Shown here in pieces: positions 1 to 64,000 of a stretch of 64,000 nucleotides of DNA. The notes under the pieces were generated by a model. That model had not been told where the DNA came from. It was given only the letters and a program-made list of their open reading frames with translations, and did not search any database. The stretch is taken from the NCBI GenBank assembly GCA_025617745.1, contig CM046858.1, positions 37,341,119 to 37,405,118 on the forward strand, in the 5' to 3' direction. The position numbers and the translations under genes are program-made. The stretch's first letter is position 1, and each line of letters opens with the position of its first letter. This DNA is from Heliocidaris erythrogramma (Eukaryota > Echinodermata > Echinoidea > Camarodonta > Echinometridae).

Positions 1-1
1 A

Positions 2-247
2 TTCTACTATGGAAAGCGATCATCTGGCTCTACATCTCAAGAGGCCCTGGAAGGTGTACGTTTGTCCCTTAACAGGTATGCGAGGCGACAAACGAAACAT
101 GTGGGCAATGCTTCGGTAATACAACACGACATAGACAGGGCCAATCACAATCTCTTTGTTAGAGACGGTATTCACCTATCAGACCGGGGGTTGGATATCC
201 TAATTGGGAACTTCGAAGACGCCGTGAAGGAAGCTATAGTGGCCTAA
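2..247 (+). mobile_element. Retroelement fragment: C-terminal end of an SGNH-hydrolase-like domain
   Basis: An open frame runs in from the left edge and ends at 247. It contains DGIHLSDRGLDIL, which fits the last catalytic block (DxxH) of SGNH/GDSL hydrolases. Animal retroelements known to carry such a domain include CR1-type LINEs (ORF1 esterase) and Ngaro-type tyrosine-recombinase elements. Only the end of the domain is in the window, so the family cannot be settled. Treated as a fossil fragment. Confidence 0.5.
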
Positions 248-1210
248 CACAAATGAAAATTGATGTATGCAGGTCTTTGCTCTGTTCTGATGCCCTCACG
301 AGCATGGGCAGAAAAACGGAGGATATCAAGGCACAGTATAATAAGGGAAGTGGCAGCCCAGTAACCTCACATTGTGAACCCTGATGTATCCACAGACCAG
401 GTTGCTGCATACGCATAATCTTAAGCCTGATTGGAGGTTAATCTTATAATGGGACAAAATACATTTGAGGTTGTATAATTCCCAACACAAGAGGTTAGAT
501 CCTGCCCACGGATCAGACAAACCAGTCAAAGTTGTTAAATACAAAGCATCAAATAAAATTTAAAAATAGGCCTCATTCTTTTAAATGAATAGACGAACCA
601 TAACCATGGTGAATGTAGAAGCTGGGGCAATAAAGTCAAATAGATGGCACATATTATCAGAGAGAAATGGCGGCTATCACCCAAACGAAAAAGAAAGAAC
701 AAAATTTGGTGGAAGATGTCTGGGGGCCTTAGCATCAGAAAAAGGATGTGAATTGCCACTCTAGGTACCATCCTGTTGGCAGGTAAACTGCTTGCTGGGT
801 CGAGTTACCATCGCTCAGCAATTACAGCACATCCCAAACACTTGAGGCAAAACATTTCCGCCAGTCATTCAGTCACTCTGTCAAAATGCTCTTTTTTTTT
901 TACTCTGTAGGGTAATATGTAATGATAACCGCATATTTTCCTCTAGCTAGTCAAATTGTTTCGTTATTTACTTACCTGAATAGCTATTCAAGAGTAGGGG
1001 TAGTAGGTATGATTACCACACTCCCCACTGTCATGAGGATAGAAATGCTCCCAGATTTTTAAACATACTGGAAGTTAGTCAAGTTACTCAGTTGTGAAGA
1101 AGTTATTAACACACTAAGTTATTATATGACTGGCCGTGTATCATGTGTTTGACACAATACAAAGTGTCACGTTTTTAAGCATATTGTTCTGGGTTGAATA
1201 CTGCCTTGTG
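248..1210. other. No recognisable feature
   Basis: AT-rich sequence with only short, composition-driven open frames on both strands. No repeat, promoter-like cluster or domain was recognised. The same holds for 1517-1817, between the tandem repeat and the foldback element. Confidence 0.5.
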
Positions 1211-1516
1211 TTAAAAGCAGATTGGTCAGTGTTAAACATATCATTCAGTGTGCTTTACTATTGCTTGTATTCAAATGGCACTAAGTTCTTATCGCTGCCT
1301 TCGAGCAAAATTGTTTTAAAAGCAGATCGTTCAGTGTTAAACATATCATTGAGTGTGTTTTACTATTGCTTGTATTCAAATGGCACTAAGTTTTTATCGC
1401 TGCCTTCAAGCAAAATTTTGTTAAAAGCAGATTGTTCAGTGTTAAAAATATTGTTTGTTATACTATGGCTTGTTTTCAAATGGCATTAAGCTTTTAATTC
1501 TGCCTTCGAGCAAAAT
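1211..1516 (+). repeat. Tandem repeat, three 105-bp units
   Basis: Units start at 1211, 1316 and 1421, each opening with TTAAAAGCAGAT and closing with CCTTCGAGCAAAAT. Units 1 and 2 are nearly identical; unit 3 is more diverged and slightly shorter. The period is a multiple of three, so an artefactual 117-codon frame stays open through the array. I do not regard it as a gene. Confidence 0.85.
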
Positions 1517-1817
1517 TAAACAGCAAGCAATGGCAATTATGAGTCCACGGTACTTTCTTTCCAAAATGATACTGAAACAGTATTATAATGCTTGAGCTGG
1601 TTTCGGAATCACGACTGTATTCTAATTCATGCAGGTTTCAACCCTCCAAACCCTAGTGAAGAACCGCTGCATTTGAATATTTTACCAATACAGGTTATTG
1701 TGTTTCAGCCATGTCAATATTCAGAATGCGGAGTAAAAAGTCATTAGTTCCTGCTATATCAGAAAATTGAACATCATGTTTATTAATATGAATGTCGGTA
1801 ATAACAATTTAATGCTA

Positions 1818-3041
1818 CAGTCACACGGCCACTTACGGTAGCTGCGGATCCGAAAGGATCCGTATCATCCGTAAGCATCCGTATCCATCCGTAACCTAAT
1901 CCGCAGGATCCGCCAACATACGCAGATCAGCAGCGGGAATTTTGAAAATCTCAAGATTTTGCTGCGGATGAAATCCGCAGAATATACGTTATCCATACGT
2001 AAAATACCGTACTCATACGTATCGTCCGTAAGTCATCCGTATCGTCCGTAAAGCCTAGGTCACAACCCGCAGTACTTGCAAGTGCGTGCTGTCTGCGTTC
2101 AAAAACGTGGGCAAAATTTGTGGATCCGTACGTAGTGAGTACTGCCTCCGTACGGATTTGGAGCACGCAGACAAGACGTAGAATTTTTAGTGCAGGAGGA
2201 ACTTTCGCTGCGTTCAGGCTGGGGACGGTCTACGGATTCACCCCCAGTACAGGTGACGTGCGTTGACGTGCGTGCCCTCTGCTGCTAACGAGCGCACAAC
2301 GCACGGACTCCGTGAGTTTTTGAAATTTTTTCCCACAGTTACTTGGTCTACGGACAACGCATCTAGCACGTGCGTGCTCCGCACGTAGCATAATGTAGCA
2401 TAGTGAAACAGTCACACGGCCATGTTACGGACCTGAGGATGCCTGCGTATATTTGGATAATGAAAATGCCTAATTTTTACCCCAAATAACGCAAATTTGA
2501 GAAAAAGTTACCTATATTCTGCGGACGATACGGATTAGTTACGGATGTTACGTATGAATTACGGATGTTACGGGTAAAACCTGTTGATGAGCCCATCCGC
2601 TGCCAACCCGCTGACACATGTCACGGACGACTTACGGATGACTTACGGACGATACGGATGAGTTACGCTCATGTCTGCGCATGTCGGCTTCCATGTCGGC
2701 ATTCCTGTGTTTACGTACCCCTATGTATCCACAGTCATCCGCACACCCGACAAAGTGTGCGGATCAGTTACGTGTCTTACGTATCCTCCGGATGAGTTTA
2801 CGTATCTTATACGTATGAGTTACGTATTTTACGTATGGATAACGTATATTCTGCGGATGCTTACGAATAATTCATCCGCCAAAAAATTTTGAGATTTTCA
2901 AAATTCCCGCTGCGGATCTGCGTATGTCTGCGGATCCTGCGGATTAGGTTTCGGATGGATACGGATGATACGGATCCTTTCGGATGCTTACGGATTTTTA
3001 TCCGTAAGCATCCGCAGCTACCGTAAGTGGCCGTGTGACTG
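1818..3041. mobile_element. Foldback-type DNA element with CAGTCACACGG termini and ATCCGTA-rich arms
   Basis: The left end CAGTCACACGGCCACTTACG recurs inverted at the right end (to 3041). Inverted similarity continues inward for roughly 230 bp, including a segment close to TGCGGATCTGCGTATG. The arms and middle are packed with variants of ATCCGTA/TACGGAT. A third copy of the terminus, in left-end orientation, starts at 2409, so the unit may be nested: an element of 2409-3041 beside part of another. No target-site duplication or transposase is visible, so it is non-autonomous and its superfamily is unassigned. Confidence 0.7.
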
Positions 3042-3640
3042 TTCCATTATAGACATTCATGCAACATGCTCAATAAGCCACTTCGGAGATGCAATCTGAG
3101 CATGAGCAGATAAAGGTCATCTGTACCAAATTCTAAAACCCACTGACAGTAATATTCGATATGTGCTCATGAATGTCATGTAATCATTATTCAATTATGC
3201 ACTAATGGTGCATTCCATGATATCCAGGTGGAAGTATTCTTTTTAAAGGGGGAAACAAAAACTATTCATGAGGCACCTCTATCACTCCCAGAGTTATTTT
3301 TCTGAAGTGCACATAAAGGGACCCTCCATGTCTAAAATATCTGTGGATATTTGGGGTCATTTGTACCATGCGCTAACCCCGAACTGGCTTATTCGAAAAT
3401 ATTTTTGAACTGGTCTAAGGGCACCGAACAATTTTTTTAAAGCCAAGGCATCATGTTTTAAAGTGGACACTTGTTCATACCTGTCCAGTCATGAATTCAA
3501 ACAAATTTGTTTGTATTTTGTGTACTTGCTGAGACGGGCGATGATTTAAGTGTCCTGGGTTGGGGAATTCGTCTAGTATCTAAAATTACTGAAGAAACGA
3601 ATGGAAAGAAAAGACACATGAAATAATTAGAATACGGTAT
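3042..3640. other. No recognisable feature
   Basis: Unique-looking AT-rich sequence without a convincing open frame, repeat or motif cluster. Confidence 0.45.
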
Positions 3641-4075
3641 TCCCGATTTATTAATCATAGCAAAGCTCATATTACCCGAACAGGACAGAAAACAGCGTTG
3701 AGACATTCCCATACAATGATATTATGGACATGATGGATATGCTTAACACCGCAGTATGAATATCAAAAGTTCACTACATTATTTTCAGGCTACTATCTAT
3801 ATGTTTCACTTTTATCTGCCGCTATGACATCGCATTTTAACGCCAAACTTCTATACACAACCTCACAGTTTTTCTTTAAAACATACTTTCACTTGAACCA
3901 ACATGCCATGTCAATAACCAACTCAACTTGTCCAAAGACTCACATCAACCTCGTATATACAGCAATGTATCCAAAGAAGGAAATAGTTTTATATGTTTGA
4001 CACTTTCACGATCATCTTAATCCCAATGTTAATAACTATCTGAATTATAATACCGCCACCCAGCCGCACCATTAT
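3641..4075 (+). repeat. Diverged partial copy of repeat R1
   Basis: From AGCAAAGCTCAT onward this resembles 10037-10810, 31621-32090 and 62903-63390: the same order of landmarks (CCCGAACAG, AGAAAAC, the coast-to-coast run ending in TAATACCGCCAC). It is much more diverged than those copies and is cut at 4075 by the 3' tail of a minus-strand LINE. In the other three places R1 leads into a type I receptor gene or the window end. This is probably an old, decayed relic of the same unit, left of gene 1. Confidence 0.6.
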
Positions 4076-4076
4076 C

Positions 4077-4123
<47 letters not shown>

Positions 4124-4715
4124 ATGTGACTTGTATAGCGCACTTTCCATCCTGATTAGATGCTCAAGGCGCTCCAGAGCAAATTAATACACAAAGAATG
4201 AGAATTAAAAATTATTAACACTGGAAGAATAATGAATGTCTGTCAAAAGGCACTCTTATACAGATACGTTTTAGGTTGCGCTTGAAGGAAGCCACTGATG
4301 TCAAAGTTTTCAGGTTCTGTGGAAGGGAATTCCACAGAGTTGGCCCCGAATGAGCAAATGCACGATCCCCCCACGATTTCTTTGAAATTGGAACTTGCAA
4401 AAGATGAGAAGTTGAAGATCTCAAGGTTCTTAGAGGTTGGTATTTACGTATTAAAGCCTTATTATAACTAGGGGACGTTCCGTTGACGATGTGGAAAACC
4501 AAAAGAAGAATTTTGAAAGCAATGCGTTCCTTCAGGGGCAACCAATGAAGCTCTTTCAGGATAAGGGTGATGTGGCTGCGCTTGCTGGAACAGGTTAACA
4601 GCCTTACATCGTCATGATTTATAGATTTCCACCTCGCCATCCAAACAACTAACTTCAAGATAATCATGACTCCTTTCCAATCGTAGATTGTTATTCCTCT
4701 CACATATTCACATTG
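4076..4715 (-). mobile_element. 5'-truncated CR1/L2-like LINE, 3' end
   Basis: The 162-codon minus frame at 4215-4703 reads as the region after the reverse transcriptase in CR1/L2-type LINEs: ELHWLPLKERIAFKILLLVF, then GDRAFAHSGPTLWNSLP. The 3' end is at 4076-4121, an (ATT)n tail on the minus strand, preceded by a TATAGCGC/AAGGCGCT tail motif common in this LINE group. The catalytic part is missing, so this is a dead-on-arrival copy. It interrupts the R1 relic to its left. Confidence 0.8.
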
Positions 4716-5824
4716 TTTGAATTATTTATCTATAATCTGGGAGACACGCCCACACTTTGAAAACCGCTAATGCATATTCATATTCGTGCAAATAGCCGTG
4801 GCTATGTCTCCTTACAGATTAAGTCCGTATAAAAGGTACGATCTATTTCTACTTAGCAATTTTAAAGTGCGCTTTCGAAAATAATCCCAATAATCTCCAG
4901 AAACGATCCGTTTACCGAAACTGAAAAACGAGGGAATTTATCATCCCGAGGGCTGTGTCAAGTAAGTTCATAGTACGTATATACAGCGTTCATACAAAAA
5001 TCGAAAGATACTAGGCGCAAACTGTACAACTATATACGATTATTTTCAAACTGTTACCCTTTATATGAGAGTGCAGTAATGAATGCTGTGTTTAATGTGC
5101 AAGGATATTATTTCAATGTGCCCCTCACACCCCCCCCCCCCCCCTCCGCCATCCTCGAGAACTCGGTAATTTTCTTCATGTATGTCAAGGAAGCAATGTA
5201 CTACAGGACCCTCTTGCATAAAAAGTTGCATTTAATCGCAGCTCAAAAAATTAAACGCAAGGCCGAAATACACGATCCTGATTGGTTGAAAATCAAGCTG
5301 CGTTTAATTTTATTTTTATGGAAGATGGCCCAGTTCGCATTAGTTTATGACTGCCTGGAATAATGAATTCTTATTACAGTACATTTGTTTTCCTAAGCTG
5401 AAACCTTATTCACTGAAACTGTAATGATAAACACCTTAACCTTAGAGCATTAAAAAAAAAATTGCTCCTAAATATAATGTATATTGACGTGAGATCTCTA
5501 GCTGATGAATTACAATACAATACAATTAAAAATAGAAAACTGCCATTCTTTTACATTTTTCTTGTTATTTTTAATCACTCTATTCTGTACATCTTTTTTA
5601 AAGAGCTGTGATGAATTATAACCGGTAAACCGGGGGGCGGGGGCGGGGGGAACATTAAGAAATGATCGGTACCGAAGCGTTCCTCTGGCTGACTTATTAA
5701 AAGTTAATGTACATATAATTACCTCACTTCTGATTGATATTTCGATTATTCCCCATCATTGATTAGATTCTTTTGTTCATCATATAACTGATTTATTACA
5801 TACATTTATTACATACATCTGTAT
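4716..5824. other. No gene recognised; one poly(C) tract
   Basis: AT-rich sequence with a poly(C) run near 5130-5147 and a G-rich run near 5632-5650. The 94-codon frame at 5079-5363 crosses the poly(C) tract and shows no domain. Nothing else is supported. Confidence 0.45.
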
Positions 5825-6090
5825 AAATGATTGTCAAGTCATTACTGGTTTGCCAATGTTGTTAAATGATTTGACCTCAAAATGGAACTGCACTTTCAAT
5901 ACAAAGTAGTTTTCAATGTTTATTATTCCTTCAGGAATTGTATGTTTTTGAAGCCAGGGTATAATTTCATGTAAATTCATGTGAAAATAGGGTATAAAAA
6001 GAGTGCTCGTCCTGGTTGCGTATGTTCTTTCAAAGAAAAAAGTTATATGACAAACTTTTCTTATAATTTACCTAAAATTGTGATGCTCAA
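5825..6090 (-). other. Conserved 3' flank of type II receptor gene 1
   Basis: This stretch aligns with the sequence left of genes 3, 5 and 6. Shared landmarks are a CATTACTG/TTTGCCAA segment, TTTGACCTCAAAATG, a GAAGCCAG segment, and GTTCTTTCAAAGAAAA. It was therefore duplicated with the coding unit and probably includes the 3' UTR. No single polyadenylation signal is certain; AATAAT overlaps the stop of gene 1. Confidence 0.6.
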
Positions 6091-8274
6091 TTATTTAAAT
6101 CTGTGGACGGATGCATTCACGTACAAGTCCCCATCATATGTAGGTACGTTAAGTTGTCCTACATTGTCATTACCATGCATATGATCATATAAGTGATCGT
6201 TGGGAAAAAGGGTGCTTTGGCAAACGCCTTCTACCGGATCACTTGGACCATTACCACACATATCATCGGGCGTGTGACGGAAAGACTGTGACACCTGTGA
6301 GAGAGATTGGGACGTTTCCCTCATATTCCTGGTTTTCCGGCTCATATCTGGTTGGGCATACATTGCTTCCAACTCTTCGGCAGGTCGTGTTGTGCTTCGC
6401 ATCACCGTATCCCCGCTCGAGGTCTTTGGTCTTACCGTTGAGGAAGATTGATTTCCCATCCCGTCTCCATCGATACAAGCTCCATCACGTTCATCGGGTG
6501 ACTGGCGAGGCCTGAGAAAGGTTGGAAGCACTGAGGGTTGGTTTGCTGTATTGGTAACTGTTGTAGTGCCTTTTGCATCATCCACTGATGAATATGCGCT
6601 GTCAAGAGATGCTATCATCGAAACTGGGTAAATATCGACATGTTGCTGTCTAGTGCGTTTGTCATCGCATGAATCTTCTCTACACCGCCCTTCGGCAAAG
6701 ATGTTGAGATGAGACATGCTTTTGGCAGCCAATGAATCCTCCGTTTCGCATAGCACCGGGAGGGTTGGATGATCACCTCGATCTTCCTTGCTGGACTGCA
6801 TCGACTCCCGATCTGAACTATTGCTGTCCATTGTTGGTGAGCGCTGATTAGAAACAGGTTCGTGGATATCGGTATCAGTGCTAGGCCGAAGTGGGTGGGA
6901 TGGGAAACTGGTCATCTCATGAGATCTTGAATCATCCACGGTCTCTTCCTCTGCAGAACTCATCAAATGATCAGGCGACATATGTCGTCTCACGGGATAT
7001 TTATCTTTTTGTAGGTAGTTGTAATAGCATAATATGATGAAGATAATACCAGTGCTGAAAACAAAGGCCAACGTTGCAACGGCTGTTGTGGATATAAGCA
7101 TGATACTTATATCTCCAAAATTTCTGTTAAAACTTAGGGTCGTCGACTGCGTCGATATGCCCGAGTAAGTGGTCGGAACGCCACTTTTCTCTTTTGTTGC
7201 AGCATCTTTTTTGGTGGATAGTGAATCAAGTATTGTAATATTCACACTTAGGCTTTCACATCGCAGTTCGTCAGTCAAATTGCTTATTTGTTTGTTCTTG
7301 CTAGATGATGCAGCTATTGTTAAGACGTGGTTATCTTCTAGCTGGGAGAAATCCAAAATTCCAATGTTGTAGATCTTAGTCTTTAATGAATCATTATCTT
7401 CAACACACAGGAATACTACATTATTGATCGAAGCCTTCCGATCTAGAGTAAACGATAGGAGCTCGCCACTAGCTCTGTTCCACCATGATACTGGCATGTT
7501 CTCACTGGTAACGCAGCAGTTGAAGTATTCGTCCCCGTTTTGACTGTACTTAATCGTTTGGTATCGTGCCGTAGGAAAACTGCACGTTTTATTTACATCG
7601 CTTTTCCCCCGAAAAACCACACAAACATATTCAACATCGGTTATATTCTGAAGATCAATGTAAATGCTGGATTTGTGGGTCAGTTTGAAACTACCATCGT
7701 ACGAGTTGTCTGGAGTTCGATCTTCAAACACCAACTGATTTCCAGCTAGGAACTCTACATGATCGTTATCGCTGATTTGCGTCCACTGACATGTCATCTG
7801 TATTTTTTCTCTCCTTTTGTCTAGCCATGTAGTACAAGTGGTATCCTTGTTAACCACGCTCAAATGAAAGATCAGTGCTGTACATGTTTTATCCGTTCGT
7901 TCGTTGATAATGACTAAGTGTTGACCCGAATCGTACTCTTGAGCATTTTGAATCCTTACTTCAAAGGTATTCTTAAACGTATTGATCAATTTATAACGTG
8001 TACTGATAGACGACTCGTTATTTGTACATTGGAGAGAGCTATTGCATATCATACTCCAACCACGATTCGGAGCGATCCAGGTAAGTGTTTGGTTTTCCAG
8101 TATGGGGCCTTTCAGAGAAAATTCCACGGAAACATCCTGACCACTCAATACTTTGACTGATCTCCAATGGTAATTACACATACTATTCTCAGACGAAATT
8201 CGTAGGACAAACGCGTTCAGAATGAAAGCAAGTAATAATACTTTCCATTTGAGAGAACGTTGCTTGCTCCACAT
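6091..8274 (-). CDS. Receptor gene 1 (type II): signal peptide, three Ig-like domains, one TM, tyrosine-motif tail
   Basis: 727 residues in one exon from ATG at 8274. An in-frame GTG seven codons upstream is not used here because the paralogues share the start at MWSK/MQRSK. Residues 1 to about 28 form a signal peptide. Ig-like D1 has DSGQH in place of the usual DxGxYxC. D2 has a clear F strand (EYVCVVF) and a B-strand cysteine (QMTCQW). D3 has FNCCV, SWW and FLCVED. A glycosylation-rich stalk leads to a membrane span (STTAVATLAFVFSTGIIFII) followed by basic KDKYPVRRHMSPD. The tail of about 300 residues holds IYPV, AYSSV, MYAQP, LYDH and a terminal LYVNAS, a Grb2-type YxN. It is the leftmost family member. 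Its D1 is the closest match to gene 5 and to the pseudogene. Receptor architecture is seen directly; ligand and function are unknown. Confidence 0.88.
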   Translation of the reverse strand: MWSKQRSLKWKVLLLAFILNAFVLRISSENSMCNYHWRSVKVLSGQDVSVEFSLKGPILENQTLTWIAPNRGWSMICNSSLQCTNNESSISTRYKLINTFKNTFEVRIQNAQEYDSGQHLVIINERTDKTCTALIFHLSVVNKDTTCTTWLDKRREKIQMTCQWTQISDNDHVEFLAGNQLVFEDRTPDNSYDGSFKLTHKSSIYIDLQNITDVEYVCVVFRGKSDVNKTCSFPTARYQTIKYSQNGDEYFNCCVTSENMPVSWWNRASGELLSFTLDRKASINNVVFLCVEDNDSLKTKIYNIGILDFSQLEDNHVLTIAASSSKNKQISNLTDELRCESLSVNITILDSLSTKKDAATKEKSGVPTTYSGISTQSTTLSFNRNFGDISIMLISTTAVATLAFVFSTGIIFIILCYYNYLQKDKYPVRRHMSPDHLMSSAEEETVDDSRSHEMTSFPSHPLRPSTDTDIHEPVSNQRSPTMDSNSSDRESMQSSKEDRGDHPTLPVLCETEDSLAAKSMSHLNIFAEGRCREDSCDDKRTRQQHVDIYPVSMIASLDSAYSSVDDAKGTTTVTNTANQPSVLPTFLRPRQSPDERDGACIDGDGMGNQSSSTVRPKTSSGDTVMRSTTRPAEELEAMYAQPDMSRKTRNMRETSQSLSQVSQSFRHTPDDMCGNGPSDPVEGVCQSTLFPNDHLYDHMHGNDNVGQLNVPTYDGDLYVNASVHRFK

Positions 8275-9240
8275 TCTCAGGTTCCTTTTATACACATTCT
8301 TTTTTTCTAAAGAAATGTCTGGACCGTGTCAAATCCAGTCAAATAATTTATGATGGCGAGGTTTTGATCGCTTGCTCTATTAAACTTTGGAGATAAAGGT
8401 AATGCGTGTCATGAAATATTAACAGATGTAGAAGGGGTATACTGAAGTGAGGTTTTATTGAAAACGAATCTGAACGAATCAGCTACAAGGAAAAAAATGA
8501 GCCCGATATTGCTGAAAACTGATGGAAAGCAAACATGGCCTCTCATGAAGCTCGCATCGTGTTGTAAAACTGACTCACTTTACTCCTGACAACTCTTGGC
8601 ATTACATTCACGTGAACATCCTGAATTTCGAGACATAGTGATATCATGATTATAAGCACTCACAATTTCTTAACTAGGCGGGTTTAAATTCATGATGTGA
8701 GAAACAAACACTGTCCTATTTATCTTCGATATAGACTGACATTTTGATGGATCGACTCTTTCCATTTGCAAGACAGATACGATGAATTAATGATGGCACG
8801 TATAACATTTCTAACCATGAAACTGAAAGATTTCTATGATATTTATCATCTTGTTCTGGCATATATTATTTATGAAGATGTATGGATTAGCACACTACTT
8901 CCCTCTTCTGATATTCATACATGATATATTGACTTGGTTGGAGAGATTCTCCCTGTTCATTGATTGTACATTTTCATGACGAAGGATGAAGCATCTATCA
9001 ATTCTCTATCCCGTTTAGTGCAACGGAATACCAATTGCAAGGACACAGGATATCCGAATATTACATTAATCTATTTGTAACATATGCTCTCTATACCGAC
9101 GTTATATTGGCATCATGCCTCACAAAATTTGATATCGTTCACCAGCTGAACCGAAGCTATCATAGCTTACTTTAGGATCTACATAATATCAGTACACTTT
9201 ATACCGGTAAAAACTTTTTTTTAAGAGGGCTCCCTCGTTT
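8275..9240 (-). promoter_or_regulatory. Conserved 5' flank of gene 1 with an IRF-like site
   Basis: About 950 bp upstream of gene 1 aligns with the flanks of gene 3 (to about 23650) and, more patchily, genes 5 and 6. GAAACTGAAAG lies at 8819-8829, 545 bp upstream of the start; it fits the GAAANNGAAA core bound by IRF factors. Just upstream of the ATG the minus strand reads TTTCTTTAG with a TTTGAC about 20 nt before it, which looks like a splice acceptor and branch site shared by type II genes. No firm transcription start can be placed. Confidence 0.5.
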
Positions 9241-9608
9241 TTATGACCACACGATTGAGTAAAGATGTATGGTGTACTCATGTTCAATGGCAAATTCAGG
9301 ATGGACCCGTATCTTCGATGCTAAAACCTTCCCAACATTTACAAAATAATTGTTAAAAAGTTTACCTTCTAACAAATTTTCTATGCCAGTTTTAAAGACA
9401 TTGCGAGTATTATTAGAAGGTAATAAGGATTTCAATAAAGTCCAAGTACTTCCAGCATTGATTTTCATTTTTATTAATTGATCATTAATATATATTTTCT
9501 TTGCTTTCCTAATTTCAAAAGTAACTTTATTTCTTAATTTTCTGTAATCTCTCATCTTTTTTAAATCTTTATTTATCCAAGCTTTTTTCTTTATCTTGTC
9601 TCTTCTCT
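9241..9608 (-). mobile_element. LINE fragment (region before the reverse transcriptase)
   Basis: A minus-strand frame reads KKKAWINKDLKKMRDYRKLR, then INAGSTWTLLKSLLP and FNNYFVNVGKVLASKI. This is the linker between endonuclease and reverse transcriptase in jockey/CR1-type LINEs. Both ends are missing. It butts against a plus-strand LINE 3' end on its right and against the end of gene 1's conserved 5' flank on its left. Confidence 0.75.
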
Positions 9609-9992
9609 AATCATATATTTCCTCTCTCCTTCATTCCTCTTTTAGTGCTCGTACAGGTCTCCGTTCCTCCTCCTCCATAAAGTTTAAGGAATTACGAACA
9701 AAGAGAAGCTGGGGTGACAGATCATTTATTGCTGCTGCACCCCGGCTTTGGAACTCTGTACCCCAATGAATTAGAAAATCACCCACTCCAAAATTGTTTA
9801 AAAACACTTGAAAACATATCTTCAGGTCAGAGTATTTTGGTTGATTTTTATAATTTCACAGTGTTACCTATTACTTTCTCTGTCCTATGTAATTTCATTA
9901 TCTTTCTTGTATAATTATTATGAATTGTATGGTAATTTGTTAGGCGCCTTGAGCATCCCTTGGGATGGATATGTGCGCATTATAAATGATGA

Positions 9993-10036
<44 letters not shown>
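9609..10036 (+). mobile_element. CR1/L2-like LINE, 3' end with (ATT)n tail (module A copy)
   Basis: The plus strand encodes a decayed ELRTKRSWGD...AAAPRLWNS region. A 3' tail AGGCGCCTTGAGCATCCC follows and then an (ATT)n run at 9985-10036. The same LINE sits in the same place beside R1 at 29555-31415 and, without its last part, at 57230-58755. One insertion therefore predates duplication of the modules. Only the terminal part is kept here. Confidence 0.8.
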
Positions 10037-10040
<4 letters not shown>

Positions 10041-11575
10041 TCTTAGCAAAGCTCATGATAACCCGAACAGAAACAGAAAACGGTGTTGACAGATTTCCAT
10101 CAAATGCTATCATGGATGTGCTTTACACTACCAGTATGGTTATAATACATTTATTTATTTCTCACTCAGTACTCGTATATTCAGGTATATTACACGCGTA
10201 TTGATAAAAATAACCTTAAACAATACTACATCATCTTTTGATATGACACCGTATTTTAATCCCAAACTTTTATGCACAACCAAATAAAAAACAATAAAAA
10301 CAGCACTATTTTTACTTGAGCCAACATGATATCAACAACATCAAAATGAGGCTGTCATCCTCGTCAAGCTTTGCTTATGATGGCAGTCTCCTACATTTTT
10401 TTCAATTTGCTGTATTGCATAATACTTACAAATTACTAGTATACATTACTTATATTTCTATTTTTATATAATACGTTCAACTCTATATGTATATTATGTA
10501 ATTCATTTGCTTATATGTTTATATGTATGTATTATTTTGTATTACGCAGTATCTGTTCATATGTTATCTCTTGCCTTTGTTATATACATGGAAAAATGTA
10601 GAAATAAAATCAAATCAAAATCAAATCAAAATCAAATAACCAACTCCATGTCCAAGGAGTCACATGGACTTTGTGTATATCAGTTCATCCTTCGTCACAC
10701 AAGACGTAAATAGTTTAATAAGCTTGAGGCAAGCCTTTTAAGACTTTGTTATTCGTATAGCACGGTCATCTTAATTTCAGTGTTTATACTACCGCCCTCC
10801 AGCAGCCCGACTATCAACGCTTGATAGCCAGACTTCGTCTTGAAAGCCAGGGCAGGCGATTAATTGTCACGGCCGAAGGGGGTGGGGTGGGCAGGGGGTC
10901 AATAGCGGTTTGTCCCCACCACAAAAGAAGATCTTGCATTATGCAGTTTTAAATTAATGAATTTGGAGGACCGAGGGAGAGTAATCTACTGTTAGGAACA
11001 TCTCTTTAGAGCAATTTTGGTCACCCAGGCAAATCTAAGCGTTAAGCACACAAAACGAGGGTATTTACAATTTTCGGGGGGGGGGAGGGAGGGGACAAAT
11101 CGTCAAATAATTTAAGGGAGATGCTTTCCTCATTCGCTTATTATAGCTAGGTCCTATATTAGGCGTTTACACTGACTATTGTAAACACAGGAAACTTTCT
11201 ACCTAAATCAGAGCAATGGTTTAGAGATCTTCTGTAATATTGTACAATTTGAATTACTAGTACGCGAGAAAGCGTTGCGACGGAGCAAAATTTTTTCCTA
11301 TTTTGAATAATGAAAGTTAACATATAAAGAGCACCTAAAAGCGTCCTTTACATGGAAGACCAACTGTTTTGTTGAATGGGCCACCCCGTATCTATAAATT
11401 AAAAAAAATATTATTTGCAATACATTTTTTTTCTTCAGTTTTTCATTTCATTCGGGGGGGGATGATCGCCCAGAAAAATTTCCGGGGGTCATGTCCCCCA
11501 CACCCACCACCAACCCCCCCCCCCCCCCCCCCTCCCCTGGGATTTTGTATACAATCCAATTGTGGTGTTCATTTA
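10037..11575 (+). repeat. Repeat R1 plus 3' flank of gene 2 (module A)
   Basis: R1 starts at CTTAGCAAAGCTCATGATAA and is nearly identical to 31621-32815 and 62903-64000. It carries poly(G) and poly(C) tracts (near 11079-11100 and 11514-11533). Module A has an extra segment of about 290 bp, about 10343-10635, absent from the other copies. That segment ends in an AATCAAATC-type A-rich tail and looks like a small retroposon, a SINE or LINE 3' end. R1 leads straight into the stop codon of gene 2 with no gene of its own. Confidence 0.75.
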
Positions 11576-13759
11576 TTAAAATCGGTGGACGCATGCATTC
11601 ATGTACAAATTCCCATCATGGCATTCATTTTCAGTACCATACATAAAGTCATTGGTTGGTACAGCCGAATATAAGTGATCGTTTAAAGAAAGGGTGCTTT
11701 GGCAAATGCCTTCCAACGGCTCACTTGGACCATTACCACAGACATCATCGGGTGTGAGATGGGAAGATTGTGAAACCTGTGAGAGAGATTGGGACATTTT
11801 CCTTGTTTTCCTGGTTTTAAGGCTCATATCTGGTTGGGCGTACATTGCTTCCAACTCTGCGGCAGATCGTGTCGCGCATGGTACCACCGTATCGCCACTC
11901 GAAGTCTTCTGTTTATCCTCTGATGAAGTTGAGTTGCTGATCTTGTTGCCAGAAAGACGGGCTCCATCATGGTCATCGGATGATTGAAATGGCCTTAGAA
12001 TGGTCGGAAGCATTAAATGTTGTGTTTTAAATCTGGTAGTGCCTTTTACATCATCCACTGAGGAATACCCGGTTTCGAGAGACGGTGTCATTGAAAGTGG
12101 ATTATTTCCGAAGTGCTGCCCAGCGTTTCTGTCATCACATGTGTCTCCTATACACCCTCCTTCTGCAAAGGTGTTGAGATTACACATGCTTTTGGATAGA
12201 AACGAATCTTCCATTTCACAAAGTACCGGGAGGGTTTGAGGTTTACCTCGGTCTTCACTGCGGAACTGCGTCGTCTCCTGCTTTGAACTATTGCTGTCCG
12301 ATGTTGGTGAGTGCTGATCAGAGACCTCAGCAACAATGCTAGGCCGACATGGGTGGGAAGAGAAACTCGTCATCTCTTGAGATCTTGAATCCTCCACGGT
12401 GTCTTCCTCTGCAGATGAACTCTCCAAAAGATCTGGTGACATATGTCGCCCCACGTGATATCTATCTTTTCGCACAAAGTTGTAGTGCCATAACATGACC
12501 AAGATGATGCCGATGCTGAAAACAAATGCCAGTGAAGAAGCGCCTGTCATGGATATTAGCACTATATTATGAAGATCCTCCGAAATTGTATTGTTGCTTT
12601 GATCCGTCACCGTCATCAGGTGATTGCAGGTACTAGTCGATTTGAAGAAATTTGCTCGAGTCACACCATCGTCATTAGGTGACGTCGATTCCGATTTTTC
12701 AACATTCACATTGATGCTTTCACATCGTTGTTCGTCAGTGGAATTGATTGATTGATTGCTCTGGGTAGAAGATTTAGTAGCAGTCACAGTGATGTTATCC
12801 TGATGGCCCTGCAAATCCAAAACTATCATGCTATGCACTATCATCTGAAGGTCATTATCGTCGATGCACAGAAATAGTATGTAGTTGGTATTTGTTACGT
12901 TGTACGTTTCTTGCAGACTAAGCTGGACTGTTTTGCCACTGTTACTATACCACCAAACGAGAGAAATGCTCTCATTTCCAACGCAACACTTGAATTGTAG
13001 ATCATCAGTTTCCCGGTATTTTAACGTTTGATGTTCAACAGATACAAAGTTACACGTTTCATTAACATGGATATTTTCACGAAAAGTCACACAGATATTT
13101 GGTACTCCTTCGCCATCTAATATGTCCTGATAACCAACAAAAACATTGATATCATTGGTCAGTATTAAATTGCCATCGAGCTTCCTGTGAGTCGTTCGAT
13201 GTTTATACAACGCATGGTTTCTTGCTTTGATTTCTGCGTGATCGTCATTGCCGACTTGCATCCACTGACAAGACATTTGTAGTTTCTCGCTTTCTCTGTC
13301 CAGGAGTGTAATGCAAATGGGATGCCTATCAACAACGGTCAACGTGAATATCAGCGCTGTGCAAATGAGTTGTTCTTTCTCGTAAATAGTAATGTAGTGA
13401 GTTCCCGAATCCAATTTTTGCGCAAGTTCAATCCTTATCTCGAATGTATTGTTAGGGACCGATGAAAGAAGCTTATAACGTGCACGAATGTGCGATTCGT
13501 TGCTTATGCACTGGAGAGAATGATTACATCTAACTCTCCAAGCTGCATGTGGAGTCATCCACACAATGGTTTGGCTTTGCTGTACCGCACCCATCAGACG
13601 AAATTTCATCGAAACATCCACACCATTAAGTACGTCGATTTGCTTCCAGTCGTACTCACATGTACTGTCATTCTTAGACGAAGTACGTTGAACAAAAATC
13701 ATCAAAATGAAGATACACAGAAAATGTTTCCAACAGAGAAAGGGTAAACCCCTAGACAT
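11576..13759 (-). CDS. Receptor gene 2 (type I): three Ig-like domains, one TM, tyrosine-motif tail
   Basis: 727 residues, single exon, ATG at 13759. Signal peptide 1 to about 28. D1 is about 34-144, with W67 in the C strand and DSGTHY in the F-strand position but no cysteine there. D2 is about 147-240 (MSCQW, then NICVTF). D3 is about 243-316 (FKCCV, VWW, FLCID). The stalk with several NxS/T sites is 317-398 and the membrane span about 399-424 (LAFVFSIGIILVML). The tail of about 300 residues has GYSSV (ITSM-like TxYxxV), MYAQP, LYSAV, MYGT and terminal LYMNAC (YxN). It is about 97% identical to gene 4 over the whole protein and only about half identical to the type II genes. AATAAA overlaps the stop codon. 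Function unknown; it is a cell-surface receptor by architecture. Confidence 0.88.
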   Translation of the reverse strand: MSRGLPFLCWKHFLCIFILMIFVQRTSSKNDSTCEYDWKQIDVLNGVDVSMKFRLMGAVQQSQTIVWMTPHAAWRVRCNHSLQCISNESHIRARYKLLSSVPNNTFEIRIELAQKLDSGTHYITIYEKEQLICTALIFTLTVVDRHPICITLLDRESEKLQMSCQWMQVGNDDHAEIKARNHALYKHRTTHRKLDGNLILTNDINVFVGYQDILDGEGVPNICVTFRENIHVNETCNFVSVEHQTLKYRETDDLQFKCCVGNESISLVWWYSNSGKTVQLSLQETYNVTNTNYILFLCIDDNDLQMIVHSMIVLDLQGHQDNITVTATKSSTQSNQSINSTDEQRCESINVNVEKSESTSPNDDGVTRANFFKSTSTCNHLMTVTDQSNNTISEDLHNIVLISMTGASSLAFVFSIGIILVMLWHYNFVRKDRYHVGRHMSPDLLESSSAEEDTVEDSRSQEMTSFSSHPCRPSIVAEVSDQHSPTSDSNSSKQETTQFRSEDRGKPQTLPVLCEMEDSFLSKSMCNLNTFAEGGCIGDTCDDRNAGQHFGNNPLSMTPSLETGYSSVDDVKGTTRFKTQHLMLPTILRPFQSSDDHDGARLSGNKISNSTSSEDKQKTSSGDTVVPCATRSAAELEAMYAQPDMSLKTRKTRKMSQSLSQVSQSSHLTPDDVCGNGPSEPLEGICQSTLSLNDHLYSAVPTNDFMYGTENECHDGNLYMNACVHRF

Positions 13760-14569
13760 GACTACGGTAATTCAGATAGTTCAACTCGATATAATGCGTA
13801 TAAAATGTACTTAGTCTATATCAAGTGACTACTGTTTGAGATGTTGCTTGCTTTCTGAAAATTTTGAAATATTGAATATTGAAAATGTGATAACAATGAC
13901 GATAATAAATTAAAATGTAATCATGGAAATGCTGTAGATAGGGTAGCGTCAAATATTGCCGTCTGATGGTCAACGAAGGGCAAACAGGTAAACACGACGA
14001 TGCAAAGCAGCCCCAAATGCATGGAAGTGAAGTCTCAGTAAATCGTCAGACATGTCAGAGCGACTGTTTCACGAACTCGCGATTGCTATTGGGTTGGACT
14101 TAATGTGACGTTTTAGTTGTTTAAATGCGGATCTGCAAACCGGACACTCATTAATATCGAGATAGGTGGAGTTTGATTTCCGACGTATGAAATATATTTC
14201 CTTTTAAATTTTCAAGATAGATGGAACATGGATGTTCTCTTTTATTTTAACTGACACAGATGGTGAGTAAAGATACAATCAAAACACTTTTAATACCACG
14301 AAACCGAAAGTGCTTATGTTCATCATTTTGCCCTCGTGTGTATTCAAATATGCACATTTACTTCGCCACTCTCCTTTGCTTTGGATTGTTTTTTTTTCTC
14401 TCCCCCCCCCCCTTTTTTTTTTGGGGGGGGGGAATATTTTAAAGAATCATTACATCAGGAGGGATGAGGAATTTCTACATAGAACAAAAACAAATCAAAA
14501 GAGAGATGGTCGATACAAATTAGGCTTTCTCCTGGCTAGTGATTGATCTAGATATGTTGTGATTATTCT
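13760..14569 (-). promoter_or_regulatory. 5' flank of gene 2 with an IRF-like site
   Basis: Nearly identical to 35018-35848 upstream of gene 4. GAAACCGAAAG lies at 14300-14310, 541 bp upstream of the ATG. The sequence after it (CTTATGTTCATCATTTTG) is a diverged match to the type II flank (TTATATGATATTTATCATCT), so the site is likely homologous in both types. A poly(C)/poly(G) hairpin-like stretch lies at about 14401-14432. TATA-like words 20-50 nt before the ATG are too weak to assign. Confidence 0.5.
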
Positions 14570-16490
14570 CTTTCACCTGCGACAAGGAATAAAACAATTA
14601 ACACAATTCTCTGCGATTGGCCATGGTATTTATCCATATTGAAACGTTCAAATTATCGTTTCAAATATATCGCAAAATTCGCAATGATAATGGTGGTTCC
14701 AAAACAGTTAACGATAATAATAATAGTAATAACAATAATCAGAATGATATTCAGAATAATATCTCTTTCAAGCGGTGTATCGTTTTCCATCAACACTAAT
14801 ACAGATATAATAATGATAATGATCATACAATTTTCCTCATGTATTATTTGCTAAGCACACATTGATTAATATTATCTCATTCAACATAATTTATAACACA
14901 TACTGTTCCATAACATAAGAGCAAGCAGTCTGAATGAACCTAGGAAGTAACCCGGACGGGATTTAATGCCGTCACCGCTCAGCTGGCCTTTGATGACGAT
15001 CGAACACCGAACCGAAATAGTCACCGCCCTACGAGCTGCCAGTCGCGACGGGGGCCCGTTTTGATTTTGATTTTGATTTTGCCCCTTCCCGAAGGCTCGA
15101 AAATTCCCACGATCCGGCCGAGCATGAGAAGCAGCCACCAGCAGCCATAACTCTGCATCCACGATCGCCCAAGAGCGCTCTGGTTGGCGAGCCTGGCGAA
15201 GGCGGAACTGAACGTCATAGTCGGCCCAATTGTAACCGCAATTGGCGGCAGTTCGCACCGTACTCGTATACTTTAATAATTCCCGAGCTCGGAGAGGGTG
15301 TCGTTCTGTAAAGACGGACATATATATCAGCATGGCGCTGGTCCAAAGCTCGATGCTCCGAATTATTGGAGATCGATTTGCAGGCCACAACTGCAATCCC
15401 GCACCCGAAGAGAAAATTAAAGCTAACCGATCTTCACTTAAATTTCGTGCTGCCACAGAGGGCTTGGTCAGTAAACCGAGATCAACAAACTCACCCCGCC
15501 AGATTTTGTCTTTCAGGGAGATGTCAAGAGTGGCGCCTAGCTCGTCGCATACACCTACGAGTTGTTGGGGATAATTGAATTGCGACGAGCTCCCCAGCGG
15601 CCCCACAGGAACGGGGGCTTGCAGGGATGCCGCATGGCTAGTGCCGATCGCTGGCTGAAGAGGCGCATTTTGTTCGTTCAGCCCCAAAACCGCACTATCA
15701 TTATCTAATGCCAGAACCGCCCATGACTCACCTGCCTCGTGGTCATTTTGGAGCAAATTTGCTTCCTCCTCATCGATGTTGTCACCCAATCTACGGATTC
15801 GAACTGGTATCGGTTCCGGGTCCCGGGGGTGGCTGGGCACAGGCGCAGGCGTCTGCGAAGTCGTAGCTGCCGGCACTGCCGGCGAGGGGCAATGCAAAGC
15901 ACGGGTGGAACCTTCCTGTTTAGAGGCCGTCTTTTTCCCCGTTGTCGCCCTTGTTGTCCGCTGCTTCTTCGTGCCTGGTTTTGACTTAGGCATTGTGACT
16001 GCCAAGTCCCCGATGGCTTTAAAAGTTATATCCTCTCAGCTCAGCTCGTATATATCTCAGTGACCCGAATGAATTGCCAGTTGGTAGAAAAAAGTCAATG
16101 TAGCCTAGTTGCAGTGTAGCACATATAAAACTTTAAATTGTAGGTGATAAAGTAAAGGTTTGCCTTGGTGACAAATTCAAGTATCCAAGCTCCAATCCGC
16201 CAAAATTTCAACATGAATGAAGTCAATCAAATCTTGTTGATGTGCAGATCAAAACTGTAACCAGCTTATGGAGCGTCGGAACAGAGGAGGAGCGAACGGC
16301 AAAAACTTGCTTGTGCTTTCGGTATGAATACCATGGCATGAATGGGATGTTTTCCTCATAACTCCTCCTTACTACCACCAACTTATCCGGTCGAGGATGT
16401 TACTCCGTCCCACAAATTATAAACAGCCGTCTCGGTGACTTTCAATAAACTATTTTAACTCTTTCTTCAATAGTTAAAATTAATTATTCT
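14570..16490 (-). mobile_element. Retroelement insertion carrying an ORF1-like gene (Ngaro/DIRS-like), fossil
   Basis: Module B lacks this segment: the two modules rejoin exactly around ATTATTCT, which is present at 14562-14569 and again at 16483-16490. The minus strand has a 374-codon frame (14881-16005). Its N-terminus is basic and proline-rich, and its core contains KIWRGEFVDLGLL, ELWTSAMLIYMSVF, HPLRARELLKY and SWAIVDAELWLL. This resembles the gag-like first ORF of tyrosine-recombinase retrotransposons in invertebrates. No reverse transcriptase or recombinase is present, so the copy is partial. It arrived after modules A and B split, so it is young. Confidence 0.6.
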
Positions 16491-17210
16491 TCACTAGCAA
16501 ATATTACACGTGGCACCATGGGGTGGGGGGGGGGGGGGGGGGGGTCTTCTCCTATGTACAGCCCAAGTACCCATTCACACTGAATTAGTTTAGTTGATGA
16601 AACATATTTGTACAACTGATTCATAGCAGAATTCTCTTTAAATATAGATAGGATGTTTAATTTAATTAGCATTAGGGGTTAAACTGGGGGAAGAACTTGA
16701 ATATCATTGTGGATTGAAATCAAAATCTACCTATAGAATGGAAAAAAAGATGTATTGTAACACGGTGTATTCAGTAACAGTCAAGAGGCAATTATTGTAA
16801 TATAAAAAATTATCATTACATGTATTAAGTCGAAAATAAATGTGGAAGTATATGTATAATGTACAGCAGATTGCATTTGTTTGTAGTTCTCCAATGAAAG
16901 GTTGCTCAATCATATATAGTGGAATGTTGAAAGAAGCGAGAAGTATAGTGGAATGTTGAAAGAAGCGAGAGAGAGAGAGAGAGAGATACAGTGAGAAACA
17001 GCCAGTGGGAAAATGAGAGAGAGAGAAAAAAAAAGAATGCAGGGGATAGATATAAATTATGAAGAATACAGGAGAGAGAGAGAGGGGGGGGGGTTAGCTG
17101 GTGTGATGAAAAGTGATAAGATTGTAGGGCTTCCACTGGCATGTTTTGGTTTCTACTTTAAATACTCAGTTTCCATTCATATAAATAATTGGCAGGTGTA
17201 TGTTAGATCA
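16491..17210. repeat. Module spacer with GA microsatellite (module A)
   Basis: Matches 35849-36651. It holds a long poly(G) tract (about 16519-16543), a directly repeated 29-bp segment (about 16916-16972, TATAGTGGAATGTTGAAAG) and GA-rich runs (16967-16985, 17013-17028, 17071-17094). No gene. GA runs are known to border recombining immune genes in sea urchins (SpTransformer/185-333); whether that matters here is inference. Confidence 0.6.
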
Positions 17211-17400
17211 GTGGCGGATTTAGGGGGGCACATCCGGCCCCGTGCACCCCCCCCCCCCCCCCCTTTTGGAAGATAAGTATGCATTGTGCCCCCCCCCCTT
17301 TTTTAGAACGAAAATTTTTGTTTCTCTCTTTCTTTTTCTTTGCTTATCAGAGAATTATGGACGGAAACTGGACCCCCATACCCCCAATCCACTCGACATC
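17211..17400. mobile_element. hAT-like repeat remnant with CAGTGGCGGAT end and poly(C) tracts
   Basis: Starts CAGTGGCGGATTTAGGGGGG, a terminus typical of hAT-type elements, and carries two poly(C) runs. A related copy lies at about 18190-18360 in the same spacer. The equivalents in module B are 36652-36830 and 37757-37955. No complete pair of ends is seen here. Confidence 0.55.
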
Positions 17401-18189
17401 GCAGCCGAAATAGAGCCGTTCCCGATGTCCGATGTGACTGAAATTCAGGTGCTAGTTGTTCTAGATTCAGGCGGGATGGGCATTAATTAGCACCAGCAAT
17501 TTCTGAATGTTGCACAATTTTCAGATTAGATCTAAAGTTACATTAAAACCATGCCATGTTCACATATTCACTGGACGTGGACGGAAACACACTAAAGGCC
17601 GAGTGTGTATATCTATGTACACGCAGTGCGACGGTTCATTCCTCAGCATATAGCCTTACGTGTATTAGGCAGCTTCAAATAGACTGTACACGGTGTAAGC
17701 GTACCGTACGACGGTGAAACTTATGCCTATGTAATTTCGCTGACCCAAAAAAGGTCGAAAGGAATGGGAACTTCGAAGCTTTACTCGGGGCCTGCCAAAG
17801 AAAGTTACGAATTGTAAAAAAAAAAACCTTTAAATAATACGACCAAAATACCACAAACAACCCCTTCATGACAATCCGGGAACAATTTAAACTCGTAAAA
17901 AAAACCCAGCTCGATTGAGTGGGAAATCACGGAGAAAAGCGCTTTCAAACCAACGGACGGACAAACACACACAAAACACACAGACCATCCACTGAATATT
18001 TCCCATATTCCGTGATTAAATCATATGTCGCTTTTGTTGTTTTCATGTGTTGCATTGTTGTCCATATTTTTGCGCATGCGCTAAATCCACCCTGAATATT
18101 TGACGTTCATTACAGCTAGCTGCGCGCATGTGCTTGATCTTGTTGCATGAGGACAACAAACATGGCTGACAGCCGGCGATTTCAACATC
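17401..18189. other. Spacer sequence without a gene (module A)
   Basis: Nearly identical to 36831-37650 in module B. Short minus-strand frames are present in both copies but differ in length and reading frame. The identity comes from recent duplication, so conservation is no evidence of coding. Confidence 0.5.
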
Positions 18190-18360
18190 ACTCACCCCCC
18201 CCCCCCCCCCCCCCTTTGGAAGGAAAGTATGCATTTTGATCATAAACGATCCTCCCTTTTGTCGATTGTGCCCCCCCCCCCCTTTTTTAGAATGAAAACC
18301 TTTTTTTCTTTGCTTGTCGGAGAATTATGGAGGGAAACTGGATCCCAATACCACACTGAG
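18190..18360. mobile_element. Second hAT-like poly(C) repeat remnant in the module A spacer
   Basis: Poly(C), then TTTGGAAGGAAAGTATGCAT, a second poly(C) run, and TTTTTTAGAATGAAAAC. The order matches 17240-17330. The left end with GGCGGATCCAGG is missing here but present in module B at 37757, so module A has lost about 130 bp at this junction. Confidence 0.5.
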
Positions 18361-18479
18361 CGAATTTTGGAGGTCTGGTGAAAAAATACTTTTTGTCGCC
18401 CCCCACCACTGAGCGACTTTTCGAGAAAAGACTAAATGACGCACAATTTCACGGCTTGAGCTAGTTACGTCATTACTAT

Positions 18480-18835
18480 ATGGCAGTGCTATCCATATTG
18501 CAGTGGAATGCACAAGGCCGCACACGGACAAGAACTCATACAATTTCTCGACTCTAATAATCGATATAACGAAATAATACATTTGATTTGCATTCAAGAA
18601 ACATGGTTTAATAACACTAGGACCCTATATATCCCAGGGTATACATGTATTGCAAAAAATAGAAAATCACAATATCGAGGGGGTTGTGCCTTTTATGTAC
18701 ACGATTCTATTCAATACGGCTTTTCGACTCAAGATGAGACAGAGTTTGAGTTACAGTCTGTAGATATTTTTATTGGAGAATCTGTGTTTCGAGTGTTTCG
18801 AGTGAATCTGTGTTTCGAAACTAGATAACAAGCGA
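18480..18835 (+). mobile_element. LINE 5' fragment: start of the AP-type endonuclease
   Basis: The plus strand reads LSILQWNAQG in one frame. A 106-codon frame (18508-18828) follows with LICIQETWFNNTRTLYIPGY and RGGCAFYVHD. These match the early motifs (QWNxxG, QETW, GGxxxYV) of the endonuclease in non-LTR retrotransposons. Reverse transcriptase is absent. The same fragment sits at 38080-38405. Confidence 0.75.
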
Positions 18836-20238
18836 ATTTGTCAAAGGCTATGGCAACTAAATTTATAGTCTCACAAATCCTTTCTTATAAGAAGGCTCTT
18901 CCTTATTTTTTTTTGTTATACTGATACCACTACATACAACTCTTTATTTCTCTCACGCAAAAAATTCCGTTCACTTCGTGAGCGGTAATCAGGCATATTT
19001 ACAACTGCATGTATTGCAAAAAGAAATACCATCAGTTTGTGCAATATTTTTGGTTATTTGTGCATGTATTTTTTATTAAAAACATAACTGTAAAACTACA
19101 GGTTTTTGGGGCCTTTGAAATTACAAGTTATTGCCGTTATTTCAATTTTTACAGTCTTTTCCCTGTAAAACAACAGCAAGATCGTCGGTTTACCGGAAAT
19201 CAGCATATATTTACAATCGCCCGACATAAAGCACTATTAAAAAAACATTTTCTCATATTTTAACAATTTACCCTCTTAAATTACAAATCGTTTCCATGGT
19301 TCCGTTTTATTTCACATAGATTTTCCTGTTAGAAATTAAAGTTTCTACTATTTAACAAAAATATGACTGTATGTTAACAGCTTCCTTGTTTTTTACTACC
19401 CAAGTCTGTGAGAAAAGCACAATCGCCCGTATTCTGAACTCCGGTTTAGCTTAAACCGCGGTCTATGTACCGTGGAAAAACGGGCATTCCCGGCATCCTG
19501 ACTGCATGGACTGCCAGGAATTTCCTGTGAAAAAACGGCATTTTTTTTACAGTGTATGTCAGAAGGAGAGGTACAGCGTTCATTACAGCATCGATAGATA
19601 TAGTGCTAATAGAGCTACATACATTTATTTTCATACATTTATTTTCATTTCATATTTCATCCTTATTTTTATTATTATCATTCCTCATCATTGTCTGAAA
19701 CTTTTTTCAACTCTACGGCCATTCTGAATTTCCGTGTTTCCAACTAATTAGTTTATAATTTCGACCGGATATCAAGGATACATTTATCGAAGACCATCCC
19801 ACCAACTTACCATTATTGACAGATTTGATATCAATGTTTCATATATTTCATAAATATCACCCTAATAATTTTATTTAGTACTTAAGATAATCAGGTAGAA
19901 ATAATATTCAACGAAATTTTCACTTCCAATTTCAGAACAGTCACAGAACCCGGCTTTATTTGTAACTCTTCAAGGACTGCCAAGACATTACTGATTTGCC
20001 AAAGTTATGTGACCTCAAAATGATTTTATGTGACAAAACTCGAATTTCATCAGATCAGTAATCGTTTGTTTTAGAAGTCAGTATATAATTTATCATTTTA
20101 CTTGAAGTTAGTGTGTATAAAGAATGGCCGACCTGATTTCAGATGTTCTTTCAAAGAAAAGGTTTACATATAGCAAACAAATTTTTATATATATGCTACA
20201 TAAAATTGTTTATACAATCCAATTGTGGCGTTCATTTA
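18836..20238. repeat. Spacer and 3' flank of gene 3 (repeated at 38406-39526 and 48670-50116)
   Basis: A three-copy block beginning near TTTATTTCTCTCACGC and ending at the stop codon of a type II gene. The right 270 bp is the gene-linked 3' flank also found beside gene 1. Module B lacks about 290 bp here (about 19097-19388), which the gene 6 copy retains. No gene is seen. AATAAA overlaps the stop of gene 3 (20235-20240 on the minus strand). Confidence 0.65.
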
Positions 20239-22437
20239 TTAAAATCTGTCGACGGATGCATTCATGTACAGATCTCGATCACATGTAGATTCGTCAGTGC
20301 GGGTTACATTGTCATTACCATACGTATGGTCACTGGTTGGTACAGGCGAATATAAGTGATCGCTTGAAGAAAAGGTGCTTTGGTAAACGCCTTCTATCGG
20401 ATCATTTGGAGCATTACTACACACATCACAGGGCGTGTGATGGGAAGATGGGAGGGATTGGAATGTTTTCCTCATATTCCCGGTTTTCCTGCTCATATCT
20501 GGTTGGGCATACATTGCTTCTACATCTGATGCAGTTTGTGTCGTGCTTCGTATCACCGTATCCCCACTCGAAGTCTGTGGTTTATCCTCTGGGGAAGATG
20601 AGTTGCTAATCTTGTTGCTAAGGTGACGAGCTCCATCGTGGTCATCGGATGATGGGAGTGGCCTTAAAAAGGTCGAAAGCATTGACTGTTGGTCTGCTGT
20701 ATTGGTGAATCTGGTAGTGCCCTTTACATCTTCCACTGAGGAATATGCGTTGTCCAGAGGCAATGTCATTAATAGTGGATTATCTCCAAAGTGCTGTCCG
20801 ACGAGTCTGGCATCACATTTATCTCCTGTACACACTCCCTCAGCAAAGATGTTGATATTGGACATACTTTTGGATGAAAACGAATCTTCCATTTCACAAA
20901 GTATCGGGAGGGTTTGAGGTTTCCCTCTATCTTCATTGCTGGACTGCATCGTATCCTGCTCTGAACCATTGCTGTCCATTGTTGATGACCGCTGATCAGA
21001 GACAGACCCGTGGACATCATTATCCATGCTAGGCCGAGATAGGTGGGATGAGAAACTCGTCGTATGGTGAGTTCTTGAATCCTCCACGCTGCTGTCTTCT
21101 TCTTCAGATGACCTCATCAAAGAATCAGGTGACATAAGTCGTCTAACGTGATATTTGCCATTCCGCACTAAGCTGTAGTAGCATAATACAATACAAATGA
21201 TGCTGAAAACAAAGGCAAGTGCTACTACAGCCGTCGTGGATATCAGCGTGATGTGTATTTCATCAAGAGACGTTTTGCTAGTTGCATTTGTCTTCGGCAT
21301 CACTGAGATAGATTTCGTAGTTGAGGAAACATCAGTTTCCCGAGTTGTACCCACTTTGTTAGTTGATGTTAAACTAGTTGCTGCAACATCCACCGTGAGG
21401 TTTTCACATCGTATCTTGTCAGTCGAATAGTTTGGTTGTTTGTGCCCTTCAGAAAATATATTCATCGTTAAGATGTTCTTATTTTGCGGACCGGACAAAG
21501 CTATAATTCCAACACTTTGGACCATAGCTTTTGAGGCATTATTATCTTCAAGACATATAAATAGTATTTTATCAGCATTGGTCGCAGTGTGTTTTCCTGT
21601 TTTATTGACTGGAAGCAATCCTCCACTAGCATTGTGCCACCACATAATTGAAATGCTGTCATTATTCACACAGCAGTCAAATGCGAAGCACTCGGATTGA
21701 CTGTGATCAATAACCTTTCGTTGTAATCTTGGAAAGGTACAGGACTTATCCAAAATGAATCTTCCATTATAAACTTCACATGCGTAATCATCTTGAGATA
21801 TGTCCTCAATATCAACATATAAACTGAATTCGTGGGTCAAATTTAGCTCACCATCAAATTTTCTGTCTGGAATAGCGTGTTCAAACAACATGTTATTTCC
21901 GACCATGAGTTTTGAGCGTTCGCTGCTGCTGACTTGTAGCCACTTACAGTACATTTGTATTTTTTCTCGTTCTCTGTCCAGCAATGTGGTACAAGTGCTG
22001 CTGCTATTTACAACAGTCAAATCCAGTAGCAATGGCGTACATGTGCTCTTTAGTCCCTCGTAAATAACGATATAGTGTTTTCCAGAATCTTTAACTTGTG
22101 CAAATTTAATTAATACTTCGAATGTGTAGTTTTCGTACAATTCAGTCAACTTATAACGTGTACTTATCGAAGAATCATTACTTGTGCACTGAAGAGAACT
22201 ATTACATCTGATATTCTCAGCTGCATGCGGTGCCATCCAAGTTACAGTGTGGTCTTCCAGTATTGGACCTTTCAGGTAAAACCTTACAGAAACATCCTCG
22301 CCATTCAATACTTTGAGTGATTTCCATTGGTATTCACATAAACTATTCTCAGATGACGTCCATCGAGTACATGTTTTCAAAATTAAAGCAATTAAGAATA
22401 CCTTCCATTTGAGAGAACGTTGCTTGCTCCGCTGCAT
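20239..22437 (-). CDS. Receptor gene 3 (type II): three Ig-like domains, one TM, tyrosine-motif tail
   Basis: 732 residues, single exon, ATG at 22437 preceded by GGAACATCAAA, which is shared with gene 6. Signal peptide 1 to about 29. D1 ends with DSGKHYIVIYE. D2 has MYCKW and a canonical DDYACEV. D3 has FDCCV, MWWHN and LFICLED. The stalk is rich in Ser, Thr and Asn. The membrane span is STTAVVALAFVFSIICIVLC, followed by VRNGKYHVRRLMSPD. Tail motifs are AYSSV, MYAQP, VYQS, LYSPV, TYGN and LYMNAS. The ectodomain is the nearest match to gene 6; parts of the tail (FGDNPL, the RPLPSSDDHDGA area) are closer to types 2 and 4 than gene 6 is. It forms module A with gene 2, about 6.5 kb to its left. 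Confidence 0.88.
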   Translation of the reverse strand: MQRSKQRSLKWKVFLIALILKTCTRWTSSENSLCEYQWKSLKVLNGEDVSVRFYLKGPILEDHTVTWMAPHAAENIRCNSSLQCTSNDSSISTRYKLTELYENYTFEVLIKFAQVKDSGKHYIVIYEGLKSTCTPLLLDLTVVNSSSTCTTLLDREREKIQMYCKWLQVSSSERSKLMVGNNMLFEHAIPDRKFDGELNLTHEFSLYVDIEDISQDDYACEVYNGRFILDKSCTFPRLQRKVIDHSQSECFAFDCCVNNDSISIMWWHNASGGLLPVNKTGKHTATNADKILFICLEDNNASKAMVQSVGIIALSGPQNKNILTMNIFSEGHKQPNYSTDKIRCENLTVDVAATSLTSTNKVGTTRETDVSSTTKSISVMPKTNATSKTSLDEIHITLISTTAVVALAFVFSIICIVLCYYSLVRNGKYHVRRLMSPDSLMRSSEEEDSSVEDSRTHHTTSFSSHLSRPSMDNDVHGSVSDQRSSTMDSNGSEQDTMQSSNEDRGKPQTLPILCEMEDSFSSKSMSNINIFAEGVCTGDKCDARLVGQHFGDNPLLMTLPLDNAYSSVEDVKGTTRFTNTADQQSMLSTFLRPLPSSDDHDGARHLSNKISNSSSPEDKPQTSSGDTVIRSTTQTASDVEAMYAQPDMSRKTGNMRKTFQSLPSSHHTPCDVCSNAPNDPIEGVYQSTFSSSDHLYSPVPTSDHTYGNDNVTRTDESTCDRDLYMNASVDRF

Positions 22438-23650
22438 TTTGATGTTCCGCCTATAAATTGTATCTAAACAAAAATCTATGAACCCTGTCAGTCAGTCCAG
22501 TCAGATAACGTATGATAGAGAGTTTCAAACGCATGCCAGTTGAAATGTAGGTACTGAGTGAGTGGAATATTTTTTTTTTTAAGATGAAGAAGAGTTATAC
22601 GGTAGTGGAATACAATCAGCTGGAATGAACAAAAATGGGCCCCATATTGCTGAAAACTCACATGGAATGCAAGCATGAACTCTCATGAAGTTCGCGTCAG
22701 TTTGTAAAATTGATTCACTTATTCCTGATACCTCTTGGCATTACACTCATTTGAATATCCTTTTTCCTTTGAATATTTCGAGACATGCTGACATAAACAC
22801 TCATTAATTGTTGTAGTAGGCGGGGTTAAATTTGTGATGTGAGAATCAAACACTGTGCTATTCATCTTTAAGATAGACTAACTTTGTTATGGATCTTCTC
22901 TTTCCATTAATTTTGTATGACAGATACGATAAATTAAATGATGGCATACGCGGCATTTCTTACCCTGAAACCGAAAGGTTTATATGATATTTATCATAGT
23001 AAACGAAGAAGCTTGACTGGGGAGGAATTATTAATTTGTAAACAAATCTTTTGGCATATTACTCCCAGTGTTAAAGATCGTATGCTCGATCTGTAATGAA
23101 AAACACAAGTCAGAAAAAATTGCCCGGCAAGCAGTAGATGACAGGTTCGAATCCCGCTGGTTCCAATTTTTTCTGACTTGTGTTTTTCATTACAGATCGA
23201 GCATACGATCTTTAACACTGGGAGTAATATGCCGAAAGATTTGTTTAGATATTTATCATCTTGTTCTGGCATATACAATTTATGAAGACATATGGATTGA
23301 CTCTCTACTTTCCTCTTTTGATGTACAAACATGAGTTATTGACTTGGTTGAAGAGATTCTCTCTAATCATTTATTGTATATTTTCATGATGAAGGATAAA
23401 ATTTCTATCATTTCTCTTCCCCCTTGAGTACAATTGAAGACGGATTACAAGAACACAGGACATCCGAATATTACATGAGGCATGTTAGGCTATCTATAAC
23501 AGATGTTCTCTGTATCGGCCTTATTATTGCATCATGCCTCACAAAATTTGATATCGTATCCCATGTGGACCGAAACTATCAGTGTTACTGAATCCCAATC
23601 TGCTTTATAACCGTACAAGCCTGTTTTTAAGAGGGTTCCCTCTTTCTTTT
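22438..23650 (-). promoter_or_regulatory. 5' flank of gene 3 with an IRF-like site
   Basis: Aligns with 8275-9240 almost to its end, interrupted by a 251-bp insertion at 22998-23248. GAAACCGAAAG lies at 22967-22977, 530 bp upstream of the start. The minus strand reads TTTTTGTTTAG, with CTGACAGG about 25 nt before it, about 22 nt upstream of the ATG: an acceptor-like pattern shared with genes 1, 5 and 6. Confidence 0.5.
22998..23248. mobile_element. SINE-like foldback insertion with a tRNA B-box in its loop
   Basis: Flanked by an 11-bp direct repeat ATATTTATCAT (22987-22997 and 23249-23259). Gene 1's flank has the empty site with one copy. Two arms of about 80 bp (about 23037-23118 and 23168-23247) are near-perfect inverted copies. 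The 45-bp loop contains GGTTCGAATCC, the Pol III B-box of tRNA-derived SINEs, followed by ATTTTTT. It is best read as an inverted SINE dimer. The T-stem pairs poorly, so this is not a tRNA gene. Confidence 0.75.
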
Positions 23651-25715
23651 GAAGACGAACTGCAAAACTAACCTTTCACACATGACTTTGCCCCTCGCGC
23701 CCAGTAAATCTCCATCAAATTACATACAGAGGAAAGGGCATCTCCAGCTGAACATCTGAAATACATGTATAAGAAAAGAGTACACGAAAAGAAAAATATA
23801 CTGTTGACTCTCAGGTGTATTGAAAGTCTTGTAAGTAAATATTCGAGAACCATGTACAACGATTTATTTCGAATCTGCGCCGTCACATAATTTTTAATTT
23901 GCCATGCCTCAGCATTTCTTTCCAAATTAATTTGCCATCCATATTCATTTGGATACTCTCATCAATTGCATCCTCTCAATCAAATCCCCTTTTCAGTAAT
24001 ATCCTTTAAATATCTTATGCTGAATTCAATTTCTATCATTCGGAAATTTATGCATGCACTCGTCATACTCATGTATTTTTTTCCCCTCCTCATGGTAAGT
24101 TTCACAATATTCATTGAAAGAAATAGATTAATAATCATTCAGAGCATTCTTAGAATGTATTTATTGGTTTTTTTAACGGCTTCCATGACCATGATTCTTT
24201 CTTTAAATTAAAGAGTATTAAAGTGACGGTAAATTGAAGCTCCTAATGGCGCCATCTTTCAACAGGATTTGATAACTGTCTGTGCCTCTAATTTTTCCAT
24301 CATGCACCATTCTAGTTTGTAGAAGCTTAGAATTTATCTGTAGGCAATTTGTGCAACGTCAAAAATAATAGTTTGAAATATAAAATGTGCCTGTCGAAAT
24401 TCAAAATAAAATGCAATTAATTTTCAAATTATAATCTCAATTGTGAAAAAGGGGAGAGAAAAAAAAAAAGAACGGACGCACTTTTGATGGAAGCATATCA
24501 TTATATTATTGCAGTGAAAGAATATGTTCCTAGAAGTTGAAACCTTTTGAAATTCTTAGGCGCAATTTTCCCATCTTTTTGGTGTGTCGGAATGTGTGTG
24601 TGTGTTTGTGTGTGTGTGTGTTTTTGTGAAAATAATTATCAAAAGATCAAAAGGAACGCCTGCAACAAAAAAAGAAATCTATAATGTACTTTTAGAAAGT
24701 AAAGATGACTGAAAAAAGCAGTAGCTCGAAATAGGTTAAGCATTCATCTAAAAAATAAGTGGAATGACTTTGAATGTTAGAGGGAAGGAGGAAATCCATG
24801 ATGATATAATAAACAACTTAATACAACATATACATTCACTGATACAACTGCCTTATATAATTTGTTCTGCGCCTACCAGGTTTTGATTTACCTTGCTCAG
24901 TTATTTGGCACTATGATTGTTTATTTATGGGTGGCATGTTATTGAATTATTTCATTTTCTATTGTGTTTATTGCAATATTGAATTATACATGTATTGTGC
25001 AGTTAATGCCTAATGTGTAATATTCATTTTGAAATTCTGAATCAAGGGAGAAAATTATTAAAGGAATAAAAAAAGTTTGTGGGGGAATGGTGGCCGATTT
25101 TCTATAGTCTGATTTCCACAACATGCTGTTTGTTGATAGTTGTGGCTCCGAATATATAGATTACCAGTGTTTGCACAACACAAAATTAATCTGTTCCAGT
25201 CATTGCCAAAAATGGGTTGAGTTTTGGGCCACGTGTACGATGAAAAGCCTTTGATATAATTAGAGAGAATAACAATTTTTACTTTCAGAACACAAAGTTA
25301 GAGGATCCTCCGTAAAATGTTCGTGTTTATTCATCTGTTCTCTCCTGCGCATATGCGGTCTCTCCATACGGCTTTTGAACAGTGACACAGATAGCTCTTT
25401 AAGATATTTCATATGTTGCTTTATATTCATCTATAGCAAAAAATATCCTTTCAATCAATAGTCACGTCATGTATAACATTACACATGACATTAAAGCGCA
25501 CACACATAAAAGCTGATAAAGCTTATATATATACCTAGGGTATGTATGTATCTATGTAATTGTATTTTTATGGACGTGTATCAAGCAGATCTGATTATTT
25601 ATGTCACCGTAAGAAATATGTGACCCAATTTCGAACCCATGAACCGGGATCCATCTGAGTCAGGTTGTCATGTTGTTAGGCGAAGACAGAGAGCTGGCTG
25701 TACCGTCTATGGCAA
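23651..25715. other. No gene recognised; GT microsatellite
   Basis: About 2 kb of AT-rich sequence. A GT-rich run lies at about 24594-24626. Short frames (23668-23925, 23966-24211) show no domain or family signal. No inverted or tandem repeat stood out. Confidence 0.45.
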
Positions 25716-25735
25716 GCTTAATGCCCAATAAGTCA

Positions 25736-26283
25736 GATAAACTAAGTTTATCGCCGATAAACTCAGTTTTTCGCCGATAAACTCAGTTTTTCGAGCGATA
25801 AACATAGTTTTTCGAAGGAAACTCTGCTTATCAACTGAAAAACTTAGTTTTTCACGATAAACTTAGTTTTTCACTCGAAAAACTTAGTTTATCACCGATA
25901 AACAGGGTTTTTTCTCGATAAACAGAGTTTTTCATTTGATATGCAGAGTTTCTCTCGATAAACTCTGTTTATCACTCGAAAAACTATATTTTACGGTGAA
26001 AAACTAAGTTTTTCAATTGATAAGCAGAGTTTCTTGATAAACTAAGTTTATCACTTTGAAAAACCTTGTTTATCGAAGTGATAAACAGGGTTTTTCGAAA
26101 AACTATGTTTATCAAACGATAAACCCAGTTTTTCACTCGAAAAACTATGTTTATCAAACGATAAACACGGTTTTTCGGTGATAAACTAAGTTTATCGGCG
26201 AAAAACTCTGTTTATCAATTGATAAAGAAGGCTTTTCGAAAAACCTTGTTTATCAAACTATAAACAGGGTTTTTCGATATGCA
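25736..26283. repeat. Array of about 24 short palindromes with a variable 3-nt core
   Basis: Units follow GAWAAAC-NNN-GTTTWTC (W is A or T), separated mostly by 2-5 nt. The arms are almost constant while the core changes from unit to unit (TAA, TCA, ATA, TCT, TTA, AGG, AGA, TAT, CTT, CCA, ACG). Eight units in the other arm (27822-27990) repeat the same cores in the same order except for two missing units. The core sequence is therefore inherited, not noise. Confidence 0.8.
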
Positions 26284-26439
26284 GAGTTATTGTAAATCTA
26301 CCGCGAGTGGGCGCTACAAAAGTACATAAAGAAACAGGCCTGTGAGCATCGAACTTAAACATAGTCAGCAAAATGCCTTCTTGTGAAGTCATGAACTGTA
26401 CCGATCGACTTCTTTCTTTCATTTAATATATCTTCTTCA

Positions 26440-27480
26440 AAGAAATCCATAAGGAAAGCGAAGAGAATAGATAGAAGGAAAAAACAAGGAAATATAAAGA
26501 AGGGGGAGAGGATAGATGGAAGGAGAAACAAGGAAATACATAAAGAAAAGGGGATGATGGAAGGAAAAACGAATAAATCCATAAGGAAAGAGAAGAGGAT
26601 ATAGATGGGAGGAAAAACAAAGAAATATATAGGGAAAGGGGGAGGAACGATGAAAATAAAAACAAAGACATACATAAGGATAGAGAAGAGCATAGATGGA
26701 AGGAAAAGGAAAAACAAAGAAATATATAATGAAAGCGAAGAGAATAGATAGAAGGAAAAAGCAAGGAAATATAAAGAAGCGGGAGGATAGATTGAAGGAA
26801 AAACAAAGCAATACATAACGAAAGGGGAGACGATGATAGATGGAAGGAAAAACAAAGAAATCCATAAGGAAAGAGAAGAGGATAGATGGGAGGAAAAAAC
26901 AAACATATATAAGGAAATAGAAGAGGATAGATTGGAGGAGAAACAAAGAAATACATAAGGAAAGAACAGAGGATATAGAATTTAATGTATTTTTTTTTTG
27001 TTTTCCTTTCATCTATCCTTTTCTCTTTCCTTTTTTTTTTGTTGCTTTTCCTCTTCTATATCCTCTCCCCTTTCATTTTGTATTTCTTCGTTTTTCCATC
27101 CAACTATCCCCTCCAGTTTCCTTATATATTTCTTTGTTTTTCCTTCCATATATCATCTCCTCTTTCCATATGAATTTTTCTGTTTTTCCTTTCATCTATA
27201 TCCTCCCCCCTTTCTTGATGTATTTCTTTGTTTTTTCTTCCATCTATCCTCTTCTCTTTCCTTTTGTATTTCTTTGTTTTCCCATTTCATATCCTCTTCT
27301 CTTTCCTTATGCATTTCTTTATTTTTCCTTTAATCTTTCCTCGTCTCCTTTCCATACTGTATTTCTTTGTGTTTTTCATTTGATCTATCCCCTTCTCTTT
27401 CCTTATGTATTTCTTTGTTTTTTTCCTTTTCTTCTATCTTTTCCTACCATTGTTGTGAGTGTGCGCTTGAAAAGGAAAGA
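26440..27480. repeat. Degenerate purine/pyrimidine tandem repeats at the foldback centre
   Basis: Loose units of about 45-65 bp built around GGAAAAACAAAGAAATA and GAAAGAGAAGAGGATAGATGG on the left. The complementary strand pattern lies right of about 26995. This explains the long Phe/Ser-rich open frames on both strands. Confidence 0.75.
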
Positions 27481-27586
27481 GAAGAAGATTATATTAAATG
27501 AAAGAAAGAAGTCGATCAGTACATCACAAGAAGGCATTTTGCTGACTATGTTTGAGTTCGATGCTCACAGGCCAGTTTCTTTATGT

Positions 27587-27770
27587 CAGTGCCGTATATA
27601 GAGAGAGTCTGGCCAACTCGGTTTCAGTTGGGTAGCAACATGGCGTATATTCCTTTGTTATGTATTAAAAGCTTGCAACAAAGGAATATGCGCCATGTTG
27701 TTACCCAACTGGAGCCGAGTTGGCCAGACTCTACATACGGCATCTATATCTCTATCTATATACGGCACCG
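27587..27770. mobile_element. hAT-type MITE inside the foldback's right arm
   Basis: Termini CAGTGCCGTATATAG and (inverted) CGGTGCCGTATATAG, with an 8-bp target-site duplication CTTTATGT at 27579-27586 and 27771-27778. The left arm of the foldback shows the empty site (ACATAAAG, once). Inner arms containing GAGTCTGGCCAACTCGG pair over about 65 bp around a short loop. Confidence 0.85.
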
Positions 27771-28134
27771 CTTTATGTACTTTTGTAGCGCCCACACTCG
27801 GTAAATTTAGAATAACTCTGCATATCGAAAAACCCTGTTTATCGTTTGATAAACAAGGTTTTTCGAAAAACCTTGTTTATCAATTGATAAACAGAGTTTT
27901 TCGCCGATAAACTTAGTTTATCACCGAAAAACCGTGTTTATCGTTTGATAAACATAGTTTTTCGAAAAACCCTGTTTATCACTTCGATAAAGGTTTTATG
28001 AAAACATACTAGAACTTAGTTGACAACTAGGGAGCATTTTCTTAGACAACTGGCTTGGTAGGGTTTTATAATATGGGCCCTGGCTTCATCGGTTGCATCA
28101 ATAGGCATCAATAGGCTCGATGTAGTGGTTGAAA

Positions 28135-29354
28135 AGTCAGTATTTTTTACTGTTGCAGCATCTTTCTTTGGTGGACAGTGAATCAAGTATTGTGATATTC
28201 ACGCTGAGGCTTTCACATCGCAGTTGGTCAGTCGAATTGTTGAAGTGTTTGTTCGTACCAGATGATGTAGCTATTGTTAAGTCGTGGCTATCTTCTAGCT
28301 CGGATAATTCCAACCTTCAATGTTATGGACCTTAGTCTTTGATATATCATTATATTCAACCAGTGGCGGATCTAGCGTGGTAAGACGCAATACATTCTAT
28401 GGGCCCACCATTGTGCACAAACAAAGCGGGCCTATAGAATGTATTATGTCTAATCCGGCTAGATCCGCCACTGTATTCAACGTACAGAAATACTACATTA
28501 TTGATCGAAGCGTTCAATATAAGCGGTAGGATCTCGCCACCAGCACTGTTCCACCATGTTACTGGCATGTTCTCAATGGTAACGCAACAGTTGAAGTATT
28601 CGTCCCCGCTTTGACTGTACTTAATCGTTTGGTATCGTGCCGTAGGAAAACTGCACGTCTTATTTACGTCGCTTTTCCCACGAAAAACCTCTCAAACATA
28701 TTCAACATCGGTAATTATATCCTGAAGAATCAATGTAAACACTGGATTCGTAGGTCAGTTATTAAAACTGCCATCAAACGAGTTGTCTTGAGTTCCATCT
28801 CCAAACAACAAAAGATTTCCAGCTAGGAACTAGGAACGTTATCGCTGACTTGCGTCCACCGACATTTCATTTGTATTATTTTGTTCTTCCTGTTTGTCTA
28901 GCCATGTAGTACAAGTGTTATCCTTGTTAACCACGCTCAATTGAAATATCAATACTGTACATGTTTTATCCGTTCCTTCGTAGATCATGAGTAATTGTTG
29001 ATCCGAATCGTGCTCACGTGCACGTTCAATCCTTATATCAAACGTATTTTTAAACATGTTAATCAGTTTATAACGTGTACTGATAGAAGACTCGTGACTT
29101 GTACATTGAAGAGAACTATAGCATACCATTCTCCAACCAGCATTCGCTGCGATCCACAACATTGTATGGTATTCCAGTAATAGACCTTTGAGATGTAATC
29201 TCACAGAAAAATCCTGGCCACCTATTTAAATACTTCGACTGATTCATTGCTGTAGTCACATATATTGTTAGCGGAGGCAGTCCGTTGCATAAACATGTTC
29301 AGAATAAAGTTAAAAAAATAAGGTCCATATTATAAAACGCTGCCTCCTGCACAT
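28135..29354 (-). pseudogene. Receptor pseudogene (type II, ectodomain only)
   Basis: Aligns with gene 1 from the signal peptide to the stalk. D1 fragments read CNSSL-like SLQCTSHESSISTRYKL and CTTWLDK; D3 reads ENMPVTWWN. Membrane span and tail are absent: homology ends near 28135. A stop falls in the signal peptide about 15 codons after the ATG. Small frameshifts and an in-frame loss break D1-D2, and a 113-bp MITE sits in D3. A 5' flank resembling the other type II genes continues to about 29500. It may once have made a soluble form, but as it stands it is dead. Confidence 0.85.
28361..28473. mobile_element. hAT-type MITE hairpin inside the pseudogene
   Basis: 113 bp with CAGTGGCGGATCTAG at the left and its complement at the right. 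The 8-bp target-site duplication TATTCAAC is at 28353-28360 and 28474-28481. Inner arms (ATACATTCTAT and its complement) pair almost to the centre, leaving a loop of about 20 nt. Confidence 0.9.
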
Positions 29355-29554
29355 TGTCATGTTTCTCTTATACTTTTTATCTAAACAAAGCTTATATCTG
29401 TCAATTCACAGTCAAGTTACTTGTGATGGAGAGTTTTAAATTCCTGATCTATCAGACTTTAAATATGTGAGTAATGAGTGGATGGAAAGAATTGTACAGT
29501 AAAAACAAAACACAAACAAACTGGAAAGATTACAAAATAAGCACTCATTAAACC

Positions 29555-31415
29555 TCACTTAAAGAAGTTGAGCACTGATAAACATGAGACAAAGAACTAT
29601 CGTCCAGTGGCAAATTTAAAGTATTTTGGTAAAGTGACTGAACGTGTAGTATCTACCCGTCTCCAATCCTGCTTATGTGAAAAGAATCTTCCTTACCAAT
29701 TAGCTTACAAGGAAAAGCACACACAGTGTGGAAACGGCAAAGTTCAGAATGACATCTTAATCGAAATGTACAAGGGAAGACTTACCGGATTGGTTTTGTT
29801 AGATCTTAGTTGTGTCTTCAATACTGTTGATCACCGTATTTTGATTAATAGATTGAAACAGGATGGCACTGACAGAACGTCTCTTTAGTACTCTGTGGCC
29901 TTCCATAATACCAAATCCCAAAGTTCAAAATGCAGTTTCCCGTCTTGTGACCAAATCCACACGTTCAGTCCATACTACCCCAATACTTTAAAGATCACAT
30001 TACAAGAAAATTCCATCAAAGTAAATATTGGCTTAATACTTTTTATTGCATATATGGCATAAATTAAACAAGGTTATCCAAATTCAACGCTTGGAAACAT
30101 TTGAAGTAATGATTATTATCAATTATAAAACGGTAAAATACAGCCACCGATATAGCAGCTGAAGGGCTCCTCGAACGCTGCTGAGATGTGTGACGACACA
30201 CCAGGGGCCAGTCCTGTCTAAGCAGACGATGTCCCATAACATCTTACACATTTTTCAGTGCCTGTTTTGTCATCTCCTCTTCACTTATTTCTCTTAATAC
30301 TTGACTAGCGTCAGTCTTAATGTTAGTCTGTTGCCTCACTCTTAACTTCGTGTATGGTATTATTTTGATGAAAAATGTAGCGTTAAAAAAATAAAGGAAT
30401 CAGTCACTTGTAAACAAAATAAGACGCCATTGTATTTCAGCTGCTTGCACCGGGGCATGTTCGGCGTTTCAAGAGGGAACGAATACCATCCATGCTATTA
30501 TTCGGAGGGCTTTTCATTTTGAAAATGGGGTTTATTTCATTGATCATTGACCCTTCTCCTGTGTATTTACAATCAAACGGTTTTAGTTATCAGAATCAGT
30601 TTCACTTTCCCTTTTAGAATGGTGTGAAATAAGGTCATGTTAAATATACCAAACTCTTTATAATTTGATAAATAATTGCATTGCAATTACGTTCATTCAT
30701 TATAGGACGTCGTCTGCTTAAGCAGGATCGATCCCTAGTGTGACGACATCAAAACATCGCTATATTTCTGGCGAATCCTCGGATAATCCAGATGCTTAGA
30801 AGAGCTTTTATTTATGTTGTTTTTATAATCATCAGATACGCAGTTGACATAAAACTTATACGATTACCATCTGTAAGCTTCCCAGTTTCTAGTGATACAT
30901 TAATTACCATATTTGTGATTTTCTTGTAATGTGATCTTTAAGAACCTCCATTGGCTCCCTATAGAACAACGGATTAAATATAAATTGTTACTACTTACTT
31001 ACCATTCGCTTCATAATCTTGCCCTTCATATATTTTCTCACTCATTCATTCCTCTTCAACTGCTCGTACAGGTCTTCGTTCCTCCGCCTAAAGTTCAAGG
31101 GATTACGAACAAAGAGAAGTTGGGGTGACAGAGCATTTACTGCTGCTGCACGCTGGATTTAGAACTCTCTACCCCACTGAATTAGAATATCACCCACTCA
31201 AAAATTGCTTCAAAAACACTTGAAAACATACCTCAGGTCAGAGTATTTTGGTTGATTTTTTATAATTTCACAGTGTTACCTATTCAATATTACTTTCTCT
31301 GTCCTATGTAATTTTTTTATCTTTCTTGTGTAATTATTATGTATGGTAATTTGTTAGGCGCCTTGAGCATCCCTTGGGATGGATATGTGCGCATTATAAA
31401 TAATGATATTATTAT
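29555..31415 (+). mobile_element. CR1/L2-like LINE, module B copy, split by a DNA element
   Basis: Reverse transcriptase motifs KNYRPVANLKYFGKVTERVV and LLDLSCVFNTVDHRIL occur at 29568-29888. The post-RT part (LKNLHWLPIEQRIKYKLLLL) resumes at 30938 after a 946-bp insertion. The 3' tail TAGGCGCCTTGAGCATCCC is near 31357. Compared with the module C copy at 57230 it lacks the endonuclease and has internal deletions. It leads into R1 like the other two copies. Confidence 0.8.
29992..30937. mobile_element. Non-autonomous DNA element inserted at TTAA in the LINE
   Basis: Ends AGATCACATTACAAGAAAAT and its inverted complement, flanked by TTAA at 29988-29991 and 30938-30941. The module C LINE (near 58560) shows the uninterrupted site. 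Inner inverted segments (AAGCAGACGATG at 30219 against CGTCGTCTGCTTA near 30707) add subterminal symmetry. TTAA duplication is the piggyBac hallmark, but the ends lack the usual CCC, so the superfamily is open. Confidence 0.8.
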
Positions 31416-31597
31416 AACAGAATAAAAACTACTTTCGAAAAATCAACTGACGGTAATTTCAATAGTCCTGTTTATCACCTTTAGAAATGTGCGAACATTA
31501 CAATCGCCTAGACCTAACCTGATTTCTATGGGCAGTACGATATAGGCCTTTGAAATTGCCCTTGAGTTTATTTTTCGAAAGTAGTTTTTATCGTGTT
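31416..31597. mobile_element. MITE in the (ATT)n tail between LINE and R1
   Basis: Inverted arms of about 45 bp (AAAAACTACTTTCGAAAAAT and complement) bound a 182-bp segment. Module A has only uninterrupted (ATT)n here. The target-site duplication is masked by the microsatellite. Confidence 0.75.
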
Positions 31598-31614
31598 TTA
31601 TTATTATTATTATT

Positions 31615-32839
31615 ATTCATTCATCTTAGCAAAGCTTATGATAACCCGAACAGAAACAGAAAACGGTGTTGACAGATTTCAATCAAATGCTATCATGGAT
31701 GTGCTTTACACTACCAGTATGGTTATAATACATTATTTCTCACTCAGTACCCGTATATTCAGGTATATTACACGCGTATTGATAAAAATAACCTTAAACA
31801 ATACTACATCATCTTTTGATATGACACCGTATTTTAATCCCAAACTTTTATGCACAACCAAATAAAAAAAAAAAACAATAAAAACAGCAAAATTTTCACT
31901 TGAGCCACCATGATATCAAAAACATCAAATAACCAACTCCATGTCCAAGGAGTCACATGGACTTTGGGTATATCAGTTCATCCTTCGTCACACAAGACGT
32001 AAATAGTTTAATAAGCCTGAGGCAAGCCTTTTCAGAATTTGTTATTCGTATAGCACGGTCATCTTAATTTCAGTGTTTATACTACCGCTTGAAAGGCACG
32101 ACAGGCGATTAATTTTCACGGCCGAAGGGGGGGGGGGGGGGGGGGGAGGGGGTCAATGGCGGTTTGTCCCCACCACAAAAGAAGATCTTGCATTATGCAG
32201 TTTTAAATTAATGAGTTTGGAGGATCGAGGGAGAATAATCTCCTGTTAGGAACATCTCTTTAGAGCAATTTCGGTAACCCAGGCAAATCTAAGCGTTAAG
32301 CACACAAAACGAGGGTATTTACAATTTTCGGGGTGGGGGGGGGGGGGGGGGGGGGGGGACAAATCTTCAGATAATTTAAGGGAAATGCTTTCCTCGTTCG
32401 CTTATTATAGCTAGGTCCTATATTCGGTGTTTACACCGACTATTGAAAACACAGGAAACTTTCTACCTAAATCAGAGCAATGGTTTAGAGATCTTCGGTA
32501 ATATTGTACAATTTGAATTATTAGTACATGTACGCGAGAAAGCGTTGCGACCGAGCAAAAAATATTCCTATTTTGAATAATGAAAGTTAACATTTAAAGA
32601 GCACCTAAAAGCGTCCTTTACCTGGAAGACCACCTGTTTTGTTCAATGGGCCACCCCGTATCTATAAATTAAAAAAAAATATATTACTTGCAATACATTG
32701 TTTCCTTCAGTTTTTCAAATTTTTTTGGGGGGCGGGGGGATGATCGCCCAGAAAAGTTTCCGGGGGTCATGTCAAACACCACCACCCCTCCCCCTCCTTC
32801 CCTGGATTTTGTATACAATCCAATTGTGGTGTTCATTCA
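31615..32839 (+). repeat. Repeat R1 plus 3' flank of gene 4 (module B)
   Basis: Matches 10037-11575 without module A's 290-bp retroposon. Poly(G) tracts at about 32127-32156 and 32332-32358 are longer than in module A. No gene. Confidence 0.75.
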
Positions 32840-35017
32840 TTAAAATCGGTGGACGCATGCATTCATGTACAAATTCCCATCATGGCATTCATTTTCAGTA
32901 CCATACATAAAGTCATTGGTTGGTACAGCCGAATATAAGTGATCGTTTAAAGAAAGGGTGCTTTGGCAAATGCCTTCCAACGACTCACTTGGGCCATTAC
33001 CACATACATCATCGGGTGTGAGATGGGAAGATTGTGAAACCTGTGAGAGAGATTGGGACATTTTCCTTGTTTTCCTGCTTTTAAGGCTCATATCTGGTTG
33101 GGCGTACATTGCTTCCAACTCTGCGGCAGATCGTGTCGCGCATGGTACCACCGTATCGCCACTCGAAGTCTTCTGTTTATCCTCTGATGAAGTTGAGTTG
33201 CTGATCTTGTTGTCAGACAGACGGGCTCCATCATGGTCATCGGATGATTGAAATGGCCTTAGAATGGTCGGAAGCATTAAAGGTGGTTTTTTAAATCTGG
33301 AAGTGCCTCTTACATCATCCACTGAGGAATACCCGGTTTCGAGAGACGGTGTCATTGAAAGTGGATTCTTTCCGAAGTGCTGCCCAGCGTTTCTGTCATC
33401 ACGTGTGTCTCCTATACACCCTCCTGCTGCAAAGGTGTTGAGCTTACACATGCTTTTGGATAGAAACGAATCTTCCATTTCACAAATTACCGGGAGGGTT
33501 TGAGGTTTACCTCGGTCTTCACTGCGGAACTGCGTCGTCTCCTGCTTTGAACTATTGCTGTCCGATGTTGGTGAGCGCTGATCAGAGACCTCAGCAACAA
33601 TGCTAGGCCGACATGGGTGGGAAGAGAAACTCGTCATCTCTTGAGATCTTGAATCCTCCACGGTGTCTTCCTCTGCAGATGAACTCTCCAAAGGATCTGG
33701 TGACATATGTCGCCCCACGTGATATCTATCTTTTCGCACAAAGTTGTAGTGGCATAACATGACCAAGATGATGCCGATGCTGAAAACAAATGCCAGTGAA
33801 GAAGCGCCTGTCACGGATTTTAGCACTATATTATGAAGATCCTCCGAAATTGTATTGTTGCTTTGATCCGTCACCGTCATCAGTTGATTGGAGGTACTAG
33901 TCGATTTGAAGAAATTTGCTCGAGTCACACCATCTTCATTAGGTGACGTCGATTCCGATTTTTCAACATTCACATTGATGCTTTCACATCGTTGTTCGTC
34001 AGTGGAATTGATTGATTGATTGCTCTGGGTAGAAGATTTAGTAGCAGTCACAGTGATGTTATCCTGATGGCCCTGCAAATCCAAAACTATCATGCTATGC
34101 ACTATCATCTGAAGGTCATTATCGTCGATGCACAGAAATAGTATGTAGTTGGTATTTGTTACGTTGTACGTTTCTTGCAGACTAAGCTGGACTGTTTTGC
34201 CACTGTTACTATACCACCAAACGAGAGAAATGCTCTCATTTCCAACGCAACACTTGAATTGTAGATCATCAGTTTCCCGGTATTTTAACGTTTGATGTTC
34301 AACAGATACAAAGTTACACGTTTCATTAACATGGATATTTTCACGAAAAGTCACACAAATATTTGGTACTCCTTCGCCATCTAATATGTCCTGATAACCA
34401 ACAAAAACATTGATATCATTGGTCAGTATTAAATTGCCATCGAGCTTCCTGTGTGTCGTTCGATGTTTATACAACGCATGGTTTCTTGCTTTGAGTTCTG
34501 CGTGATCGTCATTGCCGACTTGCATCCACTGACAAGACATTTGTAATTTCTCGCTTTCTCTGTCCAGGAGTGTAATGCAAATGGGATGCCTATCAACAAC
34601 GGTCAACGTGAATATCAGCGCTGTGCAAATGAGTTGTTCTTTCTCGTAAATAGTAATGTAGTGAGTTCCCGAATCCAATTTTTGCGCAAGTTCAATCCTT
34701 ATTTCGAATGTATTGTTAGGGACCGATGAAAGAAGCTTATAACGTGCACGAATGTGCGATTCGTTGCTTATGCACTGGAGAGAATGATTACATCTAATTC
34801 TCCAAGCTGCATGTGGAGTCATCCACACAATGGTTTGGCTTTGCTGTACCGCACCCATCAGACGAAATTTCATTGAAACATCCACACCATTAAGTACGTC
34901 GATTTGCTTCCAGTCGTACTCACATGTACTGTCATTCGAAGTACGTTGAACAAAAATCATCAAAATGAAGATACACAGAAAATGTTTCCAACAGAGAAAA
35001 GGTGAACCCCTAGACAT
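32840..35017 (-). CDS. Receptor gene 4 (type I): recent duplicate of gene 2
   Basis: 725 residues from ATG at 35017, the start shared with gene 2. Gene 4 alone has a second in-frame ATG four codons upstream (35029) where gene 2 reads ATT. About two dozen amino-acid changes and one 2-residue deletion (after the signal peptide, SSK-N region) separate it from gene 2. Ectodomain changes are few (VR/IR, EI/EL, DD/ED); most lie in the stalk and tail. Domains are as in gene 2: DSGTHY in D1, MSCQW and NICVTF in D2, FKCCV and FLCID in D3, membrane span LAFVFSIGIILVML. The tail carries GYSSV, MYAQP, LYSAV and LYMNAC. The AATAAA that overlaps the gene 2 stop is changed here (AATGAA). Confidence 0.88.
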   Translation of the reverse strand: MSRGSPFLCWKHFLCIFILMIFVQRTSNDSTCEYDWKQIDVLNGVDVSMKFRLMGAVQQSQTIVWMTPHAAWRIRCNHSLQCISNESHIRARYKLLSSVPNNTFEIRIELAQKLDSGTHYITIYEKEQLICTALIFTLTVVDRHPICITLLDRESEKLQMSCQWMQVGNDDHAELKARNHALYKHRTTHRKLDGNLILTNDINVFVGYQDILDGEGVPNICVTFRENIHVNETCNFVSVEHQTLKYRETDDLQFKCCVGNESISLVWWYSNSGKTVQLSLQETYNVTNTNYILFLCIDDNDLQMIVHSMIVLDLQGHQDNITVTATKSSTQSNQSINSTDEQRCESINVNVEKSESTSPNEDGVTRANFFKSTSTSNQLMTVTDQSNNTISEDLHNIVLKSVTGASSLAFVFSIGIILVMLCHYNFVRKDRYHVGRHMSPDPLESSSAEEDTVEDSRSQEMTSFSSHPCRPSIVAEVSDQRSPTSDSNSSKQETTQFRSEDRGKPQTLPVICEMEDSFLSKSMCKLNTFAAGGCIGDTRDDRNAGQHFGKNPLSMTPSLETGYSSVDDVRGTSRFKKPPLMLPTILRPFQSSDDHDGARLSDNKISNSTSSEDKQKTSSGDTVVPCATRSAAELEAMYAQPDMSLKSRKTRKMSQSLSQVSQSSHLTPDDVCGNGPSESLEGICQSTLSLNDHLYSAVPTNDFMYGTENECHDGNLYMNACVHRF

Positions 35018-35848
35018 GACTACGGTCATTCAGATGGTTCAACTCGATATAAGACGTATAAAATGTAGGCCTACTTAGTCTATATCGAGTGACTACTGTT
35101 TGAGATGTTGCTTGCTTTCTGAAAATTTTGAAATATTGAATATTGAAAATGTGATAACAACGAAGATAATAAATTAAAATTTAATTATGGAAATGCTGTA
35201 GATAGGGTAGCGTAAAATACTGCCGTCTGATGGTCAACGAAGGGCAAACAGGTAAACACGACGATGCAAAGCAGCCCCAAATGCATGGAAGTGAAGTCTC
35301 AGTAAATCGTCAGACATGTCAGAGCGACTGTTTCACGAACTCGCGATTGCTATTGGGTTGGACTTAATGTGGCGTTTTAGTTGTTGAAATGCGGATCTGC
35401 AAACCGGACACTCATTAATATCGAGATAGGTGGAGTTTGATTTCCGACGTATGAAATATATTTCCTTTTAAATTTTCAAGATAGATGGAACATGGATGTT
35501 CTCTTTTATTTTAACTGACCCAGATGGTGAGTAAAGATACAATCAAAACACTTTTAATACCACGAAACCGAAAGTGCTTATGTTTCTGTGTTTTTTATGT
35601 GTCATTTTGCCCTCGTGTGTATTCAAATATGCACATTTACTTCACCACTCTCCTTTGCTTGGATTGATCTCTTTTTTTTCCTCTCCCCCCCCCCCTTTTT
35701 TTTTGGGGGGGGGGTGATATTTTAAAGATCATTACATCAGGAGGGATGAGGAATTTCCACATGGAACAAAAGCAAATCAAATGAGAGATGGTCGATACAA
35801 AGGGCTTTCTCCTGGCTAGTGATTGAGCTAGATATGTTGTGATTATTC
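35018..35848 (-). promoter_or_regulatory. 5' flank of gene 4 with an IRF-like site
   Basis: Near-copy of 13760-14569. GAAACCGAAAG lies at 35564-35574, 547 bp upstream of the ATG. It runs without interruption into the spacer, which shows the empty site for the retroelement that splits module A. Confidence 0.5.
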
Positions 35849-36651
35849 TTCACTAGCAAATATTATTACCCGTGGCACCATGGGGGTGGGAGGGGGGGAG
35901 GGGGGTCTTCTCCTATGTACAGCCCAAGTACCCATTCACACTGAATTAGTTTGTTGATGAAACATATTTGTACAACTGATTCATAGCAGACTTCTCTTTA
36001 AATATAGATAGGATGTTTAATTTAATTAGCATTAGGGGTTAAACTGGGGGAAGAACTTGAATATCATTGTGGATTGAAATCAAAATCTACCTATAGAATG
36101 GAAAAAAGATGTATTCTAACACGGTGTATTCAGTAACAGTCAAGAGGCAATTATTGTAATATAAAAATTATCATTACATGTATTAACCCTTTACCTACGG
36201 GAACAACCGGGTGCCCCCTGTATTAAGCCTATTGGGATGAGATAATTCAGTAGTCAACGGGTTAAGTCGAAAATAAATGTGGAAATATATGTATAATGTA
36301 CAACAGATTGCATTTGTTTGTATAGTTCGCCAATGAAAGGTTGCTCAATCATATATAGTGGAATGTTGAAAGAAGCGAGAAGTATAGTGGAATGTTGAAA
36401 GAAGCGAGAGAGAGAGAGAGAGAGTGAGAAACAGCCAGTGGGAAAATGAGAGAGAGAGAAGAAAAAAAGAATGCAGGGGGTAGATATAAATTATGAAGAA
36501 TACAGGAGAGAAAGAGAGAGAGTGGGGGGGGGGGGTTAGCTGGTGTGATGAAAAGTGATAACATTGTACGGCTTCCACTGGCATGTTTTGGTTTCTACTT
36601 TAAATACTCAGTTTCCATTCATATAAATAATTGGCAGGTGTATGTTAGATC
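35849..36651. repeat. Module spacer with GA microsatellite (module B)
   Basis: Matches 16491-17210. It includes the same repeated TATAGTGGAATGTTGAAAG segment and GA runs (about 36408-36424, 36446-36460, 36505-36521), and a 75-bp piggyBac-like MITE at 36187-36261 absent from module A. Confidence 0.6.
36187..36261. mobile_element. Miniature piggyBac-like element (75 bp)
   Basis: Starts CCCTTTACC and ends CAACGGG, flanked by TTAA at 36183-36186 and 36262-36265. Module A has a single TTAA at the same point. CCC/GGG ends plus TTAA duplication fit piggyBac. Confidence 0.85.
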
Positions 36652-36830
36652 AGTGGCGGATTTTTTTTTTTTTTGGGGGGGGGGCACATCCGGCCCCATG
36701 CACCCCCCCCCCCCCCCTTTGGAAGAAAAGTATGCATTGTGCCGCTCTTTCTTTTTAGAACGAAAACTTTTGTTTCTATTTTCCTTTTTCTTTGCTTGTC
36801 AGAGAATTATGGACGGAAACTGGACCCCCA
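36652..36830. mobile_element. hAT-like repeat remnant (module B)
   Basis: Counterpart of 17211-17400: CAGTGGCGGATTT, then an expanded poly(T)/poly(G) run, a poly(C) run and TTTGGAAGAAAAGTATGCAT. Confidence 0.55.
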
Positions 36831-37756
36831 TACCCCCAATCCACTCGACATCGCAGCCGAAATAGAGCCGTTCCCGATGTCCGATGTGACTGAAATTCAG
36901 GTGCTAGTTGTTCTAGATTCAGGCGGGATGTGCATTAATTAGCACCGGCAATTTCTGAATGTTGAACAATTTTCAGATTAGATCTAAAGTTACATTAAAA
37001 CCATGCCATGTTCACATATTCACTGGACGTTGACGGAAACACACTAAAGGCCGAGTGTGTATATCTATGTACACGCAGTGCGACGGTTCATTCCTCAGCA
37101 TATAGCCTTACGTGTATTAGGCAGCTTCAAATAGACGGTACACGGTGTAAGCGTACCGTACGACGGTGAAACTTATGCCTATGTAATTTCGCTGACCCGA
37201 AAAAGGTCGAAAGGAATGGGAACTTCGAAGCTTTACTCGGGGCCTGCCAAAGAAAGTTACGAATTGTAAAAAAAAAACCTTTAAATAATACGACCAAAAT
37301 ACCACAAACAACCCCTTCATGCCAATCTGGGAACAATTTAAACTCGTAAAAAAAAAACCCAGCTCGATTGAGTGGGAAATCACGGAGAAAAGCGCTTTCA
37401 AACAAACGGACGGACAGACACACACAAAACACGCAGACCACCCACTGAATATTTCCCGTATTCCGTGAATTAAGTCATACGTGGCTGTTGTTGTTTTCAT
37501 GTGTTGCATTGTTGTCCATATTTGTGCGCATGCGCTAAATCCATCCCTGAATATTTGACGTTCATTACAGCTAGCTGCGGGCATGTGCTTGATCTTGTTG
37601 CATGAGGACAACAAACATGGCTGACAGCCGGCGATTTCAACATCACTCACAGGAAGAAATCAATGAGAAATGAGTTACCACAACGCCCCAAAATACAATA
37701 AAAGGCGATGCAAAGGCAACCCGGACCCATCAGGGCATATTTAGAAGAGAGTGAGG
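36831..37756. other. Spacer sequence without a gene (module B)
   Basis: Counterpart of 17401-18189, with about 110 bp (37650-37756) that module A has lost. A 177-codon minus frame (37117-37650) is broken in module A and shows no domain, so I do not call it a gene. Confidence 0.5.
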
Positions 37757-37955
37757 AGCATTGGCGGATCCAGGGGGCGGGGGCACTTCTGGCCCGTGCG
37801 CCCCCCCCCCCCCCTTTGGAAGGAAAGTTTGCATCTTGACCATAGACGATCCTCCCTTTTGTCGATTGTGCCCCCCCCCCCCCTCCCTTTTAGAATGAAA
37901 ACCTTTTTTTTTATTTGCTTGTCGGAGAATTCTGGAGGGAAACTGGATCTGGCGA
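37757..37955. mobile_element. hAT-like repeat remnant, second copy in module B
   Basis: Starts ATTGGCGGATCCAGGGGG, followed by two poly(C) tracts separated by CTCCCTTTTGTCGATTGTG. This is a fuller version of the module A remnant at 18190-18360. Confidence 0.55.
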
Positions 37956-38079
37956 AAAAAAAAACTTTTTGTCGACCCCCCCCCCCCCCCCTCTCCCCCA
38001 CCACTGAGCGACTTTTGGAGAAAAGACTAAATGACGCACAACTTCATGGCTGGAGCTAGTTACGTCATTACTATATGGC

Positions 38080-38405
38080 AGTGCTATCCATATTGCAGTG
38101 GAATGCACAAGGCCGCACACGGACATGGACTCATACAATTTCTCGACTCTAATAATAGATATAACGAAATAATACATTTGATTTGCATTCAAGAAACATG
38201 GTTTAATGGCACTAGGACCCTATCCCAGGGTATACATGTATTGCAAAAAATATCGAAGGGTTGTGCCTTTTATGTACACGATTCTATTCAATACGGCTTT
38301 TCGACTCAAGATGAGACAGAGTTTGAGTTACAGTCTGTAGATATTCTTATTGGAGAATCTGTGTTTCGAGTGTTTCGAGTGAATCTGTGTTTCGAAACTA
38401 GATAA
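38080..38405 (+). mobile_element. LINE 5' fragment: endonuclease start (module B)
   Basis: Counterpart of 18480-18835 with LICIQETWFNGTRTL and CAFYVHDSIQYG. It carries small deletions relative to module A around the GYTCIAKN segment. Confidence 0.75.
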
Positions 38406-39526
38406 CAAGCGAATTTGTCAAAGGCTATGTCAACTAAATTTATAGTCTCACAAATCCTTTCATTATTAGAAGGCTCTTCCTTATTTATTTATTTATTTTT
38501 TTGTTATACTGATACCACTACATACAACTCTTTATTTCTCTCACGCTAAAAATTCCTTTCACTTCGTGAGCGGTAATCAGGCATATTTACAACTGCATGT
38601 ATTGCAAAAAGAAATACCATCAGTTTGTGCAATATTTTTGCTTATTTGTGCATGTATTTTTTTATTGAAAACATAACTGTAAAACTACCTTGTTTTTTAC
38701 CACCCAAGTCTGTGAGAAAAGCACAATCGCCCGTATTCTGAACTCCGGTTTAGCTTAAACGGCGGTCTATGTACCGTGGAAAAACGGGCATTCCCGGCAT
38801 CCTGACTGCATGGACTGCCAGGAATTTCCTGTGAAAAAACGGCATTTTTTACAGTGTATGTCAGAAGGAGGTGTACAGTGTTCATTACATCATCGATAGA
38901 TATAGTGCTAATAAAGCTACATACATTTATTTTCAAAATGTCATATTTAATCCTTATTTTTATTATTATCATTCCTCATCATTGTCTGAAACTTTTTCAA
39001 CATTACGGCCATTCTGAATTTCCGTATTTCCAACTAATTAGTGTACAATTTCGATCTGATATCAAGGATACATTTATCGAACACCTTCCCACCAACTTAC
39101 CATTATTGACAGATTTGATATCAATGTTTCATAAATTTCACAAATATCACCATAATAATTTTGTTTAGTACCTAAGATAATTAGGTAGAAATAATATTCA
39201 ACGAAATTTTCAGTTCCAATTTCAGTACAGTCACAGAACCCGGCTTTATTTGTAACTGTTCAATAGGACTGTCATGACATTACTGATTTGCCAAAGTTAT
39301 GTGACCTCAAAATGATTTATGTGACAAAACTCGAATTTCATCAGATCAGTAATCGTTTGTTTTAGAAGCCAGTGTATAATTTATCATTTTATTTGAAGTT
39401 AGAGTGTATAAAGAATGGCCGACCTGATTTCAGATGTTCTTTCAAAGATAAGGTTTACATGGCAAACTTTTTTTAAATATATGCTACATAAAATTGTTTA
39501 TACAATCCAATTGTGGCGTTCATTTA
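38406..39526. repeat. Spacer and 3' flank of gene 5
   Basis: Counterpart of 18836-20238 but without about 290 bp that is kept in module A and beside gene 6. The last 270 bp before the stop is the gene-linked 3' flank. No gene. Confidence 0.65.
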
Positions 39527-41659
39527 CTAAATGTAAAGTTCTCGATCACATGTAGATTCGTCAGTGCGGGTTACATTGTCATTGCCATACGTATGGTCAC
39601 TGGTTGGTACAGGCAAATATAAGTGATCGGGTGAACAAAGGGTGCTTTGGCAAACGCCTTCTATCGTATCATTTGGAGCATTACTACACACATTATAGGG
39701 CGTGTGATCGGAAGATGATGACATCTGTGAGAGGGATTGGGGTGTTTTCCTCATATTCCCGGTTTTCCTGCTCATATCTGGTTGGGCATACAACGCTTCT
39801 ACTTCTGCCGCAGTTTGTGTCGTGCTTCGTATCACCGTATCCCCACTCGAAGTCTGTGGTTTATCCGCTGTGGAAGATGAGTTGCTAATCTTGTTACTAA
39901 GGTGACGAGCTCCATCGTGCTCATCTTGGTCTGTTGTATTGGTGAATCTGGTAGTGCCCTTTACATCTTCCACTGAGGAATATGCGTTTTCCAGAGGCGA
40001 TGTCATTGATAGTGGATTATCTCCAAAGCGCTGTCCAACGTGTCTGTCATCACATGTATCTTCTGTAGACACTCCTTCAGCAAAGATGTTGATATTAGAC
40101 ATATTTGTGGATGGACACGAATCTTCCATTTCACAAAGTATCGGGAGGGTTTGAGGTTTACTACGATCTTCATTGCTGAACTGCATCGACTGCTCTGGAT
40201 TATTGTTGTCCATTGACGTTGACCGCTGATCAGAGACAGACCCATGTACATCAGTATCCATGCTAGGCTGAGATGGGTAGGATGAGAAACTCGTCATTGG
40301 GTGAGATCTTGAGTCATCCACGGTGTCTTCCTCTGCAGATGAACTCATCAAAGGATCAGGTGACATAAGTCGTTTCACGTGATATTTATCTTTTCGCACA
40401 CAGTTATAGTAGCATAATAAGATGATACCGATGTTAAAAACAAAGGCCAGTGTGGCAACAGCTGTCGTTGATATGAGCATGAAATGTAATTTATCCAGAG
40501 GCTCTTTGGTAGTTTGATTCGTCGTCGGCAGCGATTGAATAGAATTCGTAGTTGAGTATACGTCAGTTTCTCGAGCTGTCCCCTCTTTGTTAGTTGATGT
40601 TAAGCTAGTTGGTGCAACATTCACACTGACGTTTTCACATCGCAGCTTGTCAGTCGAATTGTTTGATTGATTTTCCCCTCCAGAAAATGTATTAATCGTT
40701 ATGTTCTTATTTTGCGTACCGGAGAAAGCTATACTTCTAATGTTGTGGATCATAGTCTTTGATGCATTATTATTTTCAAGACATATAAATAATATTTTGT
40801 CGGCACTGGTCACAGTATGGTTTCTTATTGTTTTGAGTGGAAGTAATTCACCACTAGCATTGTGCAACCATGTGAGTAAAGTGCTCTCATTCTCCACACA
40901 GCAATGAAATTCCATGTCTTTGGATTGACTGTAATCAATCAGATGCCCTTGTATTCTAGGAAAAATACAGGACTTATCCCAAATTAGCATTCCGTTAGAA
41001 ATTGCACAAACATAATCATCATCGTCAATGTCCTGGAAATCAACATGTAAACTGACTTCGTGGGTCAACTTGAGATCACCATTAAATGTTTTGTCTGGAG
41101 TAGCATGTTCAAACAACGTCTGATTTCCAACCATGAGTTTTGCCCGTTCACTAATGCTGACTTTTACCCATTGACATGACAATTGTAATTGTTCTCGTTT
41201 TCTGTCAAGCCATGAAGTACAAGTGCTATTTATGTTAACGACGGTCAAGTGAAAGATCAGTGGTGTACATATCCTGTCCGCTCTCTCGTAGACAAGGAGG
41301 ACGTGTTGTCCCGAATCGTGTTCTTGTGCAGGTTCAATTCTTACCTCAAACTTATCATCTAACAGTTTGATCAATTTATAACGTGTACCGATAGACGACT
41401 CGTTGCTTATACAGTGGAGAGAACTATTGCAAGTAACACTCCAACCACGATTTGGCGATATCCACGTAAGTGTTTCGTTTTCCAGCATGGGACCTTTCAG
41501 GGAAAATCCCACAGAAACATCTTGACCATTCAATGCTTCGACTGATTCAAATGTGTACTTACAAGTACTGTTATCACACGAAATACGGAGGACAAACGTG
41601 TTCAAAATTAAAGCAAGTAAAAATACCTTCCATTTGAAAAATCGGTGCCTCGTCCACAT
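39527..41659 (-). CDS. Receptor gene 5 (type II, mosaic): lacks the C-terminal YxN motif
   Basis: 710 residues, single exon, ATG at 41659 (MWTRHRFFKWKV). The signal peptide and D1 (NTFVLRIS, LTWISPNRGWS) match gene 1 best. D2 from SERAKLMVGN onward (TLFEHATPDKTF, DDDYVCAIS) and the tail match genes 3 and 6, and tail landmarks NNPEQSMQ and VSTEDTCD are shared with gene 6. D3 has FHCCV and LTWLHN, replacing the usual WW by WL. The membrane span is STTAVATLAFVFNIGIILLC. The tail keeps AYSSV, LYAQP, LYLPV and TYGN. The protein stops at CDRELYI, so the last ten or so residues with YxN are gone. About 25 residues after RFTNTTDQ (the TFLRP segment) are also missing, as in gene 6. A functional receptor is still plausible. 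Confidence 0.86.
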   Translation of the reverse strand: MWTRHRFFKWKVFLLALILNTFVLRISCDNSTCKYTFESVEALNGQDVSVGFSLKGPMLENETLTWISPNRGWSVTCNSSLHCISNESSIGTRYKLIKLLDDKFEVRIEPAQEHDSGQHVLLVYERADRICTPLIFHLTVVNINSTCTSWLDRKREQLQLSCQWVKVSISERAKLMVGNQTLFEHATPDKTFNGDLKLTHEVSLHVDFQDIDDDDYVCAISNGMLIWDKSCIFPRIQGHLIDYSQSKDMEFHCCVENESTLLTWLHNASGELLPLKTIRNHTVTSADKILFICLENNNASKTMIHNIRSIAFSGTQNKNITINTFSGGENQSNNSTDKLRCENVSVNVAPTSLTSTNKEGTARETDVYSTTNSIQSLPTTNQTTKEPLDKLHFMLISTTAVATLAFVFNIGIILLCYYNCVRKDKYHVKRLMSPDPLMSSSAEEDTVDDSRSHPMTSFSSYPSQPSMDTDVHGSVSDQRSTSMDNNNPEQSMQFSNEDRSKPQTLPILCEMEDSCPSTNMSNINIFAEGVSTEDTCDDRHVGQRFGDNPLSMTSPLENAYSSVEDVKGTTRFTNTTDQDEHDGARHLSNKISNSSSTADKPQTSSGDTVIRSTTQTAAEVEALYAQPDMSRKTGNMRKTPQSLSQMSSSSDHTPYNVCSNAPNDTIEGVCQSTLCSPDHLYLPVPTSDHTYGNDNVTRTDESTCDRELYI

Positions 41660-42200
41660 TTTGATGTTTCTTCTTTACCCTTTGATCTGTTCAAATGTGT
41701 GATCACGGTCCAATCAAAGTAAAAAAAGATCATGATGGAGAATTTAAATGTCTCTTCTTTCAAACACATTAAACTGGAATGATAATATGACCTCGATATT
41801 AGCATGGAATGCAGAAATTGCATCTGGTGAAAGCTCGTTGTTCCTTCAAATCGACTCATCTATTCCTGATATTCCTTCTTGGCATAACATTCACTTGAAT
41901 ATGCTAAATTTCCTTACTTATAGTGACATCCTGGCAAAAGCATTTGAAACGTTTTAAACTAGGCGGAGTTCAACTCTTAATGTGGCGGAAACGATACACT
42001 GAGCATAATATGGATCTGTTTTTTCCCTTTATACATATATGTACAGGTATGATGAATGATCGCACGCGCAACAGGTCTTACTATGAAACCGAAAGGTTTA
42101 TATGATATTTATCATCTCGTTCTGTCCTATACATGAACATACGAATTATTTTCTAACTTTCCGCTTCTGATACACGTAAATCATAAAAAGACTTCTGCAT
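41660..42200 (-). promoter_or_regulatory. 5' flank of gene 5 with an IRF-like site
   Basis: Patchy match to the gene 1 and gene 3 flanks. GAAACCGAAAG lies at 42085-42095, 426 bp upstream of the start and followed by TTTATATGATATTTATCATC as in gene 3. The acceptor-like site before the ATG is weaker (ATTTGAACAG). Homology fades near 42200. Confidence 0.5.
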
Positions 42201-43849
42201 CCACTTTTTAATAATTTTCCATGATTAAATGTCGAATATTAATATTTGTCAAACATCTGTCCCATTTGGTATGGTTTAAAGCCAAGTAGAATGACACTAT
42301 GTTATTTTTTTTTTAAATGGTTTCATTCCTACTCCTTAATATATACACTCCTCTTCCACCACGCTCCTCTTAATCTGGTTTATATTTTAAAATGGTGTAG
42401 TCAAACCGGTTTGGGATAATATATTCATAAAGAGCGCATGATACAATTATGAAATAAATGATTCATTGCCGCCAATGCAAATCAATGGTAAACAAAACTG
42501 CAATCGACGCATATGTTGATTTCACCATTTTAGCTACCATTTCATTTATAACGATGTTTGACATTTTACCGCTGGCGAATATCCGTCACGTAAAAAATTA
42601 TGGGCGGTTAAACAGAAAACAACCCCCACTCATGTTATCATTAGTTCTGCAGTCCATGAGTTGTATATGTTACGTACCTGAGCAAATGTCATGCATATAT
42701 AAATGCACGGTAGAGTTTGACGAACTCCTAAAATTTATGAGTGTGAAATTTCACCCCCAATCAAATTCTATACTCATTCAATCATGCTTGACATCTGCAT
42801 AAAAATTAAACAATGTCTTAAAATTAATTATACAGCTTGTTATAACTCCGCAGGATAATTACGCAGGAACTCTAAGGATACTCAAAGTCTTGACATTCTT
42901 CGCTCTGACTATGACCAGGCCACTTGTCAAATCACTGTGTTTTCATTCCATTAAGAAGAGTAGAAACCATAATAAAAAATACTTTAACAGCTTATTTACG
43001 TTAACTTCCAATGGCCTTGATTAACACACGAATGTGCATAAATAGCACGATCGCAGAGATTTTCAGAGACATCCCTTTTTTTGCATGACTCTACCTAATT
43101 GACTTTAATTGATTTTGTACCCTGTGGCTTCGTACATTCCGAAAGCTGATGAAGAGCTTGTTGCGACCGCCTTTTTATTTTGTTCTGTTCTCTGAATATC
43201 TCTGCGATTGAGTTTACCTAGGAAGCTAACAACACCCAAGAGATTCTGTTGAGTAGCTCAACCCGATAAAAGAATGGGACGAAGCCTTAATGTCGCACTG
43301 CCGTACAATATCTTCATGTTCTTAATTCTTGTTAATGTTCCCTTCATCCTTTCCATCCTCCATGCTTTCTTTTGCTTCTCTTTCTATCTTTACTCTTCCT
43401 ATTTCAACATGTATCCATATTATACCACATGCACACAATTCTCAGACTATTCATCTCTCATCATTCTGGGTCATTCACTGCCTCGCTCATTTGTATCGTT
43501 ATTATCAAAAACATTCATCAAGCTATGGGATTCTTTTTAATGTCGAAATGGCGTTAGCCACGGAGTTTCCCTTTAACACTATATAGATGATGATGATTTT
43601 TTCTTCCAAGTACATACCGACAGGCGAAACAACAGACACGTAAATAATCAGGAAAACGACACTTGCAATTCCAGTTAATTAAATACAAACTAAGAGGAGT
43701 TGATACTTAACTTTGATGACAATGATGAAGGGCAACATTAGACATCTTACAAATACTTCCAATTTATTAAACGACATAACTGATAACATTTTCCTTTTAC
43801 ATTAAAACATTAGGAGTTTGAATTAAAAATTTTCTTAAACGTTTTAATC
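42201..43849. other. No gene recognised
   Basis: AT-rich sequence. Frames at 42458-42802 (114 codons) and 43274-43586 have no recognisable domain and no copy elsewhere in the window. Confidence 0.4.
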
Positions 43850-46440
43850 CAGGAAACAGCCCAGTAATTGGACTCACTGAAACCTGGTTACACCAGTCCA
43901 ACTATTTCTGAATATAGATAATTATGATTTACTTACTAATAATAGACAAGCAAAATCCGGAGGCGGCGTAGGAATTTATGTACCGAACAGACTCGAGTAC
44001 TCTTTCCTAAATTATTTGACATACATGACCAATATTTTTAATCACTATCTATAGAGACAGAAATGAAGGAGAGTAGAAATGTAATAATTGGTGTCATATA
44101 CCGCCCTCACAAATCTCCGCATGACGATTTTTTGATAGATATCCAAAATATGTTACAAAAAGTCCAATCATTCAAAATAAACACTGTTTAATAATGGGTG
44201 ACTTCAATATCAACTTGATTTTCTAGAATTTATTCTGCTTATTGTTTACCTACTATCACCAAACCAACTAAAGTTACAGAACAATCAGCCACCTTTGATT
44301 GATAATATCTTTACTAACATGCAACTGCCCATAGAATCAGGATTATTGTGTTGGACATTTTCTGACCATTATCCTATCTTTTGTCGACAAACGTACCCAC
44401 AAAGCTAAAACTTGCAGATTAAATGCCAGAAACTTAGATGTCCTTAAAGAAAATGTAAGTACCCTTTAAACATTATCAAGGGTCAATCTTATGTGTGTAT
44501 ACAATTAAGAAAACAAGTTAATAACTATAAAAAGAACCCAAGATCTCCATGGGTAACCAAATCTATCTTAAGATCAATAAACCGGAAAAACACTCTATAT
44601 TAGAAACCAATCCAACTAATAAGACCCGTGAAAAAAAAAACACTCGATATAAATGTTTTTACTAATGTACTACAACAGGCGAAGAAACATTATTATACAA
44701 CGCAATTTGAATTTAACAAATATAACATTAGAAATACATGGAAATTAATAAATAGAACCTTAAACAGAAACGATAAGACCCCAAGAGTAAATAAAAATAA
44801 ATAGCACACTCACACTGTAGTCGAAGACCCTCAAGCTATGGATGCAAACCTCAACACATACTTCTCCTAAATTGGACAAAACCTAGCAGAAAACATCCCG
44901 ACAACCGAAAGAAAATTCCACCACATTTTCAATAACAAAAACCCATCTTCATGTTTTTGTCCCAACTAACCGCGAGGAAATTATTGGGATAATAATAAAT
45001 TGGATGGGAAGAAAAGTTCAGGGCATGACGACAATGATAATTACATTCTCAGGTCAATTATCTTATCGATTAATAATCCTGTGGTTCATATTTTTAACTT
45101 ATTTAACTACGGGTATAGTACCGAATAGCGTTAAAATAGCTCAATTCATCCCAATATTCAAGAATGGTGATGCTTTAGAACCAATAATTATAGGTCAATA
45201 TCATTATTACCATCCCTCTCCAAAGTTCTAGAAAGAATTGTCTTTATCAGAGTTACAGCCTTTCTCAACGAACATAACATTATTCGTGATTCGCAGTTGG
45301 GCTTTCGAGCAAACCATAATACAACACAGGCAATGTTAACATGCACAGATACTATAGCCCATGCCATTGATCAGCGCTTGCATACCATCGCAATTTTCCT
45401 GGAATTTTCCAAGGCTTTCGATACTATAAACCATACTCATGATAATATTCTCCTACATAAGTTATGGCACTACGGTGTTCGGGGAAAGACTTGGAATGGT
45501 TCAGGAATTATTTATCAAACAGAAAACAATTTTTAGAAATAAATAATCATAGGTCATCGTTACAACCCATAAGCTGTGGTGTTCCACAGGGAATTCTACT
45601 TGGGCCCTTATTATTTATCATAAACATAACTGACTTTTATAAATCCTCAGATGTGCTATCGTTTATTCTATTTCTAGACGACTCAAACATATTTTATTCT
45701 CATTCTAACCCTAATACCCTTCTTTCAACAACAAACAAAGAACTTAAATGCATAGTAGAATGGGTAAAAGCAAACAAGTTATCACTTAAATGTTATGCTG
45801 TTTAGTAACACCTTGCAAAACTTACCTGGAAATATTTTTGGCGACCCGCCGCTGGATAGGGTATCAACAAAATTTCTAGCGCTTACGATTGACTATAAAC
45901 TAAATTGGAACATGCACGTGCAAACTATATCCAAAATTATTTCCCCGATTTATTGAAAAATGAATAAACTCAAACATTTCTTATCAAGGACTACACTTTT
46001 CACACTATAATTTTCACGGATATTACCTTATCTTAATTATGGAGTAATGGCTTTGGGTAACACTATACCTTTCTGATAAAATTACTATCTTACACACCGT
46101 CTTGCACTCCCACTTTACTTTCATACTTAGTTGTTCTTGTTGGTTGAGGCAATAGTCCTTCTACCTCAACACACTTATCAATTCTCCCTTATCAATAATT
46201 CGCTTCTCGTAATGATGCTTTATGAATTTAATATTATTGAAGGACCCAATCGTGATTAAGTTATGTAAGTTTCTGGTCATGTAATATGCAAGCTTTGCTT
46301 TTAAACATGTCCAACTGTTTTCAACATCACTTAAGAGGTTAATATTTGTGCTTCATTATTGTTTACTTATTGATATTTGATTATGTACCAATGTCTATGG
46401 AAAAACATCATTGTTATATATTGTTATTGCATTCATTGTA
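43850..46440 (+). mobile_element. Decayed CR1/jockey-like LINE
   Basis: In order on the plus strand: endonuclease motifs (VIGLTETWL, SGGGVGIYVPN), the linker, then reverse transcriptase (QLGFRANHNTTQAML, EFSKAFDTINH, GVPQGILLGPLLFI). The catalytic box reads FLDDSN instead of FADD. Post-RT KLNWNMHVQTISKI follows. Many frameshifts and stops separate the pieces. It is a different LINE from the module-linked one. The 3' end is not sharply defined. Confidence 0.8.
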
Positions 46441-47499
46441 TCCCCCCCGGAATGCGGGAGGATACTTTGGATTCAGCAGCGTTCGGCCGCCGCATTGTCA
46501 CATTCTTGTGTGCGCTCTAGTAGTTACATTTCTCAACGAATTTCTTTCAAACTTTGTATGGAGGTGTATCTTGATAAAATCTGGACATCTATACATTTCT
46601 GGTGATGCTGCCCCCAGTGTTTCGTCTTTTATAGGGTAAAAGGCCATATTTGGGGGATAGTTTGTGTGCGCTTAAAATGATAAAACAATTGTGCGCACAC
46701 GTATAGGGATATACGGTGTGGGCCGGGGGGTATGGTGGTTTTAACATCTTTTGTGAATTTATTCGGGCCTAAATCATAAATGTCTTTTTCAAGAAGTAGA
46801 CAATGTTTGTCTATCTCGTACCAGTTAAATGAATTCAGATGTGGAATATGAAGCAAATAATCACCTTTTGATTTCAGGCGATGAGACGTAATATCACTTC
46901 CTGGGCGATCTGAATGTATAATTCATCGTCAAATGTTAACTGCAGTACTTCACAAAAAATGGTAAGTATACTATTTTCAATGTTGAAATTAGCAGCGCTC
47001 AGTAAACTAACGTATTTAGTGCTAGACTCTTCACTTGGAGTTCAACCAGTTACTGCTCAGCCTCTGCCGTGACAGATTAACCTAAAAATTTCGAAATATA
47101 CAGCGTTTACTGCAGGCTTCTTCCCCCGGAGTTCATGCAGCCAAGGCTGCAGTGTTGGTACCGCTCAGAGCAGAGTGCAACGACGCCAAGACAGAGACAG
47201 AATCCGGCTAAAAAGAAAAGAATATCATCACTTAACTATACAGAGGACATTGGGACGAACAAAGTTTATAAATACAGTGACTAACATTATTTAGTTCTAA
47301 ATAATATAACTCACGTCCAAAATCATCTTTTAGAATGTATGAGTTCGCTCGCGAATTCGCGGTCATCTCATGTTGAGTGGTGTGCAGTGTATGGTTGTAT
47401 GGATATGCAGTAGTCACATTACTGAGCTTGCATTGCATTGAGATTGCACCGCAGTCTCGTGGGTGCTACTCCTACATGGTATGCTAGTCACAAAGTGGA
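46441..47499. other. No gene recognised
   Basis: Mixed sequence with no clear repeat or domain. Small frames at 46346-46639 and 46629-46856 show nothing recognisable. Confidence 0.4.
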
Positions 47500-47880
47500 C
47501 AATAGGGACTTTTAGAATTGCACGTCCACTTTAATAGTCGACTGGTACGCAAGAACATCATTCTACGCCACTGCGCATGCGCCACTCGCGCTCTCCCTGT
47601 CCTCCTCCCTGACTTGCAAAATCGAGAATGTGTTCACTTCGTTTTTGCGGTGCTCCGAAATTTTCGACGAGGTTCACGTATATGACGTCATCAGAACAGC
47701 TCAACTATTATGATCATCCGTTGAGTGTGTACTTCCGGTTGACGTCGACGGTACGTACACGTCGAGTGAAATCTAAAATGATCAGAACTGTAGTCAACAT
47801 GGGCAGTGGACGACGTTGACATGCGCGAATTAGTCGACTGGGACGAAGTACTAGTCCACTGCTTCTAAAAGTCCCTATTG
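47500..47880. mobile_element. TIR element (381 bp) containing promoter-like motifs
   Basis: CAATAGGGACTTTTAGAA at the left recurs inverted at the right end, and inner GTCGACT and GTCCACT words also pair. No target-site duplication was found, so the superfamily is open. The interior holds CTGCGCATGCGCC (NRF1-like palindrome, near 47571), TGACGTCATC (CRE, near 47682) and ACTTCCGG (ETS, near 47731), a cluster usual in CpG-rich promoters. Confidence 0.7.
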
Positions 47881-47949
47881 ATACCAATCGTACGTACATA
47901 CCACTGACCTCTATTGAACATACCCATGACATAATTATTTTCTTACGTG

Positions 47950-48250
47950 GGTTCACCCGGTGAGAGATACAGAGTTTGCACTACATACCGTTCGCCGGAC
48001 GCACGCGCAATCGTCGTCTGATTCGGTCGACGGCGAGGCAATTAAAGCACGCGGGCCAATGGGGTTGGTCCTTGCAGCTGCCAACGCGACGTCGTCGTCC
48101 AACGCGAAGGGGGTGATGAACATGGGGACGACCAGGCCGACCGGTCGGGACGGCAGGCGGCTCGCAGCGGGCAGCGGGAAGAAAATTCTATAGACCCCCT
48201 CCTGTAGCGCGTGCAAAGTCAATCGGGGCGGGCGCGGGACCCCCCGCATC
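47950..48250 (-). other. GC-rich patch with a 99-codon open frame, origin unknown
   Basis: An abrupt GC-rich, CpG-rich block in an AT-rich window. On the minus strand it has CTATAAAGG at its start, an open frame (MRGVPRPPRLTLHAL onward) and GAACGGTATGT, a donor-like sequence, near 47980. It could be a first exon with promoter, or a fragment of a GC-rich element. No domain was recognised. Confidence 0.3.
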
Positions 48251-48669
48251 ACCTTTATAGCGAATTAATTATAATGATAAAGCTGTATCAAATCGACGGT
48301 GAATAACTATCTCAGGCCGTGATATCTCAATACAAGTATTATTAGGTAATTCATCGAATAGGCATGCATCACAAATCCAGTTAGTATCGGACACGAAAAT
48401 ATCATGGGATGCCCGGGAACATGTCAGATGGGCCCATCTATTTCAATATAATACAATACGCATACTAAAGCATTTGGATTATATTGTACTTCTTTCATAC
48501 ATAACAAACATGAGAATTTCAGATTTCGAATGACTGCAGGTGTACGAGTCAAGCATGACTTTACTGTATTACTTGAAGACATTACTATGAGATGAACAAT
48601 TGGTTGAATGACTGCTGCTGAAAAAGAAATGAACATACATACATACTTACATGATGTACACAATTTGTT
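48251..48669. other. No gene recognised
   Basis: AT-rich interval between the GC-rich patch and the spacer repeat; nothing supported. Confidence 0.4.
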
Positions 48670-50116
48670 CAAGTAATATTCTTTATTTCTCTCACGCTAA
48701 AAATTCCGTTCACTTCGTGAGCGGTAATGAGGCATAATTACAACTGCATGCATTGCAAAAAGAAATACCATCAGTTTGTGCAATAGTTTTAGTTATTTGT
48801 GCATGTATTTTTTATAAAAAAATATCTGTAAAACTATAGGTTTTGGGGGCCTTTGAATTACAAGTTATTGCCGTTATTTCAATTTTACAGTCTTGTCCCT
48901 GTAAAACAACAGCAAGATCGTTGGTTTATCGGAAATCAGCATATATTTACAATCGCTCGACATAGAAGCACTATTAAAAAAAACATTTTCTCATATTGTT
49001 TTAACAATTTACCCTGTTAAATTACAAATCGTTTCCGTGGTTCCGTTTTAATTTACATAGATTTTCCTGTTAGAAATTAAAGTTTCTACTATTTAACAAA
49101 AAAATGCCGTTTTTTCACAGGAAATTCCATGTTTTTTACTACCCAAGTCTGTGAGAAAAGCACAATCGCCCGTATTCTGAACTCCGGTTTAGCTTAAACC
49201 GCGGTCTATGTACTGTGGAAAAACGAGCATTCCCGGCATCCTTACTGCATGGACTGCCAGGAATTTCCTGTGAAAAAAACGGCATTTTTGTGTACAGTGT
49301 ATGTCAGAAGGGGGTACAGGATTCATTACAGCATCGATAGATATAGTGCTAATAAAGCTACATACATTTATTTTCAAAATGTCATCTTTAATCCTTATTT
49401 TTTATTATAATAATTATCATTCCTCATCATTGTCTGAAACTTTTTTAACTTTACGGCCTTTCTGAATTTCCGTATTTCCAACTAATTAGTATATAATTTC
49501 GATCTGATATCAAGGATACATTTATCGAACACCTTTCCACCCAACTTACCATTATTGACAGATTTGATATCAATTTTTCATGAATTTCATAAATATCACC
49601 CTAATAATTTTGTTTAGTACTCAATTAAGATAATCAGGTAGAAATATATATATTCAACGAAATTTTCTTTTCTAATTTCAGAACAGTCACAGAACCCGGC
49701 TTTATTTGTAAGAGGACTGTCAAGGCATTACTGATTTGCCAAAGTTATGTGACCTCAAAATGATTTTATGTGACCAAACTCGAGTTCATCAGAGTAGATT
49801 GAAATATTTATTCATTCAGTAATCGTTTGTTTTTGAAGCCAGTGTATAATGTATCATTTTATTTGAAGTTAGAGTGTATAAAGAATGGCCGACCTGATTT
49901 CAGATGTTCTTTCGAATAAAAGGTTTACATGGCAAACTTTTTTATTGTAATCGTTTCTTTTAGAAGCCAGTGTATAATTTATCATTTTATTTGAAGTCAG
50001 ACTGTATAAAGAATGGCCGACCTGATTTCAGATGTTCTTTCAAGGAAAAGGTTTACATGGCAATTTTTTTTTTATATATGTTACATAAAATTGTTTATAC
50101 AATCCAATTGTGGCGT
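48670..50116. repeat. Spacer and 3' flank of gene 6, with a 128-bp tandem duplication
   Basis: Third copy of the block at 18836-20238. Two units starting GTAATCGTTT (49819-49946 and 49947-50074) duplicate part of the 3' flank in tandem. A local inverted repeat (about 49103-49130 against 49257-49290, GCCGTTTTTTCACAGGAA) is present here but not in the module A copy. This copy is not preceded by the LINE endonuclease fragment or a type I gene. Confidence 0.65.
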
Positions 50117-52234
50117 TCATTTATTCAAATCGGATGCATCCATGTACACATCAAGATCACATGTAGATTCGTCAGTGCGGGTTCCATTGTCATTACCATA
50201 CGTATGGTCACTGGTTGGTACAGGCGAATATAAGTGATCGCTTGAAGAAAAGGTGCTTTGGCAAACGCCTTCTATCGGATCATTTGGAGCATTACTACAC
50301 ACATTAAAGGGCGTGTGATGGGAAGATGGTGACATATGTGAGAGGGATTGGAATGTTTTCCTCATATTCCCGGTTTTCTTGCTCATATCTGGTTGGGCAT
50401 ACAACGCTTCTACCTCTGCCGCAGTTTGTGTCGTGCTTCGTATCACCGTATCCCCACTCGAAGTCTGTGGTTTATCCGCTGTGGAAGATGAGTGGCTAAT
50501 CTTGTTGCTAAGGTGACGTGCTCCATCGTGGTCATCTTGGTATGTTGTACTGGGGAATCTGGTAGTGCCCTTTACATCTTCCACTGAGGAATATGCGTTG
50601 TCCAGAGGTTGTCCAACGTGTCTTTCATCACATGTATCTTCTGTAGACACTCCTTCAGCAAACATATTGATATTAGACATACTTGTGGATGGACACGAAT
50701 CTTCCATTTCACAAAGTATCGGGAGGGTTTGAGGTTTACTTCGATCTTCGTTGCTTGACTGCATCGACTGCTCTGGATTATTGCTCTGGATTATTACCGT
50801 TGACCGCTGATCAGAGACAGACCCGTGTACAGGTGTATCCATGCTAGGCCGAGATGGGTAGGATGTGAAACTCGTCATTTGGTGAGATCTTGAGTCCTCT
50901 ACGGTGTCTTCCTCTGCAGATGAACTCATCAAAGGATCAGGTGACATAAGTCGTCTTACGTGATATTTACCATTCCGCACTAAGTTGTAGTAGCATGATA
51001 CAACACAAATGATGCTGAAAACAAAGGCAAATGCTACTACAGCTATCGTGGATATCAGTATGATGTGTAATTCATCAAGAGACTTTTTGCTCTTTGCATT
51101 CGTCTTCGGCAGCGTAGTTGAGGAAACATCAGTTTCCCGAGTTGTACCCTCTTTGTTAGTTGATGTTAAACTAGTTGCTGCAACATCCACCCTGAGGTTT
51201 TCGCATCGTATCTTGTCAGTCGAATGGTTTTGTTGTTTGTGCCCTTCAGAAGATATATTCATCGTTAAGATGTTCTTATTTTGCGAACCGGACAAAGCTA
51301 TAATTCCAACACTTTGGACCATAGCTTTTGAGGCATTATTATCTTCAAGACATATAAATAATATTTTATCTGCATTGGTCGCAGTGTGGTTTCCTGTTTT
51401 ATTGACTGGAAGCAATCCTCCACTAGCATTGTGCCACCACTTGATTGAAATGCTCTCATTATTCACACAGCAGTCAAATTCGAAGTAATCAGATTGACTG
51501 TAATCAATGACTTTTCGTTGTAATGTAGGAAATGTACAGGACTTATCCAAAATAAATCTTCCATTATAAACTTCACAAGCATAATCATCTTGAGATATGT
51601 CCTGAATATCAACATATAAACTGAATTCGTGGGACAAATTTAGATAACCATCAAATGTTTTGTCTGGAACAGCGTGTTCAAACAACATGTTATTTCCGAC
51701 TATGAGTGTTGAGCGTTCGCTGCTGCTGACTTGTAGCCAATTACAGTACATTTGTATTTTTTCTCGTTCTCTGTCCAGCAATGTGGTACAAGTGCTACTG
51801 CTATTAACAACAGTCAAATCCAGTAGCAAAGGCGTACAGGTGCTCTTTGGTCCCTCGTAAATAACGATATAGTGTTGTCCGGAATCTTTTACTTGTGCAA
51901 ATCTAATTAATACTTCGAATGTGTAGTTTCGGTACAATTCAGTCAACTTATAACGTGTATTTATCGAAGACTCATTACTTGTGCACTGAAGAGAACTATT
52001 ACATCTGATACTCTCGGCAGCATGCGGTGCGATCCAATTTACAGTGTGGTTTTCCAGCATTGGACCTTTCAGATGAAACCTTACAGAAACATCCTGACCA
52101 TTCAACACTTCGATTAGTTTCCATTGGTAGTCACAAAAACTATTCTCAGACGACGTCCATCGAGTACACGTTTTCAAAATTAAACTAAGTAAGAATACCT
52201 TCCATGTGAAAAAACGTGGCTTGCTCCACTGCAT
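50117..52234 (-). CDS. Receptor gene 6 (type II): C-terminal YxN changed to YMDA
   Basis: 705 residues from ATG at 52234, the start shared with gene 3 (MQWSK/MQRSK). An in-frame ATG five codons upstream (52249) is the alternative. The signal peptide has KTCTRWTSS as in gene 3. D1 has DSGQHYIVIYE, D2 MYCNW and DDYACEV, D3 FDCCV, KWWHN and LFICLED. The membrane span is AFAFVFSIICVVSC, then VRNGKYHVRRLMSPD. Tail motifs are AYSSV, LYAQP, LYSPV and TYGN. The end reads VYMDASDLNK: Asn of YxN has become Asp, and a short deletion puts the last codons in another frame. The ectodomain is closest to gene 3. The tail lacks a segment before AYSSV and the TFLRP segment, the latter also missing in gene 5. 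AATAAA forms its last two codons before TGA. Confidence 0.88.
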   Translation of the reverse strand: MQWSKPRFFTWKVFLLSLILKTCTRWTSSENSFCDYQWKLIEVLNGQDVSVRFHLKGPMLENHTVNWIAPHAAESIRCNSSLQCTSNESSINTRYKLTELYRNYTFEVLIRFAQVKDSGQHYIVIYEGPKSTCTPLLLDLTVVNSSSTCTTLLDREREKIQMYCNWLQVSSSERSTLIVGNNMLFEHAVPDKTFDGYLNLSHEFSLYVDIQDISQDDYACEVYNGRFILDKSCTFPTLQRKVIDYSQSDYFEFDCCVNNESISIKWWHNASGGLLPVNKTGNHTATNADKILFICLEDNNASKAMVQSVGIIALSGSQNKNILTMNISSEGHKQQNHSTDKIRCENLRVDVAATSLTSTNKEGTTRETDVSSTTLPKTNAKSKKSLDELHIILISTIAVVAFAFVFSIICVVSCYYNLVRNGKYHVRRLMSPDPLMSSSAEEDTVEDSRSHQMTSFTSYPSRPSMDTPVHGSVSDQRSTVIIQSNNPEQSMQSSNEDRSKPQTLPILCEMEDSCPSTSMSNINMFAEGVSTEDTCDERHVGQPLDNAYSSVEDVKGTTRFPSTTYQDDHDGARHLSNKISHSSSTADKPQTSSGDTVIRSTTQTAAEVEALYAQPDMSKKTGNMRKTFQSLSHMSPSSHHTPFNVCSNAPNDPIEGVCQSTFSSSDHLYSPVPTSDHTYGNDNGTRTDESTCDLDVYMDASDLNK

Positions 52235-52700
52235 TTTGATGTTCCTCATATACTTTTTATCTAAAGAAATGTATGGACACTGTCAAATCCAGTCAGATAG
52301 AGATGAAAGGGAGTGTCAAGCGCCTTTGACATGTTCAAGACAGACTGACTTTGTTATGGATCTACTTTTTCCATTTGCATGACAGATACGATATATTGAA
52401 CGAGGGCAGACACAACATTTCTTACCATGAAACCGAAAGGTTTATATGATATTCATCATCTTGTTCTGACATATATGATTTATGAAGATAAATGGATTAC
52501 CTTACTACTTTCCTCTTCTGATATGCAAACACGATTTATTTACTTATGACTCGGTTGTAGAGATTCTCTCTATTCATTGATTGTAGAATTTCATGATGAA
52601 TGATAAAACCTCTATCATTTATCTTCCCCACTGAGTACAATGGAAGACCGAATACAAGGGCACAAGGTATCCAAATATTACATTATAAAGACCAATCATT
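52235..52700 (-). promoter_or_regulatory. Shortened 5' flank of gene 6 with an IRF-like site
   Basis: GAAACCGAAAG lies at 52429-52439, only 195 bp upstream of the start, because about 340 bp present in genes 1 and 3 is deleted around 52320. The acceptor-like TTTCTTTAG is kept about 36 nt before the ATG, with TTTGACAG upstream of it. Homology to the other flanks ends near 52690. Confidence 0.5.
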
Positions 52701-53471
52701 ATCAAAAAAGAAGTGTTTATTACTTTTTAAAAGCCCCCCCCCCCCCCCGGATCCACAACGAAACGCTTTGCCGCCCTGGTCTGTTGATTAGTTGCCAATT
52801 TGTGCTACGCTACACTCTACACCAACACTACATTTGTTATTTTACCATATTTAGTTTCAAAAATATATTTCAAAATTACTCTGACTTTTTAACCGTTCTT
52901 CTTTTATAGATGACAATCCACAAAGTTACAGGAATTATGTATCGGATTTTTTTTTTTTTATACTGGTCATGATTTTCGTTTTATCCTGTAGTCTCATTAG
53001 TACATGGATTTACATTCCACATTAGGCTTAATTAGCATTACATGATATACTCAATTACTTATTTTTTGAAATATTCATAGCCATTTATTATTGTCGCTTT
53101 TACTTTTTTAAATTTTTTTTAAATTATTTTTTAATTATGTGCCTATATTACCCATGTATTATCTTATAAAAAATGTTATCATTAATGCTATACCTTAATG
53201 TTTATTCCTGTAACATCAGGACCATGATACAAAACAGTTTTATTCTGATCATGTTTCTATCATGTATGAATAAGTTGAAAGAAATATATAAATACGTGCA
53301 TAAATAAATAATTAAATACAATTTTTAATCAATCAAGTAGCAGGTCTTGTCATCATGTTCAATGCGAAAATGTTGGTATGACCCATTTTACTGGGGACAA
53401 AAATCTTCTGGATCTAGATCTGAATCAAGCAAACGGAAATTCTGGAAGAAAGACACGACCACTTTTTTTAA
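52701..53471. other. No gene recognised; very AT-rich
   Basis: A poly(C) run near 52733-52748 and long A/T tracts. No repeat copy elsewhere in the window was noticed. Confidence 0.4.
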
Positions 53472-53473
53472 TA

Positions 53474-55086
53474 GGTTTTTGCGGTCAATTTCGGACTTTT
53501 TTCATTCAATTTTATATAAGAGTCATTCAAATTAGCGAAAAAAATCTGCACTGTAAAATTCATCATTCAACTTGGTATTTCGGTCATTCAAATTCGCACT
53601 TAGATCAAACAATTTAACACTTTTCTCATTCGAAATAAAAAGTCGGTTGGGAGCATTCAAATTCGCCACCAAGCCGGAAAGCGTCTCTGCCAGCATTCAA
53701 ATTCGCACGTGGGCATTCGAATTCTTAATAAGCCCATTTAATTTAGCATGTTTAAGGTATTTGGACTTTTAATTCATTTACTTTGAAATAAATTGCTTTG
53801 TAATGCGTGGTTAGGCTTCCTTTTCATTACCCAGTTCCATTCCATAGGCCTTATAGCTTGTATATTCAAGTAATACAAGTCTACACCACTCCAAATTACG
53901 CTTCCATTTAAGACGCTCTCTCAGTTGATTGCTCTCCGCTGTCCATCTCTGTCATGGAACCACGGGTTAAATATAGACGCATATCGAACGAAGATAGAGA
54001 GAGGCTTATAGATGCATTTGAAGGGGAGCACACAGAATATCTTGAACTTGCATACACCCTTGGCAGGCTCGAATCCAAAGTGTGCGCCCCCCTTTCTGAA
54101 AATCCTGTATCCACCCCTGCTGGGCATTAATAAGAGCACCGCAAGATCCATAGTGGCCACCAATCTGCGGTCAGGAAGGCGCATAAGTTGCCGCGAGGAG
54201 GGGCCAACCACGTTAAGCTCGACGACAATATGCGGACGCGACTGCAACACATAGTTGACGCTAACCCCCTCGCCACCCTTCAACAAATGAAGATGGACTT
54301 GGAGGCACCAATGCCCCAGAAGCCAGTTGTCTCGATTTCCTCGATATCAAGGGCACTTGACGGCATGCTGATTTCCTTGAAACTGGCAGAAGACTTGCCA
54401 GACGGAAGAAATGCCACCAAACCCTGGAATCGTGGGTACAGTACGCCTAGTGGTTCATGGCGGAGGGAGTAGTTGGCCACTGTGTGTTCATTTACGAATG
54501 CGGTTACAACATTTGGACTAGAAGATCTTTTGGGAGGGCACCTCCAGGAATCCCGGTTCGCCGAATAGTCAATCGTCAACGCGGCAAGAACTGTAACATT
54601 ACTTTGGCGGTTTCGGCAGGGATTGGCCTCGTTCACCACACAATTCGAATGAGACGCTGACCAGAGCCTCTTTCGAAGACTTTTTGGCTGCAACCGCTAT
54701 CGAATGTCCCGACCTCTTTCCAGCAGTTGAGCGAATTTTCTTGGTCTTTGACAGCGCGAGACCGCATATTCGTGCCCAGCTACCAATTGACGCCGACCCT
54801 CGCATCAGTCTAAAGCGCTTACCTCCCTACTCCCCCTTCCTCAGTTTCACAGAAATGGCCCATTCTGCCTTCAAGGCGGCCGTCAAGCGCTACCTCGCAC
54901 GTGCTGTGTGGCAGCAGAGAGTGGGTGACATGACAGCTGCAGAAGATGAGGGGATGACGATGGGAGAATGGAGAACCCATCTTGTGCAGCAAGAGGTAAA
55001 TGCTCGTAGACGGCCACATTCTTCTATATTGAATCGTACGTAGTATGAATTTGACTGATGAAATTACGAAATTGACCGCGAAAACC
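53474..55086 (+). mobile_element. Tc1/mariner-superfamily element with GGTTTT ends, carrying a decayed transposase
   Basis: Ends GGTTTTTGCGGTCAATTTC and (inverted) GGTTTTCGCGGTCAATTTC, with flanking TA on both sides. The left subterminal region (to about 53750) repeats CATTCAAATTCG about eight times; the right end has only the terminal part. It encloses the transposase remnant at 53954-55043. A second right-type end with a subterminal array lies at 57140, so a larger or nested element (53474-57140) is an alternative reading. Confidence 0.65.
53954..55043 (+). pseudogene. Transposase remnant, IS630/Tc1 superfamily (DDE)
   Basis: Starts MEPRVKYRRISNEDRERLID with a helix-turn-helix (LAYTL, then INKSTARSIV) split by about 66 bp of hAT-like sequence. 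Further motifs are KLDDNMRTRLQHIVDANP, CVFIYECGYNIW, NITLAVSAGIGLVHH, FLVFDSARPH and RLPPYSPFLSFTEMAHSAFK. The first catalytic Asp position (VFIDE in relatives) reads Tyr, and the frame changes at least twice, so it cannot be active. Second Asp to Glu spacing is about 33 residues. Confidence 0.75.
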
Positions 55087-55530
55087 TATATATGTAGATG
55101 AGATAAACATGAATTCATTAAAACAAGCTTATATGAATAAAAGAATACATAAAGGCTTATATGCAATTCGAAACCAATATATCAACATTAATAAAGAATA
55201 ACAACCAAATACACTGTTTGTCATAATGTTAGCATAATTCGTATTTTCATAGTCATCCGTTGATTTAATCATATTTAAAAGCCTAAATAGATAACATTGA
55301 CCAGGTTCATTGATTACATAATGATTTTGTATTGTCGAGGTAAGGGTCGGTCAAGTGAAACATTCCATAACGTGGCCTATCTTATTGTTTGGTGATATGA
55401 AAGGCGGAGCCTCCTTTCTGCTGTTGTTTTGCTGTCCATTTCGTGCAGAAAGCCTACGTGTGTTAACAGCCCGTTTTCAGAGTTAGCTTGATCAATTCCT
55501 ACCAAATTTGGTACATTGATTCCTTACACT

Positions 55531-56526
55531 ATGCCTCGCCCAACGGCACTTGCAATTCGTCAGAGGGTCCTTGCACTCCGACGGAATGGACGGACACAGG
55601 CCCAGATTGCAGATATTCTTGGACTATCGCAGAGTTGTGTGTGCCGCATCCTCAGAAGACATCGAGAGGCGGGTACTTTGAGTCCAGAGAGATCTACAGG
55701 TCGACCACGAAGAACATCCGCACGGGATGACCGTCAACTGCTGAACATGTGCCGTAGGAACCGGAGAATGCCAGCGAGTCGTCTTTGAACGTTTCACGGG
55801 AAACCGTAAACAGGAGACTTGTCCAACATGGCTACAGAGCTCGGTGAATGACCAAGGTTCCACGTCTCACTGTTCGCCACCGGGTTGCTCGACTCCAGTG
55901 GGCTAGGAGGCACAGGAGATGGCAGCTTGGTCACTGGCGCCATGTAATCTTCACTGATGAAAGCCGGTACATCCTTGACCGCACCGATGGGAGGCAGAGG
56001 GTTCGACGATTGTGGGGCGAGAACCTCCGTAATGACTGTGTCCAGGAAACCAATCAAGCAGGTGGAGGTTCAGTGATGGTATGGGTCGGAATACATTATG
56101 GCGGAAAAACGCCATTGGCTGCACCTGAAGGAAACGTCAACGCCGTCGTGTACCGCGATATCCTGGAACGCCATTGTCTTCCATACGCGAGAAGAGTATA
56201 TGGCAATAACTTTCAGCTCCAAGACGACAATGCTCGATCACATAGGGCACGTCTGGTGAGGGAATTCCTTGACGCAGAGGACGTGCAGCAGATGCCTTGG
56301 CCTGCCTGTTCCCCCGACATGAACCCCCATTGAGCACGCCTGGGATGCATTGGGCCGTGCCATCAATGAGAGAAACAATCATCCTCAAAATGTGCAGGAG
56401 TTAGCCCAGGCACTGACCGAAGAGTGGGATGCACTGCCCTTGAACACCATCAACAACCTTGTGGACAGTTTGCCACGGGTAGCGGAGGCACTGGTGCGTG
56501 CCAGAGGTGGCCATACCAGGTACTAA
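55531..56526 (+). pseudogene. Tc1-type transposase, DD34E, with three lesions
   Basis: From MPRPTALAIRQRVLALRR a helix-turn-helix (QAQIADILGLSQSCVCRIL) and GRPR hook lead to the catalytic core. The core has VIFTDESRY, LQDDNARSHR and, after a frame change, NPIEHAWD, with 34 residues between the second Asp and Glu. It ends GGHTRY at 56526. Breaks are a one-base frame change near 55787, a stop near 55846 and an extra C in the run near 56327. No terminal repeats were found around it. It is a separate family from the transposase at 53954. Confidence 0.8.
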
Positions 56527-57229
56527 GTGACCCAACAAGATTAAAAAGAGGAACACTTCCCTTCAATCATCAAAAGATCCCAAGATTTTATTTTTCACGA
56601 TAAAATTATCATGGTTAAATATTTACCAAAAACGATACATTTTTTCAAGGAATCCAAGGTCTGGATGATTGTGTTTGTCAAAAGTGGTTTAAACCAGTGT
56701 ATAAAGTTTGTATGAATTAATGTTTTGTCTTATATTTTTTATTTCATATGTTGAGAACAGATTTATCAATAAAATCGGTGAATATATGAGCTTTATTTTG
56801 CAAAAAAAAAAATGACTCGTATTGTTGTCAATAGTGTACGAAAGGTAGAAAAAAAAATTATGCTACCATTATGACCAACAGTGTAAAATGTGTTCGACGT
56901 AAATTACGAATTCGAATGCTCAATGTGCGAACAAGAATGCTCTGAAATGAATTTGAATGCTGAAATAACGGTATTGCGCAATCGCATCACCTCCCGTTCT
57001 AAAGTGAATGACCGTTTTTAACGAACTTGACGCATTTTTGGCGAATTCGAATGAAATTAGTCTAAATTGGATTGATAATAGTACTAATACGAATGCATGA
57101 AATATTAATTTGAATACTTACGAAATTGACCGCCAAAACCTATTATTATAGATTCATTTGAAAATCTAAACTATGAATAGTGTCTACATTCATTTTTATA
57201 TTGTTTTCACTGAGCATATGTGCATCTCA
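56527..57229. repeat. Sequence after the Tc1 transposase and a right-type GGTTTT terminus
   Basis: 56880-57140 carries repeated GAATTCGAATG/GAATTTGAATG words and ends GACCGCCAAAACC followed by TA, the inverted form of the terminus at 53474. The stretch before it is AT-rich without features. Confidence 0.55.
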
Positions 57230-58755
57230 CGACTCACGACCATAGACATGCACTTGACTCATTGATCACACGTGAAAATGAAAATGTTATATCAAATGTA
57301 CCAGTACGGCCTGGTCTATCTGATCATTTTGCAATTTGGTGTCACATTAAAAACCTAAGCCCATTCGACAGAGTTTTTCAACTCGCAATTTGAAAATTTC
57401 TAGATAGGCATAGGTTTTGTGAAGGTCTCCGTTTAGCTTTGTCTGTTCCTGATTTAGAATAATTATGATGCTACATCTATGTGTATTCATTATGATAATT
57501 CTCTAAACGCTCTGTTAGATGAATTAGTTCCAAAGAAAACGAGAACTGTAGTTGTCAAACCGACGTGTCCTTTGATGACGGAAGATATCCGAGAGGCAAA
57601 GTGTTTGAGGCGGAGATTGGAACGGCGTTGGAGATCCAATAACTGAATTTGATCGTTCTCTGTTCACTGAACAGAGACGGTTAGTAATTCTTCTGATTGA
57701 CGAGGCACAGAGGGGTTATTACTATTTGGCAGTAGCAGACTGCACTGGCGATCAAAAGAAGTTGTTTCGGGTTATTAATAAACTATTGAATAGGAAAAAG
57801 GAACAAGTACTATGTCTGATTGTTTTTTTCTGACAAGTTAGTTTAAATAGCAATATTCGTCAAAGTCTTGACACTTGTAATGTCACAGATGATCACTCGC
57901 TGTCTGACAGCTCCGGTCAAGTTATGTCTGAATCTGTACCAGCCACAACTAGTGAGGTTCGAAGAATCGTCACGAATTCTCCACCTTCTACATGCGAACT
58001 TGATCCTATTCCAACTAGTCTTATTAAGGATATTGCTGATGATTTTACTCCATACATCCCCACGATTGTAAATTCATTTCTTCGTTCTGGCATTTTCCCT
58101 GAATGTCTAGAGTACGCACTCCTTAAACCTCACTTAAAGAATTTGAGCCTTGATAAACATGAGCCAAAGAACTATCGTCCAGTGGCAAATTTAAAGTATG
58201 TGGGGAAAGTGACTGAACGTGTACTATCTACCTGTCTCCAATCCTGCTTAAGTGAACAGAATCTTCAAAATCATTACCAATTAGCTTACAAGTAAAAGCA
58301 CAGTGTGAAAACGGCACTTCTAAAAGTTCAGAATGACATCTTAATCGAAATGGACAAAGGAAGACTTAGTTGTGTCTTCGATACTGTTGATCACCGTATT
58401 TTATTAATAGATTAAAACAGGATGGCATTGACGGAACGTCTCTTTATTTGTACTGTGTGGCCTTCCAAAATACGAAATCCAAAGATTACAAAATGTTCCA
58501 AATGCAGTTGCCCATCTTGTGACCAAGTCCACACCTTCAGTCCATACTACCCCAATATTTTAAGAACCTCCACTGGCTCCCTATAGAACAACGAATCAAA
58601 TATAAAATGTTACTACTTACTTACCGTTCGCTTCATAATCTTGCCCCTCCATATATTTCCTCTCTCATTCATTCCTCTTCAACTGCTCATACAGGTCTCC
58701 GTTCCTCCGCCTCCATAAAGTTTAAGGAATTACGAACAAAGAGAAGCTGGGGTGA
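57230..58755 (+). mobile_element. CR1/L2-like LINE, module C copy
   Basis: The most complete copy of the module-linked LINE. It has the end of the endonuclease (SDHFAIW) and the linker. Reverse transcriptase follows (CELDPIPTSLIKDIADDF, NYRPVANLKYVGKVTERVL, at 57924-58295) and then the post-RT WLPIEQRIKYKM region. Several frameshifts are present, and a deletion has removed part of the catalytic domain. Its last 340 bp and (ATT)n tail are replaced by the foldback element that starts at about 58760. Confidence 0.8.
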
Positions 58756-59125
58756 GGTTTATGCACGCTTGGGCTAAAACCACTTGGTCTAATTTCCATT
58801 TGGTCTCATTACCATTTCGTCTACTTTATTTTGTTGTCACTTGGTCTACTACCAGTTCGTCTAATGTCAGTTTGTCTAATTCCCAGTCAGTCTAAAACTA
58901 GTTGGTCTACAGGCATTTCGTCTAAAATCCACATGGTCCAGTATCCTTTTGGTCTACGTAGCATTTATATGGTCTAATGTGCAGTTGGTCTAACTTTCAT
59001 TTAGTCCATTTTCCATTTAGTCTAATTGTCAGTTGGTCTAAATGCCAGTTTGTCTAAACATCACTTTGTCTAATTATCACTAAGGCTAATTGCCTGTTGG
59101 GCTATTCCCTTTTCGTCTACGCACC

Positions 59126-59502
59126 TACCAACACTATGCGTCATTTTGTTGGCCATCCCTGGACAGGTTGTGGCCAGAGCTTTTTGAAAGGGCCTAGGGG
59201 GCCGGAGGTGCTTTCTTGACTCGACTCTATCCTGAGCTGATGTCAAAAACAAAAACAAAAAATACCGATATCTGTTAGAAAGAAGAAAAAAAAATGGTTT
59301 CATTTGACCAAATGTTTCTGAGAGTCTATGTTCTTTTTGCCTGTTTTGTACGTATTTTATATTGTACACAACGTATATTTTGTCAAACTAACCAATACAC
59401 CGCTGTGAGGCTGCATATTTGTTATATTATGGATACTCTATTGTTTAAGTATTTACATGACAAATCATGGAAAAAAGAAAGAGAAGGCAGTGAACAAGTA
59501 TA
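59126..59502. other. Interior of the GTCTAA foldback, left part: no gene recognised
   Basis: No domain, inverted copy or tandem repeat was noticed between the left array and the inner element. Confidence 0.4.
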
Positions 59503-60050
59503 GGTTTTCCCGGTCAATTTCAAACTTTCGCCAATCAATTTAACGTTTCGAGCAATCAATTTCGCCCGAAATGCGATCGCGGTAACAAATCAGAATTCAA
59601 ATTCGTCTTTGGCCGCTGAAAATCAACATCTCAGCGATCAAATTGCAAATTGCGCCAATCAATTTAAAACAATGAGCAATGGTATTCGTCAATCGTCATT
59701 CAAATTCGTCCATTCGTAACAATTCCGTCTTTGCGGTCATTCAAATTCGTTAATGAGCATGCATATTTGAAATAACTGCAATCAAATTAAGAATGTGAGG
59801 TTCGTATCAAGTAGAAAGTCAAAATGGGGAGGGTTTGGGGAACGCTTTATGTTAATACTTGGCCATGGTGTTGTTATGCTCATTTGGCAAATAACCAGAA
59901 ACATTTTCCTTCTTTTCATGTCAAATTTGGGTAGAAATTTGATCTCTTTTTTGATATGGTGTTTTGATTTCTTAAGGGGTCTATGCCCCGGTTCTCCCCC
60001 AATCCACCGTAAATATTTAGTTTACGGTGGATTGGGGGAGAACCGGGGCA

Positions 60051-60305
60051 TATTCATAACCGGAAAAGAGGATCGCTATTCATAATCAAAGAAGAGGGTC
60101 GCTATTCAAAATCGGAGAAGAGGGTCGCTATTCATAATTGGAGAAGAGGGTCGCTATTCATAATCGGAGAAGAGGGTCGCTTTTCATAATTGGAGAAGAG
60201 GGTCGCTATTCATAATCGGAAAAGAGGGTCGCTATTCATAATCGGAGCAGAGGGTCGCTATTCATAATTGGAGAAGAGGGTCGCTATTCATAATCAAAGA
60301 AGATT
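60051..60305. repeat. 26-bp tandem repeat, about ten units
   Basis: Unit GAAGAGGGTCGCTATTCATA plus ATCGGA/ATTGGA, alternating at two sites. It sits in the centre of the inverted-repeat element. No unique spacers separate the units, so it is not a CRISPR-like array. Confidence 0.85.
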
Positions 60306-60597
60306 ATTTGTAAAAAAATTGGAATATGATTTTCATTGTTCAATGAAACACTCAAATATGAAAGAATCAAATTAGCAAACAAAATTATATTGGATGTGAG
60401 ACACCCCACTGCTGTGTAGAAGCAATATGGCGAGGGGCGATGAAACAACTACACCCCCAGCTTAGCCAGGCGGGCAAAAGAGGGTCATGCCCCCCCCCCC
60501 CCCCCCCCCAGTCAGCCCCTTAGAAAAAAGGCGAGAGCGAAAAAGCGGAGGAAGTGAGATAAAAAAGCCTAAAAAGGCCCAATCCACCGTAAACTAA
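60306..60597. other. Central unique segment of the inverted-repeat element
   Basis: AT-rich, then a long poly(C) run (about 60491-60510) and a segment reading AAGGCGAGAGCGAAAAAGCGG. The inverse complement of that segment appears at about 61885-61935 in the outer foldback. Confidence 0.5.
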
Positions 60598-61115
60598 ATA
60601 TTTAGTTTACGGTGGATTGGGGAGAACCGGGGCATAGACCCCTTAAGAAATCAAAACACCATATCCAAAAAGAGATCAGATTTCTACCCAAATTTGACAT
60701 GAAAAGAAGGAAAATGTTTCTGGTTATTTGCCAAATGAGCATAACAACACCATGGCCAAGTATTAACATAAAGCGTTCCCCAAACCCTCCCCATTTTGAC
60801 TTTCTACTTGATACGAACCTCACATTCTTAATTTGATTGCAGTTATTTCAAATATGCATGCTCATTAACGAATTTGAATGACCGCAAAGACGGAATTGTT
60901 ACGAATGGACGAATTTGAATGACGATTGACGAATACCATTGCTCATTGTTTTAAATTGATTGGCGCGATTTGCAATTTGATCGCTGAGATGTTGATTTTG
61001 AGCGGCCAAAGACGAATTTGAATTCTGATTTGTTACCGCGATCGCATTTCGGGCGAAATTGATTGCTCGAAACGTTAAATTGATTGGAGAAAGTTTGAAA
61101 TTGACCGGGAAAACC

Positions 61116-62639
61116 TATATTAATTCCAGCAATTAAAGACATCAGCCTGTCCGAATTTTGAAATATACACTTTATTCATCCACGGGGAGCTATATATTTT
61201 CTGAACAAATTGAAACCAACTTCATGAGATTCCGTTTCCTGTGGAATGAGTAACAGCGTCCCGAATGTTGAGCCCCGGTGGTTTTTCTGACGAGGGCCCC
61301 GTCTCTGAGGAACGCTACTTTGCGATGATGACGACATATCGTGTAGACGCAATCGGAGCTGTATACATGACATGTCGTCACACGTCTAGCGACCCCCTGC
61401 AGTTTCATCTCTTGTTACGCAATAGGGAGGGGGCGGACCAAAAAAAAATTATCTTTTTTATTTTTTATGGATAAACGGAGACGAAAATTTATGAATACCC
61501 AGGGTAATTATATTCTTTGTTTACTAAGCTTTACGTCAATATATGGTTGTTTTGGGTCAGGCTGAGGTCTTTAAGATATCCCCCGCCTGAAGCTTGCTCG
61601 GTATACGCTCACTCGCACTCATCATAACTCATGTCAGTAACATCAAGTCCTATCTATCTCATTTATTGAGAGATTGTGCTTGAAATTAAATGCTTTTGCG
61701 GCATCTTCGTCATGTATAGGCCCCTAATGCAAGCTTCATGCATGACCTTACACAAAGCCGCGTAGCCAGGGGGTGGGTGCAGGGACATTGTGGCAAATTT
61801 GAGAGAAAGATAAAGGGGAGTATCCCCATCCCGCGAAAACTTTGCTGTTTTAGCAAATTTGGATAGAAACATAACGGCTCGTAGCAACTTTTTAGGCTTT
61901 TTTCTCTCACTTCCCCCGCTTTTTCGCTCTCGCTTTTTTTTTGGGGGGGGGGGGGGCGACCCCACCTATCAACCCCCCCCCCCCCGGCTCCGCGCCTCCT
62001 TCCAGAAGAACATAGTATTTTTGGTCGCTCGCTTGCAAGTTAGGAGTAGAGCAGAATTGCCCATTCAGTGCAAAGATTAGAAAATATATCCTTAAAATTT
62101 AATGTGTGTTAAATATAATTTAGGGGTTCAGCAACGTATCAAAACGCCAGTTTCCATTCTTTTATTCACCCTTTATAAATTCCCCCTTTTACCCAGTTGG
62201 TTGAATCCCCACGTCTGTGGGTCGTCTTGCCCCTCCTATGAAAATACCCTGGCACCGCCCCTAGCTTTTATTGACTACTTGCACAAACATTTGTACATCG
62301 GATATCAAATAAGAAACATGATTATCAACAGAAACACATTATCAACCAAACAAACATAATTTGAAGTGCAATACAAAATCAGGTTCTTCTATTCAAGTCA
62401 TGAAAGGAAGAGGAGACCTATGAATGTTTTAATTACGAAAAAATAATACCAAATAATTGATTTTAATAAATTAAATCATTAATATATAAAATGTAGGGGT
62501 TTAGATTGATCTTGATATAAGCAGCAACAAGGTGAATAACTCTTAATGCACATTTACTTAGATGACATCTTTGAAGTTTCATTTCTTTAAAGTTTCATTT
62601 CCCTGTCCTTTCTCAACTTGCTACTAAATGGCCAGAAGA
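61116..62639. other. Interior of the GTCTAA foldback, right part: no gene recognised
   Basis: Contains poly(G)/poly(C) tracts (about 61937-61953 and 61973-61985) and short hAT-like words (GCGTAGCCAGGGGGT near 61761, GGCACCGCCCCTAG near 62251). No transposase or host gene is visible. Confidence 0.45.
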
Positions 62640-62902
62640 ATAAATAGTAATTAGACCAAATGGCCATTAGACTATATGAAAATTAGACCAAATGATAAGT
62701 AGCCCAGCTGGTTATTGTACTAAATAGAATTGGACCAAATGATAGGTAGATCATATGGTATTAGCCAAAGTAGGTGTATCCCAAATGGATATTATACTCT
62801 GTGGCTTGTAGCCAAAATGACTTATAGACTATTTGGAAATAGACGAAGTGAAAATTAGCCCAAATGGGTTTTAGACTAAATGGGGTTAGCCATTTATTTA
62901 TT

Positions 62903-64000
62903 CATCTTAGCAAAGCTCATGATAACCCGATCAGAAACAGAAAACGGTGTTGACAGATTTCCATCAAATATTATCATGGATGTGCTTTACACTACCAGTA
63001 TGATTACAATGCATTATTTCTCACTCAGTATCCGTATATTTAAGTATATTACACACGTATTGATAAAAATAACCTTAAAAAATTCTACATTATCTTTTGA
63101 TATATAAACACCGTATTTCATGCACAACCAAATGACAGAATCAGCCACAGATTTTTGTCTTTAAAAAACAATAAAATCAGCACTATTTTCACTTGAGCCA
63201 ACATGATATCAACAACATCAAATAACCAACTCAATGTCCAAGGAGTCACATGGACATTGTGTATATCAGTTCATCCTTCGTCACACAAGACGTAAATAGT
63301 TTCATAAGCTTGAGGCAAGCCTTTTCAGAATTTGTTATTCGTATAGCACGGCAATCTTAATCTCAGTGTGTATACTACCGCCCTCCAGCAGCCCGGCTAT
63401 CAACGCTTGATAGCCAGACTTCGTCCTGAAAGCCAGGACAGGCGATTAATTGTCACGGGCCGAGGGGGAGGGGGACAGGGGGTCATTGACGGTTTGTCCC
63501 CACCACAAAAGAAGATCTTGCATTTTGCAGTTTTTTTAATGCATTTGGAGGACCGAGGGAGAATAATCTGCTGTTAGGAACATTTCGGTCACCCAGGCAA
63601 ATCCAAGCGTTAAGCACAGTTAGCACACAAGGGTATTTACAATTTTCTGGGGGGGGGGGGGACAAATCGTCAAATAATTTAAGGGAGATGCTTTCCTCAT
63701 GCGCTTATTATAGCTAGGTCCTATATTAGGCGTTTACACTGACTAGTGTAAACACAGGAAACTTTCTACCTAAATCAGAGCAATGGTTTAGAGATCTTCA
63801 GTAATATTGTACTATTTGAATACTAGTACACGAGTAAGCGTTGCGACCGAGCAAAAATATTCCTATTTTGAATAATGAAAGTTCACATTTAAACATGGTG
63901 CGTAAACATGGTTTTGCATCCTTTACATGGGAGACAAACTGTTTTATTGGAGGGCCACCCCTTATCTATAAATTTAAAAAAGAAATACTCGTTATTTGCA
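62903..64000 (+). repeat. Repeat R1, third copy, running off the window end
   Basis: Aligns with 10037-11405 and 31621-32690 to the last base. In both complete modules R1 is followed within about 150-200 bp by the stop codon of a minus-strand type I receptor gene, so another copy is expected just outside. Confidence 0.75.

Follow-up and report, generated by a model that had tools for sequence, protein, structure and literature searches.

A tandem cluster of immunoglobulin-superfamily receptor genes with single-exon coding frames and tyrosine-bearing tails in Heliocidaris erythrogramma

Several animal lineages use clustered receptors with signalling tails for recognition, among them Hydractinia (Alr), Botryllus (a recognition locus) and the vertebrates (paired receptors). 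The genes of the vertebrate KIR, LILR and CEACAM receptors have multiple exons, and so do those of Hydractinia Alr, unlike the genes described here. Receptors of the SLAM/CD2 family carry an IgV tip without the canonical disulfide, followed by a domain with two possible cysteine pairs, and their ectodomain usually consists of two domains (V + C2). Single-exon receptors in clusters are known from the TLRs of sea urchins, which are LRR/TIR proteins. The available descriptions of Hydractinia Alr present a cluster of at least 41 immunoglobulin-superfamily (IgSF) loci, pseudogenes among them, encoding single-pass proteins with V-set and I-set domains and with ITAM or ITIM signalling motifs in their tails (PMC11067881, PMC12065747, PMC11999971). 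In echinoderms, kirrelL is described as an intronless gene for an Ig-domain membrane protein that is needed for skeletogenic cell fusion (PMC8903837). Gene conversion is described for the vertebrate CEA family (PMC7042247).

Here we analyse a cluster of Ig-domain genes in the sea urchin Heliocidaris erythrogramma, in a window of 64,000 nucleotides (assembly GCA_025617745.1, contig CM046858.1, positions 37,341,119 to 37,405,118). A first-pass annotation, made from the letters of the window, had noticed the cluster and proposed that it encodes undescribed receptors.

Gene cluster and its surroundings

The window carries six intact open reading frames of 710–732 amino acids, all on the minus strand, and one decayed copy, within 6091–52249. 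The intact genes are g1 (6091–8274, 727 amino acids), g2 (11576–13759, 727), g3 (20239–22437, 732), g4 (32840–35029, 729), g5 (39527–41659, 710) and g6 (50117–52249, 710). They are paralogous over almost their full length, with pairwise identities of 44–96% in tblastn; the proteins of g2 and of g4, its recent copy, are 96% identical, and those of g3 and g6 80%. At the base composition of the window (38.9% GC), the chance of 710 open codons from a given start is about 2e-21. A tblastn comparison of all six proteins with the window (E ≤ 1e-3) returned the six loci and one extra, decayed locus at 28143–29308, in agreement with the six intact genes and one pseudogene counted in the first-pass annotation. 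Its statement that no introns interrupt the coding frame likewise holds for all six uninterrupted frames, and for the coding frame only. The position that it gave as the end of the cluster, 52234, falls on the second in-frame ATG in g6, which aligns with the start of the nearest paralog. At the other end of the frame, g5 terminates in ...ELYI and thus has the last conserved tyrosine but not the residues found after it in the other genes; homology extends past its stop. The tandem cluster of single-exon coding frames, and the receptor architecture described below, are supported by these data.

A block conserved between genes lies upstream of g3 (23232–23652) and is a candidate promoter or untranslated first exon; it has counterparts upstream of g1 (8722–9246), g5 (42009–42172) and g6 (52331–52685). 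In all four genes the block contains GTAAGA, which in g1 reads GTTAGA, and in g1, g3 and g6 a pyrimidine-TTTAG site stands ahead of the ATG. The two kinds of site make an intron in the 5′ untranslated region possible, and a non-coding first exon is plausible from these motifs.

The pseudogene (28105–29460, minus strand) is closest to g1, with about 80% DNA identity, and carries frameshifts, a stop and a 121-base insert. Aligned by MAFFT to the initial 1300 bases of g1, it shows four deletions and seven insertions, nine of these 11 not being multiples of three, and one codon-for-codon stop, at residue 218. DNA homology extends only to 28105, within the stalk, and the tail is therefore missing. 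At 28359–28480 the pseudogene contains a hairpin insert that resembles a small DNA transposon, with an apparent 8-base direct repeat on its flanks.

Other repeats are found around the genes. A large palindromic tandem-repeat region (25736–27991) has arrays of 45- to 46-base units on either side of its centre, and an inverted repeat at 59499–61119, with arms of about 540 bases that are 98% identical, encloses a 26-base tandem array (60051–60303). Transposase pieces occupy 54597–56330 in separate frames: HTH_23 (55492–55785) and DDE_3 (55848–56330) score over the cut-off, and a further DDE_3 piece (54597–55040) slightly under it. Fragments of an RVT_1 reverse transcriptase, probably LINE-like, lie in two frames at 45171–45802. 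A minus-strand open reading frame of 370 amino acids (14881–15993) lies in an open frame for which Pfam gives no match at E 0.01; we take it to resemble a retroelement gag-type protein.

Ectodomain, cytoplasmic tail and the search for a named family

The proteins had been described in the first-pass annotation as a signal peptide, three Ig-like domains, a stalk, one membrane span and a long tail. By hydropathy, all six have a membrane span at about residue 400. An N-terminal hydrophobic peak exceeds the same threshold in four of them and is below it in g3 and g6, the N-terminal assignment being made from hydropathy peaks. The ectodomain of about 330 residues consists of three cysteine-bearing segments, with 8–16 N-glycosylation sequons. 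Twelve ectodomain cysteines are common to all six proteins; in g3 they are residues 34, 78, 84 and 133 in domain 1, residues 149, 164, 220 and 233 in domain 2, and residues 255, 256, 295 and 344 in domain 3.

Domain 1 of g3 comprises residues 28–145 (22003–22356, minus strand), and its fold was modelled on the equivalent of g1 (7846–8196) from the six window sequences. Folded alone, this domain gave a best of five models with pLDDT 71.6 and pTM 0.64, in which the strand order is A′BCC′C″DEFG, that of IgV; the other four models were worse (pLDDT 66.8 down to 31.5). The predicted B and F strands are without cysteine, so the canonical cysteine pair is absent. Foldseek aligned no more than 2,000 candidates from PDB, of which 1511 matched at E ≤ 0.001; the best 50 of the 1511 are Ig-domain proteins or complexes by description, at identities of 8–20%. 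The best match was CRTAM (1e-6), and butyrophilin BTN3A1 aligned with a TM-score of 0.78. By sequence, a profile search of PDB was topped by dpr2 and 2B4, at E-values (0.7–1.1) that are not significant, and the isolated domain matched V-set of Pfam in four of the six sequences, with a best E-value of 0.0054. On the model, domain 1 is very probably an IgV domain, and its predicted Ig beta-sandwich places the proteins in the immunoglobulin superfamily.

Domain 2 of g3 (21718–22002, minus strand, residues 146–240) is Ig-like by C-x-W and D-x-Y-x-C; in the alignment of the genes C-x-W is accompanied, in four of them, by an F strand of the D-x-Y/V type before the third cysteine. The best match in a PDB profile search was FcgammaRIIIa, at an E-value (0.66) that is not significant, in an alignment that pairs the first cysteine of the domain with no cysteine. 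Domain 3, taken together with the start of the stalk (21352–21720, minus strand, residues 240–362), is an Ig-like beta domain whose best PDB profile match, titin (E 0.0019), is a composite of three weak stretches. The model of the full three-domain ectodomain was poor (pLDDT 44.9, with the third domain alone near 70); the best 50 Foldseek matches listed for it are Ig proteins by description, the model being otherwise too poor for use. Because of this poor model, the assignment of domains 2 and 3 comes from their hallmarks, cysteine pattern and weak matches, which make it probable that both are Ig domains. Comparison of each domain with the others by hhalign detected no homology among the three. 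Thus, of the architecture first described, the membrane span, stalk, tail and predicted IgV domain stand, the N-terminal peak is borne out in four of six genes, and the second and third Ig domains are more weakly indicated. The profile and fold searches that had been suggested as a check yielded IgV by structure for domain 1, weak matches for domains 2 and 3, and nothing significant for the tail.

No family in Pfam reached its cut-off with the whole proteins. V-set scored 10.3 bits in g1, where the cut-off is 26, and the sub-threshold matches were V-set in g1 (0.82), DUF7583 in g2 (0.094) and DAG1 in g3 (0.015), with none in g4–g6. We rejected DAG1, a match found in a single gene, where it falls on the stalk and membrane span (residues 342–431). 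Matches of domains 1–3 to DUF2002, VP4_helical, D5_N, DOMON and RE_ApaLI occurred in one or two of the six members at E ≥ 0.038 and were ascribed to chance. Neither the whole-protein profile nor the tail profile matched anything in PDB, and the tail had a single Pfam match, at E 3.2 in one of the six. Two scans of viral contigs and one of prokaryote contigs, with two short peptide patterns in each, found no relatives, as expected for an animal gene, and with the terms used none of the open-literature papers listed described such a family. The earlier view that the proteins belong to no named family is therefore upheld in that neither Pfam nor, by sequence, PDB offers a confident match.

The cytoplasmic tails are 306, 298, 308, 298, 289 and 286 residues long (g1 to g6). 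In g3 the tail comprises residues 424–732 (20242–21168, minus strand), of which tyrosines 429, 565, 643, 696 and 724 are present in all six genes. Tyrosines are unusually conserved: five of six tail columns with a tyrosine majority are invariant, as against 110 among all 309 columns of the tail (P=0.023), in a test picked after inspection and run on g1, g2, g3, g5 and g6, g4 being omitted as a near copy of g2. The contexts YSSV, YAQPDM and DHLY are constant, and each of YxN, YxxP and YxxV is present in all six tails. The first two motifs would presumably bind Grb2-like (YxN) and Crk/Nck-like (YxxP) SH2 partners. The location of YxN varies, as it lies at the C-terminal site in g1–g4 and at a preceding Y-G-N site in g3, g5 and g6; the C-terminal tyrosine site of g6 reads YMDA, and g5 stops one residue past that tyrosine. 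An ITSM-like motif (TxYxx[VI], here TxYxxV) occurs in two of the six tails (g2 and g4), an ITIM-like one, [ILVS]xYxx[ILV], in one (g1), and an ITAM in none. Counts of SH2-type motifs were mostly within the expectation from shuffled tails; the lowest P values, uncorrected for the nine motifs tried, were those of YxxV (0.022–0.063 in g2–g6, 0.34 in g1), and TxYxxV gave 0.034 in g2 and 0.025 in g4. The resemblance to SH2 docking sites noted in the first reading thus finds support in the conservation of the tyrosines but not in the number of motifs, most of which are no more frequent than in shuffled tails.

Selection, exchange and duplication

The ectodomains are under purifying selection. In six bootstrapped pairs their dN/dS was 0.37–0.44, with upper 95% limits of 0.53–0.76, and no averaged positive selection was seen in the ectodomain; values for single domains reached 0.79 (domain 3, g3–g5). 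The stalk gave 0.48–1.25 with wide limits, and the tail 0.52–0.94, three of the six pairs having limits above 1. In the youngest pair, g2–g4, the changes are too few to interpret, both in the ectodomain (dN 0.003, dS 0.026) and in the tail (dN 0.022, dS 0.015). It had been considered at the outset that the frames might evolve without selection on amino acids; an ectodomain dN/dS of about 0.4 speaks against this.

Different parts of the genes have different histories. Between the subfamilies, represented by g1, g2 and g3, the synonymous distance is 1.08–1.20 in the ectodomain and 0.32–0.44 in the tail, as is also seen in sliding windows. Within the g3/g5/g6 subfamily the 3′ flanks are 91–94% identical (126–137 of 139–147 aligned bases) and the 5′ flanks 45–60% (59–77 of 128–146 bases). 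Between subfamilies the identity of the 3′ flanks is only 49–69% (51 of 104 to 85 of 123), so their homogenisation is confined within the subfamily. Gene conversion or unequal exchange is the simplest reading of the 3′ half.

Quartets of genes group differently from part to part. With g1, g2, g3 and g5, domain 1 unites g1 with g5 (19 sites versus 8 and 5; 977 of 1000 bootstraps), whereas g3 is united with g5 by domain 2 (30 sites), domain 3 (26), stalk plus span (14) and tail (39), with at most nine sites for any alternative and 1000 of 1000 bootstraps in each part; the signal-peptide region does not decide between the groupings (3, 2 and 2 sites). With g1, g3, g5 and g6, the tail unites g5 with g6 (14 sites versus 6 and 1), and all other parts unite g3 with g6. 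These conflicting groupings indicate that copies have exchanged both outer domains and tails. The genes are thus mosaics, in which the history of domain 1 differs from that of the rest and the tails have been homogenised.

Duplication was DNA-based, as the unit with g2 (10620–14569) is 94% identical, over about 4 kb, to that with g4 (31915–35849). A stretch at 62894–63987, up to the right edge of the window, is 80–88% identical to the 3′ flanks of g2 and g4. Unless this stretch is a mobile repeat, it predicts the start of another g2-like gene some 150 bases beyond position 64000.

Proposed role and comparison with known systems

We favour, with some confidence, the view that the genes form a lineage-specific cluster of IgSF recognition receptors, type I membrane proteins arranged in tandem that signal via phosphotyrosine. 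The ligand of the IgV-like tip and the two further Ig-like domains would probably be a protein, carried by another cell or by a foreign surface. When the receptors then cluster, a cellular tyrosine kinase could phosphorylate the conserved tail tyrosines, which, once phosphorylated, would recruit SH2 adaptors. The cluster itself would diversify by segmental duplication and exchange between copies; with outer domains swapped and tails kept alike, varied outer parts might feed one internal signal. A diversifying recognition system would be expected to combine a constant tail with varied outer domains. Ligand binding, phosphorylation, the choice of adaptor and the role in immune or self/non-self recognition are what we infer from the data above.

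It is possible, though we would not wager on it, that the cluster is an undescribed polymorphic self/non-self or immune system, in which intronless IgSF receptors share a phosphotyrosine tail and shuffle their binding domains. Rather unlikely is a function as developmental adhesion molecules similar to echinoderm kirrelL, with the tail tyrosines linked to actin via Nck- or Grb2-like adaptors. KirrelL, as described, shows that an Ig membrane gene can be intronless (PMC8903837), the purifying selection and the occurrence of YxxP and YxN in every tail would suit such a function, and the listed structural neighbours of domain 1 include the adhesion proteins nectin-1, CRTAM, SynCAM 2, DIP/dpr and ZIG-8; however, one would not normally expect a conserved developmental effector to form a tandem array that includes a pseudogene and recent duplicates and in which domains have been exchanged. 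Compared with developmental adhesion, an immune or self/non-self role is the more likely. Somewhat more doubtful still is a polymorphic locus for self/non-self or gamete recognition similar to Hydractinia Alr, which would set individual identity. The single-pass IgSF cluster with its pseudogene, IgV tip and tyrosine tail agrees with the descriptions of Alr (PMC11067881, PMC12065747, PMC11999971), as does the exchange between copies with such a locus, but an ectodomain dN/dS of about 0.4 does not, nor do tails in which ITIM-like motifs occur in one of six, ITSM-like in two and ITAM in none. That the genes are decaying or non-transcribed, functionless retrocopies is hardly credible and was rejected, as, although the frames are intronless, one of the seven copies is dead and g5 is without its last residues, six frames are open over at least 710 codons, ectodomain dN/dS is far under 1 and multi-kilobase DNA units were duplicated with homologous flanks.

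The recognition cluster that we favour would be an easy model: its coding frames are uninterrupted, its tails shared and its outer domains exchanged, and each gene can be cloned from genomic DNA.

Among known families, SLAM/CD2 resembles the proteins in an IgV tip that lacks the canonical disulfide and in a second domain that could form two cysteine pairs, in weak sequence matches to 2B4 (E 0.98 and 1.1 in PDB; 0.045 in one of the six in Pfam), in the presence of CD84 among the structural matches of domain 1, and in the ITSM, to which TxYxxV is similar but in g2 and g4 only. The present genes, unlike SLAM/CD2, encode three domains and are intronless, and the resemblance breaks down over the number of domains and over statistical support. 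With the vertebrate paired receptors KIR, LILR and CEACAM the cluster shares concerted evolution, and no sequence match to them was seen in the Pfam or PDB searches. The sea urchin TLR clusters are comparable by analogy only. KirrelL, compared by description, is likewise an Ig-domain transmembrane protein with an intronless coding sequence, and is treated as one single-exon gene in the available account (PMC8903837), unlike the tandem array found here. Hydractinia Alr, known from descriptions, differs in its ITAM and ITIM motifs, which are missing or rare in the six tails, and is like the Heliocidaris locus in its clustered single-pass IgSF genes with pseudogenes.
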